DNA of 64,000 nt, taken from NCBI GenBank assembly GCA_015295945.1, contig DVED01000085.1, positions 1 through 64,000 of the forward strand, written 5' to 3'. Below, piece after piece: positions 1 to 64,000 of the stretch. Numbering within the stretch: position 1 is the stretch's first letter; each line of letters starts with the position of its first letter. Under the pieces are notes generated by a model, which did no database searches, was not told where the DNA came from, and was given only the letters and a program-made list of their open reading frames with translations. Made by a program: the position numbers and the translations under genes. The DNA is from Oscillatoriales cyanobacterium M59_W2019_021. Lineage in GTDB: Bacteria; Cyanobacteriota; Cyanobacteriia; Cyanobacteriales; Geitlerinemataceae.

Positions 1-107
1 AAAAATCGAGGAGAAGTTCAGCTTGAACCCCGAAAATTTTCCGAGAATTCGACTCAACTTCTGGTTGGGTTACTTTGTCGTTAGTCTAAACTCCAGTAAC
101 CACTAAC

Positions 108-136
108 AAACCCCAAACCCCCAACCCCCAACCCCG
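108..136. repeat. AACCCC heptad repeat block
   Basis: Run of AACCCCA/AACCCCC units, the complement of TTTGGGG. The same heptads recur between genes across the window (near 18990, 25220, 33580, 38085, 44655, 45605, 54895, 62155). Bases 1-173 hold no gene that I can support. Confidence 0.7.
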
Positions 137-173
137 GCAAAGGATTCGGCTCTTAACCCGTACTGACGTTAGG

Positions 174-1916
174 CTAGGGAGTCATTTGACGATCGCCCTT
201 GCCTTTGCTGCGTCGCTTCATGCGCGCGCCGATTCCGCCTGCCAGTAATGCCCCCAACATCACAGAAGGTTCCGGGACGTCGGTCTGGTTGCTGGTAACG
301 AGGAACGCATTATCTTGAATGTTGGTAATCGAGGAATTGCGGCGGATGATATCCGACAGGCGCGTAGTTTCGATTTGGGGCAACCAATCAGCAACGTTGG
401 GATCGTTGAGGTAAAAGAACCGATCGCCCGATCGCAGTCGCCCGAACTGGTCGGCGATAATGGAGTGGAAGATTCCCCCCACCATACCCCCATTTACGTG
501 GTCTTCCGCCAGTCCGCCAATCCACAAATCTACATCATCAACGCTATCGTAAACGCTGGCTAAGGCATTTTGAACCGCCATATTCGAGGTGATGTCGGCA
601 AAGCTGGTAGCCGCCCCCAATCCCAGTGCTACCCGCATTTGATTGTACGCCGGGAGTCCGTGGTCGCGTCCCCGCTGCAGATTCAGCGAGGCGAGGTCGA
701 AACCGCCCGCTCCTGGAGGTCCGAACAGGAAGTTGCGCACGTCGTCCACGATGTGGGTATCGACTTCTTGGGCTTTTTGGGAAGCCAACCCCAACAGTAG
801 AGAATCGACGCCGTTCTCGACAATGGCATCGGGGTTGAAGAACGAGTTGCGTAAGGCAATGCTACCGGGGGACGTGCCGTCGTTGTTAATGCGCTGGAGT
901 TGCGGCGACAGCATGGTGTGACCCACGCGGAAGGCGGCGGTGGAAAATTCGTTGGCAATTCCGGCGTTGACGGTGGCATCGTAACCCATGTAGGTTCCCA
1001 GCGCCCCGTCACCCAGCAACATTGGCAAGAATTCGTTGTAGGTAATCACTTGAATTTGGGCGCCAACGATCGATCGGGCTTTTTGATAGATATACTCATC
1101 GACGTTCATCCCAGCATCTGCCGCTTTCTGTGCCACGTGGGGGTCGGCGGCAATCTCGTCGGCAAGGCGGTTGTGTTCCCGCACGAATAAGGTATGGGTG
1201 GCAGTCAGCCCGATTTGTTCGTTGGCTCGCACGTCACCGGCTAGAAAGAAATTCGCCCCCGTTCCTCCGGCATTGGGCAATCCGGCGGTGTTGAACATCA
1301 ACAGATTCCCATCGCTGGTTTTCAATTTGCCCGAACCGTCGAGGGTGCGCAAGGTATTTGCCCGTACCGGGTCGGAACCGTACACCATCGAGGCATCGAT
1401 GTAACTGGTGATTTGGTTCATCTGCTGGCGGGGATTGCCCATTCCGGTTCCCGTGGTGGCGTCGTAGATCGATCGGTTTAAACCGATAGTAGCCGTTCCC
1501 GTGCTGTAGGGATCGAAGTAGGGATCGCCCGTGGGAACCAGTACGTTAAACGCTTCGCCTGGGGCGTGGGTTTCGGTGAGATCGAGATCGTGGTCGATAA
1601 ACTGTCCCCACTGCCACAGCCAATCGCTGGCATTGCGGGAGTTGAAGATCGATCCCGATTGGCTGGCAACGGCGTTGCTGACGGCACGCGGACTGGGCAA
1701 ACTGCTGGGATCTCCACCGCGCGGCATCCACACGCCATCAGCGTAAGCGGGATCGGTCATCCGCAGTAATTGGGTATCGGCAGCCCCCCAATGGGGGTTG
1801 GTCAGATTGTTGCCCGAACCGTCGAGGGTGCGGAATGTGGCGGCGGCGGCAATGTCTGGCACGATTGCCACGGCAGCGGTGGCAACAAGGATGGAACTGA
1901 TTGGACGGAAATACAT
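174..1916 (-). CDS. secreted animal-type haem peroxidase, PEP-CTERM
   Basis: Predicted exported haem peroxidase of the myeloperoxidase/peroxinectin family, 580 residues, oxidising substrates with H2O2 outside the cytoplasm. Residues 1-26 form a signal peptide ending in an alanine run. The catalytic set is visible: distal His109 after haem-ester Asp108 (IDHDLD), distal Arg230 and ester Glu233 (VRANEQ), proximal His333 (RVGHTM). The Met that makes the third haem bond in myeloperoxidase is Gln here. The C-terminus carries a PEP motif, a short hydrophobic stretch and an Arg/Lys cluster, i.e. a PEP-CTERM sorting tag. I start at ATG 1916 because a start at 2009 would lie in a hairpin and place the signal peptide internally. 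ATG 1925 is an alternative. It is a monocistronic gene. The physiological substrate is unknown. Confidence 0.9.
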   Translation of the reverse strand: MYFRPISSILVATAAVAIVPDIAAAATFRTLDGSGNNLTNPHWGAADTQLLRMTDPAYADGVWMPRGGDPSSLPSPRAVSNAVASQSGSIFNSRNASDWLWQWGQFIDHDLDLTETHAPGEAFNVLVPTGDPYFDPYSTGTATIGLNRSIYDATTGTGMGNPRQQMNQITSYIDASMVYGSDPVRANTLRTLDGSGKLKTSDGNLLMFNTAGLPNAGGTGANFFLAGDVRANEQIGLTATHTLFVREHNRLADEIAADPHVAQKAADAGMNVDEYIYQKARSIVGAQIQVITYNEFLPMLLGDGALGTYMGYDATVNAGIANEFSTAAFRVGHTMLSPQLQRINNDGTSPGSIALRNSFFNPDAIVENGVDSLLLGLASQKAQEVDTHIVDDVRNFLFGPPGAGGFDLASLNLQRGRDHGLPAYNQMRVALGLGAATSFADITSNMAVQNALASVYDSVDDVDLWIGGLAEDHVNGGMVGGIFHSIIADQFGRLRSGDRFFYLNDPNVADWLPQIETTRLSDIIRRNSSITNIQDNAFLVTSNQTDVPEPSVMLGALLAGGIGARMKRRSKGKGDRQMTP

Positions 1917-1994
1917 GGCTATCATCAACCGAACTCCGGAGAGAATGAAAAAACTACGGATAAACCCTGGGAAAAACTCGTGCTGGAAATGTCT

Positions 1995-2018
1995 CCCACT
2001 TACCTGCAAATAAGTGGG
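1995..2018 (-). promoter_or_regulatory. hairpin in the leader of the peroxidase gene
   Basis: Perfect 8-bp arms CCCACTTA and TAAGTGGG with an 8-base loop, about 80 bases ahead of the peroxidase start. There is no U-tract, so it is not a clear terminator. A leader structure or an operator is possible. Confidence 0.35.
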
Positions 2019-2474
2019 ATAGATGTTTAGGCGATCGTTTCGTTATTCCGTGCTGTGCTTCTGTGCTTTGCTGATAAACTTAACGGTTAACGCCTTTAGC
2101 TAACACTAGCTTTCGATCGCTCCGATCTCTTGGAAAATTTGCTCATCCCCAACACCGACAATCCAGAATCAATTGCCGACGGCATTGTGCCTAATTCATG
2201 TTCTATATAAGATTCGGGGGTTCGATCTGTTTTTTTCGCGAATCTTAAAGAAAATTAACACAAAGCTCGACGATCTGGCAATCGTTACGGAGATTGGATT
2301 GAGAATGGAGTCCGAAAGTTTCCGATCTCGACCGCATCCATCGCAGTCGCCAGACCCGTGAGAACAACAGTCCAAGCTGAAACCCCATCGATCTTTTCCC
2401 TTCTGCTTTTTGCAGTATATTCAGTGGATTTCAGGTAGAATTCACAGCAGGCAACAAATCAACCCCCATTGAGG
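2019..2474. other. intergenic region between divergent genes
   Basis: Divergent upstream region of the peroxidase (minus) and the CpcT-like lyase (plus). A 62-codon frame at 2173-2361 has no start signal or recognisable product. I see no RNA gene or repeat here. Promoters for both genes should lie here but I cannot place them. Confidence 0.5.
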
Positions 2475-3047
2475 ATGTATAGCTCAACCCTGCAAACCCT
2501 GGCGCAATGGCTGGCGGGAGAATTCGACAATCGAGAGCAAGCCTTCGAGTCCCCGCAATGGTTCGTCCACTTGCACCTCTGGCATCGTCTCTTGCCGAGG
2601 GCGATCGATGGTAACATCGCATTATTTGCCGAACAAGCCTCGGTCATCAGCCAAAATCCTCCCTATCGCCAGCGAATTTTAGTGTTGTACCCGACAGATT
2701 CTTCCGATCTCGTTCTCGTTCGGTATTGGGCTTTTAAACATCCCGATCGAGTTCAGGGAGCCGGAGCCAATCCCAGCTTACTAGATAATATTAGCGAATC
2801 TGATCTCGAAGCGCTTCCCGGATGTTATTTAAAGGCAATCCTGCAAAACGATACTTTTATTGCCCAACCAGATGAGGGAGTGAATTGTTATTTTCAGTAT
2901 GACGGACAACAACGTCAAGTCGTGTTGGGCTTTGAATCTAGCGATCGCACATTTAAAAGCTTCGATCGCGGCGTCGATCCGATAACCCAAAAAGGACTGT
3001 GGGGTGCATTAATGGGACCGTACGAGTTTAAAAAACAACAGAATTAA
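2475..3047 (+). CDS. CpcT/CpeT-family phycobiliprotein lyase
   Basis: T-type chromophore lyase, 190 residues, the usual length for the family. Family members attach phycocyanobilin to a beta-subunit cysteine (Cys153-type site) of phycocyanin or phycoerythrocyanin, or act on phycoerythrin. Recognisable family features are the N-terminal LAQWLAGEF segment, a central RILVLYP strand with the RYWAFKHP stretch, the GCYLKAI turn and the C-terminal GLWGALMGPYEF. I start at ATG 2475; an in-frame TTG at 2469 is an alternative, and neither has a good ribosome binding site. It is not linked to phycobilisome structural genes here, so the exact substrate cannot be told from context. Confidence 0.8.
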   Translation: MYSSTLQTLAQWLAGEFDNREQAFESPQWFVHLHLWHRLLPRAIDGNIALFAEQASVISQNPPYRQRILVLYPTDSSDLVLVRYWAFKHPDRVQGAGANPSLLDNISESDLEALPGCYLKAILQNDTFIAQPDEGVNCYFQYDGQQRQVVLGFESSDRTFKSFDRGVDPITQKGLWGALMGPYEFKKQQN

Positions 3048-3302
3048 CCCAACCGCGAATTGGGAGAAGCCGTGAAGACGGGTTTTGTATCTGTCGCCGC
3101 CAATTCCCTTCCCAGGGAAGGGAAGATTTCTCAAAGCGATTTAGATTAATTAGCGGGCAATTTCCGCCTTTCTCAACAAACGGGTTCGATTGGACAAACT
3201 TGGGTTTTATCCGGCAAATTAACTGAGGCAAATGCCGACATTTTAGAAGTTGCCAAAGATTGCTACCGATACCATTGATCGCGATCGGCAACGACTTTAC
3301 AA

Positions 3303-4838
3303 TTACATCAACAGATTGGGGGCGGGCAATAAAATAATAGCCAGGAAAGTCAATGCTAGCAAGCCCAAAAAGTCTCGGGTATTGTCGAGTTCGCTGACGT
3401 CGTTGAGGGCGGGTTCGTCGCGGATAGGCATAAAGAAAAATAGCAAAGCCCAGACCCACAAATCCCGATGGATGAAAGCAAGCAAAAGCATCAGCAAGCG
3501 AACGACTTGAGCGATCCCCAAGGCAGTTCGCTGTCCGAACATGGCATGAACCATGTGACCGCCGTCGAGTTGTCCGATGGGCATCAGATTGAAGGCGGTG
3601 ACGATCAAACCCAGGTATCCGGCGATCGCTACGGGATGGAGATCGATCACCTTTTGTGCCGTCAGGGCGCTGCCGAAGGTTAACTTGCCGATTAGGGTCA
3701 GCAACAGCGAAAAGCTGGGCGTGAGGGAATCAAAACTCAACAGCCCCGAATTTTCCGTAAGGGGTACGATTTCCGAGTGGGCAAATCCCCAAACCAATAG
3801 CGGTAACGCGATCGCCAACCCGGCAACGGGACCGGCAAGACTGACATCGAAAAGGGCTTTGCGATGGGGAACGGGCGATCGCATTTGGATGAATGCGCCA
3901 AAGGTTCCCAAAAACACGGGAAAGGGGATGAAGAAGGGCAACGTGGCGCGAATTTTATACCATTGTGCGGCGAGGTAGTGACCCAATTCGTGGGTTCCCA
4001 AAATGGCGATTAAGGAGAGGGAATAGGGCAACCCCCGCAACAGCAGTGCCGGATCGTCTTGGAGATCGGTTGGGGACACGCCGCTGAAGATAGCACCGCT
4101 TCCGGTGGTGGTGAACAGGGTGATCAGCAGCAGCAGGGCGGCAAAATTGGGCTGTAAGATGGGGTCGGATTCAGTTCGCTCGCGCGAGCGACTCCCTTTG
4201 GGAGTATCTCCGGGCAACGACTCCGATCGATCGATCGTTTGAGCTTGAGGATTGGGAACGAGGACGAAAAAGGGCTGCTGGGCATTCCAATTTTCGTGAA
4301 ACACCACCAAGAAGCGATCTCCGAAACCCCGTTCGATATTGTCCCGAACGGTTTTGTAAGCATTATCGGGATCGGTTCGCAATTGACCCCGGCAAATCAC
4401 CGCTTGGGGTCGGTACTCCAAGTTATGGATGTAGTATACCGACCACGGAAAGCAGTCTTTCAGTTTAGTTTCTTCCTCGCGATCGAAAGGACGCAACCGA
4501 GAAGCCGGAGGGTTGAATTCCTCCTCAGCATCAATCACCGCATCGTTAGATGGCGGAGGTACGGTAGTATCCGGTGTGGGAGATTCGCGCGGCTTGCGCC
4601 CCCGATAGACCAGCCACCAGTAAAGGGCAAAACACAGAACAAACGGGGCAATTGCCACGATCGCCGGAATGGGCTGATCTTCCCCGTGGACGATCGCCCA
4701 AAAGCCCAAAACCGCAGCCGGAGTCATCATCACCAGCCACAGCAGCCAAATAGGAGTGCGGGTGATGCGCGGTACGCTCCGCTGCAAAATAAGATAAGTA
4801 AAGAGTCCGAGAACTAAGAGCAACCAGAAAAAATTCAT
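3303..4838 (-). CDS. site-2 protease family membrane metalloprotease
   Basis: Intramembrane zinc metalloprotease of the M50/S2P family, 511 residues, resembling the plant plastid EGY proteins. Two N-terminal membrane segments (about 1-18 and 27-48) are followed by a soluble domain of roughly 190 residues and then the catalytic membrane domain with HELGH (zinc ligands and Glu) and the later LMPIGQLDGGH motif providing the Asp ligand. It cleaves membrane proteins within the bilayer; the substrate is unknown. I chose ATG 4838 because the protein then begins directly with a hydrophobic helix. That codon overlaps the start codon of the divergent neighbour by two bases. Confidence 0.88.
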   Translation of the reverse strand: MNFFWLLLVLGLFTYLILQRSVPRITRTPIWLLWLVMMTPAAVLGFWAIVHGEDQPIPAIVAIAPFVLCFALYWWLVYRGRKPRESPTPDTTVPPPSNDAVIDAEEEFNPPASRLRPFDREEETKLKDCFPWSVYYIHNLEYRPQAVICRGQLRTDPDNAYKTVRDNIERGFGDRFLVVFHENWNAQQPFFVLVPNPQAQTIDRSESLPGDTPKGSRSRERTESDPILQPNFAALLLLITLFTTTGSGAIFSGVSPTDLQDDPALLLRGLPYSLSLIAILGTHELGHYLAAQWYKIRATLPFFIPFPVFLGTFGAFIQMRSPVPHRKALFDVSLAGPVAGLAIALPLLVWGFAHSEIVPLTENSGLLSFDSLTPSFSLLLTLIGKLTFGSALTAQKVIDLHPVAIAGYLGLIVTAFNLMPIGQLDGGHMVHAMFGQRTALGIAQVVRLLMLLLAFIHRDLWVWALLFFFMPIRDEPALNDVSELDNTRDFLGLLALTFLAIILLPAPNLLM

Positions 4839-5520
4839 GCCATCTCTACGCTTGGCGTCGCCCAAACAACCACGGCGCATCCTGGATAATGTGTTTGCTT
4901 TCCCGCCAAATCGGGACACATTAGGAGCAACCGCCTATCTCATTGTAGAAAAAGATGCCAAGATCCTGATTGACTGTCCCGCATTTGATGAAATTACGCG
5001 AGATTTTTTGCAGGCACAGGGGGGAGTTGACTGGTTGGTGATTACCCATCGCGGGGGAATTGGCAAGGCGGTGCAAGTCCAGCAGGAAACTGGATGCGCG
5101 ATCGCCATCCAGGAACGGGAAGCCTATCTCCTTAAGGATGCGAAGGTCACTACTTTTCGATCGGAGATGGAACTTCCGGGGCATTGTTTGGGGATTTGGA
5201 CGCCCGGTCACTCTCCCGGCTCGTCCTGTTGGTATTATTCCGGTGGGGGCGGCATTTTGTTTACGGGTCGCCATTTACTTCCCGATCGTCACGGCAACCC
5301 CGTTCCGCTGCGTACTGCGAAAACTTTCCATTGGCGGCGGCAAATCGACAGCACCCGATCGCTCCTCGATCGCTTTTCCCCCCAAACCCTACAATTGATT
5401 TGTCCGGGCGCCAATACCGGATTCCTCCGAGGCAAACGCGGCATCGAACCTGCTTACGACCCGTTATCGGCGATCGATTTCCAGGCGTTATTGTCTGCGG
5501 AAATTGGATTCGGTCGTTAG
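4837..5520 (+). CDS. degenerate metallo-beta-lactamase-fold protein
   Basis: 227-residue protein with the metallo-beta-lactamase fold: ILIDCPAF strand-turn, VDWLVITHRGGIGK, and TPGHSPGSSCWYY. The canonical zinc motif HxHxDH is absent: the loop reads THRGGIGKA, keeping only the first His. The GHSPGS element and a later GRHLLPD stay. This suggests an altered metal site, a different metal or a non-catalytic role. The start ATG 4837 lies in a CATG shared with the divergent protease gene, so either the two genes share an unusually compressed divergent start or the true start is elsewhere. Function is not known to me. Confidence 0.75.
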   Translation: MPSLRLASPKQPRRILDNVFAFPPNRDTLGATAYLIVEKDAKILIDCPAFDEITRDFLQAQGGVDWLVITHRGGIGKAVQVQQETGCAIAIQEREAYLLKDAKVTTFRSEMELPGHCLGIWTPGHSPGSSCWYYSGGGGILFTGRHLLPDRHGNPVPLRTAKTFHWRRQIDSTRSLLDRFSPQTLQLICPGANTGFLRGKRGIEPAYDPLSAIDFQALLSAEIGFGR

Positions 5521-5667
5521 TGGTTAGTGGTGAGTTGTTGGTCATTTGAGGTTTGGGATTGGGTAGGATGCGTTAAGCAACGCATCATTTTAATAGAGTT
5601 GCTAGTTGCTTTTCTCCCCCTGCCTCCCCGGCTTCCCCTGCTCAAGAAAGCTCAAGACTGCTCCTCC
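5521..5667. repeat. composite intergenic repeat with hairpin
   Basis: Contains TTAGTGGTTAGTGGT, then GGTCATTTG and GGTTTGGGATTGG blocks, a perfect hairpin GATGCGTTaagcAACGCATC near 5567-5586, and a CCCCTGCTCAAGAAAGCT module, ending in CTCC just ahead of the DUF3370 ATG. The same modules recur ahead of other genes. Confidence 0.65.
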
Positions 5668-7095
5668 ATGAAATTCCCTCAATTCTTACTCGCCGGAATC
5701 TTCCTCGCTGGAGGGACGATCGCCTGTCGTCCCCTGCATATTTCGATTCCCGCACCCGATCCCAATGCCGCAGCAGAACCGCCTAGGATGGCGACCCCAA
5801 ATAATCGGGATATCGTCCGATCGAACCAGGTGCGATCGTTACCGGGACAGTTGGACGACACCCCCATGTTTAACAGCAACAGTCCGGAATGGGTGAAAAC
5901 CGAGGGAATTTTACTGTCTACTTTTCCCCCAGAAGGCAAACAAGTTCCCGCAGCGCATTTAAACTTTCCCTTCGACGGAGATTTTACGATCTTCGCCCAC
6001 CATTTCACCCACACTCCCCCCGATCTCAAAACCCTCTACATCGGCATTCTCGTCCGCAATCCCGGCAAGCAACCCGTAACCCTGTCTATCTTTGAAGCGG
6101 CGAGTTATTTAATGGAACCCGACGCGCCATTTAAGCAACAAGAACCGATGTTAGATAATCCCAACGGCGACATTTTTTCGGGTCCCGGAATTCGCGCCGT
6201 GGATAACGTCTTACGGGGTCGGCGATTGGAGGATTTTCCCGCGCAAATTGTCATCCCGCCGGGGCAAAGTCGAATGCTGATGAATTTACCGATTCCCGTC
6301 CGCAATTTGCCCGAACCCATTAACGGGCGATCGAGTTTTATTCACCTCGCCAGTCGCGGACAAGTTTACGTCGCAAGTTTAGCAATGTATGCCCAAAAAA
6401 ATGACGACGGAACCGAACGCGCCCCCACCTTAGAAGAATGGCAAAACGTGTTAGATAAAGGGGGATTGGCAGGACCGCGCGATCGCGTGCCAACCCCGCC
6501 AAATCAAACGGGAGGATCGCTGGTTTACGGTCGCGTAGCTGGGGTGCAACAAGGATCGCGCTGGCAAGCCAATTTAACCGATGAAGCGAGTGATCGCCTC
6601 ACCCTTCCCACGGTCGATCGTCCCATTTCTTATGTTATCAGTACCTTGCGTGGCGGCAGATTGGGAACGCCACAACTTCAAGCTGCACCGATGCAAGTTC
6701 GCTATCCGGATACTGCCTACGAATCCCACGGAAACTATGGCGTTCGCTACGATTTAAAGCTACCTTTATTTAACGATACCGATCGAACTCAAAAAGTTGC
6801 TATTAAGTTAGAAACACCGATCAAAGAAGACCAACTGTCCCAAGGGGGATTGCGCTTCCGGCAACCTCCGCTAGATTTTCCCTTTTTCCGGGGAACGGTA
6901 CGTTTGAGTACGATGAAAGGGGAAGAACGATCAGCAATGCGTTACATCCATTTATGGCATCGTCAGGGTCAAGTTATCGAACCTTTGGAAACTGTAGAAA
7001 TCGCACCCCAAGAAGTGCGATTGCTCCGTTTGGAATTTCTCTATCCCCCCGATTCGGTTCCACCCCAAGTTTTGACGATCGAAACGGTAAAATAA
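5668..7095 (+). CDS. DUF3370 lipoprotein
   Basis: Conserved cyanobacterial DUF3370 protein, 475 residues. Starting at ATG 5668 gives a short hydrophobic signal ending GGTIAC, a plausible lipobox, so it is probably anchored to a membrane by a lipidated Cys20. The mature part starts with a proline/alanine-rich linker followed by the family signature (IVRSNQVRSLPGQLDDTPMF and GILLSTFPPEGK). No catalytic motif is evident; a periplasmic structural or binding role is possible but unproven. The longer frame from 5527 runs through repeat sequence and is rejected. Confidence 0.8.
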   Translation: MKFPQFLLAGIFLAGGTIACRPLHISIPAPDPNAAAEPPRMATPNNRDIVRSNQVRSLPGQLDDTPMFNSNSPEWVKTEGILLSTFPPEGKQVPAAHLNFPFDGDFTIFAHHFTHTPPDLKTLYIGILVRNPGKQPVTLSIFEAASYLMEPDAPFKQQEPMLDNPNGDIFSGPGIRAVDNVLRGRRLEDFPAQIVIPPGQSRMLMNLPIPVRNLPEPINGRSSFIHLASRGQVYVASLAMYAQKNDDGTERAPTLEEWQNVLDKGGLAGPRDRVPTPPNQTGGSLVYGRVAGVQQGSRWQANLTDEASDRLTLPTVDRPISYVISTLRGGRLGTPQLQAAPMQVRYPDTAYESHGNYGVRYDLKLPLFNDTDRTQKVAIKLETPIKEDQLSQGGLRFRQPPLDFPFFRGTVRLSTMKGEERSAMRYIHLWHRQGQVIEPLETVEIAPQEVRLLRLEFLYPPDSVPPQVLTIETVK

Positions 7096-7147
7096 TTGAC
7101 GTAGCTCGGGGTTAGGTGGGCGAATGGAATTCACGCCGACAGAAGCA

Positions 7148-7226
7148 AAGTCCGCCGACGCGGACTCATCAATTCCTTAACCCGTGCAGGCGGGTTTCGC
7201 TCCTGTAGTTGCGGTTTCAACCGCCA
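7148..7226. repeat. array of three short hairpins
   Basis: Three adjacent perfect stem-loops: GTCCGCcgacGCGGAC, AACCCGtgcagGCGGGTT and GCGGTTtcAACCGC. They lie between the DUF3370 gene and the acetyltransferase. They look like a dispersed palindromic repeat family and may also end transcription of the DUF3370 gene, although no U-tract follows. Confidence 0.6.
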
Positions 7227-7269
7227 TTGTGTTGAGGGGACTTTCATTGAATACTAAGATTAGATACGC

Positions 7270-7902
7270 ATGACCCAAAACTATCCCGATTCGACACAAA
7301 TTCACCCTATTCCCGCCCACCCTCGGGTGTGTTTCCTGAAAAATGTGGTGAAATCTCCCAATATTATCGTTGGAGATTATACGTACTACGACGATCCGAT
7401 GGAACCAGAAAATTTCGAGCGCAACGTGTTATATCACTTCGGCACCGATCGCCTGATTATCGGCAAATTTTGCGCGATCGCCACGGGAGTAAAATTCATC
7501 ATGAATGGCGCCAACCACAGTTTAGAAGGAATCTCTACCTATCCTTTCCCCATCTTTGGTGCGGGTTGGGAAGGGGAAATGGATAAACTAATGAATTTAC
7601 CCGATCGCGGCGATACGGTGGTCGGTCACGATGTTTGGTTGGGATACGAATCGATCGTGATGCCGGGAGTGAAAATTGGCAATGGGGCGATCGTCGCTGC
7701 CAAATCGGTCGTCGTTAAAGACGTTCCTGCTTATACCATTGTGGGAGGAAATCCAGCCCAACTTATCAAACAACGGTTCGGCGATGAGGAGATCGCTTTA
7801 CTAGAACAGATAGCTTGGTGGGATTGGGATCTCGATAAAATGACTCGCAATCTTCCCTACATCATGGGGAACGACGTGCGAGCTTTGTGTCAAGCAAAAT
7901 AA
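7270..7902 (+). CDS. Vat/CatB-type hexapeptide O-acetyltransferase
   Basis: 210-residue left-handed beta-helix acyltransferase of the xenobiotic acetyltransferase (Vat/CatB) group, which uses acetyl-CoA to acetylate hydroxyl groups. Hallmarks are the N-terminal NIIVGDYTYYDDP, the helix coil IGKFCAIATGVKFI, the catalytic His in NGANHSLEG, a loop YPFPIFGAGW, and the repeated hexapeptides from about 115 to 160 (VVGHDVWLGYESIVMPGVKIG). Length matches streptogramin A acetyltransferases, but chromosomal homologues of this type are common and usually of unknown substrate, so resistance should not be assumed. Confidence 0.85.
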   Translation: MTQNYPDSTQIHPIPAHPRVCFLKNVVKSPNIIVGDYTYYDDPMEPENFERNVLYHFGTDRLIIGKFCAIATGVKFIMNGANHSLEGISTYPFPIFGAGWEGEMDKLMNLPDRGDTVVGHDVWLGYESIVMPGVKIGNGAIVAAKSVVVKDVPAYTIVGGNPAQLIKQRFGDEEIALLEQIAWWDWDLDKMTRNLPYIMGNDVRALCQAK

Positions 7903-8154
7903 ATGAAAACGAACTCATATTCGTAGCGAAGCCGAACGTGTTGACACTCCCCGCTAAATGCGAGACGGGGATTCTTGGTTCGTCGCGATGCCGTTAGTTG
8001 GGTAACGTTAGTACGGGTTAAGCAAAACCCTATATTCCTTGTTGTTGATGGGGTTGGGAGTTTGAGGATTTTAGATTTTAGGAGATTTTAGATTTGGGGT
8101 GGGGATCTATGACCCCTAACGGGTTACGCTAGCTCAGCGCATGGCGCTTAGCTA
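7903..8154. other. intergenic region with repeat fragments
   Basis: Together with the following terminator this makes a gene-free stretch of about 320 bases. It holds a possible IS200/IS605 end (7941-7980), T/G-rich filler near 8040-8100 (GGGGTTGGGAG and TTTTAGATTT repeats) and a GC-rich palindromic piece near 8120-8150 (TAGCTCAGCGCATGGCGCTTAGCTA). No open reading frame is convincing. Confidence 0.5.
7941..7980. mobile_element. possible IS200/IS605-type terminal hairpin
   Basis: The segment TTGACACTCCCCG, an A-rich 12-base loop, then CGGGGATTCTTGGTT matches in layout the subterminal hairpin that flanks cyanobacterial IS200/IS605 elements encoding TnpB. Arms TCCCCG and CGGGGA pair. No transposase or TnpB frame is next to it, so this is at most a solo end or relic. 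The call rests on memory of the pattern, not on a search. Confidence 0.4.
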
Positions 8155-8188
8155 TATCCCAAAAAAAATCCCCTCGGGAGAGGGGAAG
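8155..8188 (-). terminator. rho-independent terminator of the PEP-CTERM gene
   Basis: Read on the minus strand, the stem CCCCTC with loop TCCC and GAGGGG is followed by A and eight T residues, starting about 40 bases past the stop codon of the gene at 8226. A strong canonical terminator. Confidence 0.85.
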
Positions 8189-8225
8189 CACATGTCAATA
8201 GCTTGGCGAAAAATCGATCGCTGGC

Positions 8226-8981
8226 TTACGCAGCTTTTTGTTGCTTCTTGCCGCGACGCTTCAGAGCGGAACCGAAGCCGAGAGCCATCGCAGAACCCAC
8301 GATCGTCATCGGTTCGGGTACGTCCTTGTCGCTGGTGGGGGGGGTGACAGTCATGCCGCGACCCGTGCCACTATCTCCATTAAAGCCATTACCGTCAATG
8401 CTTTGGTAGCGAACGCCGAAGTTGCTCAAACCGAAGCTGGAAACCGCACTGGCGAAGTTCAACGTTGCGGTGAAGTTGCCGCTCGATCCCGCAAAAACAC
8501 CACCGTTCCGTCCGCCTTGACAGTTATTACCATTAGTAAAGCAGACATCGAGAGCCCCAAATTGGTTGGGTAAGGAACCGTCTTTAACGACGTTGCTGAA
8601 GAGACCGGTGGAAGTACCAAAGTTTCGGCGAGGTAAATCCACACCATCAAGATTGAAACCTAAAACCGAAGTCCGAGAGTTAATGCCTCCATCGGAAAGG
8701 TTGCTCAGCATGATATCCCACTCCGCGCTGTCACCGTCAAAGCTGAGCAGCTTAAAGATCGCTTTCGACTTCAAGCCATCGACATTCTGAGTGGCAACAT
8801 TACCATCGAACTCGATCTCGAAGGACTTACCAACGTCATCGCTGGTGATTCCGGTGACGCTACCGCCGTTGAGGGTAAACGCAGAAGCCGAAGGAGCGCC
8901 AGCCAAGAAAGCGAGACCCAAAGTGGAAACAGCCGATAATCCGAGGGCAACTTTAGAAAAAGCGGAAGTTGAAACTTTCAT
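8226..8981 (-). CDS. PEP-CTERM sorting-signal protein, secreted
   Basis: 251-residue exported protein of unknown function. Starting at ATG 8981 gives a signal peptide ending APSASA (about residues 1-34). The mature region is beta-rich and contains a two-cysteine segment DVCFTNGNNCQGGRNGGVFAG around residues 155-175, reminiscent of the so-called cistern family of PEP-CTERM proteins (a tentative match). The end has VPEP, a hydrophobic stretch and a Lys/Arg-rich tail, the PEP-CTERM tag recognised by an exosortase-like system. It shares this tag with the haem peroxidase at 174-1916. Monocistronic with its own terminator. Confidence 0.8.
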   Translation of the reverse strand: MKVSTSAFSKVALGLSAVSTLGLAFLAGAPSASAFTLNGGSVTGITSDDVGKSFEIEFDGNVATQNVDGLKSKAIFKLLSFDGDSAEWDIMLSNLSDGGINSRTSVLGFNLDGVDLPRRNFGTSTGLFSNVVKDGSLPNQFGALDVCFTNGNNCQGGRNGGVFAGSSGNFTATLNFASAVSSFGLSNFGVRYQSIDGNGFNGDSGTGRGMTVTPPTSDKDVPEPMTIVGSAMALGFGSALKRRGKKQQKAA

Positions 8982-9592
8982 GGTAAGCATTAATTGGGTT
9001 GATAGGATTTGTAGAACAGTCAACAAGATGAAGCGATCCGCATTGAATCCGTTGGATGTACCCTGTCCGATCTATTTTGAGATCGTGGATTTCAGATTTT
9101 TCATTGACAGGTGTCGAACGAGATTCTAGATCCGATTGAAAACCACTATTACCATCTGTCTTGCAACAAAAAGTTGTAGGAGATTTCAGTCGAGTTCTCT
9201 TTCGGTGCTTCAATTACAACCCTATCCACCCCACCCTAGAGATGCCCACTCTTTTGGTAATATTTTATACAGTCTTTAACTAAGTAACTTTTTTTGTGTG
9301 GAAAGCAAAAACTTAAGAGTTGAAATTGATGGAAGTCTCTACTCCCTTGAGATCGAGGTCACACCCGGAAATTTTATAGAGCTTTATAAAATCTTGTTAA
9401 TTTGAGTTTTATCGCTTTAAAAAACCGATAAAAAATAGAACTTAATGCGGGGTCTCAGTCCTCATAGGGCTGCCACAAATGGAGAGCGAAATCGAGAGTT
9501 TGGAGTTGGAGTTGCCAACGGGTGAATTTCCAGGGCTGAGAGGCTGCCAGATAGAGTAAGATGAAGCTTCCCCTACAGAAATCGATCGTTCA
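8982..9592. other. long divergent intergenic region
   Basis: About 610 bases separating two divergent genes. It is AT-rich from 9240 to 9440 and contains a palindrome at 9371-9392. I looked for a cobalamin riboswitch ahead of the cbiG-cobJ gene and found no B12 box. No coding frame is convincing. Confidence 0.5.
9371..9392. promoter_or_regulatory. 22-bp AT-rich palindrome, possible operator
   Basis: ATTTTATAGAGCT followed by TTATAAAAT forms an imperfect palindrome in the middle of the divergent promoter region between the PEP-CTERM gene and cbiG-cobJ. A dimeric regulator could bind here. There is no direct evidence. Confidence 0.3.
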
Positions 9593-11584
9593 GTGACACC
9601 CTTCCAGACCGTGAAATTAGCAGAGTTTTCCCCTATAGCGGCGATCGCCACCACTGCCAACAGCGCCCGACGCCTCGGGCAACTCCGTCAAATTGCCGAT
9701 GTCACGCTGTGGGTTCCCCCTTCTGTCACCGACATTCCCCACGCGCAAATTTATACCATCCCTTTAAAAGAACATATCGCGACCTTATGGTCGCACCATC
9801 GGGCGTTGGTGTTCGGTTTGGCAACCGGTGCGGTGGTGCGGTTAATCGCTCCCTTGCTGCAAGATAAATCGATCGATCCGGCGGTGGTGGTGGTGGATGA
9901 AGCGGGGAAATTTGCGGTGAGTTTGTGTAGCGGACACCAAGGCGGTGCCGATCGTCTCACCCAGTCGATCGCCCGACAGTTGGGGGCAACACCCGTGTTA
10001 ACCGGAGCTTCCGCCAGTTTGGGACTGCCGGCGGTGGATTTGTTGGGGGTTCCCTTCGGTTGGACGAAAGGAACGGGAGACTGGACGGGAGTGAGTGCGG
10101 CAGTGGCGCGAGGGGAAACGGTAGAAGTGTTTCAGGATGCGGGTTGGGAGTTGAACCTTCCCCATCCTGCCTTCGCGATCCAAAATTTACGCTCGTGCAG
10201 CGACCCCCAGGGAGTATCGCCCGATTCTATCGATCCCAATTCTCCGAAAACCGACCTCAAAGGTAGAATTTGGATTAGTTTTACCCAGCGACAGTTTTCC
10301 CCAGAATCGCCCTTACCCAAGGTACAGTGGCATCCTCGGGTGTTGTGGGTGGGGGTGGGATGCGAGCGGGGAACCCCTCGGAGTGCGATCGAAGACGCGA
10401 TCGCACGGGTGTTTCGGGCAAATCACCTCGCCGAAGGATCGATCGCCGGAATCGCCACGATCGCTCTAAAAGCCGATGAGGTAGGATTGTTGGAGTTGTG
10501 CGGCGATCGCCACCTCCCCCTCGTTACCTTTTCCCCCGAACAACTGCGCGACATCGAAGTTCCCAACCCTTCGGAAGTGGTAGATCGAGAAGTGGGAACC
10601 CCCAGCGTAGCCGAAGCGGCGGCAATTTTCGCGGCTTCCTCCGATTCCTTGCAGTTCCGACCCCCCTTAGTCCCTGCAAGGGGGGAGACCACTCGTCCCC
10701 TCTCCTCGGAGGAGAGGGTTAGGGAGAGGTGGGAACGAGATGGGGGTCAACTCCTCGTCCCCAAACAGATTTACAAACCCGAAAACCAACCCGGTGCGGT
10801 GACGGTGGCAGTGGCAGTGGCTTCGCGGGAATATACCGGACGCGACGGCAAATTATGGCTGGTGGGAACGGGACCCGGTTGTTTGGAACAGATGACTCCT
10901 GCCGCCCAAGATGCGATCGCCCGAGCGGATGCCATCGTCGGTTACTCTCTCTATATCAATTTGGTGCGTCCCCTCCTCCAGCCCCAACAAATTATCGAAG
11001 CCTTGCCCATTACCCAAGAACGACAGCGGGCGCAACGAGCGATCGATCTCGCCCAGTGGGGTTTGACGGTTGCGGTTATCTCCTCCGGTGACTGCGGGAT
11101 TTACGGCATGGGAGGCTTAGTTTTGGAGGAATTGCAAGCCCGAAATTGGGATGGAAAAACCCCTTCCCTGCAAGTGTTTCCCGGTATTTCCGCCCTGCAA
11201 TCGGCAGCCTCGCGGGTGGGAACCCCGCTCATGCACGATTTCTGCTCCATCAGTTTGAGCGATTTGCTGACGCCTTGGGAGGTTATCGAAAAACGGCTGA
11301 ATGCGGCAGCAGCAGCAGATTTTGTGGTCGCCCTGTACAATCCCAAATCGCAAAATCGCACCGAACAAATCGCGATCGCCCGACGAATTTTCCTAGAACA
11401 TCGTTCTCCTCAGACTCCGGTGGCACTCGTTCGTTCTGCCTATCGCGACGACGAACGAGTGATGTTAACCACGCTCGATCGTTTTTTGGAGTTTGAAGTC
11501 GATATGCTGACCACGGTTCTCATCGGCAATACTCAAACTCGATCGTACGAAAACTGGATGATTACGCCTCGAGGCTACTACTAG
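9593..11584 (+). CDS. CbiG-CobJ/CbiH fusion, cobalamin biosynthesis
   Basis: Bifunctional corrin-ring enzyme of 663 residues. The N-terminal part (about 1-345) is CbiG, cobalt-precorrin-5A hydrolase (motifs GLATGAVVRLIAP and VVDEAGKFAVSLCSGHQGGAD), including the C-terminal CbiG subdomain (GVGCERGTP). Residues about 420-663 are the precorrin-3B C17-methyltransferase CobJ/CbiH with the SAM-binding LWLVGTGPG and VISSGDCGIYGMGG motifs. Together they cover ring contraction and the following deacylation. The fusion is usual in cyanobacteria. The linker (residues about 355-385) is low-complexity and encoded by palindromic repeats. The start is GTG 9593 because an upstream ATG at 9561 is closed by a stop. 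The gene stands alone. Confidence 0.92.
   Translation: MTPFQTVKLAEFSPIAAIATTANSARRLGQLRQIADVTLWVPPSVTDIPHAQIYTIPLKEHIATLWSHHRALVFGLATGAVVRLIAPLLQDKSIDPAVVVVDEAGKFAVSLCSGHQGGADRLTQSIARQLGATPVLTGASASLGLPAVDLLGVPFGWTKGTGDWTGVSAAVARGETVEVFQDAGWELNLPHPAFAIQNLRSCSDPQGVSPDSIDPNSPKTDLKGRIWISFTQRQFSPESPLPKVQWHPRVLWVGVGCERGTPRSAIEDAIARVFRANHLAEGSIAGIATIALKADEVGLLELCGDRHLPLVTFSPEQLRDIEVPNPSEVVDREVGTPSVAEAAAIFAASSDSLQFRPPLVPARGETTRPLSSEERVRERWERDGGQLLVPKQIYKPENQPGAVTVAVAVASREYTGRDGKLWLVGTGPGCLEQMTPAAQDAIARADAIVGYSLYINLVRPLLQPQQIIEALPITQERQRAQRAIDLAQWGLTVAVISSGDCGIYGMGGLVLEELQARNWDGKTPSLQVFPGISALQSAASRVGTPLMHDFCSISLSDLLTPWEVIEKRLNAAAAADFVVALYNPKSQNRTEQIAIARRIFLEHRSPQTPVALVRSAYRDDERVMLTTLDRFLEFEVDMLTTVLIGNTQTRSYENWMITPRGYY
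10660..10733. repeat. palindromic repeat inside the cbiG-cobJ linker
   Basis: Two tandem palindromes, CCCCCTT/AAGGGGGG and CCCTCTCCTCGGAGGAGAGGG, read in frame as the Pro/Arg/Glu-rich linker between the two enzyme domains. The composition (runs of C and G) is unlike the flanking coding sequence and looks like an intergenic repeat tolerated in a flexible linker. Confidence 0.65.
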
Positions 11585-12028
11585 CAATTTACCTAGTCAC
11601 AAATAACGGGTGGAGGCTGGCGCAGAAATTTGGTGAGACCGGGACGCATATCCGATCGTCAATCCCTATTCCGCGAGATAGAGCGCTACGTAAATACGTT
11701 AGGACAATTTTGTAAGGGTATAGGCGTAGCCAGCGCTCTGCCTTCTGCGATACAACATTCCCCCGCTCAAGTTCTGTCTGAAGGTAGAAGTCGAGCCGGG
11801 GTCGTAATTAGTATCTTAGGATTAATCGAACGACAAGCATTTAGCTTTTGAGAGTTAAATTCCTCATCGATCGCAATGCTTGTTGTCCAAGCCAAACTTG
11901 GGTGCGTTACCTCTAAATCTTGAGAGCGACTGCCAACACACGAATTATCAAAATTTTTTTAGTGGGCGTCATCGGAAAATTTAGAAACATACAAATCGGA
12001 TAACCCTCAAATAAAAGGAGAAAAAATC
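11585..12028. other. intergenic region
   Basis: No supported gene. A 73-codon frame (11630-11851) has no recognisable product. An inverted repeat ACAAGCATT ... AATGCTTGT brackets about 11833-11887 and could form a hairpin. The last 40 bases carry the AAAGGAGAAAA ribosome binding site of the next gene. Confidence 0.5.
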
Positions 12029-12295
12029 ATGGGTTTAATTGCATGGGCTGTATTAGGATTACTAGCTGGTGCGATCGCCAAAGCCATTTATCCCGGATCT
12101 CAAGGCGGCGGTATCCTAGCAACAATGCTTCTGGGAATTGTGGGTGCTTTCCTTGGAGGCAGTCTGTATACGCTACTAACCACTAGCAGCTTGCAACTAA
12201 CGGCAGCAGGTTTGAGTATTGGCGGGTTAGTGGTTGCCGTTTTAGGGGCGATTCTCGCGATCTACCTGTGGGGTTTATTGGCACGTTCTGCCTAA
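12029..12295 (+). CDS. GlsB/YeaQ/YmgE-family membrane protein
   Basis: 88-residue transglycosylase-associated/GlsB stress-response family protein with three predicted membrane helices and glycine-rich turns: MGLIAWAVLGLLAGAIAKAI, GGGILATMLLGIVGAFLGG, and a C-terminal VVAVLGAILAIYLW helix. The family is small, hydrophobic and stress-linked; the molecular activity is unknown. A strong Shine-Dalgarno (AAAGGAG) precedes ATG 12029. A long hairpin follows. Confidence 0.88.
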   Translation: MGLIAWAVLGLLAGAIAKAIYPGSQGGGILATMLLGIVGAFLGGSLYTLLTTSSLQLTAAGLSIGGLVVAVLGAILAIYLWGLLARSA

Positions 12296-12328
12296 ACTTT
12301 CATCACGCCATCCGGCTTGCTAATTTTG

Positions 12329-12364
12329 CGCTCGAGTCTGGTTGAAAAAAACTAGATTCGAGCG
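12329..12364 (+). terminator. 15-bp hairpin between glsB-like gene and nblA
   Basis: CGCTCGAGTCTGGTT pairs almost perfectly with AACTAGATTCGAGCG around an A-rich loop. It follows the GlsB-like gene by about 30 bases. There is no U-tract, so it may be an mRNA 3-prime stabiliser or a weak terminator ahead of the nblA promoter. Confidence 0.5.
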
Positions 12365-12397
12365 AGATTAATCTACCTAGCATATTGTGATACAACG

Positions 12398-12580
12398 ATG
12401 GATAGCAATACATTTGAACTCACCCTAGAGCAACAGTTTCATATGCAAATGATGGAACGATCGCTCGACTTACTCTCCAAAGAGCAAATGCAAAGTTTAT
12501 TTCTAGAAACCTCGCGATTACTGATGATTAAGGAAAATATCATTAAAGGCTTGATGCGAGATAAAATTTTAAAGAAATGA
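12398..12580 (+). CDS. nblA: NblA-like phycobilisome degradation protein
   Basis: 60-residue protein of the NblA family. NblA is a small helical adaptor that binds phycobiliproteins and ClpC to drive phycobilisome proteolysis during nutrient starvation. Family features are the acidic start and ELTLEQQF, a first helix with Met/Glu pattern, and a second helix with SKEQMQSLFLETSRLLMIKENIIKGLM, matching the two-helix antiparallel fold. Length is typical. Its last codon overlaps the start of the next gene (ATGA at 12577), so it heads a three-gene unit. The sequence is more divergent than standard NblA after the first helix, so it may be a paralogue. Nutrient-stress control is expected, but I cannot place a specific site. 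Confidence 0.75.
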   Translation: MDSNTFELTLEQQFHMQMMERSLDLLSKEQMQSLFLETSRLLMIKENIIKGLMRDKILKK

Positions 12581-13491
12581 GCCGTAGCGAACGCCAATAT
12601 CGATTCAGAATGCGCCAGTTTGGATGGCGAGATGAACTTAAATTTCTCATTCGCGGAATATCCGGGGGATTCCTGTTTGGGATTCCTTTAATCTATACGA
12701 TGGAAGTCTGGTGGATTGGCTCTTACACCGAACCCCCGGTTAAACTGGCACTACTCGCCGTAACCTTTGGAGTTATTTTTTTACTCAGCCGGACGGAAAG
12801 TTTTGGGGACGATCCCAGCGAGCGGTTTTCTCAAACCTTCAGAAAAAGTATTAAATCTTTAGCGATCGGGATTATTTGTACGACTTTTATACTCATTCTT
12901 TTAAGAGAGATTAGAATCGAAACATCCTTAAATGAAGCATTAGGAAAAATTATTTACGAAGGGATGCCGTTTTCGATCGGGGTAGCCTTATCCAAGGTTC
13001 TTCTCAACGATACAGACGACGATCGCTTTGAGGATAAGGCAGATTTAAATGAAAATCAATACTCAGCGGGAGCGTTAAGATCGGAAGATCTCTACAGTGC
13101 GACGTTAGCCGATATTGGAGCAACCTTTATCGGTGCTTTTTTTATTGCCTTTAGTATCGCGCCAACGGATGAAATTTCCATGCTAACCTCGGCAACTTCA
13201 CCACCTTTTTTGCTCGCAATTATTGCCGCTTCTTTGGCGATTTCATACGCGATCGTCTTTGCCTCTGGATTCACAACGCAAGACAAACGAAACTCGCAAC
13301 GAGGATTGTTTCAAAACCCGATCGACGAAACGGTCATGTCTTATTTGGTTTCGCTTTTTGCCTCAATTTTGATGCTATTATTTTTCCAGCGTTTAAATTT
13401 TTCCGATCCGTGGACGTGGTGGCTCGAACAAGCACTGATTCTAGGATTGCCCGCGACTGTGGGGGGTGCGGCAGGAAGATTGGCAGTATGA
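12577..13491 (+). CDS. TIGR02587 family membrane protein
   Basis: 304-residue integral membrane protein of family TIGR02587 (DUF2391-type), function unknown. It has about seven or eight predicted helices: two at about 28-45 and 50-70, one near 95-115, and five or so from 175 to 304, with an acidic cytoplasmic loop (NDTDDDRFEDKADLNENQ) about 148-165. It overlaps nblA by 4 bases at its start and TIGR02588 by 4 bases at its end, implying translational coupling of all three. The pairing of TIGR02587 with TIGR02588 is usual in bacteria; the nblA neighbour is not something I know as general. Confidence 0.85.
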   Translation: MSRSERQYRFRMRQFGWRDELKFLIRGISGGFLFGIPLIYTMEVWWIGSYTEPPVKLALLAVTFGVIFLLSRTESFGDDPSERFSQTFRKSIKSLAIGIICTTFILILLREIRIETSLNEALGKIIYEGMPFSIGVALSKVLLNDTDDDRFEDKADLNENQYSAGALRSEDLYSATLADIGATFIGAFFIAFSIAPTDEISMLTSATSPPFLLAIIAASLAISYAIVFASGFTTQDKRNSQRGLFQNPIDETVMSYLVSLFASILMLLFFQRLNFSDPWTWWLEQALILGLPATVGGAAGRLAV

Positions 13492-13904
13492 CCCAAATCT
13501 CGAAAATTCGATCGAAATCGAAACGAAAATCTCGAACTTTTGCCGAAAAGGTGACCTTTGTCTTCTCGGTGCTAGTAGTTAGCATTCTGGTTAGTTTAGT
13601 TCTGATAGTCTGGATTTTTAAAGGCGAGCGACCTCCAGTCCTCGAAATTGCGAGAAATGGAGAAATTCGCGCGGTCAACGGACAGTTTTACGTTCCTTTT
13701 GTGCTGACTAATGAAGGCGGAGAAAATGTGGAAAACGTCCAGGTTGTCGGAGATCTAGAAATAGATGGCAAGACGGAAGAATCGGGAGAGCAGTCGATGG
13801 ATTTTCTGTCCGCCGGAGAACGAGAAGAAGGCGCGTTTATCTTCCACCGCAACCCTGAAGACGGTCGGGTGATGTTGCGGGTTGCCAGTTATAAAGTCCC
13901 TTAA
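13488..13904 (+). CDS. TIGR02588 family protein
   Basis: 138 residues, single N-terminal membrane anchor (about 20-44, FVFSVLVVSILVSLVLIVWIF) after a Lys/Arg-rich cytoplasmic start, then an extracytoplasmic beta-sandwich-like domain (GQFYVPFVLTNEGGENVENVQVVG). This is the constant partner of TIGR02587 and is coupled to it by an ATGA overlap. Its stop codon overlaps the stop of the convergent gene (TTAA, 13901-13904). Function unknown. Confidence 0.85.
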   Translation: MTQISKIRSKSKRKSRTFAEKVTFVFSVLVVSILVSLVLIVWIFKGERPPVLEIARNGEIRAVNGQFYVPFVLTNEGGENVENVQVVGDLEIDGKTEESGEQSMDFLSAGEREEGAFIFHRNPEDGRVMLRVASYKVP

Positions 13905-15547
13905 AATCCATTCTCGATCGCTTCTAAATTAGGTTGTGCGGAAGGATCTTCGATCGCTTCTGGAGAGGGTTGAACGGACGAATCTTCGATCGCCGCCAAA
14001 GGATCGATGGGGGGCTGAATTTCCGGTGGCGGCGCACCGTACAGCTTGGCGACCAACCCAGAAATCCACTGACCGGTTTCGCTCGACGCGCTGACCTGTT
14101 CGTTCGCCCATTTCATCGCCGCTTGACGATCGCCTTGAGCCGCTTTCAGTAACGTTCCCCAGGCAATGGTATCGGCATCCGACGACACCCGCACCGCCAC
14201 ATCGATGCGCTGCCAAATGCGACCCGTATCGGTTTTCAACAGTTCGATAATTTCCGCTTGCTGGTCGGGATTGTTCTCTAAAATCTCTAACGCCGTCCGC
14301 CATTGCCCGTCGATCAGCGCTGCCAGCACCGCTTGACTGGGACTCGCCCACGCTGCTTTTGCCTGATTTTGGGTGATGCGCGCGTGTAGGGCAACGACAT
14401 CCATCTGTGCTTGAGCCGCTGGCGTCCAATTGCTACCGCTTTCTCGCTTCAGCACCCCCAGAATTTCCAAGGCAGGCGACCACAACCCCTTACGGGCGAG
14501 TAACAGAGCATTTTTGTAAGTGCGGCTGTCGAAAGCGGCTTCCGATAGGGTAATCTCTTGCAACTGGATGGGGTTGAGGATGAAGTTGCGCGGTTGCACC
14601 TGGTACACGTCAATGTAGGGTTCGAGTCCGATACTGCGATCGATCGTCAGTTCCGCCGTTTTTCCCCCCGTTACCTCTTGCCATTCGGGAATTTGCCCCG
14701 AAGGACTCGTCCACTGCAACATCAAACTCAAATGCGATCGACTGGGATTGTAGTGGAAAATTTGCCCGTAGCTCATCTGCGAATCCCCTTCGAGGCGACT
14801 GCCTTGAAGGTTGAACCACAGTCCGGTATCGGGCGCTTTGCTGTCGAAGCGTTTTAAAGCCGTCAAATCTAGCGGGCGATTGGAACCCGATGCCGAAGAC
14901 AAGTTGGCTAGGGAGGCGATAACGAAGGATTCCGCCGGACCTGCCACTTCAACTTGGTTGACGAGATAGTAGTAGTCGCGATCTTTGTTGGGGGTAAACT
15001 CTTCGGATGCCGATTGATACACCCGCAGTTGGGTAATGGGACGACAACCGCGATCGCAATTGGGACGCTGGAGGTAGACGGGTAAGAGGATCTCGGTTTT
15101 CCCGTCGTTTGCCGAAGACAGAAACACCGTTTCCCCGGCTTCCATCCCTTGTTGCTTCAAACTTTGGTGGATTTCGTCCAAGGTTTGGGGGGCAGAAGGG
15201 TTGTCCGTGGCAATTTTCGCCCATTCCGGCAACCACCGCGTCGTCCAAGCGAGAGATTCTGGATGCAGCATCGACTGCACGCTGAACCACGCACCGCCTG
15301 CCATCAACCCCAGACCCCCTAACAAGGCGACGATCGCACCCAAGACGCCATAGGTCTGTTTTGGAGGGGAACGGCGGGGAGAACGAGCGGGGGGTAATGC
15401 GTTCAGTTGTCGGGGTGCGAGTCGAGAGGGTTGACGCCTGCGAATGGCACTCGATGGGCGACGCTGGCGTCGGGTGGGTTGGGGTTTGCGTACAGTCACA
15501 CTCAATGGGAGGTAAGGGTTTACTCTTCCGTGTACATCTTCTGTCAC
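13901..15547 (-). CDS. single-pass membrane protein of unknown function
   Basis: 548 residues, family not recognised. A basic Arg/Pro-rich cytoplasmic tail (1-64) is followed by one membrane helix (about 66-92) and a large extracytoplasmic region with a Cys pair (CDRGCR) near 165. The part from about 335 is helical and repeat-like (RKGLWSPALEILGVLKRESG), resembling TPR-type repeats. The end carries a short degenerate direct repeat built on AIEDSSVQPSPE / AIEDPSAQPNLE / AIENGF. It is probably conserved in cyanobacteria. Convergent with the TIGR02588 gene; the stop codons overlap. Confidence 0.75.
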   Translation of the reverse strand: MTEDVHGRVNPYLPLSVTVRKPQPTRRQRRPSSAIRRRQPSRLAPRQLNALPPARSPRRSPPKQTYGVLGAIVALLGGLGLMAGGAWFSVQSMLHPESLAWTTRWLPEWAKIATDNPSAPQTLDEIHQSLKQQGMEAGETVFLSSANDGKTEILLPVYLQRPNCDRGCRPITQLRVYQSASEEFTPNKDRDYYYLVNQVEVAGPAESFVIASLANLSSASGSNRPLDLTALKRFDSKAPDTGLWFNLQGSRLEGDSQMSYGQIFHYNPSRSHLSLMLQWTSPSGQIPEWQEVTGGKTAELTIDRSIGLEPYIDVYQVQPRNFILNPIQLQEITLSEAAFDSRTYKNALLLARKGLWSPALEILGVLKRESGSNWTPAAQAQMDVVALHARITQNQAKAAWASPSQAVLAALIDGQWRTALEILENNPDQQAEIIELLKTDTGRIWQRIDVAVRVSSDADTIAWGTLLKAAQGDRQAAMKWANEQVSASSETGQWISGLVAKLYGAPPPEIQPPIDPLAAIEDSSVQPSPEAIEDPSAQPNLEAIENGF

Positions 15548-15720
15548 GAACCCGTCTGATGTCTAGTGGTGGTATTCCTGCTGACGACTGGGCCGCCGAT
15601 GGTCTTGGGGACTTAAAACTTATCGATCGCCCGTTCCCAGATCCCGAATATGCCGCTACAATACGATCTAGATGGCGCTGCGGCGTTGGTGACTGCCAAT
15701 ATTGTTTTGTGATCTACAAT

Positions 15721-15901
15721 CATCCTGTATATGGGAATTAGCAAGCGTTGCGCGGCAGTAGACCGAGCACGTACTCGGAAACTTCAAGCGCGAAGCCAAG
15801 ATGCCCACTTGATATATGCAGGTCAAAAACTGAGGTAAGACGGCGTTGCGGTGAATCTTTTCTATTAGCCTCCTTTGTCTGCGGACACAGGGGGCTTTAA
15901 A
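15721..15901 (+). ncRNA. candidate structured small RNA, possibly 6S-like
   Basis: Roughly 180 bases ending in a clear terminator hairpin with no protein gene that could own it. A TACAAT -10-like element (15715-15720) precedes it; another lies at 15657-15662. Inside is a nested stem: GCGCG (about 15752) pairing with CGCG (about 15789), enclosing CCGAG-CACGTA-CTCGG. Size, terminal structure and solitary position fit a 6S-like or other housekeeping RNA, but I cannot confirm the family from sequence alone. The 5-prime end is a guess. Confidence 0.4.
15867..15901 (+). terminator. rho-independent terminator of the candidate RNA
   Basis: AGCCTCCTTTGTC pairs with GACACAGGGGGCT around loop TGCG (one mismatch, one G-U), followed by TTAAATT. 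It points in the plus direction and no plus-strand gene lies upstream within the window for several kilobases. Confidence 0.7.
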
Positions 15902-16197
15902 TTGGTTATTGGTCATTAGTCATTGGTCATTTGGGGAGTTGCTAGTTGCGCTTTCGCATTCACGATCTCCGTGTCTCCGTGTCCCCCCTTCCCCTGCCTT
16001 ACAGGTGTAGGTTTTTGACAATCAAGTGAGTGTGGACTAACGATCGGGTAATTCAGAGCGTGACGGCAACGAAAATTCAAAGGTTTTGCTTCCCCGGCTC
16101 CCCCTGCTTCCTCCTGAACTCCTTCTAAATAGGTTGCGATCGCCTCCTCCTCAACGGTAGGATAGTAGACCTGACCTCATGCACTCCGGGAATCCCC

Positions 16198-16656
16198 ATG
16201 GCTAAACGCATTCAATTATTGTTAAATCAAGATGTCCGCAAATTGGGCAAAGCGGGCGAAGTGGTCGAAGTTGCGCCGGGATACGCTCGCAATTATCTCA
16301 TTCCCCAAAATATCGGCGTGCGCACGACGCCCGGTATTTTAAAAATGGTGGAATGGCGCAAGCAAAAAGAACAAGAGCGCTTGATCAGTATCAAGCAAGA
16401 AGCCGAATCGCGCAAGCAGGCATTGCAAACCATCGGTCGCTTTACGATTAAGAAGCAAGTGGGCGAAAAAGATGCGATTTTCGGTACGGTGACCGATCGC
16501 GAAGTGGTCGAAGCCATCCAAGCAGCAACGAACCAGGAGATCGATCGCAGAGGCGTAACGCTGCCGGAAATCAGCAAAACGGGTTTCTACAAGGCTCAGG
16601 TGAAGTTGCATCCGGAAGTCACCGCAGAAATCGAGATCCACGTCGCGCCGTTGTAA
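16198..16656 (+). CDS. rplI: 50S ribosomal protein L9
   Basis: 152 residues, typical bacterial L9 length. It binds 23S rRNA domain V at the base of the L1 stalk. Visible: N-terminal RNA-binding domain ([27 protein letters not shown]), long connecting helix about 41-75 ([19 protein letters not shown]) and C-terminal domain ([14 protein letters not shown] ... [13 protein letters not shown]). It is followed 175 bases on by a terminator and then dnaB. The rplI-dnaB order is common in bacteria. Confidence 0.97.
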
Positions 16657-16832
16657 GTTCGCTCGAGTCAAGGATGTGCGGGACAATCATAGACCCCTAC
16701 TGTGGGTCAACGGCTGTTGACCCTGGTGGCTGTTGACTCCTAGGTCGAATCTCAGACAAGCGAATCCCTTAATTTCTTTGCAAGTCCCTGATTGGAAGTC
16801 TCAACCTCGATCGATGTTGGGAAATTGCCACC

Positions 16833-16866
16833 CAGACCGCTAGAAGCGGTCTACAATTTTTTTTTA
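16833..16866 (+). terminator. rho-independent terminator after rplI
   Basis: AGACCGC, loop TAGA, GCGGTCT, then ACAA and a run of nine T residues. Separates rplI from dnaB, so dnaB needs its own promoter or readthrough. Confidence 0.88.
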
Positions 16867-16921
16867 AGGCGGCTTTTTAGATTACCCAGAGTCCGATCGC
16901 CCTGGAACCGACGACTGAATT

Positions 16922-18928
16922 ATGGTTCGAGAACTTAACTTTCAGGCTTATCAAGAAGATCGGCTTCCCCCGCAAAACATCGAGGCGGAGGAATCGATTC
17001 TCGGGGGAATTTTGCTCGATCCCGAGGCGATCGCGCGGGTGCGGGAAGTGCTGGTTGCCGAAGCGTTTTATATCGGCGCCCACCGAGATATCTTCAACGC
17101 CGCGCAATGGCTGCACGAGCGCGGACAACCCACGGATTTGATCGGCGTGACGGCGTGGTTGCAAGATCGCAACTTGTTGGGCAAAATCGGTGGGCAGAGC
17201 AAACTGGCGCAATTGGTCGAGCGCACGGTGTCGGCGGTGAATATCGACCAGTACGCGGCACTGGTGATGGACAAGTATTTGCGCCGCCAGTTGATTAAAG
17301 CGGGATACGAAATTCACCAACTGGGTTACGAAACGTCTTCGCAATTGGATATCGTTCTCGATCGCGCCGAACAAACGATCTTTGGGGTGACGCAAAAACG
17401 CCCGCAACGGGATTTCGTGTCGCTCGAAAATACTCTGGTTCATGCCTTCCACGAAATCGAACTGCGCAACGAGGAACAAGCTTTACCGGGTTTGCTCTCC
17501 AGTTTTTACGATCTCGATGCGATGACCGGGGGATTTCAGCGATCGGATTTGATTATTATTGCCGGCAGACCCTCGATGGGTAAAACTGCTGTGAGTTTGA
17601 ATATCGCCCACCAAATTGCCGCGCGCTATCGCTTACCCGTGGCGGTGTTTAGTTTGGAGATGTCCAAAGAGCAATTGGTGCAGCGATTGCTGGCAAGCGA
17701 AGCGGGAATTGAAAGCCAACGCCTGAGATCCGGACGCATCAGTCAAAATGAATGGGAACCGCTGAGTCACGCCATCGGTACGCTATCGGAATTGCCGATT
17801 TTTATCGACGATACGGCAAATTTAACGGTGACGGAAATGCGATCGAAATCCCGTCGCTTGATGGCGGAACGGGGCGGTGAAATGGGCTGTATCGTTCTCG
17901 ATTATTTGCAGTTGATGGAAGGCAGCGGTAGCGATAATCGGGTACAGGAATTGTCTCGCATCACCCGATCGCTCAAAGGGTTGGCGCGGGAATTAGACGT
18001 TCCGGTGATCGCCCTTTCCCAACTCAGTCGCGGCGTAGAAGCGCGCAATAATAAACGTCCCATGCTGTCGGATTTGCGCGAATCTGGCTGCTTGGCGGGC
18101 GACAGTTTGGTGACGCTAGCCGATTGTGGTATACGAGTCCCCATTCGCGAATTAGTGGGGAAATCGGGTTTTACAGTCTGGGCATTGAATGAAGCTACGC
18201 TGCAATTAGAAAAGGCAGTGGTGAGCCGTGCTTTTGCCACGGGTGTTAAGCCCGTATTTCAGTTAAAAACTCGTTTGGGACGGACGATTCGAGCCACGGG
18301 CAATCATAAGTTCCGAACACTTAGCGGCTGGAAGCGCCTCGATGAGTTACAAGTCTCAGAGCGAGTCGCACTTCCCCGCATTGTGCCGAGTCCGTCCGAG
18401 CGATCGAGCGATGATGCCCGTTTGGCTTTGCTGGGACACTTGCTGGGCGATGGATGCACCCTCCCCCGTCATGCCATCCAATACACCACAAAAGAGGAAG
18501 ATCTCGCTCAGCTTGTTGTAGCTCACTGCGGGACAACGTTGTACAAACAAAATGTCAGTCGCGATCGCGCGGCTAGACTGGCGACGGTTGTCCGCTCTGA
18601 AGAAATCGAACGCTTAGCCAATAGCGATATTTATTGGGATGAAATTGTCTCGATCGAAGCGGATGGGATGGAAGAAGTTTACGATTTGACCGTTCCCAAT
18701 TTGCACAATTTTATTGCGAATGACATTATCGTTCACAATAGCATCGAACAAGATGCGGATGTGGTGATTATGGTATACCGCGACGAGTATTATTTCCCCG
18801 ATTCTCCCGATCGCGGCATTACCGAATTGATCGTTACCAAACATCGTAACGGACCGACGGGGGTGGTGAAGTTACTCTTCGATCCCCAATACACCCGCTT
18901 CCGCAATATGGTCAATCGCGAACGATAG
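16922..18928 (+). CDS. dnaB: replicative DNA helicase DnaB with intein
   Basis: Hexameric 5-prime to 3-prime helicase of the replication fork. The coded precursor is 668 residues; after protein splicing the helicase would be 451 residues, the normal size. Visible: N-terminal primase-interacting domain (PPQNIEAEESILGGILLD), RecA core with Walker A GRPSMGKTA, and the DnaB motifs FSLEMSKEQLVQRLLASE and VLDYLQLM. An intein (residues 390-606) interrupts the conserved SDLRESG/SIEQDADVV segment, the same site as the well-known Synechocystis DnaB intein. The helicase continues in frame on both sides and no key helicase residue is lost. Confidence 0.96.
   Translation: MVRELNFQAYQEDRLPPQNIEAEESILGGILLDPEAIARVREVLVAEAFYIGAHRDIFNAAQWLHERGQPTDLIGVTAWLQDRNLLGKIGGQSKLAQLVERTVSAVNIDQYAALVMDKYLRRQLIKAGYEIHQLGYETSSQLDIVLDRAEQTIFGVTQKRPQRDFVSLENTLVHAFHEIELRNEEQALPGLLSSFYDLDAMTGGFQRSDLIIIAGRPSMGKTAVSLNIAHQIAARYRLPVAVFSLEMSKEQLVQRLLASEAGIESQRLRSGRISQNEWEPLSHAIGTLSELPIFIDDTANLTVTEMRSKSRRLMAERGGEMGCIVLDYLQLMEGSGSDNRVQELSRITRSLKGLARELDVPVIALSQLSRGVEARNNKRPMLSDLRESGCLAGDSLVTLADCGIRVPIRELVGKSGFTVWALNEATLQLEKAVVSRAFATGVKPVFQLKTRLGRTIRATGNHKFRTLSGWKRLDELQVSERVALPRIVPSPSERSSDDARLALLGHLLGDGCTLPRHAIQYTTKEEDLAQLVVAHCGTTLYKQNVSRDRAARLATVVRSEEIERLANSDIYWDEIVSIEADGMEEVYDLTVPNLHNFIANDIIVHNSIEQDADVVIMVYRDEYYFPDSPDRGITELIVTKHRNGPTGVVKLLFDPQYTRFRNMVNRER
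18089..18739 (+). other. DnaB intein, endonuclease domain largely lost
   Basis: 217-residue intein, precursor residues Cys390-Asn606, followed by Ser607 as the C-extein nucleophile. Splicing blocks are intact: block A CLAGDSLVTL, block B ATGNHKF with the catalytic His, block F EVYDLTVPNLHNFIAND and block G IIVHN with penultimate His and final Asn. In the middle a single LAGLIDADG-like motif (LALLGHLLGDGC) survives, but the remainder of the homing endonuclease is cut to about 60 residues, with no second motif. So it should splice but not home. The endonuclease-bearing allele at this site is about 430 residues. Confidence 0.9.
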
Positions 18929-18953
18929 TTCAGTGACCAATGACCACTCCCAA

Positions 18954-19016
18954 GCAACTAACCACTAACCACGAACCACGAACAAACCCCAAACCCCAAA
19001 CCCCAAACCCCAAATA
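18954..19016. repeat. ACCACTAACC and AACCCCA repeat block
   Basis: ACTAACCACTAACCACGAACCACGAAC followed by four perfect AACCCCA heptads, 25 bases after the dnaB stop codon. Part of the dispersed intergenic filler. Confidence 0.75.
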
Positions 19017-19085
19017 ACAATTACAATCACAATCGATCGGTTGCTGCTACCATAATCGAAATGCTGGATCGATCGGGATTGTCGG

Positions 19086-21245
19086 ATGGGCAAACTACTC
19101 AAGCAACGAACGACACAAATCGCACTGGTACTGCTTCTGGGACTGGGGGCGCTGTTGACAGGGGCGGGCATTTCTGTCTGGCGGCGGGGGAGCGAACGGC
19201 AAGCGACAATTCCAGAACCCGACCCTAGCGATGCTAAAATCGCTGCCGTGCTGTTGCTGCCGCCAGAGGAACAGAAACCGGCTTTAGAAGAATTGGCAAA
19301 CGGGGGATCTTCGATCGATCGCCATCGCGCCCGGTATCTCTTAGCCGTGAATGCGATCGCCCAAAAACAGGGAGAGGTAGCTCTCGAACAGTTAAACGGG
19401 TTAGAAAAAGAGTATCCCGTTTTGGGGGGTTATATCTTACTCCAACGCGCCCGCGCGTACGAGCTTTTGGGCGATGCCAGTCAGGCACAAGCGACCTACC
19501 AGCAATTGGCGGAGAACTACGGGGAAGAACCCGTGGCGGCTGAAGCTTTATTCGCTCTGAGCAAAACCGATCCCCAATCCGGACAAGCGGCGATCGAAAA
19601 ATTTCCCCTCCATCCGCGCACCGCAGAAATTGCCCGCCAAAAACTGGCAGCCAATCCGGATGCCGAAACCCGTAAAGCTTTGCTGCTGTTACTGGCACAG
19701 CATTTGTATTTAGAGGATATCGGCAATCTCTTGGCGCAGTTGGGAAATCGCTACGGCACGACGCTGACCCCCCAAGATTGGGAAACCATCGCCTTTGGTT
19801 ACTGGGAAAAACAGGATTACAAAAACGCCGGAAAAGCTTACGCTAAAGCGCCGCGCACCCCGCAAAATCTCTATCGTACGGGGCGGGGATTGCAACTGGG
19901 GGGAGCCAACACAGAAGCGAAAACGGCGTACCGACAAGTGGTCGCTGCCTATCCGGAGACAGAGGAAGGGGGTCTGGCGTTGCTGCGGTTAGCGCGGTTG
20001 TCGAACGATCGCGAAGCCATCCCTTACCTCGATCGCCTGATTGCTAACTTTCCCGACCTCGCCGCCGAAGCGCTCTTAGATAAATCAAAAATTCTCGATC
20101 GCCTCGGGAGCGAAAAATCGGCAACGCAAGCTCGCCAATCCATTCTCCACCAGTACGGCAACTCCGACTCCGCCGCCGAACTGCGCTATACTACCGCCCA
20201 AGGACTCGCCCAAGCGGGTCAGTACCAAGAAGCGTGGAAGTGGGCGGAGCAAATTATCAAGGAAAATCCCCAAAGCGAATACGCCCCCGAAGCGGGATTT
20301 TGGGTGGGCAAATGGGCGCAAGCGCTCGATAAAATGCCCAAAGCCAAACAAGCGTTTGAATACGTGGTTGCCAACTATCCCCAATCCTACTACGCTTGGC
20401 GTTCTGCCGTGTATTTGGGCTGGGATGTGGGCGATTTCACCACCGTGCGCCAACTCTCCCCCACCGTGGAAAAATTGAACGATCGCCTGGTTCCCCCGGC
20501 CGGTTCGGAAACGATAAAAGAATTGTACGCCCTCGGGCAAGATCGCGACGCTTGGACGCAGTGGCACGTGGAATTTACCAACCGGATAGAACCCAGCTTT
20601 GAGGAACAGCTTACCGATGGGATGATGCGGATGGGGGTTGGCGATACCCTCGACGGGATTTTCATGTTGTCCAATCTTGCCGATCGCGACGATCCCGAGG
20701 ATAAAGCCAAATACGAGGCGATCGCCCAACAACCTGCGTATTGGGAAACCTTATATCCGTTTCCTTACTTCGATCTGATTCTCTACTGGTCGGCGAAGCG
20801 CCAAATCAACCCGTTGATGACGATCTCCCTGATCCGCCAAGAATCGCGCTTTATGCCCTCGATTCGATCAGTTGCCGGTGCCGTGGGATTGATGCAAGTT
20901 CTACCGGAAACGGGAGCTTGGATTGCCGAGAAAGCCAACGAACCCCCCCCGAAGGATTTGACCGATCCCAACGATAATATTCGGCTGGGAACGCTGTATT
21001 TAGACTACACCCACGATACGTATAACGATAACTCTCTCTTTGCGATCGCCAGCTACAACGCCGGACCCGGCAACGTCGATGACTGGAAGCAACGTTTCCG
21101 CTTCGACGATCCCGATGTCTTTGCCAAACAAATTCCCTTCCCGGAAACTAACGACTATATCAGTTCCGTGTTTGGTAATTACTGGAATTACTTGCGACTG
21201 TACAACCCGCAAGTCAAGCAACAAATCGACACGCTGAAGCGGTAG
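19086..21245 (+). CDS. Slt-type lytic transglycosylase
   Basis: 719 residues. An N-terminal membrane anchor/signal (about 12-30) is followed by a long superhelical region of TPR-like helix pairs (about 60-520) and a C-terminal SLT domain of the goose-lysozyme fold (about 560-700). Catalytic Glu lies in SLIRQESRFMPS; further SLT motifs AVGLMQVLPETG, LGTLYLDY and IASYNAGPGNV are present. Family enzymes cleave peptidoglycan between MurNAc and GlcNAc, releasing 1,6-anhydro products in the periplasm. Length is slightly above E. coli Slt70. Monocistronic in appearance. Confidence 0.93.
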   Translation: MGKLLKQRTTQIALVLLLGLGALLTGAGISVWRRGSERQATIPEPDPSDAKIAAVLLLPPEEQKPALEELANGGSSIDRHRARYLLAVNAIAQKQGEVALEQLNGLEKEYPVLGGYILLQRARAYELLGDASQAQATYQQLAENYGEEPVAAEALFALSKTDPQSGQAAIEKFPLHPRTAEIARQKLAANPDAETRKALLLLLAQHLYLEDIGNLLAQLGNRYGTTLTPQDWETIAFGYWEKQDYKNAGKAYAKAPRTPQNLYRTGRGLQLGGANTEAKTAYRQVVAAYPETEEGGLALLRLARLSNDREAIPYLDRLIANFPDLAAEALLDKSKILDRLGSEKSATQARQSILHQYGNSDSAAELRYTTAQGLAQAGQYQEAWKWAEQIIKENPQSEYAPEAGFWVGKWAQALDKMPKAKQAFEYVVANYPQSYYAWRSAVYLGWDVGDFTTVRQLSPTVEKLNDRLVPPAGSETIKELYALGQDRDAWTQWHVEFTNRIEPSFEEQLTDGMMRMGVGDTLDGIFMLSNLADRDDPEDKAKYEAIAQQPAYWETLYPFPYFDLILYWSAKRQINPLMTISLIRQESRFMPSIRSVAGAVGLMQVLPETGAWIAEKANEPPPKDLTDPNDNIRLGTLYLDYTHDTYNDNSLFAIASYNAGPGNVDDWKQRFRFDDPDVFAKQIPFPETNDYISSVFGNYWNYLRLYNPQVKQQIDTLKR

Positions 21246-21345
21246 GGATGGGTAATTGGTAATTGGTAATTAGCAAACATCTTCTCCCCCTGCTCAAGAA
21301 AGCTCCCCCTGCTTAAGAAAGCTCTCTTTCTCCCGAACTCCTGCC
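21246..21345. repeat. composite intergenic repeat
   Basis: GGTAATTGGTAATTGGTAATTAGCAAAC, then CTCCCCCTGCTCAAGAAAGCTCCCCCTGCTTAAGAAAGCT and CCCGAACTCCTGCC directly before the Uma2 start. It shows the recurrent module order in compact form. Confidence 0.7.
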
Positions 21346-21951
21346 ATGACCTATACCTCTACAAAACCCCTCACCGTTGGCGAATTCATCGCCCAATATG
21401 GCGACAACCCTCGCTACGAACTCGCCGATGGAGAACCGATCGACATGGAACCCACAGGTCCCCACGAAACCGTTAGCGGTAAACTCACCGTCCGCATCGG
21501 CATGGCGATTCTCAACGAGAGACTCCCCTGGTTTATTCCCCGCACTTGCCTGATTCAACCTTTTGCCGATGTTGCCACCGCTCGCCGTCCCGATATCGTC
21601 GTTCTTGACGAGACGATGTTGGCAAGCGAACCCCTGTGGCAGCGAGAACCCGTCATTACTTTGGGTCGTTCCATCAAATTGGTTGTAGAAGTGGTTAGCA
21701 CTAACTGGGAAACCGATTACGCTCGCAAAGTGGAAGAATACGCACTCCTGGGTATCCCCGAATACTGGATTGTCGATTTTCGGGGTCTTGGTGGTGTTGC
21801 CTTTATCGGCAAACCCAAACAACCCACCTTCACCGTCTGTCAATTGGATGGAGACGAGTATCGCCAACAACAATATCGATCGGGAGAAGCAATTTCGTCG
21901 CCGCTTTTCCCCGATTTACAATTGCGCTTGGACGACATTCTCCCTCGATAA
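21346..21951 (+). CDS. Uma2 family (DUF820) endonuclease-like protein
   Basis: 201 residues. Restriction-endonuclease-like fold of the Uma2/DUF820 family, greatly expanded in cyanobacteria. The fold residues are visible: LTVGEFIAQYGDNPRYELADGEPIDMEPTG, the PD-like RRPDIVVLDE strand, the catalytic-type VVEVVSTNWETDY strand, KVEEYALLGIPEYWIVD, and PDLQLRLDDI at the end. The real activity and targets of these proteins are unsettled. A second copy lies at 60035. It is flanked by repeat filler, consistent with a mobile or recently moved gene. Confidence 0.85.
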   Translation: MTYTSTKPLTVGEFIAQYGDNPRYELADGEPIDMEPTGPHETVSGKLTVRIGMAILNERLPWFIPRTCLIQPFADVATARRPDIVVLDETMLASEPLWQREPVITLGRSIKLVVEVVSTNWETDYARKVEEYALLGIPEYWIVDFRGLGGVAFIGKPKQPTFTVCQLDGDEYRQQQYRSGEAISSPLFPDLQLRLDDILPR

Positions 21952-22041
21952 TTTTGTACTATGGGAACCTCGAAAAATTGATTCTGGCTCGTAACCCAAC
22001 GGCTGAAACCCTTGAAATCTCGTTTACTATTCTCGATAGTA

Positions 22042-22930
22042 GAGCCTGTTTCTCAATAATCTTGAATTAATCGAGGTTCCCTTAAAGCAAACCCAATCCC
22101 AGTTAGTTCACAGCGAAAAAATGTCCAGTTTGGGAGAACTGGTCGCTGGAGTTGCTCACGAAATTAACAATCCCGTTAATTTTATCAATGGCAATATCAG
22201 CCACGCCGAAACTTACGTTCGAGATTTGCTCGAGATGCTACAACTCTACCAAAAAGTTTATCCCGAACCTCCTCCCGAAGTTGAAGAATTGGCTGAAGAA
22301 ATTGAACTCGACTATTTGATCGAAGATTTACCGAAACTGGTTTCTTCCATGAAAGAAGGCGTGAGCCGCATTTGTCAAATTTTGCTGTCTTTGCGCAACT
22401 TTTCTCGCCAAGATCGCGGCAATATGTCTCAGGTCAACGTTCACGATTGTTTGGATAGCACGCTCCTGATTTTACAGCATCGCCTCAAAGATACAGCCCC
22501 CCATGGCGGCATTCAAATCATTAAGGAATACGGCAATCTACCCGAAATTTATTGCTATCCCGGTCAACTCAATCAAGTGTTTATTAACTTATTGGGAAAT
22601 GCGATCGACGCCATCGAAGAATCTCGTACGGCAATGCCAGATGCCCAAACAAAACCGCAAATTCGCATTCGCACCGAAAAACTCAACGCCAATCGAGTTG
22701 TTATTCGCATTGCTGACAATGGCATCGGCATGAATGAAGAAGTGCGATCGCAGTTATTCGACGCTTTTTTTACGACAAAACCCATGGGAAAAGGAACGGG
22801 GTTGGGACTGTCGATTTGCCACCAAATTATCACCCAAAAACATCGAGGCAGCTTGCAATGTCAGTCCGAACCGGGTAAAGGAACGGAATTTATTATCGAA
22901 TTGCCGATGGGAACGGGTGAGCGATCTTGA
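22042..22930 (+). pseudogene. histidine kinase core lacking its sensor part
   Basis: The intact frame from ATG 22121 gives 269 residues that begin right at the phosphoacceptor helix: LVAGVAHEINNPVNF, then the DHp insert and the HATPase domain with N box NLLGNAIDAIEE, G1 IADNGIGM and G2 GKGTGLGLS. The frame is open upstream to a stop near 22042 and codes LKQTQSQLVHSEK, the linker that normally joins a sensor or receiver to this kinase type, but no start codon precedes it. This suggests a 5-prime deleted gene. It may still be translated from 22121. The closest relative in the window is the kinase half of the gene at 29513. Confidence 0.7.
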
Positions 22931-23339
22931 TTTCGACAGTTCGACTCGATTCTCAGGCAGATAGGTTAAGCAGGACTTACGCAAACACGCTACTCATGGG
23001 GGTGATGGTGCGTTACGCTCCGCGCTTCACACCCTACATATGGAGGCGTTGCGTAAGTCCTATTAAGAAATCGATCGATTCCACTGTTGTGAGATCCATT
23101 GTGAGCTCCATGACTTGAACCGAGAGTTTGAATGTGTTTCAACAAACAGCCTGGGGTTTAAACCCCAGGCTAATAGGAAAAGTCTTCTGAAGAAGACTGT
23201 AATAGATATTTAGTCCATTTTAATGGAGTTCGGCTATGAGCCTAGAACTTAAGTTCTAGGTGGATTTTGAGCCTCAATCGAATGGGTAAAATCGCTAAGT
23301 TTTAAGTTCGATTGTTACCCGGTAAAACCATCCTCGCAA
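22931..23339. other. intergenic region rich in palindromes
   Basis: Holds a 92-base terminal-inverted-repeat element (22971-23062), a perfect 24-base palindrome AGCCTGGGGTTT/AAACCCCAGGCT near 23150-23173, and a second palindrome CTAGAACTTAAGTTCTAG near 23243-23260. No gene is supported. Confidence 0.6.
22971..23062. mobile_element. MITE-like element with 13-bp inverted ends
   Basis: AGGACTTACGCAA at 22972-22984 and its exact complement TTGCGTAAGTCCT at 23049-23061 bracket about 64 bases containing GTGCGTTACGCTCCGCGC. The size and inverted ends fit a non-autonomous element. It codes for nothing. Confidence 0.6.
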
Positions 23340-25169
23340 TTAAAAATTCCCGCGAGAATCGATCGCCCCTGTCAACTTCTCCAAAACCTCCGCCGTGGGA
23401 ATCGAACCCAACTCTCCAGAGGCACGAGTGCGAACGCTCAAACTTTGCGATTCCACTTCCTTCGCACCTACCACACCCATCACCGGAATTTTGGCTTTTT
23501 CGGCATTGCGAATCAGCTTGCCCAAGCGTTCTTGACTGGTATCGGCAACAGCGCGAATTCCCAACCGTTGCATTTGGGAAACCACCTCTTGAGCATAGGG
23601 TAAAAACTCATCGCTGACGGGCAACAAACGCACCTGTTCTGGTGCCAACCACAAGGGGAAATCCCCTGCATACTGTTCGATGAGAATGCCAATTAACCGT
23701 TCCAAAGAACCAAAAGGAGCGCGGTGAATCATCACCGGACGCTGGCGGGAACCGTCTTCGGCAACGTATTCTAACTCGAACCGTTCCGGCAAGTTGTAAT
23801 CAACTTGTACCGTTCCCAATTGCCATTCGCGATCGAGAACGTCCCGGAAAATAAAATCGAGTTTGGGACCGTAGAATGCCGCTTCTCCTGGCGCTTCAAA
23901 GGAGTCCATCCCGAGCGTTTGTACCGCATGGCGGATGGCATTTTGCGCTTTATTCCACGCTTCGTCATCACCGATGTATTTATCCGATTCCGGATCTCGA
24001 AAACTGAGTCGGGCTTTGAAATCTTTGAGTTGCAAACTGTCGAAAACCGACAGAATTAAATCCACCACGTTGAGGAATTCTGCTTCCAACTGTTCCGGGG
24101 TGACGAACAGGTGGGAGTCGTCCACCGTGAAGCCGCGAACTCGAGTTAATCCGCCCAATTCTCCCGATTGTTCGTAACGGTAAACCGTGCCGAACTCCGC
24201 CAACCGCATGGGCAGATCCCGATACGATCGCAATTCGCTCTTGTAAATTTGAATGTGGAACGGACAGTTCATCGGTTTGAGGACGAACCCTTGTTCGGCG
24301 GTTGCCGCTGCGGCATCTTCCGCCATCATCGGGAACATATCTTCTTGGTATTTCTGCCAGTGACCCGATGTTTTGAATAAGTCCACGCGGGCGATATGGG
24401 GGGTGACAACACCCAAGTAACCGCGCTTGACTTGTTCTTCTTTGAGAAAGTTTTCCAGGGTCGATCGCAGGATCGTGCCTTTGGGCGTCCACAGGGGCAA
24501 ACCGGGACCGACGGGATCGGCGAAAATAAACAATCCCAATTCTTTCCCCAGTTTGCGGTGATCGCGTTTGAGGGCTTCTTCCTTACGCCGCTTGTACTCT
24601 TGCAACTGTTCCGGAGTTTCCCAAGCGGTGCCGTAGATGCGCTGGAGTTGGGCGTTGTTGGCATCGCCGCGCCAATATGCCCCCGCCACAGTTTCGAGAT
24701 CGATCGCCTTGGGGTTCAACTCTGCGGTACTCTCGACGTGGGGTCCGGCGCACAAATCCCACCAGCGATCGCCCAAATGATAGAGGGTAATCGGTTCCTG
24801 GATGCTGTCGAGAATTTCCAGCTTGTAAGGTTCGCCCAAGGCTTCGATGCGCTGTTTCGCTTCCTGGCGGCTGACTTCTTCCCGAATCACCGGAAGTTTT
24901 TGGTTGATAATTTTCACCATCTCTTTTTTGATGGCTTTCAAATCTTTTTCAGCAAAGGGTTCGGGACAGTCGAAGTCATAATAAAAGCCGTATTCCGTCC
25001 ACGGACCGATCGTCACTTGTGCCTTGGGAAAGAGCTTCTGCACCGCCATTGCCATGACGTGAGATGCCGTGTGGCGAATGCGCTTGAGGGTGTCGGATTC
25101 GCTGGTACGCGGCAGATAGATTTTTTCGGGTTGTTGTTCGTCGGAAGGTGACATTGACGATTTGACCAT
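23340..25169 (-). CDS. thrS: threonyl-tRNA synthetase
   Basis: 609 residues, class II aminoacyl-tRNA synthetase charging tRNA-Thr. Like other cyanobacterial forms it lacks the N-terminal TGS domain and starts with the editing domain (HTASHVMAMAVQKLFP; WWDLCAGPHV carries the editing Cys/His). The catalytic core has the zinc-binding Cys in LKPMNCPFH, motif 2 FGTVYRYEQSGELGGLTRVRGFT and motif 3 around HRAPFGSLERLIGILIE. The C-terminal anticodon-binding domain runs from about 505. The start is ATG 25169 or the in-frame ATG 25154. The gene is transcribed alone. Confidence 0.96.
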   Translation of the reverse strand: MVKSSMSPSDEQQPEKIYLPRTSESDTLKRIRHTASHVMAMAVQKLFPKAQVTIGPWTEYGFYYDFDCPEPFAEKDLKAIKKEMVKIINQKLPVIREEVSRQEAKQRIEALGEPYKLEILDSIQEPITLYHLGDRWWDLCAGPHVESTAELNPKAIDLETVAGAYWRGDANNAQLQRIYGTAWETPEQLQEYKRRKEEALKRDHRKLGKELGLFIFADPVGPGLPLWTPKGTILRSTLENFLKEEQVKRGYLGVVTPHIARVDLFKTSGHWQKYQEDMFPMMAEDAAAATAEQGFVLKPMNCPFHIQIYKSELRSYRDLPMRLAEFGTVYRYEQSGELGGLTRVRGFTVDDSHLFVTPEQLEAEFLNVVDLILSVFDSLQLKDFKARLSFRDPESDKYIGDDEAWNKAQNAIRHAVQTLGMDSFEAPGEAAFYGPKLDFIFRDVLDREWQLGTVQVDYNLPERFELEYVAEDGSRQRPVMIHRAPFGSLERLIGILIEQYAGDFPLWLAPEQVRLLPVSDEFLPYAQEVVSQMQRLGIRAVADTSQERLGKLIRNAEKAKIPVMGVVGAKEVESQSLSVRTRASGELGSIPTAEVLEKLTGAIDSRGNF

Positions 25170-25204
25170 GAACGAGAGAATACAACAAAGCTTCTTTCTA
25201 TATT

Positions 25205-25380
25205 ATCGGTCATTTGGGGTTTGTCATTTACCATTTGGGGTTTGGGGTTGGTTATTAGTTATTGGCAAACATTTTCTTCCCCTGCTTCCCCTGCTCCCCC
25301 TGCTCAAGAAAGCTCCCCCTGCTCTCTTCCTCCTGTAGGCGAGAAGAGTGCGCAGCACTTACTCCTGAACTCCTATCTTA
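25205..25380. repeat. composite intergenic repeat
   Basis: Ordered modules: GGTCATTTGGGGTTTGTCATTT, TTTGGGGTTTGGGGTTGG, TTATTAGTTATTGGCAAAC, CCCCTGCTTCCCCTGCTCCCCCTGCTCAAGAAAGCT, CTCCTGTAGGCGAG and CTTACTCCTGAACTCC. This is the fullest example of the filler in the window. With the kinase leader it makes a gene-free stretch of about 300 bases. Confidence 0.75.
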
Positions 25381-25472
25381 CGATAAGATCGAATCTACTC
25401 CCGTTTTGTCTCCCAGTAACAGGAGGATTTAAGAAATTGAATATAAAAGATAGAAATTTAAAAAAAATTACA

Positions 25473-28400
25473 ATGTGGAGTCGAGGATCGAGGCTTCGAG
25501 ATTCAGACCGCAGGCATTCTGAGACGGTGTTTTCCTTTTCTCGAACGGAAAAAGATCGATCGACGCTGCCCGAAAAGTTCAAATTTTTTCAAAACTTTTA
25601 TCAAAATTTTCTTTTAGACTTTCTCGAAAATACAGAAAAGAATCAAAATTTAAAATCCGCATCCGCTCGCCCAATCCGAAAAGAAAACCATTTAGAAAAC
25701 TTTCATGACCCAGCCCATGTTACCCGAAAATTGGTAAGCGCGATCGCCGGCTACGTCTGGCAAGAGACCGATGGAGCGATCGCCCGGTTCGAGGGATTAG
25801 CGGCGGATTTCCCCGCTCGGACAGAGGCTGTAGAGGGGTTGGTATTTTCCCTGTACGGCACTCTCGCACGGCTGCGCGACCGAGAAACGGTGATCGCCGC
25901 CGTCGAAACCGATCTGGTGCAAATTCAGCGATGGATCGATCGCTATCCGCCCTTATTAGAAGAATTGCCCGAAATCGACTTAGTCGCTGCGGAGGTCAAC
26001 CGAGTGCGGGGACGCCACGGGGCGGCGATCGAAAATTACGAGCGGGCGCGCGCGCGCGCGCAAAGTCGGGGAAGTCTTTACCTCGAAGCGTTAGCCTGCG
26101 AACTTGCCGGAAAATTTTATCTGAACTGGGGCAAACCCAAAATCGCGAACGTTTACCTGACCGATGCCTATCGATCGTACCTGAATTGGGGCGCGCGAGC
26201 CAAAGCCGAAGATCTCGCCCGTCGCGATTTGCCGGGGATGTCTCCGGCTGCTGAGGTTTCCATCGCCGCCAATTGGGCGGAAGCGATGCAACTCTCGCAA
26301 ACGCTGTCGGGAACTCTCCAACTCGACAAACTGCTGGTGGCGTTGATGGAGATGGCGATCGACAAAACCGGGGCAAATCTGGGCATCTCCATTTTAGTCG
26401 AAGGCGATCGCCTAGAAATTGCCGCTCGCTGCGTCCGTCTCACCGCGTCTAACACCCTGCGAGCCGATTGCAACCTCCAATCGGTTCCCATCGCCACCGA
26501 AACCGCCTGCGCGTTAGACGTGCCTCAAAGCGTTATCGACAGCGTGCGACAGACGCAAATGCCACTACTGCTGACGGAGGCGACTTTAACCGATCCCTTT
26601 GCTGCCGATCCCTATTTCCGGCAGCGACGACCGAAAGCCTTGCTGTGTTTGCCCACCATCGATCGCGGCAACATGACAGGGATGATTTACTTAGAAAGTT
26701 ACGATCGCCTCGATGCCTTTAGCGGCGATCGCTTGGAAATTTTACAACTGCTGGCAACCCAAGCGGCAATTTCCTTAGAAAACGCCCGACTGTACGCTCG
26801 CATCGAAGAATATTCCCACACCCTCGAACAAAAAGTTGCCGAACGCACCCAACAACTGCAACAGGAAGCCGACATCCGCAGCCAAACCGAAACCGCACTG
26901 CGGGACAGCGAAAACCGCTATAAAACCTTATTCGATAACTCGGCGCTGCAACTGTGGGAATTGGATTTGTCCGGGATGAAACAGTATTTCGACTGTATCG
27001 CCGCCTCGGGAACTGCCAGTTTCCGCCGCTTTTTTCAGCAACATCCCCAAGCGATCGTCCAGTGTTTGAAACGGTTGAAAGTCCTCCACGTCAATCCCGC
27101 CACCTATTTGGCATTCGGGGCGAAAAGCGAGGCAGAATTTTTAGCGAATTTAAATCCCATTGCCCTGTTCGCTCAAGATTTTAACGTCTTGCGAGAGGCG
27201 ATCGTCGCCCTTGCCGAAGGGCGGCAGCATTTCAAATCGGAATTTCGCTACCAGCGACGGGACGGAAAATTGGGGTATACCCTGCTGCATCTCAATGTGG
27301 CGCGGGGGTATAAGGACACCTTGGGCAAAGCCATCGCCTCGGCGATCGAAATTAGCGATCGCAAACAAGCCGAATCGGCACTACAAGAGAGCGAGAGCAA
27401 ATATCGCGCCCTAGTAGACGCTTCCCAAGACGCCATTTGGTCCGTAGACGATCGCGGGCGCTATACCTTCGTCAACCCAGTGGTCAAACGCATTTACGGC
27501 TACGAACCCCAACACTTTATCGGGCGATCGATCGCCGATCTCGCGCCCCCCCAAGATCGCGATCGTCTCCGCGCCGAATTCGATCGTCTCCTCGCCGACA
27601 CCAGCTTCTTCCAACAAGAAGTCATCCACCACACCCGAGACGGTCAACCCATCCACCTGCTATTTAACGGCATCGTCCGGCGCAATGCCGAAGGACACAT
27701 CCTCGGAGCCACGGGAACCGCCAGCGATATCACCGATCGCAAGCAAGCGGAAATCGAACTGCAACGCGCCAAAGAAGCCGCCGATGCTGCCAATCGCGCC
27801 AAAAGCGAGTTTCTGGCAAGTATGAGCCACGAACTGCGCACGCCGCTCAATGCCATTCTCGGGTTTACCCAAGTGATGAACCGCGACACGTCCCTGTCTC
27901 GGGAACACCAGGACTATTTGCGCATTATCAGTCAGAGCGGCGAACACCTGCTGGAACTGATTAACAACGTGCTGGAAATGTCCAAAATCGAGTCCGGTCG
28001 CATCGCCCTCTACGAAACCCAATTCGATTTACATCACTTTCTCGGTGCGATCGAAGGAATGCTCCAACTGAAAGCCCAGAATAAGGGGTTGCGGTTGATT
28101 TTCCAAGCGGCTGACAACCTGCCCCAATACATCCAAACCGACGAGCGCAAATTGCGCCAGGTGTTAATTAACCTACTCTCCAACGGGATTAAATTTACCG
28201 ACGAAGGTAGTGTTACCCTCCGGATATCTGTTCTAAGGCAGATGGCAGATGGCAGATGGCAGAAGGGGGAAGAAGTTGGAGAAGAAGACGACCCTCGAAA
28301 AACTAATCCCCAACCCCAAACCCCCAACCCCAAACTCCAAACGTTGCGTTTCGAGGTGGAAGATACGGGAATGGGGATTCTTCCGGAGGAACTCGATACG

Positions 28401-29324
28401 TTATTTTTACCGTTTGCCCAAACCGCAGCCGGTCGCAAAGCCCAGGAAGGAACGGGGTTGGGATTGTCCATCAGTCGGCGGTTAGTCCAGTTGATGGGGA
28501 GCGATATTACCGTCCGCAGTACCGTCGGTCGGGGCAGTTGCTTTCAGTTCGATTTGACGTTGCCGGAGATCGAAGAAACGGCGTTACCGATCGAAGCCCG
28601 TTGGGGACGCGCTATCGGAGTCGCGCCCGGTCAAACGTCCTATCGTATTTTGATTGCCGACGATTGCCCGGAAAGTCGATTGCTGATGGTGAAATTGATG
28701 GAGTCTTTAGGATTGGAGGTGCGAGAGGCGCACAACGGTCACGAAGCGGTGGTGGTGTGGGAAACCTGGCGACCGCACCTGATTTGGATGGATATGCAGA
28801 TGCCGGGAATGGACGGCTATCGCGCCACCCAACAGATTAAAGCCCGATCGCGCCTGCGGGACGGAGAGGGGGCAGTGAAAACGGCGATCGTCGCCTTAAC
28901 CGCGTCGGCGTTCGAGCGCGATCGCATGGCGATTTTAGCAGCGGGTTGCGACGATTTTGTCAGCAAGCCTTTTCGAGAAGAGATAATCTTAGAGAAGTTG
29001 GCTCGGCATCTCGGGGTGCGTTATTGTTTTGCCCAGCCGAATGCCTCAGTCTCGCACGATCGATCCTCGGGTAGCGCTATTCCTACCTTGGAAACGTTGA
29101 GAAAGGAATTATCTCACTTACCGCACGAGTGGATTTTACAGAGCTACCAAGCGGCGATTAAAGGATCGGATCGCATTCTGCTGGGACTGATCGATAAAAT
29201 TCCTCCGGAACGGAGGCTTTTGGCAACGGTTTTGAAAGAGTGGGTGGTGCATTTCCGTTTCGATCGGGCGATCGAATTGCTCGAACCGATGGCGAGTCTT
29301 GAAGAACGCTGGTTCGGAGATTGA
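25473..29324 (+). CDS. hybrid sensor histidine kinase with receiver
   Basis: About 1283 residues from ATG 25473; the 5-prime extension runs through repeats, so the start is uncertain. Order: a helical region (to about 255) resembling the end of the ATPase/TPR part of cyanobacterial multisensor Ser/Thr kinases (ELAGKFYLNWGKPKIANVYL), GAF (about 274-442), coiled coil, two PAS domains (477-632, 639-759), DHp with His in MSHELRTPLNAI, HATPase (890-1030), receiver with Asp1107 in MDMQMPGMDG, and an 80-residue tail. It lacks the kinase part of a multisensor protein, so it looks like a fusion or truncation product. Residues about 921-959, within the HATPase domain, are encoded by intergenic-type repeats. 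No membrane segment, so cytosolic. The signal is unknown. Confidence 0.88.
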   Translation: MWSRGSRLRDSDRRHSETVFSFSRTEKDRSTLPEKFKFFQNFYQNFLLDFLENTEKNQNLKSASARPIRKENHLENFHDPAHVTRKLVSAIAGYVWQETDGAIARFEGLAADFPARTEAVEGLVFSLYGTLARLRDRETVIAAVETDLVQIQRWIDRYPPLLEELPEIDLVAAEVNRVRGRHGAAIENYERARARAQSRGSLYLEALACELAGKFYLNWGKPKIANVYLTDAYRSYLNWGARAKAEDLARRDLPGMSPAAEVSIAANWAEAMQLSQTLSGTLQLDKLLVALMEMAIDKTGANLGISILVEGDRLEIAARCVRLTASNTLRADCNLQSVPIATETACALDVPQSVIDSVRQTQMPLLLTEATLTDPFAADPYFRQRRPKALLCLPTIDRGNMTGMIYLESYDRLDAFSGDRLEILQLLATQAAISLENARLYARIEEYSHTLEQKVAERTQQLQQEADIRSQTETALRDSENRYKTLFDNSALQLWELDLSGMKQYFDCIAASGTASFRRFFQQHPQAIVQCLKRLKVLHVNPATYLAFGAKSEAEFLANLNPIALFAQDFNVLREAIVALAEGRQHFKSEFRYQRRDGKLGYTLLHLNVARGYKDTLGKAIASAIEISDRKQAESALQESESKYRALVDASQDAIWSVDDRGRYTFVNPVVKRIYGYEPQHFIGRSIADLAPPQDRDRLRAEFDRLLADTSFFQQEVIHHTRDGQPIHLLFNGIVRRNAEGHILGATGTASDITDRKQAEIELQRAKEAADAANRAKSEFLASMSHELRTPLNAILGFTQVMNRDTSLSREHQDYLRIISQSGEHLLELINNVLEMSKIESGRIALYETQFDLHHFLGAIEGMLQLKAQNKGLRLIFQAADNLPQYIQTDERKLRQVLINLLSNGIKFTDEGSVTLRISVLRQMADGRWQKGEEVGEEDDPRKTNPQPQTPNPKLQTLRFEVEDTGMGILPEELDTLFLPFAQTAAGRKAQEGTGLGLSISRRLVQLMGSDITVRSTVGRGSCFQFDLTLPEIEETALPIEARWGRAIGVAPGQTSYRILIADDCPESRLLMVKLMESLGLEVREAHNGHEAVVVWETWRPHLIWMDMQMPGMDGYRATQQIKARSRLRDGEGAVKTAIVALTASAFERDRMAILAAGCDDFVSKPFREEIILEKLARHLGVRYCFAQPNASVSHDRSSGSAIPTLETLRKELSHLPHEWILQSYQAAIKGSDRILLGLIDKIPPERRLLATVLKEWVVHFRFDRAIELLEPMASLEERWFGD
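28237..28343. repeat. intergenic-type repeat inserted in the kinase ATPase domain
   Basis: GGCAGATGGCAGATGGCAGATGGCAGAAGG followed 40 bases later by CCCCAACCCCAAACCCCCAACCCCAAACTCCAA. The same two modules, GGCAGATGGCAGAAGG and GGGGTTGG, lie between genes at 30850-30890. Here they read in frame as a Gln/Gly/Glu stretch and a [12 protein letters not shown] stretch between the N box and the G1 box. Confidence 0.75.
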
Positions 29325-29512
29325 AACTTGACGTTTGTCCGTCGAACCGGCACGTTCTCACCTCTGAAGTTCCCGTTTCTCCAGTTTTGGACGGGGAGGT
29401 TCCGGACTTCGCGGGCAAAAGAGGCGCTATATATTGGAAAAAGAACTGACCCTTTGCCACTTGATCGTTGATCGACAACGATCCTCCTCCTGTCTCCAAC
29501 TCCATTTTCCTC

Positions 29513-30835
29513 ATGAACCCAAATTCAACTTCATCTACTGCCGAAATTGCCAACTCGGAAATTTTGATCGTTGACGATACGCCGAACAATCTGCGTTTGT
29601 TATCGGATATGTTGAGCGATCGGGGCTACGAAGTTCGCAAGGCGATCGACGGTCAGATGGCGCTGACTTCCGCAAGAGTCGATCCGCCGGATTTGATCTT
29701 ACTCGATATCGTCATGCCGGATATCGACGGCTATCAGGTTTGCCAAAAGCTCAAATCCGATGCCAAAACCCGGCAAATTCCCGTGATCTTTTTGAGCGCC
29801 CTCGACGATCCCCTCGATAAAGTCAAGGCGTTTCAGGTGGGAGGGATCGACTATATTACCAAGCCGTTCCAAATTGAAGAAGTCTTAGTGCGGGTTCGCA
29901 GTCAGTTGACCCTGCGCTATTTAACCCAGAATTTAGAAGCGCAAGTGGCAAAGCGCACGGCAGAACTGACCCAGGCTTTACACGATCTCCAAGAGGCTCA
30001 ACTGCAAATCGTGCAAGCGGAAAAAATGGCAACTCTCGGTCAACTCGTCTCGGGAATCGCCCACGAAATCAACAATCCCATTGGGTTTATCGAAGGCAAT
30101 TTAACGTTAGTCGATAAGGGGGTCAATCATTTACTCGAACACCTCCAACTCTATCAAAAATTCGTGCCAAATCCCAGTCCGGAAATCGAAGCCAGTGCCG
30201 AACAGATTGAATTAGAGTATTTGGTGGAAGAACTTCCCGAGATGCTCGAGTCGATGAAACTCGGAACCGATCGCATTCGCCAATTGAGCGTTTCTTTACG
30301 GAAGTTTTCTCGCCGTGACGATCGCCGCCAAGTTGCCGCCAACCTTCACGACGGGATTGACAGTACCCTCGTGATTTTGAAACATCGCCTCAAAGCCAAC
30401 AAATATCGACCGGAAATTCAAATTATCAAAAAATATGGGAATCTTCCCCCCGTCAAATGCTATCCCAACCAACTCAATCAGGTATTTATGAACCTGTTAG
30501 CCAATAGTATCGATGCCATCGATGAGTTGGGAGAAGGGCGTTCTTATGCCGAGATGGAGAAAGGATCGCACCACATCTCGATTCGCACGGGGATCTCACC
30601 CGATCGCACCAAAGTGGCGATCGAAATTGCCGATAACGGACCGGGAATGCCACCGGAAGTGCGCGAGAGAATCTTCGATCGGCTCTACACCACCAAACCG
30701 CCCGGAAAAGGAATGGGTTTGGGATTGTCGATTTCTCACCAAATTGTCACCGAGAAACACCACGGTCGCCTGCGATGCAGTTCTACCCTCGGTGAAGGCA
30801 CGAAATTTACGATCGAAATCCCGGTAGAATCGTAA
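29513..30835 (+). CDS. response regulator-histidine kinase fusion
   Basis: 440 residues from ATG 29513 (an alternative start at 29468). N-terminal receiver (about 12-130): acidic pair DD in ILIVDDTPNN, phosphoacceptor Asp in LLDIVMPDIDG, and Lys in DYITKPF. A coiled linker (RTAELTQALHDLQEAQLQIVQAEKM) leads to the DHp His in VSGIAHEINNP and a HATPase domain (NLLANSIDAIDE, IADNGPGMPP, GKGMGLGLS). This receiver-first arrangement relays a signal from an upstream kinase, plausibly the hybrid kinase just before it (gap about 190 bases, same strand). The output is unknown. Confidence 0.88.
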   Translation: MNPNSTSSTAEIANSEILIVDDTPNNLRLLSDMLSDRGYEVRKAIDGQMALTSARVDPPDLILLDIVMPDIDGYQVCQKLKSDAKTRQIPVIFLSALDDPLDKVKAFQVGGIDYITKPFQIEEVLVRVRSQLTLRYLTQNLEAQVAKRTAELTQALHDLQEAQLQIVQAEKMATLGQLVSGIAHEINNPIGFIEGNLTLVDKGVNHLLEHLQLYQKFVPNPSPEIEASAEQIELEYLVEELPEMLESMKLGTDRIRQLSVSLRKFSRRDDRRQVAANLHDGIDSTLVILKHRLKANKYRPEIQIIKKYGNLPPVKCYPNQLNQVFMNLLANSIDAIDELGEGRSYAEMEKGSHHISIRTGISPDRTKVAIEIADNGPGMPPEVRERIFDRLYTTKPPGKGMGLGLSISHQIVTEKHHGRLRCSSTLGEGTKFTIEIPVES

Positions 30836-30837
30836 TT

Positions 30838-30996
30838 GGTCATTTGTCCTTTGTCATTTGGGGTTGGAATAAGAAGGCAGATGGCAGAAGGAATGATAAG
30901 GGGTTGCTGTCTACTCATCAGATCGCTTCTTCTCCCCCAGTTCCCCAGGCTCCCCCAGATCCTCTTCCTCCCGAAGTCCCGAACTCTTTTCTTTGC
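30838..30996. repeat. composite intergenic repeat before lpxB
   Basis: GGTCATTTGTCCTTTGTCATTTGGGGTTGG, AAGGCAGATGGCAGAAGG, then CTTCTCCCCCAGTTCCCCAGGCTCCCCCAG and CCCGAAGTCCCGAACTC up to the lpxB start. It contains the source-like copy of the modules found inside the hybrid kinase gene. Confidence 0.65.
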
Positions 30997-32184
30997 ATGA
31001 CATTCAGCCAAAATTCCTCCGAGAACCCGCTTCAAATTTTTATCGCCACGGGGGAAGTGTCTGGAGATCTGCAAGGGGCGCTATTGGTGCGGGCGTTGTA
31101 CCGTCAAGCTAAGGAAATCGGGCGATCGGTGCAAATTACCGCGTTGGGGGGAGAGCGGATGATGCGGGCGGGGGCGTCGCTGTTGGGCAATACCAGCGAA
31201 ATCGGGGCAGTGGGATTGTTGGAATCGCTGCCGTTTATCTTGCCGACTTGGCGAATCCAACGGCGGGCGCGGCGTTATTTGCAGCAATACCCGCCGGATT
31301 TGGTGGTGTGTATCGATTATATGGGACCCAACCTCAGTTTGGGGGCGTATTTGCGGCGGCATTTACCCTACGTCCCGATCTCCTACTATATCGCGCCGCA
31401 AGCGTGGGTTTGGTCGATTAGTCCCCAAAATACTGCCCGGATTGTAGAGATGAGCGATCGCCTGCTGGCGATTTTTCCCGAGGAAGCCCGATTTTTTGCA
31501 GAACGGGGGGCAAAGGTAACGTGGGTGGGTCATCCGTTGGTAGATTTGATGCGAGATGCCCCCACTCGCTCGGCCGCGAGGGCGCAGTTGGGGATTGCAG
31601 AGGGGACGATCGCCGTAGCCTTGCTGCCCGCCTCTCGCCACCAGGAAATTCGAGCGTTGATGCCCGTCATCTTCCAAGCGGCGCAACGGTTGCAAGCGAA
31701 AATCCCCGAGGTGCGGTTTTGGATTCCCCTATCCCTGGAAGCCTATCGAGGAGCGATCGCACGGGGGATTGCCCGATACGGATTGCGGGCGACAGTGGTG
31801 GGAAAACATACACAAACGGTACTGGTGGCGGCAGATTTAGCCATCGGTAAGTCGGGAACGGTGAATTTAGAATTGGCGTTGCTGAACGTGCCGCAGGTGG
31901 TGGTGTATCGGGTGAATCCGGTGACGGCATGGATTGCTCGAAAAGTGTTGGGATTTAAGATTCCCTTCATGTCGCCGCCGAATTTGGTGCAGATGAAACC
32001 GATCGTCCCGGAGTTGTTGCAGGAAGAAGCTACCCCCGATCGCATCGTCGCCGAAGCGTTAGCCTTACTGTGCGATCCCCAACGGCGCGATCGCCTGCTG
32101 GAAGGGTACGCCGAAATGCGCCAATGTCTCGGCGAAGTGGGAGTTGGAGATCGGGCAGCACGGGCGATTTTAGACTTACTCTAA
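30997..32184 (+). CDS. lpxB: lipid-A-disaccharide synthase
   Basis: 395 residues. Condenses UDP-diacylglucosamine with lipid X in outer-membrane lipid A synthesis, at the inner membrane. GT-B-type glycosyltransferase family 19 features: IFIATGEVSGDLQGALL at the start, GGERMMRAG, the VCIDYMGPN stretch, the HPLVDLM motif, LLPASRHQEIRALMP and the C-terminal SGTVNLELALLNVPQVVVYR. I start at ATG 30997; the longer frame from 30844 reads through repeats. It stands apart from other lpx genes. Confidence 0.92.
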   Translation: MTFSQNSSENPLQIFIATGEVSGDLQGALLVRALYRQAKEIGRSVQITALGGERMMRAGASLLGNTSEIGAVGLLESLPFILPTWRIQRRARRYLQQYPPDLVVCIDYMGPNLSLGAYLRRHLPYVPISYYIAPQAWVWSISPQNTARIVEMSDRLLAIFPEEARFFAERGAKVTWVGHPLVDLMRDAPTRSAARAQLGIAEGTIAVALLPASRHQEIRALMPVIFQAAQRLQAKIPEVRFWIPLSLEAYRGAIARGIARYGLRATVVGKHTQTVLVAADLAIGKSGTVNLELALLNVPQVVVYRVNPVTAWIARKVLGFKIPFMSPPNLVQMKPIVPELLQEEATPDRIVAEALALLCDPQRRDRLLEGYAEMRQCLGEVGVGDRAARAILDLL

Positions 32185-32478
32185 CGTCATCGGATCGTTT
32201 CCGGTCAGGATGGGGAATAGGTCATACTCCTGCCAAGTCACTGCGCGATTGGTTAAGCTAATAGCAGATCGGTCGGCAATTCCCTAGAAAAAAACCTTAA
32301 AAAGTCCCAAACCTCTTAAAATCCGGTCGATCGAAAATCAACTCGAAACTGAGTCAGGAAACAATAACCAAATAAAGTCGGTCTTGGTAGTCGCTTTTAC
32401 AACACATCGGGATCGCGAGATGTTAAGGTAAAAGCATAACAATCAGACACTTTACTTGAAACTAAACCACACAATATC
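32185..32478. other. intergenic region before the DUF1830 gene
   Basis: No gene, hairpin or repeat that I can support. The last 60 bases (AAGCATAACAATCAGACAC) probably contain the promoter and leader of the DUF1830 gene. Confidence 0.45.
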
Positions 32479-32844
32479 ATGGCTCAAATACTCGATCCCT
32501 TACCTTTAGAAATCTCCAGTAACATTATTTGCTGTTACGTAAACGCTACCAGCCAAATCCAGGTAGCGCGCATTACCAATATTCGCAATTGGTATTTCGA
32601 GCGGGTGGTCTTTCCCGGACAGCGCTTGGTGTTTGAAGCCTTACCCGAAGGACTCCTGGAAATTCATACGGGTATGATGGCAAGTTCGATCCTTTCGGAT
32701 ACGATCCCCTGCTATCGATTGCAACTCGAAGCACTCGATGGCTTAGGAGAGGGAAAGTCTAACGCCAGCCCCGATCGAGCCATTTCTGAGTCTACCTCGC
32801 ATTCGAGTTCTTCCTCAGCAAAAGTCTTAGCTTCGGTTGATTAG
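32479..32844 (+). CDS. DUF1830 domain protein
   Basis: 121-residue cyanobacterial protein. The conserved DUF1830 region spans about 10-85: NIICCYVNATSQIQVARITNIRNWYFERVVFPGQ then LEIHTGMMASSILSDTIPC. The rest is a Ser-rich, probably disordered tail. Function is unknown. A canonical terminator follows, so it is a single-gene unit. Confidence 0.85.
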   Translation: MAQILDPLPLEISSNIICCYVNATSQIQVARITNIRNWYFERVVFPGQRLVFEALPEGLLEIHTGMMASSILSDTIPCYRLQLEALDGLGEGKSNASPDRAISESTSHSSSSSAKVLASVD

Positions 32845-32865
32845 AAATGCCGATTTCGTCAGTGT

Positions 32866-32902
32866 TGGGGGCAGTCGATCTCATCGAACTGCCCCATTTT
32901 TC
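32866..32902 (+). terminator. rho-independent terminator after the DUF1830 gene
   Basis: GGGGGCAGT and CGAT pair with ATCG and AACTGCCCC, followed by ATTTTTC. It lies about 20 bases after the stop codon. Confidence 0.85.
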
Positions 32903-33110
32903 GCAAGCGTGAAACTCGACGCGATCGACGGTTCCCCAAACGCGATCCTCCACAGGAGTCACTGTGCGAAGGTGTCGAAAAAGTCCCCATGGCGATCTAA
33001 AATCGAATAATCTAGCACGGAGAATGGAGAGCGAAATCTTCTCGATGGTTTGAGGATGACGATGACCCCTTCCACCCCCTAGAACGTCGCGATCCCCACC
33101 CCACACTGTC

Positions 33111-33548
33111 TTGGATTTACCGTCTTTTATCTGGTTGTGGCGCATTGCCGCCTGGTCTATGGGCTTCTCGTTGCTGATGTACGTGTTACTAGCAGTAACG
33201 GGAGGTTCGCTCTTTTGGCACCGTCAAGCCCAGCAGCCCCGACCCCGTTGGTGGCGCTCATTGCATATCGCGTTCGGGTCGATTCTTGTCGGACTAGTTT
33301 TGCTCTTGCTAGCCGTCGGCATTATTGGCACGTTGGGGCATTTCGGCAGCTTGGGTCACTCCCCACACCTGTTTGCCGGATTAACCGTCGTCGCCCTCGT
33401 TTTGATTTCCGCCGCCAGTGCCACCCAAATTCATCCCCGACACCCTTGGGTGCGCCACCTCCACATCGGCACGAATATTGCCCTACTCGGTGCGTTGGCT
33501 TGGGTATTGCTCACGGGTTGGGTCGTGGTCCAGAAATATTTACCGTAA
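33111..33548 (+). CDS. DUF4079 membrane protein
   Basis: 145 residues with four predicted membrane helices (about 11-33, 48-73, 80-100, 115-138) and several conserved-type histidines at helix ends (WRSLHIAFGS, GHFGSLGHSPHLFAG, RHLHIGTN). The His pattern recalls cytochrome b561-like haem-binding bundles, which would make it a possible electron carrier, but that is inference. The start is TTG 33111: no ATG or GTG lies between it and the upstream in-frame stop at 33063, and the first helix begins at once. The next in-frame ATG (33159) would cut that helix. Confidence 0.78.
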   Translation: MDLPSFIWLWRIAAWSMGFSLLMYVLLAVTGGSLFWHRQAQQPRPRWWRSLHIAFGSILVGLVLLLLAVGIIGTLGHFGSLGHSPHLFAGLTVVALVLISAASATQIHPRHPWVRHLHIGTNIALLGALAWVLLTGWVVVQKYLP

Positions 33549-33615
33549 GGGGTAATGGGTAATGGGTAATTGACCAACCCCAAACCCCAAATGACCAATG
33601 ACCAATGACCAACCC
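33549..33615. repeat. GGGTAATGGGTAATT and TGACCAA repeat block
   Basis: GGGGTAATGGGTAATGGGTAATTGACC, two AACCCCA heptads and (AATGACC) times four fill the whole space between two convergent genes. Confidence 0.8.
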
Positions 33616-34707
33616 TTAAAACGAAATCGTCAGGAATTGATTCTGGAATTTCGCTCCGGTCACGGGTCTGCCGCGCAACTCCGGCGGGAGGAAAATATTG
33701 CGACGCTGATCTCCGGCTTCGATCGTGATTTCCGGTCCCGATTGAATCAGTTTGACTTGCTTTTTCTCGAATCCCGGCAAGAACAAGCGCACTTGTTTTT
33801 GGGGAATATCGATTTCTAAGGGCTTGGGAACGGTGGTGGCTTGTCTGACATCGGGGATGGCTGCCATCAGGGGTTGCCAGTCGTCGCCGACTTGGGTGGG
33901 AACGGCGGAGACCGATAAAGGAGCAAATTCGGCGGCGAGTGCCGAGGCATCGTTCGATCGATTGACGATAACGCCCCCCACGGTCAAACCCGCTTGTTGG
34001 GAGCATCCCCAGCGATACTTGGCGGTAGCGATAGCGGCGGGGGATTCCGTTGTCACCAAAAATGCGGCAACTCGGTTGGGGTCGGCAAGTGCCGCTTTGC
34101 CGCTTTCGAGCATATCGTTAAATTTATTCTTGTTCGACCAATCGTCCGGCGCCCAATCGACGTTGAGGATGGCGCTGCTGATGGGTTGGAAGAAGGGGTT
34201 TAAGGCTTTGACGATATCGGAACCTTCCAAGACTTGGCGGAAGCGGCGAAAATACCAACTGGCAATTTCGGCACTGCCCAACATCCGCAGGGTTTCGCGA
34301 TCGTCGGCGCCATCGTACACTAAGACATCGTAGTTGCCCGAGTCGTCGTACAAGCGCAACTCGTTGAGGGCGAGGACGGCATCCATTCCCGGCAGTACCG
34401 CCAGTTCTTCCCCGTAAATTTCTTTAAAGAAGGGCGTGCGCACGTATTCCGCTTCCAGTTTTTTCACTTCCGTCCATCCTTTTTCCAGGAGATGGGGGGA
34501 TTGCAACTGCACGGCGTGGAGGTTGGGGGCAATTTCCGTGGGTTCCAAGCCGATCGCCATTCCGGTTAGGATACTGAAGGCGGGACTGGCATCGCGATCG
34601 GCAAATAGGACTCGCTTGCCCTGACTTGCCAGTTGTTTGGCGGCGGCGAGGGCAACGGTGGTACGCCCAGTACCGCCTTTTCCGAGAAAGGTAAGAATCA
34701 AAGCCAT
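33616..34707 (-). CDS. ArsA/Get3-like ATPase
   Basis: 363 residues. P-loop NTPase of the ArsA/Get3 branch of the SIMIBI class with deviant Walker A GKGGTGRTT (signature first Lys plus P-loop Lys/Arg), ADRDASPAF switch region, DVLVYDGADDRETLRML (Walker B-like), and a C-terminal small domain (about 290-363) with beta-rich pattern (VRLFLPGFEKKQVKLIQSGPEITIEAGDQRRNIFLPP). Cyanobacterial copies of this type are of unknown role; client-protein targeting or metal handling are the family precedents. It lacks the second P-loop domain of bacterial ArsA. A repeat-filled spacer follows. Confidence 0.82.
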   Translation of the reverse strand: MALILTFLGKGGTGRTTVALAAAKQLASQGKRVLFADRDASPAFSILTGMAIGLEPTEIAPNLHAVQLQSPHLLEKGWTEVKKLEAEYVRTPFFKEIYGEELAVLPGMDAVLALNELRLYDDSGNYDVLVYDGADDRETLRMLGSAEIASWYFRRFRQVLEGSDIVKALNPFFQPISSAILNVDWAPDDWSNKNKFNDMLESGKAALADPNRVAAFLVTTESPAAIATAKYRWGCSQQAGLTVGGVIVNRSNDASALAAEFAPLSVSAVPTQVGDDWQPLMAAIPDVRQATTVPKPLEIDIPQKQVRLFLPGFEKKQVKLIQSGPEITIEAGDQRRNIFLPPELRGRPVTGAKFQNQFLTISF

Positions 34708-34724
34708 GATTGAATGTTAGTGCA

Positions 34725-34870
34725 GGAGTTGCAGGAGTTCAGGAGTTCAGGAGTTCAGGAGTTGCAGGAGTTTCAGGATTGGGAAAAAGGCAAAATTAAA
34801 ACTTAAAAATGCACGCTCCCACACGAACTTCTGTAGGCGCTCGTGAGCGCGAAGCCCTTACTCCTGAACT
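34725..34870. repeat. CAGGAGTT tandem repeat block
   Basis: GCAGGAGTT and TCAGGAGTT units repeated six or seven times at 34728-34775, then TTCTGTAGGCGCTCGTGAGCGCGAAGC and CCTTACTCCTGAACTTC at 34830-34873. The last module recurs at 25337-25376. It lies between the ArsA-like gene and petP. Confidence 0.7.
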
Positions 34871-34876
34871 TCTGAC

Positions 34877-35074
34877 CTATACCGCTTGTACTTCGTCTTC
34901 AAAGAACCAAGTCGAAAAATTGCCGCTAAACTTGACGACGACACCCACGCCGCTGCCATCCACCATTTTGTAGCCGGAAACCGTGCCGACGGGGTTTTGC
35001 TTGATTTTGCTCACCACGTCTGCGGGAACGCGATCGCGAATGCGGCACACTTTAACTTTTTGACCTATTTCCAT
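34877..35074 (-). CDS. petP: PetP/DUF2862, cytochrome b6f-associated subunit
   Basis: 65 residues. Small SH3-like beta-barrel protein of the PetP/DUF2862 family, a peripheral cytosolic-side subunit of the cytochrome b6f complex in cyanobacteria and red algae that affects linear electron transport. Signature: MEIGQKVKVCRIRDRV, GTVSGYKMVDGSGVGVVVKF and WFFEDEV. I start at ATG 35074 since the family begins there; a longer frame from 35125 adds 17 unconserved residues. Divergent from hisF, 88 bases away. Confidence 0.85.
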   Translation of the reverse strand: MEIGQKVKVCRIRDRVPADVVSKIKQNPVGTVSGYKMVDGSGVGVVVKFSGNFSTWFFEDEVQAV

Positions 35075-35162
35075 CTCAATATCGATCGGTAAAATTGATA
35101 AACCATCCCATAGTGTATCAGGCATTTGAGCCTGCTAACGCCTGGAAATTAAAGGAGTCGTC

Positions 35163-35933
35163 ATGCTTGCAAAACGAATTTTGCCCTGTTTGGATGTGAA
35201 AGCGGGGCGCGTGGTTAAAGGGGTCAATTTCGTCAACTTGCAGGATGCCGGCGATCCGGTGGAACTGGCGCAGGTTTATAACGATGCGGGGGCAGACGAG
35301 TTGGTGTTTCTGGATATCACGGCAACCCACGAGGAAAGAGGTATTATCTTCGATGTGGTCTATCGGACGGCGGAGCAGGTGTTTATTCCCCTGACGGTGG
35401 GGGGCGGCATCCAATCCTTAGAAACCATTAAAAATTTGTTAAGAGCCGGGGCGGATAAGGTGAGTATTAACTCGGCGGCGGTGCGCGATCCGGAGTTGAT
35501 CGATCGCGCCAGCGATCGCTTCGGGAATCAGTGCATCGTTGTGGCGATCGACGCCCGTCGCCGTACCGATCCTGCCAATCCCGGTTGGGATGTGTACGTG
35601 CGCGGAGGGCGGGAAAATACGGGAATCGACGCGATCGCCTGGGCGCAAGAGGTGGAACGGCGGGGGGCGGGGGAACTGCTGGTCACCAGTATGGATGCCG
35701 ACGGAACCCAGGCTGGGTACGACTTGGAGCTAACCCGGACGATCGCCGATCGCGTACAAATTCCCGTCATTGCCTCTGGCGGTGCGGGCAACTGCCAGCA
35801 CATCTACGAAGCCGTTACCGATGGCAAGGCAGAAGCGGCTCTGCTGGCGTCTTTGCTGCATTACGGACAGTTGAGCGTCGAGCAAATTAAGGGGTATTTA
35901 GCCGATCGACAGGTTCCCGTTAGGAGGTCTTGA
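35163..35933 (+). CDS. hisF: imidazole glycerol phosphate synthase subunit HisF
   Basis: 256 residues, (beta/alpha)8 barrel cyclase that, with the HisH glutaminase, makes imidazole glycerol phosphate and AICAR in histidine synthesis. Catalytic Asp11 in [13 protein letters not shown] and the second Asp in VVAIDARR are present, as are phosphate loops [10 protein letters not shown] and [10 protein letters not shown]. Good Shine-Dalgarno AAAGGAG before ATG 35163. No other his gene is nearby. Confidence 0.97.
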
Positions 35934-36004
35934 CCCGAGGCGGACGATACCTAGAGGACTATGTTACACTGTGTCAAGACTTAAAAAGTTACGATATGTA
36001 AACC

Positions 36005-36211
36005 ATGTTCATAATCCTCTTTTTCGTCGTGGCGCTGGTTGCCTGGTCGCTGCACCTGATGGAAAATGCGGTCAAACAGCGCGAATTTTCCCTGATGCTG
36101 GCGGGGGGGCTAGTGGCGGCATCCGCCGTTGCTATGGTCGCCGTGTACTTCCTGATGGGGCATTACATGGGCTACATGAGCGAGATGGCAGCCTTGAGAC
36201 AGCAATTTTAA
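36005..36211 (+). CDS. small two-helix membrane protein
   Basis: 68 residues with two predicted membrane helices (about 1-19 and 31-52, LMLAGGLVAASAVAMVAVYFLMG) and a short Met-rich end. Family not recognised. A good promoter-like TATGTTACACT lies about 40 bases upstream. It could be a small stress-induced membrane protein; there is no further evidence. Confidence 0.55.
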   Translation: MFIILFFVVALVAWSLHLMENAVKQREFSLMLAGGLVAASAVAMVAVYFLMGHYMGYMSEMAALRQQF

Positions 36212-36221
36212 GCGCAATGGG

Positions 36222-36251
36222 TTGACATTCTCTGTCCGGTTGCGTCATAAT
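36222..36251 (+). promoter_or_regulatory. promoter of tRNA-Ala
   Basis: TTGACA (36222-36227), 18-base spacer, CATAAT (36246-36251), 15 bases before the tRNA. A close match to a sigma-70-type promoter. Confidence 0.65.
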
Positions 36252-36266
36252 AGCAAAGCATCTCGA

Positions 36267-36339
36267 GGGGTTATAGCTCAGTTGGTAGAGCACCTCAATG
36301 GCATTGAGGGGGTCAGCGGTTCGAATCCGCTTAGCTCCA
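36267..36339 (+). tRNA. tRNA-Ala (GGC)
   Basis: 73-base cloverleaf. Acceptor GGGGTTA pairs with TAGCTCC, discriminator A, D arm GCTC/GAGC, anticodon stem CCTCA/TGAGG with loop ATGGCAT giving anticodon GGC, T arm with GGTTCGAATCC. The 3-prime CCA is not encoded. Confidence 0.95.
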
Positions 36340-36376
36340 TTTAAAAGGCGCTCGTCTTTTCAGTTTCGATCTCGAT

Positions 36377-36646
36377 TTAACTTTTCAGCATTTCCTGCCA
36401 TCGATCGAGCAAATCGGCTTCTTCTAACACGTCTGGATGGTCGCGGTAAATTTTCTGCAATAAGTCTTCCCGTTGGGTATCGTTTAAGATTGACAATACG
36501 AGATTGAAAACATCGACCAACCTCGCCGCACTTTCACCCAAGGTCGAACTGAGAGACCACACATCTTGTACCCATTCGTCTGCAACATCACCTCTAAAAA
36601 TCAAATCTTCTAGTAATTGTTTCGCTTCGGTTTGACTGATACCCAA
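36377..36646 (-). CDS. small helical protein of unknown function
   Basis: 89 residues, predicted all-helical and acidic, starting at TTG 36646 (GISQTEAKQLLEDLIFRGDVADEW). No recognised domain. It follows the tRNA on the opposite strand and precedes nothing obvious. The even spread of hydrophobic residues and cyanobacterial codon use support a real gene, but the start is weak. Confidence 0.5.
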   Translation of the reverse strand: MGISQTEAKQLLEDLIFRGDVADEWVQDVWSLSSTLGESAARLVDVFNLVLSILNDTQREDLLQKIYRDHPDVLEEADLLDRWQEMLKS

Positions 36647-36721
36647 AATCGATCGCTTCCCTTCATAAAAAAATTAACAATAATAGAGGCGAACGACCGT
36701 TCGCCCCTACCAGCCGCAATT

Positions 36722-38053
36722 TTATCTCAACTTGAGAATTTCCGCTGTCACCGCCAAGCTTTCCTCGTAAAGTAAATCCCGACCCCAGCGTTGCAATTGT
36801 TGTGCCATCAACAATTCTGCCTTTTGATCGGTGAGGGAACTCACTTGTTCCGTGCGGCAAGATTGAGCGCTTCCTCCGGCTTCCATGCGCATGCAACCCG
36901 TGGTTTCCGAACACAGAATAGTGCAGCAATTAGCTTCGGGATTGCAGGTAGAATTGAGGCGCAATCCCACCAAATCGCCAGGAATTTCGCCCAAGTCGGC
37001 AACGGGAATTCCTGCCAATTCGGCGACAATTTCTCGATCGCCCTCTCCTTGAAATTTGACGTACACTAAATCGTAATCGCCCCCTTCTTCAGTAAACGAG
37101 ATGGGTTTCCATTCCAAGCGAGACGCAAACCAACCGAGGAACATCAACGCTTGCGCCGCATTGCCTTTTTCGTAGTCGATAGCGATCGTATCGATTTCTC
37201 CTAAAGCTTCGCGACGTTCTGGGGGATCGAAGGTGGCGGCAGTTAGTTCTTGCCATGCGGAAAGGCGATGCCAATTGAGATCGGCGATATAAACTTCATT
37301 TTCGATCTCTGTCTGCATTTTTAACAGTTCGGATTCGGGATCGCTAAAGTATCCGGAATCGACGATCGTGCAATTGCTGTATTCAGAAAGTTTCCGGAAG
37401 AGTTCCTGTTCGGGGTTCGGCGTGGCTTTCCACCACAGAAATTTCGGTAAGTCGGGAATCATCAACGATTCCACCATTTCGCTCACCCGTGCCAGCGCTT
37501 CCTTGGTTCCCCGTAACGTAATGTATTCGCAACAGACTAAATGACTGGATTCCCCTCCTTTTTGAATGGGACAATAGGCAGAAACTTGCGCCGTTACCCC
37601 CGTATCTTCGCCTAAAATCGGACAGAGGGTAATAATCCGGCAGGGATTTTGAGCGGCGATCGCGTCGCTAATACTAAATCCCCGGGCGTCGAGGTTGGAA
37701 ATTTCTTGGCGTTCTTTGGGTTGTTTGGCGAATTCTTCGCGCAATTTTGCTAAGGTATCCGAGTCTATTCGTCCGGTAATTCGCAAATCGTAGGTGGCTT
37801 GAGCATCGCGAATGGCTTGGCGCGTTTTCGGTCCGTGAATGCCGTCGATCGGTCCGTCGTAGAACCCTAAATTTCCTAATAATTGCTGGAACTCTTCGGG
37901 TTCGTAAATCACCATACTAAACGTGGCGGCTCGAGTGGCGATCGAGGAGTCTTTTCCGGTATTTTGACTCAACCAAATATTTCTCAATTCAGTTTCTATT
38001 TCGGACAGCGAAATATCTTTGGGTTTTTGTAAGGCAACAATTGGTGTAGTCAT
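36722..38053 (-). CDS. opcA: G6PDH assembly protein OpcA with peptidoglycan-binding-like insert
   Basis: 443 residues. OpcA is the allosteric effector needed for full activity and redox control of glucose-6-phosphate dehydrogenase in cyanobacteria. After an N-terminal segment, residues about 52-105 form a PG_binding_1-like module (LLGNLGFYDGPIDGIHGPKTRQAIRDAQ). The OpcA core follows, with many cysteines (CRIITLCP, CCEY, CNPEANCCTILC and CRTE) suited to redox control. The start ATG 38053 is chosen because upstream is repeat sequence. It follows zwf on the same strand, 126 bases apart. Confidence 0.9.
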   Translation of the reverse strand: MTTPIVALQKPKDISLSEIETELRNIWLSQNTGKDSSIATRAATFSMVIYEPEEFQQLLGNLGFYDGPIDGIHGPKTRQAIRDAQATYDLRITGRIDSDTLAKLREEFAKQPKERQEISNLDARGFSISDAIAAQNPCRIITLCPILGEDTGVTAQVSAYCPIQKGGESSHLVCCEYITLRGTKEALARVSEMVESLMIPDLPKFLWWKATPNPEQELFRKLSEYSNCTIVDSGYFSDPESELLKMQTEIENEVYIADLNWHRLSAWQELTAATFDPPERREALGEIDTIAIDYEKGNAAQALMFLGWFASRLEWKPISFTEEGGDYDLVYVKFQGEGDREIVAELAGIPVADLGEIPGDLVGLRLNSTCNPEANCCTILCSETTGCMRMEAGGSAQSCRTEQVSSLTDQKAELLMAQQLQRWGRDLLYEESLAVTAEILKLR

Positions 38054-38179
38054 TGGTCTTTTGTCCTTTGTCCTTCGTTGGGGTTTGGGGTTGGGAGTTT
38101 GGGGCTTGTTTTTTCGGTTTTTGTCATCGGTCATTCGTGCAAATGACGAATGACGAATGACGAATGACAAATGACGCGA
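38054..38179. repeat. composite repeat between zwf and opcA
   Basis: TTTTGTCCTTTGTCCTT, GGGGTTTGGGGTTGGGAGTTTGGGG, and (AATGACG) times five. It separates two genes that are normally close, so it probably entered the operon. Confidence 0.75.
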
Positions 38180-39709
38180 TTACAATCGCCGCCAGCGACG
38201 ACCGTCGCGATTGAGGAGGAGTTCGGCTTCCACGGGTCCCCAGGTTCCGGCTTCGTAGAGGGGAATGGCGTCGGGAGGGGCGGGAGCATCCCAGACTTCC
38301 AAAACGGGGGTGAGGACGCGCCAGGAGGCTTCCACTTCGTCGCCTCGGGTAAACAGGGTGGGATCGCCGAGCATGCAATCGATCAGCAACCGCGCGTAGG
38401 CATCGGTACTGGGTTTCCCAAAAGCGGTATCGTAGCGGAAGTCCATATTCACCGATCGCGTCCTCAGCGAGCTTCCAGGGGTTTTTACCTCAAATCGCAT
38501 ACTGATGCCCTCGTTCGGCTGAATCCGCAGCGCCAGGACGTTGGGATTTGCCTGTTTGGCTGCCGATTGGAACATCAAAAACGGGACTTCTTTAAACTGA
38601 ATGGCGATTTCCGACACTTTCTTAGGCATCCGCTTCCCCGTTCGCAGGTAAAAGGGCACACCTTTCCAGCGCCAGTTATCGATCGACAGTTTCAAAGCAG
38701 CGTAAGTCGGCGTCGTCGAATCCGGACTGGCGCCGTCTTCTTCCCGGTATCCGGGAACCTGCTTTCCGCTCATCCAGCCGGAAGTATACTGTCCCCGGAC
38801 TGCCGAGTGTTCGATGTTATCTAAGTCGGCGAGGCGGGTGGCTTGGACGACTTTGACTTTCTCGCTGCGAATGCTGTCAGCATCGAGAGAGTTGGGCGGT
38901 TCCATTGCTGTCAGGCTGAAAAGCTGCATCAAGTGGTTTTGTACCATATCTCGCAGCGCCCCGGAGGTTTCGTAATATCCGGCGCGTCCTTCCAAACCCA
39001 CGGTTTCGGCAACGGTAATTTGCACGTGATCGACGAATTGCCGATTCCATAAAGGCTCGAAAATGGCGTTCGCAAACCGGAATACTAACAGGTTTTGCAC
39101 GGTTTCTTTGCCGAGATAGTGGTCGATGCGATACACCTGATCTTCGGAGCAGACTTGGCGCACGACTCGATTGAGAACTCGCGCCGAACTGAGGTCTCGT
39201 CCGAAGGGTTTTTCGATGACCAAACGCTGTTTTTTGGGGTCGGCGAGCATTCCGGCAGCGCCGAGTTGTTGGGCGGCTTCTCCGAAGAATCGAGGGGCGA
39301 CGGACAGGTAAAAAACGCGATTGCCACGGGTGCCGCGCTGTTCGTCGAGTTCGCCTAAAAAGGCTTTGAGTTTTTGATAACTTTCCGCGCGATCGATGTC
39401 TCCGGGGCAGTAAAATAAGCCTTTGGCAAACTCGTTCCAGGTGGCTCCCGATTGCAGTCCGCCGCCGAATTGTTCGATGCCTTCGCGCAAGTGTTCTCGG
39501 AAAAAGTCGTGACTCCAATCGCGCCGCGCCACGCCGACGATCGTTAGTTCCGGGGGCAATCGGCGTTCCAGTTTCATCTGGTAAATGGAAGGAACGAGTT
39601 TGCGTTGGGTTAAGTCTCCGGACGCGCCGAAAATGACGAGAATTTGCGGTTCGGGAACGCGATCTTGTTGTAAGCCAACTCGCAGGGGATTTTCTAGGAG
39701 GGAAACCAT
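38180..39709 (-). CDS. zwf: glucose-6-phosphate dehydrogenase
   Basis: 509 residues. NADP-linked first enzyme of the oxidative pentose phosphate pathway, main source of reductant in the dark. N-terminal Rossmann motif [13 protein letters not shown], active-site RIDHYLGKE with catalytic His/Lys region, and C-terminal beta domain ([12 protein letters not shown]). Length and motifs are normal. Followed by its activator opcA. fbp lies upstream, also on the minus strand. A likely NtcA site lies 167 bases ahead of the start. Confidence 0.97.
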
Positions 39710-39875
39710 AGGAAGGAGTTAGTGGTTATGGGTTAGTGGTTTTTGGTGAGTCGTCGGTTGGGTGTGTTGAGGTACGAAACGCACCTTTTCGGTTGAAAAT
39801 CGATTGCCCGCTGTCAATGCTAAAATTTGCTTAAGAAAATACAAAAATACTCGATTTTGTGTATTTATAAAAATC

Positions 39876-39889
39876 GTAGTCTTGTATAC
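39876..39889 (-). promoter_or_regulatory. NtcA-type binding site ahead of zwf
   Basis: Perfect GTA-N8-TAC palindrome (GTAGTCTTGTATAC on the plus strand), the consensus for the nitrogen regulator NtcA. On the minus strand, a TATTTT -10-like element lies 26 bases downstream, close to the 20-24 bases usual for NtcA-activated promoters, and TATAAAT is nearer. Position fits control of zwf-opcA. Confidence 0.5.
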
Positions 39890-39994
39890 GATCAAGGCTT
39901 TCTTAAGTGTGATTGGATACATTGACAAGGGCGATTGGCGATCGACTCTTCTGGATTTATATTTAACCCCCAAAACCGTTAATTTTTCTGTTTT

Positions 39995-41062
39995 TTAAGA
40001 ACGAGTCAATAATTGCTCGTCTTCTTTGATGCGATCGCGTTCTTGAATGAAGGATTCGACCAACGCTACATCTTCGGGACTTCCAGTTATAAACGGCGTG
40101 CGTTGGTGAAGGTGACCGGACACCACATCCAGAATATTCTGAGTGCCGTTACTGGCGCGACCTCCCGCCTGTTCCATCAAATACGCCAACGGCGCGCATT
40201 CGTACAGCAGGCGCAATTTACCCTCGGGTTTCTTCAGGGTTCCGGGATACAAAAACACGCCGCCTTGGAGTAACACCCGGTGGAAATCCCCCACCAACGC
40301 ACCGCTATAGCGTCCGGTGTAGCCTTCGTGGCGGTGGACGTAGCGGATGTAGTCGCGGATGGATTCGTCCCACTGCCAGAAGTTGCCTTCGTTGACACTA
40401 TAGACCGAACCGCGATCGGGAACGCGAATGTTTTCTTGCCAGAGGATGAATTCACCCAAACTGGGATCGAGGGTGAAGGCGTGAACCCCCGTGCCGATGG
40501 AGTAGACCAAAATCGTACTCGGTCCGTAGAGAATGTATCCCGCACCGATTTGTTTGCGTCCCGATTGCAGTAAATCGCTTGCCGAACCGTCTTCGTCGCT
40601 GCCTTCTTGGCGGCGAATGGCGAAGATGGAACCCACATTGAGGTTGGCATCGATATTGGAGGAACCGTCGATCGGGTCGTAAACCAGGGTATAGCGACCG
40701 ATGGGACAGTTTTCGGGGATATAATAAGGCTTTTCCATTTCCTCCGATGCCAAGCGACACACTAAGCCGCTTTGTTGGAACACGGAAATAAACACATCGT
40801 TGGCGTAGACATCCATTTTTTTGACGGATTCCCCTTGAACGTTCTCCGTTCCGGCAAATCCCAACACCCCCGCCATGATTCCCGCTTGCGACAGGCGGCG
40901 GGAAATCAGTTTCCCCGCCAGTGCGATCCGGTTCATCAACGCACTCAAATCCTGCGCTTCTGAGGAGAAACTTTGCAGTTGTTGGAGAACGTGGCGAGAG
41001 AGGGTGGTGCAGTCGCGATCGAGCGATCGTTCTTGAATTCGGGGTTGGTAAGCGTCGGTCAT
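39995..41062 (-). CDS. fbp: fructose-1,6-bisphosphatase, class I
   Basis: 355 residues. Hydrolyses fructose-1,6-bisphosphate in gluconeogenesis and sugar recycling, Mg-dependent. Class I signature: SEEMEKPYY metal-binding Glu pair, [31 protein letters not shown], and the [16 protein letters not shown] end segment. ATG 41062 gives the usual start MTDAYQPR. In many cyanobacteria fbp, tal, zwf and opcA form an operon; here tal is absent between fbp and zwf and 285 bases of AT-rich sequence with an NtcA site lie there instead. Confidence 0.95.
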
Positions 41063-41332
41063 AGCAGGACTTTCCTCCGCGTTTGATGGCAAAAAGTAGG
41101 AAAAAACCGATGTTGAGTCTTGGGTGGCTTTTCCTCTTCTATCTTAAAAGGCACGACCCGGAGGGCAGCACAATTTCCCCAGACTACAGAATGTTTTTAG
41201 CTTAACCAATGAGGGATTCGGGGAGTCTCCATCCCTTCCCGAATCGACCCATTTCGGCAATGCAACTCGCTCGCCGTCCTGTAAACTAAGAAATGGCGTT
41301 CAGACATCCCTCAGCATCCACTTAAGACGATT

Positions 41333-42736
41333 ATGGTATCGACCCCCTCACTGGAAGTGCAAGCCACTGCCCGTCAATATTTAGCCGATGCGACCGCAGA
41401 CGGGCGCTCTCCCAACCAAGAATTGCTCCCCTTGACGACCTGCGTTAACGATCGAGATTGCCTAGAAATTGGGGGATGCGACGTAGCCACCTTGGTGGAG
41501 CAATTTGGGTCGCCCCTGTATATTTTAGACGAAACCACCTTGCGGACGGCGTGCGTCCAGTATCGCGAGGCCTTTCGCCGCTACTACCCCGGCGAGTCGC
41601 AAGTGCTGTACGCCTCCAAAGCGTGGAACTGCCTCGCTATTTGCGCGATCGTCGCTAGCGAAGGATTGGGGATCGATGTCGTTTCGGGCGGCGAACTCTA
41701 CACGGCACTCCAGGCAGGGGTTTCCGGCGAGAAACTCTACCTCCACGGCAATAATAAATCCCGCGAAGAATTGCAACAGGCGATCGCCGCCAATGCCCGC
41801 ATTGTCGTCGATAATTGGTACGAATTGGAAACCCTCGCCGAACTGACTCGAGGGGCAACCCATCCCGCTGCCATTTTGCTGCGATTGACTCCCGGCATTG
41901 AATGTCACACCCACGAATACATTCGCACCGGGCATTTAGATAGCAAATTCGGCTTCGATCCCGATTCGATCGAAGCGGTGTTCGAGTTCGTCCGCCAGCA
42001 GCCCTCCCTGGCTGGCATCGGGTTGCACGCCCACATCGGCTCGCAAATTTTCGAGATCCAACCCCATCGGGACTTAGCCAAGGTGATGGTGAAGTGGTTG
42101 CAGTTAGCGGCACGCTACGATATCCCCGTCGCCGAATTAAACGTGGGTGGCGGTTTGGGCATTCGCTACACCGAATCTGACGATCCCCCCAGCATCGACG
42201 AATGGGCGAAAGTCGTCGGCGAAGCGATCGCCGCTGCCTGCCAAGAAGCGGGAATTCCCCTGCCCAAACTGCTGTGCGAACCGGGACGGTCGATCGTCGG
42301 TTCGGCGTGCGTCACCGCTTATACCGTCGGCTCGAGCAAAACCGTTCCCGGCATCCGCACCTACGTCACCGTTGATGGCGGAATGTCCGACAACCCCCGT
42401 CCGATTACCTATCAGTCGCTGTACCGCGCCGTCGTTGCCAACCGGATGAGCGCCCCCCTCACCGAAACCGTCACCCTGGCGGGGAAACATTGCGAATCGG
42501 GAGACGTACTGATTCAAAATGCCCGACTGCCCAAAACCGAACCGGGGGATATTTTAGTCGTGATGGGAACGGGAGCCTACAATTACAGTATGTCGTCTAA
42601 CTACAATCGATTGCCCCGTCCGGCAGCGGTGTTGGTGGGGGATGGAGAAGCCAGCCTGATTTTGCAACGGGAAACCGATCGAGATCTGATCCGTCAGGAT
42701 CGCCTGCCTGCTCGCTTGCGGCTGCAATCGAGCTAA
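41333..42736 (+). CDS. lysA: diaminopimelate decarboxylase
   Basis: 467 residues. PLP-dependent fold-III enzyme making lysine from meso-diaminopimelate. PLP Lys lies in LYASKAWN; the HIGSQIFE, GGGLGIRY and EPGRSIVG motifs and the Cys of GKHCESGD complete the site. It is about 30-40 residues longer than E. coli LysA owing to an N-terminal extension, as usual in cyanobacteria. The promoter region is shared with divergent fbp (41063-41332). cdaA-uppS follow on the same strand. Confidence 0.95.
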   Translation: MVSTPSLEVQATARQYLADATADGRSPNQELLPLTTCVNDRDCLEIGGCDVATLVEQFGSPLYILDETTLRTACVQYREAFRRYYPGESQVLYASKAWNCLAICAIVASEGLGIDVVSGGELYTALQAGVSGEKLYLHGNNKSREELQQAIAANARIVVDNWYELETLAELTRGATHPAAILLRLTPGIECHTHEYIRTGHLDSKFGFDPDSIEAVFEFVRQQPSLAGIGLHAHIGSQIFEIQPHRDLAKVMVKWLQLAARYDIPVAELNVGGGLGIRYTESDDPPSIDEWAKVVGEAIAAACQEAGIPLPKLLCEPGRSIVGSACVTAYTVGSSKTVPGIRTYVTVDGGMSDNPRPITYQSLYRAVVANRMSAPLTETVTLAGKHCESGDVLIQNARLPKTEPGDILVVMGTGAYNYSMSSNYNRLPRPAAVLVGDGEASLILQRETDRDLIRQDRLPARLRLQSS

Positions 42737-42959
42737 CGGGTCGCCGATTGTCGATCGGGGGATGGGTCAGACGTTCTCGAGGCGCGATCGCCCATGGACT
42801 AGAGTCGCCGACCGGTCGAGCGGTTAACCTCAGTCCGCTCGACCCGTATCCATTGCCCCCGATGGGTATGCCCCCAGACGAGCGCCCATGGCACAATCCG
42901 CGAGTTGGCGATCGCGGGGGGACAAGTTCGCTCACAACCCAAAGGAAATCCAGAGTTTG

Positions 42960-43904
42960 ATGGGAGTTCTGGGACAGCGATGGATAACAGAACTAGGCTG
43001 GATTCAGTCCGGAGTGCTTGAGGTCGTTCGCAATCTCGGATTGGCGATCGAGCTGGGACTGGTGCTGGCTTTGACCTATGCGGTCTTAGTGGCGATCGGG
43101 GAGCGCCGGACGCTGTGGATGGTGCAGGGTTTTATTATCCTGATGGTTGCCGCCACCATCAGCCAGCGTTTGGGGTTGACGGTTTTAGGGTTTGTCTTAG
43201 AGAAAATCGTCCTCGGTTCGGCGATCGCGGTGGCGATTAACCTCCAGTCGGAAATCCGGCGATTTCTCGAACAATTGGGTCGGGGTAACATCGCCGCCCT
43301 GTTTCAATCCTCTCGCCCCAATTTAGCAGGAGCCAACAGCGTCACCGAAGAAATCGTGGAAGCGATCAAACAACTGTCTCAAAATCGAACGGGAGCGCTG
43401 ATGGTTCTCGAAACCAGCGAACCGATCGACGAACGGGATTTTTCCGTGCCGGGGGTGCGACTCAATGCCGAGATTTCTCGAGAACTCCTGCAAACCATCT
43501 TTCAAACCAGTACCCTCCTGCACGATGGCGCGATTTGGATTCGTGCCTCCCGAATTCTATCGGCGGGGGTGATTTTGCCCCTGTCGGAACGGACGGCATC
43601 CCGACAATTGGGAACGCGCCATCGAGCGGCAATGGGAGTTACAGAACGCATTGAAAATTGCATTTGCATTGTGGTTTCCGAGGAAACTGGGTCGATTTCT
43701 CTAGCCGAACGCGGGGTTCTCAACCGACCGCTAACTAGCAGTAAACTGAAAGAACTCTTGGAAGAGCGCTTTTCCAATTCCGCCGATCGCGAGGTGGTGA
43801 CCCCAAATTTACGCAGTTTGGGTCGTCAAGTTCGGACCCAAATAGGAGGGGCGATCTCTCGCTTGCTCCGATTGACTTCTTCGGCTTCAAGTAACAAAAA
43901 ATGA
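42960..43904 (+). CDS. cdaA: diadenylate cyclase CdaA
   Basis: 314 residues. Makes the second messenger c-di-AMP from two ATP. Membrane helices at about 30-45, 50-66 and 70-90, then the DAC domain with catalytic DGA in LLHDGAIWI and RHR in [15 protein letters not shown] 42960 follows AAAGGAAATCC. The gene overlaps uppS by 4 bases (ATGA), so the two are translationally coupled. The family role links c-di-AMP to osmotic, cell-wall and day-night control. Confidence 0.93.
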
Positions 43905-44650
43905 CAGCAAAGACTACCCCCTTACGAGAGCTTCCCGCCGATCTCGATCGCGAACGCCTACCCCGTCACGTTGCCGCGATCATGGACGGCAACGGACGCT
44001 GGGCAAAATCGCGAGGACTTCCCCGGATTATGGGACACCAGCGCGGTGTCGATGCCCTGAAAAATTTGCTGCGCTGTTGCGATGATTGGGGAGTGAAAGC
44101 ACTGACTGCCTATGCCTTTTCTACGGAAAATTGGGGCAGACCCTTAGAAGAAGTGGATTTTTTGATGACGTTATTCGAGCGGGTATTGCGGCAACAACTC
44201 CAGGAAATGATGGCAGAAAATGTCCGCATCCGATTTGTGGGTAATTTGAAAACGCTACCGGCTTCTTTGCAGGCAGAAATCGATCGATCGATGGAAATGA
44301 CTGCCGAAAATTCGGGAATCGAATTTACGGTTGCCACCAATTACGGAGGACGCCAAGAAATTCTGGAAGCGTGCCGCTCGATCGCCACCCAAGTGCGAGA
44401 CGGGAAACTGCAACCGGAAGATATCGACGAAGCGCTCTTCAAACGCCATCTGTATACGGCAAATATCGGCGATCCCGATTTGCTGATCCGCACCAGCGGG
44501 GAAATGCGAATTAGTAACTTCTTATTGTGGCAAGTGGCGTATGCAGAATTGTACGTCACTGAAACCCTTTGGCCCGACTTTGATCGCGCGGAGTTTCATC
44601 GAGCTTTATCGGCCTATCAAAAGCGCGATCGGCGTTTTGGAAAGGTGTAA
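43901..44650 (+). CDS. uppS: isoprenyl (undecaprenyl) diphosphate synthase
   Basis: 249 residues, cis-prenyltransferase making the lipid carrier for peptidoglycan and glycans. Motifs: [20 protein letters not shown] with catalytic Asp and phosphate-binding residues, [14 protein letters not shown], and the C-terminal [18 protein letters not shown]. Coupled to cdaA by overlap. The downstream spacer is filler. Confidence 0.96.
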
Positions 44651-44741
44651 TTTGGGGTTTGGAGTTTGGGGTTTGTTAATGGTTAGTTGTTTCTCTTCCC
44701 CGGCTTCCCCCGCTCCCCCTGCTCTGTACACTAGTCGCGGG
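44651..44741. repeat. TTTGGGG and CCCCGGCTTCCCC repeat block
   Basis: TTTGGGGTTTGGAGTTTGGGGTTTG, TTAATGGTTAGTTG, then CTTCCCCGGCTTCCCCCGCTCCCCCTGCT fills the space between two convergent genes. Confidence 0.75.
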
Positions 44742-45596
44742 TTAATGCGGCGGTAATTCTAGGGGGAGAGATCCCAGCAACCCTTTGCGAAAATCCGTTA
44801 ATAATAATTTAGCGGCGCGATCGACCTCTCCGGAGGCGCGGAGTTGGGCGAGATGCTGAATGTACTCTTCGGCAGTCATCGGGGCGGGATCGATGCCGTA
44901 GCGCCTTTGTAGGGGATCTTTGGGCATCACCTCCGAATGGCGATCGCCCAACTCTACCAACAAATCCACAAAAGCCTGGGCAACCTCGTGCAACTGATAA
45001 GCCGCTTCGCCAATATCGTCGCAGATTGCCAGTTTCACCGCACCTTGTTGATTTTCTAACTTCCAGGGTAAAATTCCCGGCGCGTCGAGTAACTCCAGGC
45101 GATCGCCGATGCGAATCCAGCGCAACTGGCGCGTCACCCCCGGACGGCGGGCACTTTCCACCACCCGCCGCTTCAGCAGGCGATTGATCAGTGCCGATTT
45201 GCCCACGTTGGGAAAGCCGATTACCACTGCCCGCACCGCACGGGGTAACATCCCGCGATCGCGCCGCCGCAAATTCACCGACTCTCCCGCCTTCTGGGCT
45301 GCCCTCGCCACCGCCTCCACCCCCGTTCCGTGTTGGGCGTTGGTGAAGTACGGCTTTTCCCCTTGGCTTTCAAACCACACCTGCCAGCGATCGCGTGCCG
45401 CTTGGGGGATGGAATCCACCCGGTTGAGAACCAACACCCGCGCCTTTTCCCCAATCCACTGCGCCAATTGGGGATGGTGGGTGGCTAGGGGAATCCGGGC
45501 ATCCCGCACCTCTAAAACCACATCCACCCGCTTGAGTTGTTCTTTCAACTCGCGTTCGGCTTTGGCAATATGACCGGGATACCATTGGATTGTCAT
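44742..45596 (-). CDS. ylqF: YlqF/RbgA-type ribosome biogenesis GTPase
   Basis: 284 residues. Circularly permuted GTPase: the G4 motif (VLNRVD) comes before G1 (GFPNVGKSALIN) and G3 (DAPGI). It acts in late 50S subunit assembly, as known for RbgA/YlqF. N-terminal IQWYPGHIAKAERELKEQL is the family hallmark. ATG 45596 is chosen since the frame above it is repeat sequence. Monocistronic. Confidence 0.93.
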   Translation of the reverse strand: MTIQWYPGHIAKAERELKEQLKRVDVVLEVRDARIPLATHHPQLAQWIGEKARVLVLNRVDSIPQAARDRWQVWFESQGEKPYFTNAQHGTGVEAVARAAQKAGESVNLRRRDRGMLPRAVRAVVIGFPNVGKSALINRLLKRRVVESARRPGVTRQLRWIRIGDRLELLDAPGILPWKLENQQGAVKLAICDDIGEAAYQLHEVAQAFVDLLVELGDRHSEVMPKDPLQRRYGIDPAPMTAEEYIQHLAQLRASGEVDRAAKLLLTDFRKGLLGSLPLELPPH

Positions 45597-45627
45597 GGGA
45601 ATGAGGGGTTTGGGGTTGGGGGTGGGT

Positions 45628-45723
45628 AGGGGCGAAGCATAAGTGCTACGCACAGGCTTCGCCAACGGGCGATACGTTATTGGTTTAACCCTGAAGATCT
45701 TAATCCGAATGCTTCGCCCGTAC
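45628..45723. mobile_element. palindromic MITE-like repeat, copy 1
   Basis: Ends GGGGCGAAGCAT and CCGAATGCTTCGCCCG; the core GGGCGATACGTTATTGG and GGTTTAACCC matches a second copy at 62070-62140 in the same orientation. The left arm carries a 26-base GC-rich insertion. Non-coding. Confidence 0.65.
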
Positions 45724-45782
45724 TAGTAATAAGTAATAAGTGGTTTCTTCCCAATTACCGATTACCGATTACCCATTACCCA

Positions 45783-46187
45783 TTACGGCACGATCAACAC
45801 CGGACAGGGAGAGAGACTGATCACCCGATTAGTGACGCTATCGGCTGCGCCATCGTCGGTTAACCCCAACCCCCGCGTCCCCATGACGATTAAATCGGCT
45901 TCGATTTCGTCGGCAACATCGCAAATGGTAAACGAGGGTTTTCCTTGGCGTTCGATCGCTTCGGTTTCGATGCCTTGTTGGGCGAATAAATTGCGAACGG
46001 TTTCTAGAAGTTTGGCGATCGCTTCGGGGGAATTCATGGGGTCGGGTGGGGTGTCGGGTTCGGCGGGTTCGACGACAGAAACCACCACCAAGCGACTGTC
46101 GCAGGTTTTCACCAGCTTGGTCACCGTGTCGATCGCGTCGCGAGCCTCTCGGCTGCCATCCAAAGCAAATAAAACGGTTTTAAACAT
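45783..46187 (-). CDS. universal stress protein (UspA family)
   Basis: 134 residues, single Usp domain of the nucleotide-binding alpha/beta type. FKTVLFALDGSREARDAI at the start, VVVSVVEPAEPD, and the ATP-binding motif region LIVMGTRGLGLTDDGAADSV near the end, where the usual GS after the G-X9 spacer is replaced by AD. Good Shine-Dalgarno GGAGGG before ATG 46187. Role in stress response by family only. Confidence 0.9.
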   Translation of the reverse strand: MFKTVLFALDGSREARDAIDTVTKLVKTCDSRLVVVSVVEPAEPDTPPDPMNSPEAIAKLLETVRNLFAQQGIETEAIERQGKPSFTICDVADEIEADLIVMGTRGLGLTDDGAADSVTNRVISLSPCPVLIVP

Positions 46188-46328
46188 CCTAGTCCCTCCA
46201 GGGTACGGACTCCGGTAGAATATCAACGGAGCAAGGAACTATATCGAGTCGCCCGATTAGAGCTTATCGAAAAGCGTTTCACCTTGTAAACATCATAAAA
46301 ATAAAGAAATCATTAGGAGGTTCGAGCC

Positions 46329-47534
46329 GTGTCTAAGAAAACTGTAGCAAATTTGTCGGCAGCCGATTTATCTGGTAAGCGGGTTTTGGTGCGGGTAGAC
46401 TTTAACGTTCCATTAGACGATGCTGGCAACATTACCGACGATACCCGCATCCGCGCGGCTTTACCCACCATTAGGGATTTGGTAGGCAAAGGCGCGAAAG
46501 TGATCCTCGCCAGCCACTTCGGGCGTCCCAAGGGGAAAGTGAACGACAGTATGCGTCTGACTCCCGTTGCCAAACGCCTTTCGGAATTGCTGGACCAACC
46601 TGTGGTGAAATGCGATGACTGTATCGGCGAAGCGGTAGAAGCGGCAGTGGGTAAAATGGCAAACGGCGACGTGCTGTTGCTGGAGAACGTGCGCTTCTAC
46701 GCCGAAGAAGAAGCCAACGATCCCGAATTTGCCAAGAAGCTGGCATCCGTGGCGGATGTCTACGTTAACGATGCATTCGGCACCGCACACCGCGCCCATG
46801 CTTCCACGGAAGGCGTCACGAAATACATCGATACTTGCGTGGCGGGGCTGTTGATCGAAAAAGAATTGGAGTTCTTGCAAAACGCTATCGAGAATCCCCA
46901 ACGTCCTCTAGCGGCGATCGTAGGCGGTTCCAAGGTTTCTAGCAAAATCGGCGTCATCGAAACCCTGTTGGATAAGGTAGACAAACTGCTCATCGGCGGC
47001 GGGATGATCTTTACCTTCTACAAGGCTCGCGGTTTGAGCGTTGGGAAGTCTTTGGTGGAAGAAGATAAGCTGGAATTGGCGAAAACGTTGGAAGCGAAGG
47101 CTAAAGAGAAAGGCGTTGCCTTATTACTACCCACGGATGTGGTGGTTGCCGATGCCTTCTCCGCCGACGCCAATACGCAAACCGTCAGTATCGAAAATAT
47201 TCCCGATGGCTGGATGGGATTGGATATCGGTCCGGATTCGGTGAAGGTCTTCCAAGACGCTTTAGCCGATTGCAAATCGGTGATTTGGAACGGTCCGATG
47301 GGCGTGTTCGAGATCGATAAGTTTGCGGTGGGAACCGAAGCGATCGCCCGTTCCCTGGCAGAACTGACCGCTCAAGGAGCCATTACCATTATCGGCGGTG
47401 GCGACTCGGTGGCAGCCGTAGAAAAAGTGGGCGTTGCCGATAAAATGAGCCACATTTCCACGGGTGGCGGTGCCAGCTTGGAATTGCTCGAAGGCAAAGT
47501 CTTGCCGGGAATTGCTGCCCTGGATGAAGCGTAA
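46329..47534 (+). CDS. pgk: phosphoglycerate kinase
   Basis: 401 residues, ATP-linked enzyme of glycolysis and the Calvin cycle. [17 protein letters not shown], the substrate-binding EEANDPEFA region, [13 protein letters not shown] and the nucleotide site [11 protein letters not shown] are all intact. Start is GTG 46329 with Shine-Dalgarno AGGAGG. A strong terminator follows. Confidence 0.97.
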
Positions 47535-47875
47535 TCGAGGGGAAAGGGCGATCGTTGGGATCTAACGGGTTTGCCGATCGTCCGCTCGTCGCATCTCCAT
47601 CGCGTTGTCGGATTGAGATCGTTAAGAGAACCCCGGTTTCTGCGAGAAACCGGGGTTTTTCAGCAAATTTGAATGGGTGAGATTAGACTGTATAGCAATA
47701 ACCATTAACATCAGTATGGGTTAAGCGACTGAATCCCTTGACGGGAATTTGGGGCGGATCGTGGGTCATGGGTTATCGGCAAAAATCTTCTCCCCCTGCT
47801 CCCCCTCACCAGAAACTGTCCGATCTCGTACTGACGCTATATCGACGATCGTTACCCATCGGGAGGGAAAATGAC
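47535..47875. other. intergenic region after pgk
   Basis: Contains the pgk terminator, a stretch with TAGCAATAACCATTAAC, and filler CTCCCCCTGCTCCCCCT at 47785-47805. GGGAGGG serves as ribosome binding site of the acyltransferase gene. No gene is supported. Confidence 0.5.
47629..47660 (+). terminator. rho-independent terminator of pgk
   Basis: AACCCCGGTTTCT, loop GCG, AGAAACCGGGGTTTTT: a perfect 13-bp stem with a T tract, about 95 bases after the stop codon. Confidence 0.92.
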
Positions 47876-48646
47876 ATGACTACTGAATCGCCAGACTGGA
47901 AACGGATTGAGAAAACGCCGCTGAGCGAACAACTCAATCAAGGCAATATGTCGCTGTTGCAGCGATATCAATATAAAGTCCTCGGTCACGATCGCTTGTT
48001 GCCATTTTTACAGTACGAATTGGCAACAATCCTGTTTGGGAACTTGTCGGGAAGTGTGGGATATGTGCTGCGAAAATCTAGCTATAAAAAGCTGTTTAAA
48101 TCCGTGGGTGCTGGGATGATTGTCGGTAAGGGGATTGCCATGCGCCATCCCGGAAATATCGTATTGGGCGATCGGGTGGCGATCGACGATTACGTGCTGT
48201 TAGATGCCAGCGGTGCGGGATCGGAGGGGATTACCATCGGTAATGATGTCATTATCTCCCGCAATTGCGTGATTCAGGGCAAAACCGGTCCGGTGGCGAT
48301 CGGCGATCGTACCGATCTCGGCTGCAATGTCATTCTCTCCTCGGGGATGGGAATTTATATCGGCAGTTCCGTGTTGATTGCCGGGAACTGTTACATCGGC
48401 GGCGGGCGCTATATTAGCGATCGCCTGGATATTCCTATGATGGAACAAGGACTGTATTCCAAAGGTCCGGTGGTCATCGGTGACGACGTGTGGTTGGGTG
48501 CTGGGGCGATCGTCTTAGACGGCGTGAAGGTGGGCAAAGGCTGTATTGTGGGTGCGGGTGCTGTCGTCACCAAGGATTTGCCCGATTACGCCATCGCTAC
48601 TGGCGTTCCGGCGAAAGTCCTCAAATTGCGAGAACCCAAGCCTTAG
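47876..48646 (+). CDS. hexapeptide-repeat acyltransferase
   Basis: 256 residues, left-handed beta-helix acetyl/acyltransferase. An N-terminal helical part (1-75, [17 protein letters not shown]) precedes repeated hexapeptides from about 75 to 245 ([41 protein letters not shown]). The insertion [14 protein letters not shown] in the helix is typical of sugar or serine-type acyltransferases. The substrate cannot be told. I start at ATG 47876 (Shine-Dalgarno GGGAGGG); the longer frame covers repeats. Confidence 0.85.
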
Positions 48647-48694
48647 AAACCAATACGGTTAAGACCTGGCGATGGGAAACGCGGCTCCAGAATC

Positions 48695-48782
48695 CAAGTC
48701 CCCTCTTCGGGTTTCTCCTTTGGAGACGCTACGCGAACGGCAGTTGTTCCTGGGGGAAACCCCCAAGACCACACTGCACTCA
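48695..48782. repeat. TTTCTCCTTTGGAGACGCTACGCG-type repeat
   Basis: CCCCTCTTCGGG, TTTGGAGACGCTACGCGAAC, then GTTCCTGGGGGAAACCCCCAAGACC. Internal palindromes TCTCCTTTGGAGA and GGGGGAAACCCCC. It looks like a dispersed cyanobacterial repeat; only one copy is clear in this window. Confidence 0.5.
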
Positions 48783-48972
48783 CCTACTCGGACTCAATGA
48801 ATTTTCAATCCGCACAGGTGAAGCAGTCCGACCTTAAGGTGGAGCTTTCAATGTTTCTAAGCCATTCATGTCGATCGACTTATAGGGCGATCGACAAACC
48901 CGATGTAACAATTTGTATTGATCGCGGTAATTGGGGGGTCGGCAGGCAGAAACCCAGATAAGAAGCACGACC

Positions 48973-49015
48973 AGACTCCGAGATCCCTTATTTCTCCGAG
49001 GGATCTTCGGGGTCT
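48973..49015 (+). terminator. long hairpin, possible terminator of a small RNA
   Basis: AGACTCCGAGATCCCT pairs with AGGGATCTTCGGGGTCT, then TCTCTTC. No gene upstream on this strand ends within 300 bases, so it may close a short non-coding transcript that begins near 48890, but a promoter is not clear. Confidence 0.4.
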
Positions 49016-49124
49016 TCTCTTCGCCTTGTACCATTTTTCCAAATTCTTAAGAGAGATCGTTCCCTGTCTCTCACTATTTTTGAAAAATGGTATTAGAAGA
49101 AGGGCAACCGATCGAACTCAACCC

Positions 49125-49783
49125 ATGTCTCTCTTTCACCCCAAACGCCACCTCCTCTTTCTCCTGGTTGCCACGCCTCTGATGTGGGGTCAACCGAAGG
49201 TCGCTGACTCGATGCAGAACAGTGTCCCAGAGGTTCCGGTGTTGGCGCAAACGGCAGCAGAAGATGGAAGAGGGCGATCGATTGGTCTCAGAAGGTCTTC
49301 AAGTCTGGGAAACAGGTCAACTTCAGGCTGCACTAGAGCGCCTTCAGCAGGCATAATCTATCGGGAACCGGGCGTTCGCGAAGCGTTATCGCCCTCACTC
49401 CGGGCAACACCTCGCGAGGTCTGGTTCCCAATCTCCTCGATGGCAACGATGGTTTCCTCACCGCCCAGGAAATTTTGAGCATGAACCTCAACGCCGATTT
49501 GATGGTGCTGAGTGCCTGCGATACGGGACGGGGGAAAATTACCGGAGATGGAGTGGTGGGGTTGTCCCGTTCCCTGGTGACTGCCGGAGTATCCAGTTTG
49601 GTGGTGTCTTTGTGGCAAGTGCCCGACGCTTCCACCGCAGATTTGATGACTCACTTTTATAACAATCTGCAACAAGGACTTGATAAAGCTACCGCCTTGC
49701 GAAATGCCATGCTGACCGCCCGATCAACCCATCCCGATCCCGTGCATTGGGCGGCATTTACCTTAATCGGCGAAATCGAGTAA
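49125..49783 (+). pseudogene. remnant of a TPR-CHAT protein
   Basis: ATG 49125 starts a signal peptide (MSLFHPKRHLLFLLVATPLM). After about residue 45 the frame is lost, but the next frame continues with EGDRLVSEGLQVWETGQLQA, a typical first TPR, until a stop near 49355. A third frame (49388-49783) supplies only the end of a CHAT caspase-like domain: GFLTAQEILSMNLNADLMV, LSACDTGRGKI with the catalytic Cys, VVSLWQVPD and AAFTLIGEIE. The TPR array and the CHAT His are missing. The final 102 codons have a TTG at 49475 and might be expressed, but a working protease is unlikely. Confidence 0.8.
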
Positions 49784-49874
49784 ACTGCGATCGCCCCAGA
49801 GCGATCGATCGTCTCGTTAACATCGAAATCTCCACTGGGAAAACTGCACTGTTTTACCTTCTGCCTTTCGCGAT

Positions 49875-50426
49875 ATGAACGATCTATTAAAAGGAGTCAA
49901 CCTGTACCTAGTCGGGATGATGGGAGCGGGAAAAAGTACGATCGGTCAATTACTCGCCACGGAATTGGGCTATCGCTTTTTCGACACCGATACCCTCATC
50001 GAACAGGTGGCGCAACAGTCCATTACCGAAATCTTCGATCGCGACGGGGAAGAAGCCTTTCGCCAACTGGAAAGTCAAGTGCTGGGCGAACTTTCGAGAT
50101 ACCATCACTGCGTTGTTGCCACCGGAGGGGGAATCGTCACGAGATCGATGAATTGGAGCTATCTGCAACACGGCATCGTCCTCTGGTTGGACGTTCCCGT
50201 CGCCCAACTCCATCGCCGCTTGCAAGACGATCTCACGCGCCCTCTGCTGCGAGATCCCGATCCCCAAGCTAAATTGCAAACCTTACTCGATCGCCGCCAT
50301 TCCTTATACGCCCAAGCCGACGTTCGCTTGCCAGTGGGAGAAGGAGAAACGCCAGAAGACCTAGTTCCACGGGCGATCGAAGAAATTCGCAAAGTGTTGC
50401 GATCGCCAACGGTCGATCAGAATTAA
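49875..50426 (+). CDS. aroK: shikimate kinase
   Basis: 183 residues. Phosphorylates shikimate with ATP in chorismate synthesis. Walker A GMMGAGKST, shikimate-binding FDTDTLIE and GGGIVTR, and LID-region RDLTRPLL-like LTRPLLRD are present. Normal length. Followed after 38 bases by the prenyltransferase gene, which uses 4-hydroxybenzoate, a chorismate product. Confidence 0.95.
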   Translation: MNDLLKGVNLYLVGMMGAGKSTIGQLLATELGYRFFDTDTLIEQVAQQSITEIFDRDGEEAFRQLESQVLGELSRYHHCVVATGGGIVTRSMNWSYLQHGIVLWLDVPVAQLHRRLQDDLTRPLLRDPDPQAKLQTLLDRRHSLYAQADVRLPVGEGETPEDLVPRAIEEIRKVLRSPTVDQN

Positions 50427-50464
50427 CAATAATATAAGACAGACGACTCGATTTCAGACGTATT

Positions 50465-51355
50465 ATGGTGGCACAGCCTCAATCCGAACCGACTTGGAAG
50501 ACGATCGTGCGATTGCTGCGGTGGGATAAACCTGCCGGACGGTTGATTTTAATGGTTCCGGCGCTGTGGGCGCTGGTGTTGGCGGCACGGGGAACGCCTC
50601 CTCTGCCACTGATCGCGATCGTGGTTTTGGGAACCCTGGCAACGAGCGCCTTGGGTTGCGTTGTCAACGATTTGTGGGATCGCAATATCGATCCGCAGGT
50701 GGAACGCACTCGCAACCGTCCCCTAGCTGCGCGGGCGCTGTCGGTGAAGATAGGGATTGCGATCGCCATCGTGGCGTTGGCGTGTGCGGCGGGTTTGGCG
50801 CTGTATCTCAACCCATTGAGTTTTGCCCTGTGTGCGGCGGCGGTTCCGGTCATTCTCCTATATCCGGGAGCCAAGCGCGTTTTTCCCGTTCCCCAGTTGG
50901 TTTTGTCGATCGCCTGGGGATTTGCCGTTTTGATTACTTGGAGTGCCGTCACGGGCAATTTAGAGCCGGAAACGGGCTGGTTGTGGGGGGCGACGGTACT
51001 GTGGACCCTGGGATTCGATACCGTCTACGCCATGTCCGATCGTGAAGACGATCGCCAAATCGGGATTAACTCCAGCGCCCTGTTTTTCGGCGACTACGCG
51101 GCGGAAGCTGTAGGGGTTTTCTTTGCCGGAACCGTCGCGTTGCTGGCACAATTGGGGGCGACGATGCACCTGCACTGGAGTTTTTGGCTGACCCTGGCGG
51201 CAGCGGGTGCGGCTTGGATTTGGCAGTACCTGCGCCTGCGGCAAGCGGATTTACCCCGCCCCGCCTACGGGGAAATTTTCGCGCAGAATGTCTGGATCGG
51301 TTTTATCTTGTTAGGGGGGATGATTTTGGGGGAGTTGTTAGTGGTTAGTGGTTAG
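50465..51355 (+). CDS. 4-hydroxybenzoate polyprenyltransferase (UbiA family)
   Basis: 296 residues with about eight membrane helices. Attaches the polyprenyl chain to 4-hydroxybenzoate in cyanobacterial plastoquinone-9 synthesis (homologue of Synechocystis slr0926). The two Asp-rich motifs that bind diphosphate-Mg are intact: NDLWDRNIDPQVERTRNRP and AMSDREDDRQIG. Gap of 38 bases from aroK on the same strand, so probably one transcript. The last codons (LLVVSG) are read from a TTAGTGGTTAGTGGTTAG repeat, which also supplies the stop. Confidence 0.92.
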   Translation: MVAQPQSEPTWKTIVRLLRWDKPAGRLILMVPALWALVLAARGTPPLPLIAIVVLGTLATSALGCVVNDLWDRNIDPQVERTRNRPLAARALSVKIGIAIAIVALACAAGLALYLNPLSFALCAAAVPVILLYPGAKRVFPVPQLVLSIAWGFAVLITWSAVTGNLEPETGWLWGATVLWTLGFDTVYAMSDREDDRQIGINSSALFFGDYAAEAVGVFFAGTVALLAQLGATMHLHWSFWLTLAAAGAAWIWQYLRLRQADLPRPAYGEIFAQNVWIGFILLGGMILGELLVVSG

Positions 51356-51375
51356 TTGCAAAGAACTAATGACCA

Positions 51376-51642
51376 ATGACCCATTGGGAAATTAAACCGG
51401 AACTAGTGCGGCTATTGTCGGATATTACCGGACAACCGTTACGATCGCCCCAAATTACGCCACTCTTCGTTTTTTTTGACAGCGTTGGCGATCGTCTTAC
51501 GCGGTATGATCGTTATGGATAAAGTGGTGGCGGCGGAGGAAGAACAACGGCAACGGGAAATGCTGGTTCGGTTTTTAACGCCAGAAACGGGAATTGCGCC
51601 AATGGTGCGATGGGCGCTCGAAGGGGTAGAACGACAGCAGAT
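51376..51642 (+). pseudogene. frameshifted, truncated gene, possibly TerB-like
   Basis: From ATG 51376 the frame reads MTHWEIKPELVRLLSDI and stops shortly after a run of eight T residues at about 51470-51477. Removing one T restores LTALAIVLRGMIVMDKVVAAEEEQRQREMLVRF, helical and reminiscent of tellurite-resistance TerB-type proteins (weak match). The frame then runs into the antisense of the next gene, so the C-terminus is missing. It could instead be a sequencing error at the T run, but the missing end argues for decay. The start codon lies in the TGACCAATGACC repeat. Confidence 0.5.
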
Positions 51643-52053
51643 TTACGGAATTGGAACCACGAACTGTTGGTTGGCACGCACCAAACAAATGGCGTCGCGA
51701 TCGTCCAAACTGACTTTGAGCCAAGGCAAACCGCGATCGTCGTGGATAAAGGCAAAACCCGCCGGGGTGATGTTGGATGTTAACACCGTCCCGGCTTCAA
51801 AGCGGCGGACGATCGCCCAGTCTTGGATCTTCAAATCGGGAAACCGGGCGTCCGGGGAATACCAAGGGTCGGAAATCCCCTCGGACCAGCGACAGTTCAA
51901 TCCTGCGGGATCGAGATCGGCGACCCGCCAAAGTCGGTGGCTGGTACGGGGGTAGTCTCCTTCGGCGTTGGGTTGGGGAATGGGCATTTGCGCGTTGGCT
52001 GCGGAGGCGAGGGCGATCGTCCCGACCAAAATGGCGGCAATTAGGCGTTGCAT
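51643..52053 (-). CDS. exported protein of unknown function
   Basis: 136 residues with a signal peptide cleaved after ALASAANA (about residue 21). The mature part has two cysteines (LNCRW and AICLV) that could pair and a SH3-like beta pattern (FEAGTVLTSNITPAGFAFIHDDRGLPWLKV). I do not recognise the family. Likely periplasmic. Confidence 0.7.
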   Translation of the reverse strand: MQRLIAAILVGTIALASAANAQMPIPQPNAEGDYPRTSHRLWRVADLDPAGLNCRWSEGISDPWYSPDARFPDLKIQDWAIVRRFEAGTVLTSNITPAGFAFIHDDRGLPWLKVSLDDRDAICLVRANQQFVVPIP

Positions 52054-52248
52054 GGTTGGCGTCGGAAATTAATCCGACGTTACAAATTTATCGATATAGC
52101 TGTTGCCAGATCGGTGAGGACACAGGTAAAAGCTAAAACCTTTACCCATCAGTCTTTTTCCTTCTGCATTCTGCTACACCTTAAACTTCACCTTTTTTAC
52201 CTGGAAATCCGGAAATTTTAGAGTCAAGTGAGAGGCGAGATATGAGTT

Positions 52249-52755
52249 TTATCGGGGGATGGGTTGTCTCACCTTCAGGCGCAAAAACTGTCGGAACTCC
52301 GAAATGCGATCGGAACTGCCCAAGGCTCGTTTGGGCAAAACTCCATACAAATTCTGGTTGGGATAAATCAAAAACAGATTGGGCGTTTCCAGAAAATGCG
52401 TGTAAACGTGCCACTTGATTCGGGCTTGAATGCTGTCAGAATGATAGACCAACCAGTCCTCGGTAATTTCGAGCAAAATGGGTTCGCGCAAAACGGGATG
52501 GCTCCTCCACAAACCGGGAAAAAACAATCGGTGATACACGTCGGGAATCAAACAAATTCCTACGCCGATCGATAAGATGCCCAAAAATAACGAAATCGGG
52601 CGATCGCCTCGGGGGGCGACGATGTACAAAAAGCCAACCAACACCAACAACCCAGCCACCAGCCACAAAAGCCAGTAACTGATTCGCTGCGACTGATAGT
52701 TCGCTCTGTACGCCTCTTGATAATCTTGATTGGTTAGGCGATACTCCAGGTTCAC
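52249..52755 (-). CDS. YcxB-like membrane protein
   Basis: 168 residues. Two membrane helices (about 26-46 and 54-74) in the N-terminal third follow the motif YRLTNQDYQEAYRANY, then a cytosolic beta-rich YcxB-type domain (ILLEITEDWLVYHSDSIQARIKW; LPKRAL). Function of the family is unknown. Alone on the minus strand. Confidence 0.75.
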   Translation of the reverse strand: MNLEYRLTNQDYQEAYRANYQSQRISYWLLWLVAGLLVLVGFLYIVAPRGDRPISLFLGILSIGVGICLIPDVYHRLFFPGLWRSHPVLREPILLEITEDWLVYHSDSIQARIKWHVYTHFLETPNLFLIYPNQNLYGVLPKRALGSSDRISEFRQFLRLKVRQPIPR

Positions 52756-52885
52756 GAGTTAAGGGAGATCGACGATCTCAGTGAGTAGTTTGCCGGTGAG
52801 GAGCGAAATTTTTCTCAAAGTTTACAAGATTCTGCCCGGAAAACCTACTGTTTTAGGAGTTCAGGAGACAGCGATCGGTGACCCA

Positions 52886-54016
52886 TTACCCATTACCCCG
52901 TCGATAAAAGGGTTTTTTCACCACCACTGCCGGATAGGTTTTCCCGCGAATTTCCACTTGTAATGCCGTGCCGACTTTGCCCAATTCGGGGGGGACGTAA
53001 GCTAAGGCGATCGGATATCCTAGGGTGGGCGAGGGGGCGCCGCTGGTCACTTCCCCAACTTGTTCCCCGTTGTACACCACCGGATAGCCGTGACGGGCGA
53101 TGTGGCGTCCCTCCATTTTCAGTCCCACCAACCGCCGCGTTAACCCGTCTTGTTGCTGTCGTTCCAACGCTTCCCGACCGATAAAATCGCCCTTGCGATC
53201 GAGATGTACCAACCATTTCAAACCCGCTTCTAGAGGCGTGGTGGTATTATCGATATCCTGACCGTAGAGTGCCATTGCCGCTTCCAGGCGTAAGGTATCC
53301 CGCGCCCCCAACCCGCAGGGGGTCACACCCGCCTCCACGAGCGATCGCCACAGCACTTTACCGATGGGCGGATCGACCATAATCTCGAATCCATCTTCCC
53401 CGGTATATCCCGTGCGTGCCACGATCGAAGGTTGACCCAAGACGATGGTTTCGACGTGACCGAATGCTGACAACTTCGATAAATCGGCAGTCACGAACGG
53501 TTGCAAATACTCGGCGGCTCGCGGTCCTTGCAGGGCAACGAGGACGCGGTTTTGAGTCAAATCTCGGAAAAAGAGTCCTTCGGGGTTGAGATGCTCTAAA
53601 ATCCAGGCTTTATCGCGATCGCGCGTTGCCGCATTGACGATCGCCAATCCCCGATGTTCCCCCGCACTGTTTTGCCCTTGGTAGTAAAAAATCCAGTCGT
53701 CTATAATCGTGCCGTCTGGGGTTAACAAAACGGTGTACTGTGCTTGACCCGGTTTTAGGCGGCTCAGATCCGACGGCACGAGAGCTTGCAGTTGGTCGAG
53801 CAGGTGTTTGCCTTTGAACGAAAATTTGCCCATGTGGGAAATATCGAAAATCCCGGCATCCGTTCTCACGGCTTGGTGTTCTTGCGTAATTCCGCTAAAT
53901 TGAACGGGCATTTCCCATCCGGCAAACGGGGTCATGCGAGCGTTTAACTCCCGACACGCCTCAAACAAATAGGTGCGTACGGGTCGGGTCGGTTGGCTTC
54001 CTGGAGATTGCGTCAC
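52886..54016 (-). CDS. gcvT: aminomethyltransferase, glycine cleavage T protein
   Basis: 376 residues. Transfers the methylene group from aminomethyl-lipoyl H protein to tetrahydrofolate, releasing ammonia; part of photorespiratory glycine breakdown. FAGWEMPVQFSG at the N-terminus, DISHMGKF, the catalytic-Asp region GTIIDDWIFY, ARTGYTGEDGFEI and the RRLVGLKMEGR C-terminal domain. The start is GTG 54016; the longer frame has unconserved residues. No glycine riboswitch is visible upstream. gcvH and gcvP are not here. Confidence 0.95.
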   Translation of the reverse strand: MTQSPGSQPTRPVRTYLFEACRELNARMTPFAGWEMPVQFSGITQEHQAVRTDAGIFDISHMGKFSFKGKHLLDQLQALVPSDLSRLKPGQAQYTVLLTPDGTIIDDWIFYYQGQNSAGEHRGLAIVNAATRDRDKAWILEHLNPEGLFFRDLTQNRVLVALQGPRAAEYLQPFVTADLSKLSAFGHVETIVLGQPSIVARTGYTGEDGFEIMVDPPIGKVLWRSLVEAGVTPCGLGARDTLRLEAAMALYGQDIDNTTTPLEAGLKWLVHLDRKGDFIGREALERQQQDGLTRRLVGLKMEGRHIARHGYPVVYNGEQVGEVTSGAPSPTLGYPIALAYVPPELGKVGTALQVEIRGKTYPAVVVKKPFYRRGNG

Positions 54017-54205
54017 GAGCCGTTCTATCCTTTTTGGGTTTACGTGTCTTAATATTTTTATAATGACCCACGCTTTAGGGCAAGATCCCACCGAGGAATT
54101 GTCACTCAATTGACCGATCGCCCTCGCCACGGTCGCCAGAAGATTCGTGTATGATTGTAAAGATTAAAGCGCCAGTTCCTCTATAATTACCGATCTCGAT
54201 CGCCC

Positions 54206-54595
54206 GTGAACGTTTCTTCTCCACCTTCTGAAGAGTCCCAACCTTCTTCTTCTATAGATTCTCCCCCTCCAGAAACCCCAACCCACACCGAACCTCAACC
54301 CAAGCGATTGAATTCCGGGTTTATCGCTGCCTTTACTTCTACATTTGTCACCATCTTACTCGCGGAGATGGGAGATAAAACCCAAGTAACGACACTGTTA
54401 ATGACCGCTCAATCCCACGCACCTTGGGTGGTGTTTCTCGGGGCGTCGACAGCACTGATTTCGACCAGCTTAGTAGGTGTATTAGTGGGTCGCTGGTTGG
54501 CGCGGCGGTTATCCCCAGAAAGCTTGAATACGGCGGCTGGGGTGATTTTACTGCTCGTAGCGATCGCCCAATTTTGGGATTTAACCCATTTGTAA
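54206..54595 (+). CDS. GDT1/TMEM165 exporter, first half
   Basis: 129 residues. After a Ser/Pro-rich N-terminus (1-35), three helices carry the first GDT1 signature LLAEMGDKTQVTTLLM. GDT1/Mnx proteins export Mn2+ or Ca2+ by cation/proton exchange. Here the usual six-helix protein is split over two genes with a 15-base gap. Start is GTG 54206. Confidence 0.9.
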   Translation: MNVSSPPSEESQPSSSIDSPPPETPTHTEPQPKRLNSGFIAAFTSTFVTILLAEMGDKTQVTTLLMTAQSHAPWVVFLGASTALISTSLVGVLVGRWLARRLSPESLNTAAGVILLLVAIAQFWDLTHL

Positions 54596-54610
54596 ATCAT
54601 AACCCGTAAC

Positions 54611-54892
54611 ATGGATTGGCAACTTCTCGGACTGAGTTTTATTACAGTTTTTATTTCCGAATTAGGCGATAAAAGTCAATTTGCGGCGATCGCTCTCAGC
54701 GGGACGTCCAAATCCCCTCAAGGCGTCTTTTTCGGCACGGCGTCAGCCTTGATCTTGGCGAGTTTTCTCGGCGTTATCGTTGGCGAAGGCATTTCCCAAG
54801 TTTTACCGTTACAAGCCGTCAAAGCCATCGCCGCCGTCGGTTTTTCGGTCATGGCAGTGCGGTTACTGTGGCATCATCCACGGGAAGAGTAA
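54611..54892 (+). CDS. GDT1/TMEM165 exporter, second half
   Basis: 93 residues, three helices with the second GDT1 signature FISELGDKSQFAAIAL. Its own ATG follows the first half by 15 bases, with no sign of a frameshift: both parts have proper starts and stops. The two should act as a heteromer in the membrane, thylakoid or plasma membrane, to remove excess manganese. Confidence 0.9.
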   Translation: MDWQLLGLSFITVFISELGDKSQFAAIALSGTSKSPQGVFFGTASALILASFLGVIVGEGISQVLPLQAVKAIAAVGFSVMAVRLLWHHPREE

Positions 54893-54930
54893 TTTGGGGT
54901 TTGAGGTTGGGGGTTTGTTACTCGATTTCG
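54893..54930. repeat. TTTGGGGTTTGAGG repeat block
   Basis: TTTGGGGTTTGAGGTTGGGGGTTTG directly after the stop codon of the GDT1 second half. Confidence 0.7.
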
Positions 54931-54997
54931 ATGTTTGTTAGGAAATCGCAGCCGGAACGCCCCCTACCTCTATACCGTCACGTAAGCATCTGGTAGT

Positions 54998-56053
54998 TCA
55001 CAGAAACCAACCGTAAGAGTGCAGTCCTTTCCCCAATAGGTTGACTCCCAGATAGCAAACCCAGACGACGACAAACCCGGCAGCCGCCAGCAGTGCCGGA
55101 CGGCGACCCTGCCAACCGCGCGTGATGCGAGCGTGGAGGTAAGCAGCAAATACCAGCCAGGTAATGAACGCCCAAGTTTCTTTCGGGTCCCAACTCCAGT
55201 AGGTTCCCCAGGCTTCGTTCGCCCACACGGCTCCGGCAATAATCCCGATCGTCAGGAGGGGGAATCCCAAGCCGATGATGCGATAGCTGATATTATCCAG
55301 GGTTTCCGCGAGGCTGAGGCGTTGGGGCGACAGGGGGGCGGCAGCCGGGGAAGTGGTTTTCAGCACGGAGAGGCTGACGCGATCGAGCAGAGCCGTTCCG
55401 GTACTCCCGTTGGATTCGGCTGCGGGGTAGGGCGATTCGACGATCGCGGGTTCGAGGTCTAAAGTCGATGCTGCACCGTTGCTGGGCGTAACTTTGCCGT
55501 TGCGGTGGCGGAAACTGCCCGTGCCGATGGAACTGCCGTGCAGTTCGATATTTTGTCCGCGCGTGGCAACCAGAAAGGCGATCGCCAAGAGCGATCCCAC
55601 CATCAGCGTGGCATAGCTAATCATCATTACGCTGACGTGCATCATCAGCCAGTTTGATTTGAGTGCCGGAACCAACGGCTCGGAAACTTGCATGTCGTCG
55701 GGCAGGGTCAGCGCCGCAAATGCCGCGATACTCATGGCGACAGGAGCCGTCACCGTTCCCACCAACCGGGAGCGACTCATATTTTCCGCAACTAAATGAA
55801 CGGTCGTCAGCCCCCAAGTGAGAAAAAAGAGGGATTCGTAGAGGTTGCTGATGGGGAAGTATCCACCTTCGAGCCATCGCGCCCCTAAGAGCGTGGCAAT
55901 ACACAAATTGGCGATCGCCATTCCTGCCGTTCCCAACGCTGCTAGGTAGGGAATCCGGGGAAAGGCTGCCCCCACCCAATAAACCAGCATGGTGACGAAT
56001 AACGTCGCAAATGAGATGTTATCCATCCAGCTTTGCAGTAAAACCAGATCCAT
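54998..56053 (-). CDS. ccsB: c-type cytochrome biogenesis protein CcsB (ResC/CcsA type)
   Basis: 351 residues, about eight membrane helices, the haem-handling subunit of the System II cytochrome c synthase (named CcsA in plastids). The tryptophan-rich haem motif [13 protein letters not shown] and conserved flanking histidines ([17 protein letters not shown]) are present. A soluble loop about 165-225 is longer than in plastids and Ser/Thr-rich. The partner Ccs1/CcsB2-type subunit is not in the window. Confidence 0.92.
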
Positions 56054-56314
56054 AATGTTCTCCCGATCGGTATGGTGCGGCAGTAGCGATCGGTTGGCAC
56101 GTCGAATCCCCTACGGGTCGATGGAGGTGGCGATCGCTACTGAAGTATCCTCAATCCTAGCGAGTTTTGGGATCGATCGGCCATCGACATCTGGAATGCG
56201 AGCGCCCCCCTGGAAAACGTCTCAAAGCGTCCTAAAATCGACGACCAGAGCGCAGTTTTCTCGATCGGGAAATGAAGGACGCGAAATCCCACACCATCAG
56301 AAAGCCGAATCAGC

Positions 56315-56917
56315 TTAAGCGCTTTCAGTGCTGGCAGCCGACTCAGAATCAGACTTACTGCTGCGGGTGCCTTGGATGCTAATCACCACTTGTTCGGGTT
56401 CCCCAATCGCTTCTACGCCCTCGGGTAGTTTCAGATCCTTAACTTGAACGCTATCGCCCATCCCCATGCTCGAAATATCAATTTCGATCGACTCGGGAAT
56501 AATATCTGGATTGCATTTCACGCCAACGGCAGTCATCAGCGTTTCTAAAATGCAGCCATCGGTTTTCACCGCTGCCGATTCGCCAACCACCCGAACGGGA
56601 ATTTCGACGTCGATATCGCCATGAGCAGCAACGGCAAAAAAGCTCAAATGGTATGGATGACCTTTCCAAGGATGGGTTTGGACTTCTTTTAACAGCGTTT
56701 TCCCCGTCCAACCTGAGTCGGAGATCGTTAGCTGAATCAAAGAACTACTGTAAGCGGGATCTTTCAGCAAGTTGGTTACAGCTTTTGCATCGACGGTTAG
56801 GGAGATAGATTCCGTCCCTTTGTGACCGTACAGGACTGCCGGAATCTGCCCGGAACGCCGCAAGGCTCTAGGTTTGCTGCCGTCGGGTCGGGTTTGACAT
56901 TCAAGTGTAAATTCCAT
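56315..56917 (-). CDS. rplY: 50S ribosomal protein L25/Ctc
   Basis: 200 residues. The N-terminal L25 domain (to about 93) binds 5S rRNA ([23 protein letters not shown]), and a C-terminal CTC/TL5 beta domain follows (about 95-185). The last 20 residues are acidic and Ser-rich. A leader hairpin lies 60-100 bases upstream. Confidence 0.95.
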
Positions 56918-57259
56918 GATCTTTCGTTCTGGGTGTTCGTTCTAGATGGTTGGTATTTGCCTATTGTCGATCGATCTCAACAGACAAATAAAGACCGCCC
57001 TTGCGGTCTTGGCGCGGATTTGCGGGTTGGGAGCCATTTTCTCTATGGTGGCAAATCCCCTATTTTAGGGTACTACCAAACGGGTCGATTCGCGATCGGA
57101 CTTGTCTTTCGTTAAGATTTTATAAGAGGTCGCGCAGCGGAGTGCAAACTTTTATCCTCAGAGAAAGTCGGCAGGCAGACTCGAATGAAAATTTCAACAA
57201 AAATTTAAAGGTTTTGCTCCCCCCGCGTCCGCTCTCCCAACTCCCATATCCGCCAGCTT
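56918..57259. other. intergenic region between divergent genes
   Basis: Upstream region of rplY (minus) and the SRPBCC gene (plus). Only the hairpin at 56986-57008 and a pyrimidine stretch CTCCCCCCGCGTCCGCTCTCCCAACTCCC near 57217-57245 stand out. Confidence 0.5.
56986..57008 (-). terminator. leader hairpin with U-tract upstream of rplY
   Basis: On the minus strand AAGACCGC, loop AAGG, GCGGTCTT then TATTTG forms a terminator-like structure about 70 bases before rplY. No minus-strand gene precedes it nearby, so it may be an attenuator in the rplY leader, for example an autoregulatory r-protein leader. Confidence 0.5.
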
Positions 57260-57715
57260 ATGTCCCCTCCCCAATTTTTCGAGCAATCGATCCTGATTCG
57301 TTCTAGCGCGACGATCGTCGAAAAGTGCTTGACCGATCTCGAACTGATGCACCGATGGTTGAATCCGGTATTGCGTTGCCAACCCGTGGGGGAATGGAGT
57401 ACGCAAGTCGGCGCAAAAAGTCGATTTTCGATTCAAATTCCCCTGCTGCAACCGACGCTAAATAGCGAAGTGGTGGAACGAGAACCGGGGTTAGTGGTGT
57501 GGGCGTTTACGGGCTTTTTCTCGGGGCGCGATCGCTGGGAATGCCAGCCGAAACCCGACGGAACGCTCCTAGTCAACCGCTTCGAGTTTACCATCCCCAA
57601 TCCCCTGGTTCGCTTCGGCTTCAACACCTTTGCCGCGCCCTGGACGCAACGGGATATGCAAGCTCAATTGCGACGCCTCAAACGGGTAGCAGAAGCTTTA
57701 GAATTGCAATCTTGA
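57260..57715 (+). CDS. SRPBCC (START-like) family protein
   Basis: 151 residues. Helix-grip fold protein: FEQSILIRSSATIVEKCLTDLELMHRWLNP at the start, central beta strands (EVVEREPGLVVWAFTGFFSGRDRWECQP) and the long C-terminal helix (DMQAQLRRLKRVAEALELQ). Such proteins bind hydrophobic ligands; the ligand is unknown. Confidence 0.85.
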   Translation: MSPPQFFEQSILIRSSATIVEKCLTDLELMHRWLNPVLRCQPVGEWSTQVGAKSRFSIQIPLLQPTLNSEVVEREPGLVVWAFTGFFSGRDRWECQPKPDGTLLVNRFEFTIPNPLVRFGFNTFAAPWTQRDMQAQLRRLKRVAEALELQS

Positions 57716-57831
57716 ATCGGTCGATTCATCCCCGGTAGACTCGCTTAAAATAGTAAAGTTGAAGTTTGCATAGAGATTCGATCTTCCCTTAGCTCAAACG
57801 ATGGGAGTCGCACTCGTCCCATGAGGTTTCT

Positions 57832-58350
57832 ATGAATCATTGCATTTTAGTTGCAGAAGTTCTGCAAGATCCGCAACTGCGCTACACCAGCGATACCCAA
57901 CTCGAGGTGACGGAGATGCTCGTTCAGTTCGAGGGTCAGCGGGAAGGCGAGCCGCCTTCGACGTTAAAAGTCGTGGCTTGGGGTAACTTGGCAAAGGAGG
58001 TTCAGCAGCGCTACCGTCAGGGCGATCGCGTGGCGATCGAAGGTCGCCTGAGTATGAATACGATTACGCGCCAGGAAGGGTTTAAGGAAAAGCGTGCCGA
58101 ACTCGTCGCCCAAAAACTTTACACTTGGGGCAGCAGCGAACCCGCTCTCGATGGTGAGACTTCGGGTTCTTACTCCACCCCCGCTCCGTCAACTCCTTCC
58201 GCAGTTCCCACTTCTGTCGGCGTTGGTGCGGCGACGAGTCCGGCTACTCCAACTTCCGTACCGCAACCTGCTCCAACCGTTCCTTCGCCCTCGGCTCCCT
58301 CCGTCCCACCGGAATATAACGAACCGATGGAGGACGATATTCCTTTCTAG
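57832..58350 (+). CDS. ssb: single-stranded DNA-binding protein
   Basis: 172 residues. OB-fold domain (about 1-105: CILVAEVLQDPQLRYTSD, KVVAWGNLAKEVQQRYRQGD), a Pro/Thr/Ser-rich linker and the acidic tip MEDDIPF that recruits replication and repair proteins. The fold is a little divergent but the length and the tip are typical. Cyanobacteria often have two Ssb forms; this one has the full tip. A hairpin ATGGGA/TCCCAT lies in the leader. Confidence 0.9.
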   Translation: MNHCILVAEVLQDPQLRYTSDTQLEVTEMLVQFEGQREGEPPSTLKVVAWGNLAKEVQQRYRQGDRVAIEGRLSMNTITRQEGFKEKRAELVAQKLYTWGSSEPALDGETSGSYSTPAPSTPSAVPTSVGVGAATSPATPTSVPQPAPTVPSPSAPSVPPEYNEPMEDDIPF

Positions 58351-58404
58351 GGATGAAGTTGCTCGAACTTGGGGAAGACTAAAGTCAACGATCGTTGGGC
58401 AAGA

Positions 58405-58426
58405 GCCGGGAACTTGAGTTCCCGGC
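58405..58426. terminator. palindrome between convergent ssb and ferrochelatase-like gene
   Basis: GCCGGGAACTTGAGTTCCCGGC, 10-bp perfect arms with a 2-base loop. Without a U-tract it is a weak terminator candidate; it may be a REP-like repeat (compare CTAGAACTTAAGTTCTAG at 23243). Confidence 0.5.
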
Positions 58427-58450
58427 GGGAGAATCACCGAACCGCTCCAT

Positions 58451-59692
58451 CTAATGGTGGTGGTGATGGTGGTGGCGACCTTCGGAGTGAGGGTGGTGGG
58501 AATGACCGTGATGGTGATGACCGTTGTGAGAATGACCGTGCGATCGATCTTGGTGTTGCATCCCATCTTCGTCGTGGGAGTGGAATTTTCGCGCTCGCTC
58601 GATCGCTAATGCGGGATTGACTTCCACGCCTTCAGAGGACATCAAAGCTTCGATGTGGGGAATCGCCCAATCGGCAACCATTTCCAGGAATTCCGGGCGA
58701 TCGTTGACGCAAGGCATTTGCACGTAAGTCACGTCGGGGTAGCGTTTGTGCAGTGCGTGAATGATGTGGTGAACGTCCAGGAGGGTTTCGTGATTTTCCG
58801 TGGCGAACCCAATCGGCATCATCACGATCGCTTTTGCCCCTAACTGTATCAGGTTTTGCGTCGCCTGTTTGGCGTCGGGTTGCGTCCACTCGATCATCGG
58901 CGTGTCGTGGTTCAGCCAACCCACAGAAATCAACGGATAGCGGTAAATCAGCCGTTCCCGTACCGCCTCGTACAAGGCTTGGCTTTCATCGACACCGGAA
59001 GTGAAACCCTTGGCTTTCATCGGGCAACCGTGATTCATCAACACGATACCGATTTGGGAGGGGAGGTAGGCTTCGGCAAGTTCGGCGGCGATTTTCTCTT
59101 CCACCATTTTCGCCATCAAATCCAGATACTCGGGGCGATCGAAAAAGGATGGAATGTATTGCAATCCCTTCAACCAATGCACGTCTCCTTCAGCCAGTTG
59201 GACTAAAGCACGATTGACTTGTTCGACAGCAATCCCGCTGGTAAAGATGGAATCGACAACCAAAAGGGGATAAATGAGAATTTTACTAAAGCCTTGCGAT
59301 CGAATTTCTGCTAACACTTGTTCGGGCAGAAATGGGGCGCAAAAATTGAAGGCTTTAAACACTCGCACCTCATCCCCCCACCGTTGTTGTAAAGCGGTTT
59401 CGATCCCTTCCCGTTGCTTTTCAAAAATCGCATTGTGGGGAGAAATAAAATCGTGGTGTTGGTGTCCCCATTCGTGGCGATCGAAAATCGCCAGAAGTCG
59501 TGCCAGTGGCGGATACAACCAGTCGGGAACGGGGGCGAATTTTGCGGTGAGTAAATTGAGTGCCTGTTCGTTGTAGTTGGCAAAGTCGTCGTAGCTTTCG
59601 ACTTCGCCGTACCCCATCAGCAACACGGCAACTTTATGGGAATTAGATGGAGGTAGGGATTGCGGTTGGGTTTGTTCGCGAGTAGCTACCAA
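58451..59692 (-). CDS. ferrochelatase-family protein with His-rich tail
   Basis: 413 residues. Ferrochelatase/CbiK-type chelatase fold (VAVLLMGYGEVESYDDFANY, ILIYPLLVVDSIFTSGIA, VLMNHGCPMKAKGFTSG, IVMMPIGFATENHETLLDVHH). The motifs differ from classical HemH, which has a C-terminal CAB domain in cyanobacteria; here residues about 375-413 are instead a metal-binding tail with about 20 His, ending in seven in a row. It may insert metal into a tetrapyrrole or handle metal for one; RefSeq-style naming is ferrochelatase but the substrate is not proven. Monocistronic. Confidence 0.75.
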   Translation of the reverse strand: MVATREQTQPQSLPPSNSHKVAVLLMGYGEVESYDDFANYNEQALNLLTAKFAPVPDWLYPPLARLLAIFDRHEWGHQHHDFISPHNAIFEKQREGIETALQQRWGDEVRVFKAFNFCAPFLPEQVLAEIRSQGFSKILIYPLLVVDSIFTSGIAVEQVNRALVQLAEGDVHWLKGLQYIPSFFDRPEYLDLMAKMVEEKIAAELAEAYLPSQIGIVLMNHGCPMKAKGFTSGVDESQALYEAVRERLIYRYPLISVGWLNHDTPMIEWTQPDAKQATQNLIQLGAKAIVMMPIGFATENHETLLDVHHIIHALHKRYPDVTYVQMPCVNDRPEFLEMVADWAIPHIEALMSSEGVEVNPALAIERARKFHSHDEDGMQHQDRSHGHSHNGHHHHGHSHHPHSEGRHHHHHHH

Positions 59693-60034
59693 GATTGGAT
59701 GTCTCCTATCGATCGGCTCGGCGGTATCGGTCGATACCTAGCTGTCCTCAACATACCGCGACTTCTTCTCGAGACGGGTGGTTGTTATGTTCTCTTCAGG
59801 GTTGTCGCTGTCGTTCCCCGACATCGCCACTGTACAAGCGATTGAGACTCTGCCTTCTCCTAACCTAAGTGGCTAGTTACGAATTTCTGTCTTCTCGATC
59901 TCCCCCTTAGTCAGGGGATTTAGGGACATCGAACTGCCAATATTTGCTAACTCGCAACTCGCATTACTCTAAAATCTGGATAGGATCTTCAATCTGATGA
60001 TGCTGCTGCCCGTTTTTGTGGGAGATTCACCGCC
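59693..60034. other. intergenic region between divergent genes
   Basis: 342 bases between the ferrochelatase-family gene and Uma2. I see no gene, repeat or hairpin worth naming. Confidence 0.5.
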
Positions 60035-60739
60035 ATGACTGCAAGTTCGATCGCCTCTAAATCCACCCTTCAATCCACAATTCCTCGCCTGGAAAATGGC
60101 GACAAACTCACGCTATCCGAGTTTGAACGCCGCTACGAAGCGATGCCTCACATCAAAAAAGCGGAACTGATCGAAGGAAAAGTTTATATGGCATCTCCCC
60201 TGCGAATTACTCAACATGGCGAACCCCACGGTTACATCATGACGTGGTTGGGGGTCTACAAAGCTTCAACTCCTGGCGTGCAACTAGGCGATAATTGTAC
60301 GGTACGACTGGACGCCGACAACGAACCGCAACCGGATGCGTTGCTGAGAATTGAAGTGGGGGGACAGTCTACCATTAGCGAGGATGGCTATGTAGAAGGT
60401 GCACCGGAATTAATTGTCGAAATTGCGGCGAGTACCGTTTCGATCGACCTTCACGATAAACTCAACGTCTACCGTCGCCACGGGGTACGGGAGTATTTAG
60501 TTTGGCGAGTGGACGATTGCCAATTTGATTGGTTTCGCTGGCAAGAAGGACGGTATATTGCCGTAGAACCCAATGCAGATGGCATGATTTGTAGCGAAGT
60601 TTATCCGGGGTTATGGTTGGATTCCGCTGCCCTTTTATCGGGAGATTTAGTTCGAGTCATCGCGATCATTCAGCAGGGATTAGCATCGGCAGAACATCGA
60701 GATTTTATTGAGAAACTAATCGAAAAAGGCAGAGAGTAG
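60035..60739 (+). CDS. Uma2 family (DUF820) endonuclease-like protein
   Basis: 234 residues, second Uma2 in the window but not close to the first (about 25 percent by eye). Fold landmarks: KLTLSEFERRYEAMPHIKKAELIEGKVYMASP, PQPDALLRIEV with catalytic-type Asp, ELIVEIAASTVSIDL, and KLNVYRRHGVREYLVWRVDD. Directly followed by an xisI remnant. Biological role uncertain. Confidence 0.88.
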   Translation: MTASSIASKSTLQSTIPRLENGDKLTLSEFERRYEAMPHIKKAELIEGKVYMASPLRITQHGEPHGYIMTWLGVYKASTPGVQLGDNCTVRLDADNEPQPDALLRIEVGGQSTISEDGYVEGAPELIVEIAASTVSIDLHDKLNVYRRHGVREYLVWRVDDCQFDWFRWQEGRYIAVEPNADGMICSEVYPGLWLDSAALLSGDLVRVIAIIQQGLASAEHRDFIEKLIEKGRE

Positions 60740-60752
60740 AGCCAACCCAACT

Positions 60753-60940
60753 CGAACAATACCGTCAGTGGCTTCAATCCATCTTGCAATGTCTACGGTG
60801 ACATGACGACCTTTCCCGTCTTAGATACCGTTCGAGACCATTATCAAGTTGTTAGCATCGGCTGGAAAAATCGCTGTTGCTTTTTGGGCTTTCTCATCCA
60901 CCTTACAGTTTTCGATGTGATTTTTGGGGAGATGAATTGA
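60753..60940 (+). pseudogene. remnant of an xisI-type gene
   Basis: After Uma2, one frame reads LEQYRQWLQSILQ then a stop; a second frame (60798-60940) continues YGDMTTFPVLDTVRDHYQVV, SIGWKNRCCFLGFLIHLTVF and ends at a TGA inside the 3-prime end of mscS. Order and motifs match XisI (fdxN element excision controlling factor family), with the central RDHYQxxSxGW and GxLIH segments. The N-terminal start and C-terminal third are gone. XisI-like genes are common near XisH and Uma2-type genes in cyanobacteria. Confidence 0.6.
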
Positions 60941-62009
60941 TCGAGTAACCCCTGGGAAATCGAAATGGAGGATCGCCTTGTTCGGGAACGTAACCCGATC
61001 GGATGGGAAAGGGAAGTTCGATATTTTCCAGGCGATATCTCCGGTGCAGGCGCTTGATAAATTCGTGGCGGACGATTAAATGGTCGTAAAATTCCTTAAT
61101 TTTTAAATAAATAATAAAATTAATGCTGAAATAGCCAAAATCGCGATACCGAATCAACGGGTCGTAGTCGGGAACGCCGCCGGGCACTTCTGCCATCACT
61201 TCTCGAGCGACTTCCAGCGTCACCGCTTCTACTCGTTCCAAATCGCTCTCGTAGCTGACCCCCACTTCCAAGGGTAACAGCATCGATCGCTCGGGTAAAG
61301 TATAGTTTTTCAGGGTGGAAGAAACGATCTTCGAGTTGGGAATGACGATTAAATTTCCCGGAATATCCCGAATCACCGTATACCGCCACGCCACATCGGT
61401 CACGTACCCTTCTTCGTCGGGTTCTAGTTGAATGTAGTCCCCCGGTCGAACTTTTTTGGAGAGAATGATATTCAGCCCAGAAAATAAGTTGGAAAGGGTA
61501 TTTTGCAGCGCCAAACCGATGGAAACTCCCCCAATCCCCAAGGCGGTTAGCAACGGCGTAATCGAAATGCCTAAAGACTGGATGATAATCAGAATTCCGA
61601 GACTGAAAATCACCAGTTTGGTAAGATTTTCAAACAGAGAAGTTAGAGGCGAAGTATCCTCTCCCCTGCCACCGTAAAATTGGATAAATCCAACCGCTAA
61701 CCGAGCAATGACGATCGTCGCCGAACCCAGCAAGAGTGCTAGTAATATCTTTTGGAGGAGAATATCCAGCCAAGGTTCTAAGGAAATCGAAAGTGTAGCG
61801 GCAAAAATTCCGGCGATCGCAAACCACAATAGGGTCATGCCGCGCAGGGATGAGAGAATGATGTTATACCCTTGCCATCCCGTACGATCGGCGATCGATT
61901 TCAACCGCTTGAGAACGCGATGCTCGAAAACATACCCCCCCACAAATCCCAACGCCACGAGGGCGATGGGAATCACGATCTTTACAATTTCCAATACGCT
62001 GGCAGTCAT
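60903..62009 (-). CDS. small-conductance mechanosensitive channel (MscS family)
   Basis: 368 residues. Four membrane helices (about 9-27, 55-77, 82-105, 130-150) lead to the pore helix with the Gly/Ala pattern ALGIGGVSIGLALQNTLSNLFSGL, then the cytosolic beta domain (GDYIQLEPDEEGYVTDVAWRYTVIR). It opens on membrane tension to release solutes at hypo-osmotic shock. One helix more than E. coli MscS at the N-terminus. Its 3-prime end overlaps the xisI remnant on the other strand. Confidence 0.9.
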   Translation of the reverse strand: MTASVLEIVKIVIPIALVALGFVGGYVFEHRVLKRLKSIADRTGWQGYNIILSSLRGMTLLWFAIAGIFAATLSISLEPWLDILLQKILLALLLGSATIVIARLAVGFIQFYGGRGEDTSPLTSLFENLTKLVIFSLGILIIIQSLGISITPLLTALGIGGVSIGLALQNTLSNLFSGLNIILSKKVRPGDYIQLEPDEEGYVTDVAWRYTVIRDIPGNLIVIPNSKIVSSTLKNYTLPERSMLLPLEVGVSYESDLERVEAVTLEVAREVMAEVPGGVPDYDPLIRYRDFGYFSINFIIYLKIKEFYDHLIVRHEFIKRLHRRYRLENIELPFPIRSGYVPEQGDPPFRFPRGYSINSSPQKSHRKL

Positions 62010-62017
62010 ATTGAAAT

Positions 62018-62172
62018 GGGTGGTGGGTCATGGGTAATTGAGAAGAAACCACTTATTACTGATTACTAGTACGGGCGAAGCATTCGGGCGATATGTTATT
62101 GGTTTAACCCAAAGATCTCGATCCGAATGCTTCGCCCCTACCCACCCCAAACCCCCAACCCCAAACTCCAAA
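62018..62172. repeat. filler with MITE copy 2
   Basis: GGTAATTGAGAAG and ACTTATTACTGATTAC, then the palindromic element at 62070-62140, then CCACCCCAAACCCCCAACCCCAAACTCC up to the ureA stop. Fills the whole space between ureA and mscS. Confidence 0.7.
62070..62140. mobile_element. palindromic MITE-like repeat, copy 2
   Basis: Perfect terminal repeats CGGGCGAAGCATTCGG and CCGAATGCTTCGCCCC around GGCGATATGTTATTGG, GGTTTAACCC and AAGATCT. The same core is at 45665-45720. About 70 bases, non-coding. Confidence 0.7.
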
Positions 62173-62478
62173 TTACGAATTGATGGGATGGTGAACGGTT
62201 ACTAGTTTAGTACCATCGGGAAACGTGGCTTCGACTTGTACGTCCGGAATCATTTCTGGCACACCTTCCATCACGTCATCGCGGGTGAGTAAGGTCGTGC
62301 CGTATGCCATCAAATCGGCAACGGTTCGCCCTTCTCTCGCCCCTTCCAATATTTCAGCGGTAATGTAGGCAACCGCTTCGGGATAATTGAGTTTGAGACC
62401 TTTGGCTTTGCGGCGTTCGGCTAACAACGCCGCTGTAAAAATTAGAAGTTTGTCTTTTTCTTGCGGTGAAAGTTGCAT
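62173..62478 (-). CDS. ureA: urease gamma subunit
   Basis: 101 residues, normal UreA length ([65 protein letters not shown]). Structural subunit of the nickel urease that turns urea into ammonia and CO2. ATG 62478 lies 8 bases after the ureD stop. No ureB follows: the next gene is mscS beyond filler. Confidence 0.96.
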
Positions 62479-62486
62479 GAGGGTTT

Positions 62487-63302
62487 CTAAAGACGCCAAA
62501 CGCGAGGAACGCACGCTTCCCGACCCCAAACGGACGATCGAACATCGTGCCAGACAGTTGTAAACCAGTTTCGCACGTCCTGGGTCGATCGTCCGCGATA
62601 CCGACATAGTAATCCCTCTTGCAGTCGCGTTACTCCCATTGCCCCAGAACCTTGCCACCACGATCGCGCTTTCTCCACTCTTTCTGCCGAAACGGGTTCT
62701 CCAACCCACGCCAGCGTGCCGACGACGGGATTTCCCCCCAATCCGTGAGGACTCTCAAATCGGGTTTCGCTGGCGGGAAAGTATTGGCGATCGATCCATA
62801 ACGGTACGCCATCGCGCCACACTTCTAAGTTCGATCGCCATTCTCCACTGACAAATCGTTCTCCCCTTGCCGTTCGACCGAATCGGACGATTTCCCATCC
62901 CATCCAACTCGCCTTCGGTGCTAATTCAATCTGTAAATCTTGCCGATAGATTGCTTCGTTAAAAACGATCGTCTCTTGCGGCAACCATTCTAAAACCGCA
63001 CCTTCCTCGATATCGATCCGGACGGTTTGCCGTGCCTGTAAACCATTGCTGCGATAAATTTTACTGGCGGCGGCAGTGGTGGCAAGAACTTGCGCGTGGG
63101 GTTGGAGACGGATATTCTGCACTAATCGATCGCCCCCAACAATCCCCCCCGCCGTATGCAACACTACGGTATGACAAACTGACTCCCCCTCCGGATAGAA
63201 CGATCGCTGTACCTTCAACGGTGCTTGTACTCGACTTTCGGCGAGCGTGGTTTTCTCTTCCCGGCGATCATACGTTAAATCAAGTTTACCTTGCCAACCC
63301 AT
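62487..63302 (-). CDS. ureD: urease accessory protein UreD
   Basis: 271 residues, scaffold of the UreDFG complex needed to load nickel into urease. [29 protein letters not shown], the conserved [12 protein letters not shown] segment and [16 protein letters not shown] are clear. Upstream of and co-directional with ureA, a common ureD-ureA order in cyanobacteria. Just 62 bases from the neighbouring peroxiredoxin stop. Confidence 0.95.
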
Positions 63303-63364
63303 TTTAAGTAATAAGTAATAAGTTTGAGGTTGGTTATTGGTTATTGGTTGTTGGTGAATTCCAA
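63303..63364. repeat. AAGTAATAAGT and GGTTATTGG repeat block
   Basis: TAAGTAATAAGTAATAAGTTTGAGG then GGTTATTGGTTATTGGTTGTTGGTG and AATTACCCGTTACC, filling the space between ureD and the peroxiredoxin gene. It also runs into the last codons of the latter. Confidence 0.75.
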
Positions 63365-63910
63365 TTACCCGTTACCTATTACCCATTTCAACAACGTTTC
63401 TACCGACGCATTGGGTTCTAGGAAAGAAAATAAATGCTTGTAGATCAGTTTTCCAGACCGATCAAGGACGAATTGAGCGGGTAAGGGCGCTCCCAAAGCT
63501 TGACCGACTTGATAGGCTTTGAACACCCGACAACTGGGATCGCTGAGTAAGGGGAATTTTAAACCCAAATCCCGGACGACGATTTGGCTTTGGCGGGGAT
63601 CGGTACTGGTTATCATCAAGACTTCGGCTCCCGCTTCGAGAAAGCGATCGTAATTCTCGTTCAATGCTTTGATGTGGGGAAAGCACAAGGGACAGTATTG
63701 CTTTTCAGTAAAAATACGGGTGAAGGCGATAACAACGGATTTTTGTCCTCGATAAGTCGAGAGCCGAACTTGGCGAGCATTTGTCAAATCGCTCAACTCG
63801 AAATCCGGCGGCATCACTTCCCGGTACAGTTTGTTCGTTGCTGGAATCGGTAAGAAGTTTTTGAAAAACCGTTCGTTAAATAATCCTCGAAAATCTGTGG
63901 ATGTTAGCAT
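63365..63910 (-). CDS. peroxiredoxin-like (AhpC/TSA) protein
   Basis: 181 residues, thioredoxin-fold redoxin of the AhpC/TSA group. Cys73 and Cys76 in TEKQYCPLC form a CxxC rather than the single peroxidatic Cys of classical 2-Cys enzymes, so a bacterioferritin-comigratory or atypical type is likely. LITSTDPRQSQIVVRDLGL and FPLLSDPSC are family features. ATG 63910 is used since the frame above lies in repeats. The last codons (VIGNG) are read from a TTACCCATT repeat. Confidence 0.82.
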   Translation of the reverse strand: MLTSTDFRGLFNERFFKNFLPIPATNKLYREVMPPDFELSDLTNARQVRLSTYRGQKSVVIAFTRIFTEKQYCPLCFPHIKALNENYDRFLEAGAEVLMITSTDPRQSQIVVRDLGLKFPLLSDPSCRVFKAYQVGQALGAPLPAQFVLDRSGKLIYKHLFSFLEPNASVETLLKWVIGNG

Positions 63911-63965
63911 AATTGGGTAATGGTTAATGGGTAATGGGTCGCGAACCACTAACAACTAAAAATCA
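63911..63965. repeat. GGGTAATGG and CACTAACAAC repeat block
   Basis: AATTGGGTAATGGTTAATGGGTAATGGG then ACCACTAACAACTAAAAATC ahead of the peroxiredoxin gene. Confidence 0.65.
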
Positions 63966-64000
63966 AAAAAATTGGCGATCGAACTTTGTCAATCGCCAAT
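63966..64000 (-). terminator. terminator of a minus-strand gene beyond the window
   Basis: On the minus strand ATTGGCGATT pairs with ATCGCCAAT, followed by TTTTTTTGATTTTT. The gene it ends lies past position 64000. Confidence 0.75.

Follow-up and report, generated by a model that had tools for sequence, protein, structure and literature searches.

The window analysed here is a stretch of 64,000 nucleotides, bases 1-64000 of contig 174, from a draft genome of 4.99 Mb in 212 contigs. The source is a cyanobacterium, as seen from the very high frequency of HIP1, GCGATCGC (2018 matches on both strands of 1.1 Mb), and from the best named match of one of its proteins, a Leptolyngbyaceae record with 59% identity. 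Genes were called with a hexamer model of our own, which is cruder for starts than for stops, and an Rfam search of the window yielded a 6S RNA gene and one tRNA and nothing else. Many of the spacers are composed of short modules, whose patterns were defined post hoc, after inspection of the data. The modules are A (TAATTGG, TCATTGG or TTAGTGG) and H (TTTGGGG), which together are the dominant heptad units of the source genome, K (GGCAAACA), the pyrimidine unit P (CCCCTGCT), Q (CAAGAAAGCT) and the octamer E (CTGAACTCC).

An earlier note had described nine stretches of the window as the same modules in the same order, a description that suits six of them, two essentially complete and four partial. 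The modules stand in order on one strand, and the series is all but complete at 21246-21345 and 25205-25380. The former (+ strand) extends from the stop of gene 19086-21245 to the start of gene 21346-21951, of the Uma2 family, with three TAATTGG units, the linker AGCAAACATCTTCTC, CCCCTGCT/CAAGAAAGCT twice and CTCCCGAACTCC; the latter (+), in the gap between divergent genes, carries GGTCATT/TTTGGGG heptads, TTATTGGCAAAC, four copies of CCCCTGCT with CAAGAAAGCT, a hairpin insert (TAGGCG...GCACTTA) and then CTCCTGAACTCC. In some of the partial mosaics (5521-5667, 15902-16135, 30838-30996 and 44651-44741) TCCTGAACTCC is absent or degenerate. Read from the stop codon, the first of these occupies 5518..5667 (+), where the stop TAG of gene 4891-5520 is unit 1 of TAGTGGT TAGTGGT, followed by degenerate heptads, the inverted repeat GATGCGTT...AACGCATC and CCCCTGCC/CCCCGGCT/CCCCTGCTCAAGAAAGCT. 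A dispersed inverted repeat, GGATGCGTT...AACGCATC, lies inside this mosaic at 5567-5594. At 30833..30996 (+) the array TAATTGG TCATTTG TCCTTTG TCATTTG begins with the stop TAA as unit 1, and degenerate units, CCCCCAG pyrimidine units and an CCCGAACTC element lead to an LpxB-family gene at 30997. Behind uppS, at 44648..44741 (+), unit 1 of the array TAATTTG GGGTTTG GAGTTTG GGGTTTG is likewise the TAA stop, and the linker GTTAGTTGTTTCTCT, CCCCGGCT, CCCCCGCT and CCCCTGCT follow. The mosaic at 15902..16135 (+) starts 44 bases past the 6S RNA gene (15672-15858, + strand; Rfam RF00013, 85 bits) and not behind an ORF, so that a stop codon is not required at every locus; it consists of TTGGTTA/TTGGTCA heptads, TTTGGGG, pyrimidine units, an unrelated stretch, CCCCGGCT/CCCCTGCT and TCCTGAACTCC.

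The description fails at the other three stretches (33549-33615, 38054-38179 and 62018-62172), which, when read directly, are devoid of CCCCTGCT, CAAGAAAGCT and TCCTGAACTCC and are inverted pairs, with a G-rich heptad run opposite a C-rich run. In the convergent spacer at 33546..33615 (+), the series TAAGGGG TAATGGG TAATGGG TAATTGA has the TAA stop of the DUF4079 gene as its unit 1, and CCCCAAA/TGACCAA heptads are read out of an ArsA-type ATPase gene on the opposite side. The zwf-opcA spacer (38054..38179, - strand) is made of heptads throughout, GTCATTC/GTCATTT in the sense direction after the zwf stop and CCCCAAA/AAGGACA up to the opcA ATG, and the pyrimidine block is absent. At 62018..62172, to which no strand was assigned, GGGTCAT/GGGTAAT heptads stand opposite CCCCAAA heptads. 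A dispersed inverted repeat, CGGGCGAAGCATTCG...CGAATGCTTCGCCC (62070-62140), is located between these opposed runs. Two further arrays lie on the minus strand: CTCCTGAA-type octamers in the sense direction at 34708..34783, preceding the start of gene 33616-34707 (-), and TAATGGG TAATGGG TAATCGG TAATCGG TAATTGG at 45730..45785, after gene 45783-46187 (-), where the stop codon is again unit 1.

The modules are far more abundant than chance would provide. A heptad array is present in 9 of the 49 window spacers, the mean of Markov-resampled spacers being 0.02, and CCCC[TC]GCT and TGAACTCC appear in 4 and 3 of the 49 (resampled expectations 0.56 and 0.28, respectively). About 1.49 Mb of the source genome was examined, together with smaller parts of the genomes of relatives; the contigs were chosen in part for carrying a module, and absolute densities may therefore be high, while this choice should have little effect on order, strand and phase. 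Among 969 sampled genome spacers, the heptad array is found in 188 versus 1 in resampled sequence, CCCC[TC]GCT in 97 versus 13 and TGAACTCC in 57 versus 7.4. Genome-wide, there are 360 matches to TTTGGGGTTTGGGG in the source and 0-4 in each of 58 relatives, the reversed pattern being unusable as a control because it is itself a heptad repeat; CCCCTGCTCAAGAAAGCT has 150 matches at no more than 1 mismatch, and its reversed control has 0. Low complexity is thus ruled out as an account of the modules, in agreement with the earlier note, and both modules and heptads are spread over many contigs. G-quadruplex motifs number 100 on the spacer strands, compared to 8-25 in resampled spacers, and by this motif count the heptads should be capable of forming G-quadruplexes.

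The order of the modules is kept while copy number varies. Between same-strand neighbours in the sampled source spacers, A precedes P in 39:0 cases, A precedes K in 12:0, K precedes P in 14:0, P precedes E in 14:0 and H precedes P in 17:3; A and H alternate with each other, as do P and Q. A random order, which would have refuted the earlier note, is rejected by these counts. The polar order does not imply a single orientation relative to transcription, which is likewise rejected: between co-directional genes, 29 heptad-to-pyrimidine mosaics are sense and 24 antisense. Heptads and pyrimidine units therefore occur in either direction, and the octamer CTCCTGAA, sense-biased upstream of starts, is the sole module biased to one strand. 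Relative to the adjacent gene, the heptads are G-rich when read outward, at ends and starts alike; arrays of lag 7 with G exceeding C prevail by 72:18 behind stops and by 59:6 when read outward from starts.

Arrays frequently share the phase of their own gene's stop codon, a part of the layout that we did not find described. In a motif-free test of 1106 genes, in which recurrence of the stop triplet was counted at each lag, 74 genes have it again at +7 and 51 at +14, most other lags giving about 17. In G150, a genome of another family, it recurs at +7 in 23 of 159 genes (2-8 at most other lags), and in G333 stop anchoring is weak (10 of 186 at +7). The triplet at +7 follows the gene's own stop type: TAA is followed by TAA in 48 of 585 cases and TAG by TAG in 19 of 324, with TAG followed by TAA in 4 of 324. 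Directly after 854 stops there are 90 arrays of lag 7, 7 of lag 8, 10 of lag 9 and 0 of lags 4-6, and 27 of the 90 lag-7 arrays start no more than 3 bases from the first base of the stop. Seven-base periodicity starts to increase some 10 bases ahead of the stop and is greatest 5-13 bases beyond it, a profile that is a step with no sharp spike and that counts against a model of birth at the stop. Start-codon phase is weak (ATG at -7 in 14 of 796, other lags 1-9) and is not claimed.

Phase with the stop could also arise when an ORF runs into a pre-existing array and ends there. Such an event is conceivable at gene 4891-5520, whose orthologues end at variable residues, and could contribute some of the in-phase signal, since 7 of the 29 strict stop-anchored arrays have units upstream within the ORF. 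As the main cause it is opposed by the 22 of 29 that have no such unit and by three tested genes. The DUF4079, 45783-46187 and uppS proteins have orthologues whose ends lie at the same position or within a few residues of it (exactly there in 12 of 12 relatives for 45783-46187), and this comparison of sequences indicates that the stop did not move at any of the three. Different lineages carry different arrays behind the same stop. Behind the stop at 45783, the source has TAATGGG units, G014 has TAGTCAT, G016 has GGACTGG and G017 has TGAGTGC; behind that of uppS, G009 has GGGAACA/GGGAATA and G005 has GGCAAGA. The zwf-opcA spacer is short and without these modules in eight relatives, contains other heptads in G004 and G014, and consists entirely of heptads in the source. 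Place, period and G-rich direction thus recur across lineages, but the sequence of the unit does not.

Blocks of the mosaic appear to have travelled between loci. Of 80 heptad-to-pyrimidine junctions, 49 share with another locus, at no more than 3 mismatches, the 22 nt that precede the first P (CCCCTGC), a count to which heptad overlap adds; random or letter-shuffled 22-mers gave 0. The non-repeat linkers AGTTGCTTCTCTC, CAAACATCTTCTC and TCACTGTTTTCTC recur exactly, and together with the shared junctions this supports the copying of blocks. The 6S RNA mosaic also fits copying, because no stop codon seeds an array there.

The earlier note knew of no mechanism that would write such ordered mosaics. 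The stop phase, the unmoved stops and the shared linkers now point to one with two steps, the best supported of the readings, to which we assign a probability of about 0.55: slippage at the ends of genes would give birth to the heptads, and copying between spacers would follow. Replication slippage at an ORF edge may produce seven-base tandem arrays by tandem duplication. If the duplicated unit starts on the stop codon, the protein would stay as it was, but a unit duplicated within the ORF would shift the frame, seven not being a multiple of three, and would be lost by selection; arrays would consequently abut the gene, and TAA, TAG or TGA may start unit 1. Blocks composed of heptads, linker, CCCCTGCT/CAAGAAAGCT and CTCCTGAA would subsequently be copied between spacers as polar units, either by ectopic recombination via shared heptads or by small mobile repeats, whereby the order would be inherited and the copy number would drift by slippage.

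A bolder extension is possible, though doubtful. Across cyanobacteria, seven-base G-rich arrays may be born again and again at stop codons, with unrelated lineages independently growing different heptads behind the same unmoved stop, itself unit 1, and a process of translation or of the transcript end, beyond selective tolerance, making the duplications.

It is rather unlikely that the mosaic is a mobile but nonautonomous mini-element, polar and comparable to the small dispersed repeats of Nostoc, that inserts whole beside genes, tandem copy variation being secondary and stop phase being due to ORFs that end in the inserted element. The fixed order and the linkers common to several loci would suit it, as would a 26-bp hairpin (by inspection), TAGGCGYAGCCAGTGCGAAGCACTTA, nearly all 17 copies of which lie between CTCCTG-type units; another family has a different, 24-bp hairpin at the equivalent place between CTCCTG units. 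The small dispersed repeats (SDR) of Elhai and colleagues (2008; cited in PMC4390886) are reportedly hairpins of 21-27 nt embedded in tandem repeats, and the 26-bp insert, at its fixed site in tandem repeats, fits them as far as this description goes. The 18-bp P-Q unit CCCCTGCTCAAGAAAGCT is moreover shared with a genome of a third family, G015, where it occurs twice. Fixed ends or terminal repeats of a mini-element were, however, not found and heptad-only sites are common; the three stops have not moved, most stop-anchored arrays stay outside the ORF, and different arrays occupy the same place in unrelated lineages.

Two observations concern these inserts themselves. The 26-bp hairpin, found at L010, L020, L024, L027, L029, L036, L052, L056 and other loci, and at 25205-25380 in the window, has CTCCTG on one side and CTCCTGAA on the other in almost every case and keeps a single orientation, which would suit octamer arrays being its target. 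In G015 (L065, 1430-1560), CCCCTGCT/CAAGAAAGCT units are flanked by direct copies of TTAATACATAATCTTA and inverted repeats of CTCCCTTCCCG beside a likely tRNA, and the whole may be a discrete element with the module as its cargo.

Equally improbable is a selected function, in which transcripts are ended or protected by G-quadruplexes or hairpins of the G-rich RNA that follows stops, a sense stretch of pyrimidine units and CTCCTGAA before starts aids translation, and the order is kept because it is functional. The orientation is tied to gene edges, as it is in Nostoc and Xanthomonas (PMC4692102), and the octamer favours such a role: at loci between co-directional genes its sense bias is 22:3 for TCCTGAACTCC or 27:7 for CTGAACTCC, and it is attached to 14 of 29 sense mosaics versus 1 of 24 antisense ones. 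A strictly strand-fixed octamer is not upheld, since 37:3 per hit weakens to 27:7 (22:3 for the longer form) after hits are merged into loci. Avoidance of Shine-Dalgarno-like sequence is unlikely to underlie the bias, given that antisense CCCCTGCC units (GGAGG-like) are found on the sense strand downstream of stops. Against a function, heptads face outward at starts too and hence follow no transcript-end rule, they are absent from most relatives of the same family, mosaics run in both directions relative to transcription, and the octamer of the other family also lies between convergent genes (9 loci; 8 sense and 2 antisense, not significant).

Of 390 genomes of the class, 7 contain the octamer CTCCTGAACTCCTGAACTCC: the source (58 copies), two genomes with 1 copy each and four of another family (G270, 80; G401, 43; G150, 28; G333, 9), in which many loci run from G-rich heptads through TTC-rich sequence to the octamer. 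Additional octamer and heptad families, with arrays of CTTCTGAA, CTCCTGA and CTCGGTGA, are present in another family of the order (L104-L116; G270, G401 and G333). A low-complexity or assembly artefact is hardly credible, for although the assembly is a draft of 212 contigs and the repeats are short, the counts greatly exceed those of resampled sequence, the arrays lie within long contigs with intact conserved genes on either side, and similar arrays occur in the single-contig genomes G333 and G150.

The repeats are of a kind already known but take an ordered form that is new, and the anchoring rule accounts for part of their layout. The STRR heptanucleotide repeats of filamentous cyanobacteria, reportedly described by Mazel and colleagues in 1990, are said to be short tandem repeats of high copy and variable number. 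The source heptads, tandem heptamers on many contigs of a genome recognized as cyanobacterial by HIP1 density and one protein match, may belong with them; they differ in being part of an ordered composite with non-heptad modules and in being anchored to gene edges. They are of the kind of the G-quadruplex repeats of Rehm et al. 2015 (PMC4692102), which describes the heptamers GGGGA[CT]T of Nostoc and GGGAATC of Xanthomonas as mostly intergenic, no more than 50 bp from an ORF, located on the coding strand when they follow a stop and on the non-coding strand when they precede a start, and able to form G-quadruplexes in vitro, with no function found. Both are seven-base G-rich tandem repeats that are mostly intergenic (lag 7 is dominant in the source, and 188 of 969 spacers contain arrays), and the rule of G-rich sense behind stops and antisense before starts, near the ORF, is common to both (72:18 and 59:6); the outward orientation is thus already known, as published for Nostoc and Xanthomonas. 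The kind is the same but the units (TTTGGGG, TAATTGG, TCATTGG and TTAGTGG) are different, and, unlike the heptamers there described, those of the source stand first in an ordered mosaic that also contains pyrimidine units and the octamer, and they show a stop-codon phase that the accessible part of PMC4692102 does not describe. The octamer CTCCTGAA may be compared to the TAACTGA direct repeats of MacGregor 2015 (PMC4679880), which lie upstream of starts, are patchy across lineages and were proposed as translational sites in Beggiatoaceae; Cyanothece strains differ there by 7-nt indels, and Microcystis has TAACTGA without fixed orientation. The octamer is likewise a short direct repeat upstream of starts and patchy among lineages, yet its unit is not TAACTGA and it stands within a larger mosaic. 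No report of a stop-codon phase or of this ordered mosaic was found in the literature searched, which lacked most subscription papers.

Cyanobacterial heptamers have been known for decades, and we know of no explanation of where they originate or why they face outward from genes. The stop phase, together with the differing arrays behind the same stop across lineages, provides a testable birth model for these heptamers, and the fixed order of the further modules offers a natural record of the copying of sequence among spacers.

Follow-up and report, generated by a model that had tools for sequence, protein, structure and literature searches.

An nblA gene overlapping the TIGR02587/TIGR02588 membrane protein pair beside a YmgE-like gene in a cyanobacterium

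Organization of the nblA locus

The window analyzed here is a stretch of 64,000 nucleotides from Oscillatoriales cyanobacterium M59_W2019_021 (contig DVED01000085.1, positions 1 to 64,000). It carries four consecutive genes on the forward strand, which code for a YmgE-like small membrane protein, NblA, and members of the TIGR02587 and TIGR02588 families (Table 1). The original prediction described the last three of these, and their reading frames, coordinates, family matches and ATGA overlaps are all confirmed. Both overlaps are 4 bp long, and so the geometry expected for coupled translation of the three genes also stands. However, that gene list left out the YmgE-like gene, which is part of the same conserved order. 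The TIGR02587 match is full-length, spanning positions 1-271 of the 271-position profile.

Table 1. Features of the four-gene locus in the window.
Feature	Position	Strand	Basis
YmgE/YeaQ-like small membrane protein (Transgly_assoc, PF04226)	12029..12295	+	Pfam 27.7 bits vs 25.3
nblA, T. vulcanus/Synechocystis-type, 60 aa	12398..12580	+	PF04485 57.5 bits vs cut-off 25
TIGR02587/DUF2391 multi-pass membrane protein, 304 aa	12577..13491	+	TIGR02587 287 bits vs 183.7; DUF2391 356 bits
TIGR02588, 138 aa, ATG start at 13488	13488..13904	+	126 bits vs 95
ATGA overlap nblA/TIGR02587, 4 bp	12577..12580	+	window sequence
ATGA overlap TIGR02587/TIGR02588, 4 bp	13488..13491	+	window sequence
15-bp hairpin between YmgE-like gene and nblA, no T-run after it	12329..12364	+	RNA fold

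The nblA, TIGR02587 and TIGR02588 genes have no intergenic space that could hold a promoter. The YmgE-like gene is separated from nblA by 102 bp on the same strand. The predicted RNA fold of this gap (12296-12397) has an energy of -34.9 kcal/mol (z = -6.1). Because the gap contains a strong hairpin, the YmgE-like gene and nblA may have separate transcripts. Stable hairpins are also predicted in the same gap of three related loci described below, where the total fold energy is unexceptional. A search of positions 11600-14100 against Rfam returned a chance snoRNA match below threshold and nothing else, and a scan for promoters and terminators gave no clear excess over shuffled sequences. The source genome carries two nblA genes besides the window copy, and its TIGR02587 and TIGR02588 genes are single-copy.

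Several other genes in the window were also noted. A DnaB replicative helicase gene (16922-18928, + strand) contains an in-frame intein, for which the N- and C-terminal splicing profiles both score above cut-off, and it adjoins rplI (16198-16656). A fused cobalamin-synthesis ORF of 663 aa (9593-11584, + strand) has a CbiG-like N-terminal part and a CobJ/CbiH C-terminal part. A Cistern-family PEP-CTERM protein is encoded at 8226-9026 on the minus strand.

The window NblA protein

The window protein scores 42.7 bits against the NCBIfam equivalog model NF045916, whose cut-off is 100, and we therefore call it a family member rather than a proven equivalog. Its closest solved relative is the NblA of Thermosynechococcus vulcanus (PDB 2Q8V; E 2.3e-8, residues 6-54), and it also matches the solved structures 2QDO and 3CS5. 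In a tree built from 60 columns, in which few forks are resolved, the window copy is located in a branch with the T. vulcanus NblA (2Q8V, 2QDO) and the tandem NblA proteins of Synechocystis-type genomes. This branch is separate from the common Nostoc-type NblA with a support of 91/83, a value that derives from these few columns. The window protein is about equal in length to its T. vulcanus and Synechocystis-type relatives and has a SRLLMxKxN-like motif in common with them. The Synechocystis-type tandem nblA copies that we examined do not adjoin TIGR02587/88 genes, unlike the window nblA.

Residues L52 and R54 of the window protein align with L51 and K53 of Anabaena NblA, which we take to be phycobilisome-binding residues, and the residues are conservative. 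A literature search on NblA Lys53 returned unrelated matches only. The best reading of the sequence is that the window NblA is an adaptor of the ordinary ClpC-phycobilisome type rather than an odd one. A different job for a divergent NblA, which the original prediction had allowed for, is not needed given its place in the T. vulcanus/Synechocystis-type branch. A phage origin for the gene was considered and rejected, as the sole phage match is the PaV-LD nblA at 40% identity.

We also consider it improbable that NblA serves a different client, namely that once a stress has passed it hands the TIGR02587/88 proteins, or some other stress protein, to ClpC to be removed. Coupled translation would then link the amount of the adaptor to the amount of the pair. 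In addition, the C terminus of the window NblA does not have the KHxWG tail of the Nostoc-type proteins, which are the commonest type, and its score is below the equivalog cut-off. However, this tail is likewise absent from T. vulcanus NblA, the Synechocystis-type proteins and other members of the branch, and the T. vulcanus and Synechocystis-type proteins have much of a SRLLMxKxNxI motif. Moreover, most genomes carry the pair without an NblA partner.

The TIGR02587/TIGR02588 pair

The TIGR02587 protein has about eight predicted membrane helices and an all-helical AlphaFold2 model (mean pLDDT 83). Its strongly conserved motifs are GGFLFGIPLLYTMEVWW and LPATxGGAAGR. A fold search against the PDB gave no match with E <0.1 and TM-scores of about 0.2, and thus no convincing fold match. 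The TIGR02588 model (pLDDT 87) consists of a helix at residues 18-44, which appears to be a single N-terminal membrane anchor, followed by seven strands that form a C-terminal beta-sandwich. Its best fold match is the DUF1425 protein 3O0L, a generic beta-sandwich likeness that is too general for a function to be named from it. A search of the open literature for TIGR02587, TIGR02588 and DUF2391 found no paper on these families. The positively charged N terminus and the one anchor suggest that the TIGR02588 sandwich is located away from the cytoplasm. NblA, which works in the cytoplasm, would thus be on the side of the membrane opposite this predicted domain.

Of 386 genomes sampled over the phylum, 40 carry TIGR02587. 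Within the order to which the window belongs, it is present in 154 of 391 genomes, which represent 71 of 150 genera. We read 181 distinct TIGR02587 loci. Their sources were whole genomes and the best 80 loci kept from a scan that covered 84,980 species. TIGR02588 adjoins TIGR02587 in 175 of these loci, and an ATGA overlap between the two genes is the usual form in nearly all of them, and so this junction is not special to the window. The two-gene unit also occurs in alphaproteobacteria, including Rhizobium, Azospirillum, Paracoccus and Sphingobium, and these organisms have no phycobilisomes. Among alphaproteobacterial plasmids, for example, one of a Sinorhizobium has treS/glgB next to the pair, and in a Microvirga there is a ferritin-like gene nearby. 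The window pair conforms to this unit, with both families above their curated cut-offs and the usual overlap, but differs from it by the addition of a coupled upstream nblA.

Recurrence of the nblA linkage

An nblA gene is located directly upstream of TIGR02587, and in line with it, in four of the 181 distinct loci. These are the window (ATGA junction), Hydrococcus sp. Prado102 (L065; TAATG), a contig labelled Gracilibacteria (L070, JAAUUT010000064.1, found again as G626; TAATG) and Chlorogloea purpurea SAG 13.99 (L073; TAAATG). In all four, the nblA stop and the TIGR02587 start lie within a few bases of each other, a YmgE-like gene is directly upstream of nblA, and the distance from the YmgE-like gene to TIGR02587 is 281-317 bp. 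The four-gene order is kept in two distant families. Because the linkage recurs in other genomes, the possibility that nblA is near the pair in this genome alone can be set aside. The L070 contig is filed as Candidatus Gracilibacteria, but its operon is clearly cyanobacterial. The genome that matches it falls in the Hydrococcus-like genus of the order, the genus of the Prado102 locus, which points to a mis-binned or mislabelled record.

A rough Poisson estimate, which takes 1.6-3 nblA copies per genome of about 6.2 Mb and ignores relatedness, predicts 0.02-0.05 chance neighbors among the 154 of 391 genomes, against four full examples observed in two to three lineages. Given this recurrence, we reject chance adjacency. 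We therefore regard the linkage of nblA to TIGR02587/88 as real. It is nevertheless a rare variant, as about 96% of the distinct loci carry the pair without nblA.

Other associations were also found. An nblA gene of a different type adjoins the pair in divergent orientation in an Acaryochloridaceae locus (L105), and a fragment of a divergent gene of a different type, cut by the contig end, is beside the pair in a Thermosynechococcus metagenome-assembled genome (L144). In another locus (L135), a gene for a window-type NblA is 2.5 kb from the pair. Three genomes of one genus (G070, G406 and G540, family f11) have nblA 3.6-9 kb from TIGR02587, possibly in the same island. Finally, a shortened nblA-like ORF of 35 aa (L024:1322-1429), with its middle third missing, is located 20 bp upstream of TIGR02587 and might reflect decay or a mini-NblA.

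These patterns bear on whether the neighborhood has any functional meaning. It is possible, though unlikely, that nblA arrived in stress islands on a few occasions, or that the cluster was transferred laterally, without functional coupling. The 35-aa remnant fits such a history, as does a locus in the TIGR02587 clade of the window (L115) that has a YmgE gene 310 bp upstream but no nblA. Furthermore, the clade that includes the TIGR02587 proteins of the window, L065 and L073 mixes families. The NblA tree resolves neither a sister relation between the window copy and the other linked copies nor a single clade of linked copies. Given this and the few genomes that show the linkage, the association could be partly accidental. 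However, the tight junction is retained in three sequence forms, the gene order is conserved across distant families, and the chance expectation is far below what is observed.

Stress-gene surroundings

The pair is located beside genes for YmgE/YeaQ, CsbD, YflT and Dps proteins in many cyanobacteria. Among the 181 distinct loci, the recurring families include YmgE-like (32), YflT (34), CsbD (30) and Dps/ferritin-like (24) proteins. The window resembles these islands of small general-stress proteins through its YmgE-like gene, and differs from them by the addition of a gene for an antenna-degradation adaptor. This stress-gene context was not part of the original prediction.

Window-type NblA genes also occur in such surroundings without TIGR02587/88. 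In three genomes of another family (L263, L264 and L269), they are beside YmgE and YflT genes. In six further loci (L255, L257, L258, L260, L261 and L270), their neighbor codes for a member of a family of small secreted proteins, which is a marker of TIGR02587 islands as well. Since window-type NblA adjoins stress genes even where the pair is missing, the stress context appears to be the common factor. Thus, nblA and the pair are tied to stress islands both separately and together, a pattern that fits co-regulation better than it fits a joint complex.

The same observations weigh on the membrane-linked step in phycobilisome turnover that the original prediction suggested. In such a dedicated disassembly operon, TIGR02587/88 would provide a thylakoid docking site for ClpC or for phycobilisomes to which NblA is bound. 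The coupled geometry in the window and in L065, L070 and L073 is in keeping with this arrangement, and the divergent genes of L105 and L144 provide a second kind of association with a different NblA type. However, the idea gains little, because the pair nearly always occurs without nblA and is also found in alphaproteobacteria that are free of phycobilisomes. The predicted non-cytoplasmic location of the TIGR02588 domain, and the occurrence of window-type NblA beside YmgE without the pair, also speak against this explanation, which we judge to be improbable.

Candidate regulatory sequences

The nblA gene of Nostoc is under NtcA control (PMC6166021). We looked for NtcA boxes as exact GTA-N8-TAC sequences. 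Such boxes are present within 400 bp upstream of both remaining nblA genes in the source genome, and these copies are probably nitrogen-controlled. One of them, the third nblA (G000:C149:8835-8972), is S. elongatus-like and has two exact NtcA boxes, together with an exact match to what we take to be the HLR1 (RpaB) pattern. For the window nblA, no exact box is found in the 102 bp upstream or in the 300 bp upstream of the YmgE-like gene, and the linked copies of L065, L070 and L073 likewise have none in comparable upstream stretches. As the motifs and the regions are short, this absence is weak evidence, but it fits a window nblA that might be outside direct nitrogen control.

A putative stress-regulon copy of nblA

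We lean, by a modest margin over even, toward a model where the window gene is a stress-regulon copy of an ordinary nblA that is co-produced with a stress-related membrane pair, each having an independent job. From gene order and homology, we infer a general-stress operon in which the YmgE-like gene is followed by nblA, TIGR02587 and TIGR02588 with coupled translation. Rather than the loss of nitrogen, the trigger would be osmotic stress, desiccation, heat stress or light stress. Stress-induced NblA might then bind phycobiliproteins and pass them to ClpC, resulting in a smaller antenna. The membrane pair would act in the same stress response, with its own job in membrane protection or transport. 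Coupling would fix the timing and dose of the products rather than form a physical complex. The presence of two other nblA genes in the source genome was counted against this stress-operon model, as were the 102-bp gap with its hairpin and the small number of genomes that show the linkage.

A variant that joins the two functions is that the four-gene unit is a dedicated stress antenna-removal module, wherein the TIGR02587/88 proteins form a membrane complex that holds ClpC, or phycobilisomes carrying NblA, in place at the thylakoid. We regard this variant as improbable, but if true it would provide the first function for TIGR02587/88.

The stress-regulon model points to a general-stress copy of nblA, distinct from the cell's other copies, which are probably under nitrogen control. 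An nblA copy dedicated to stress would offer a way to test how the antenna of cyanobacteria is shed under desiccation, salt or light stress. Membership in stress islands is also a first concrete lead for TIGR02587/88, a pair of membrane proteins that is both widespread and strongly conserved.
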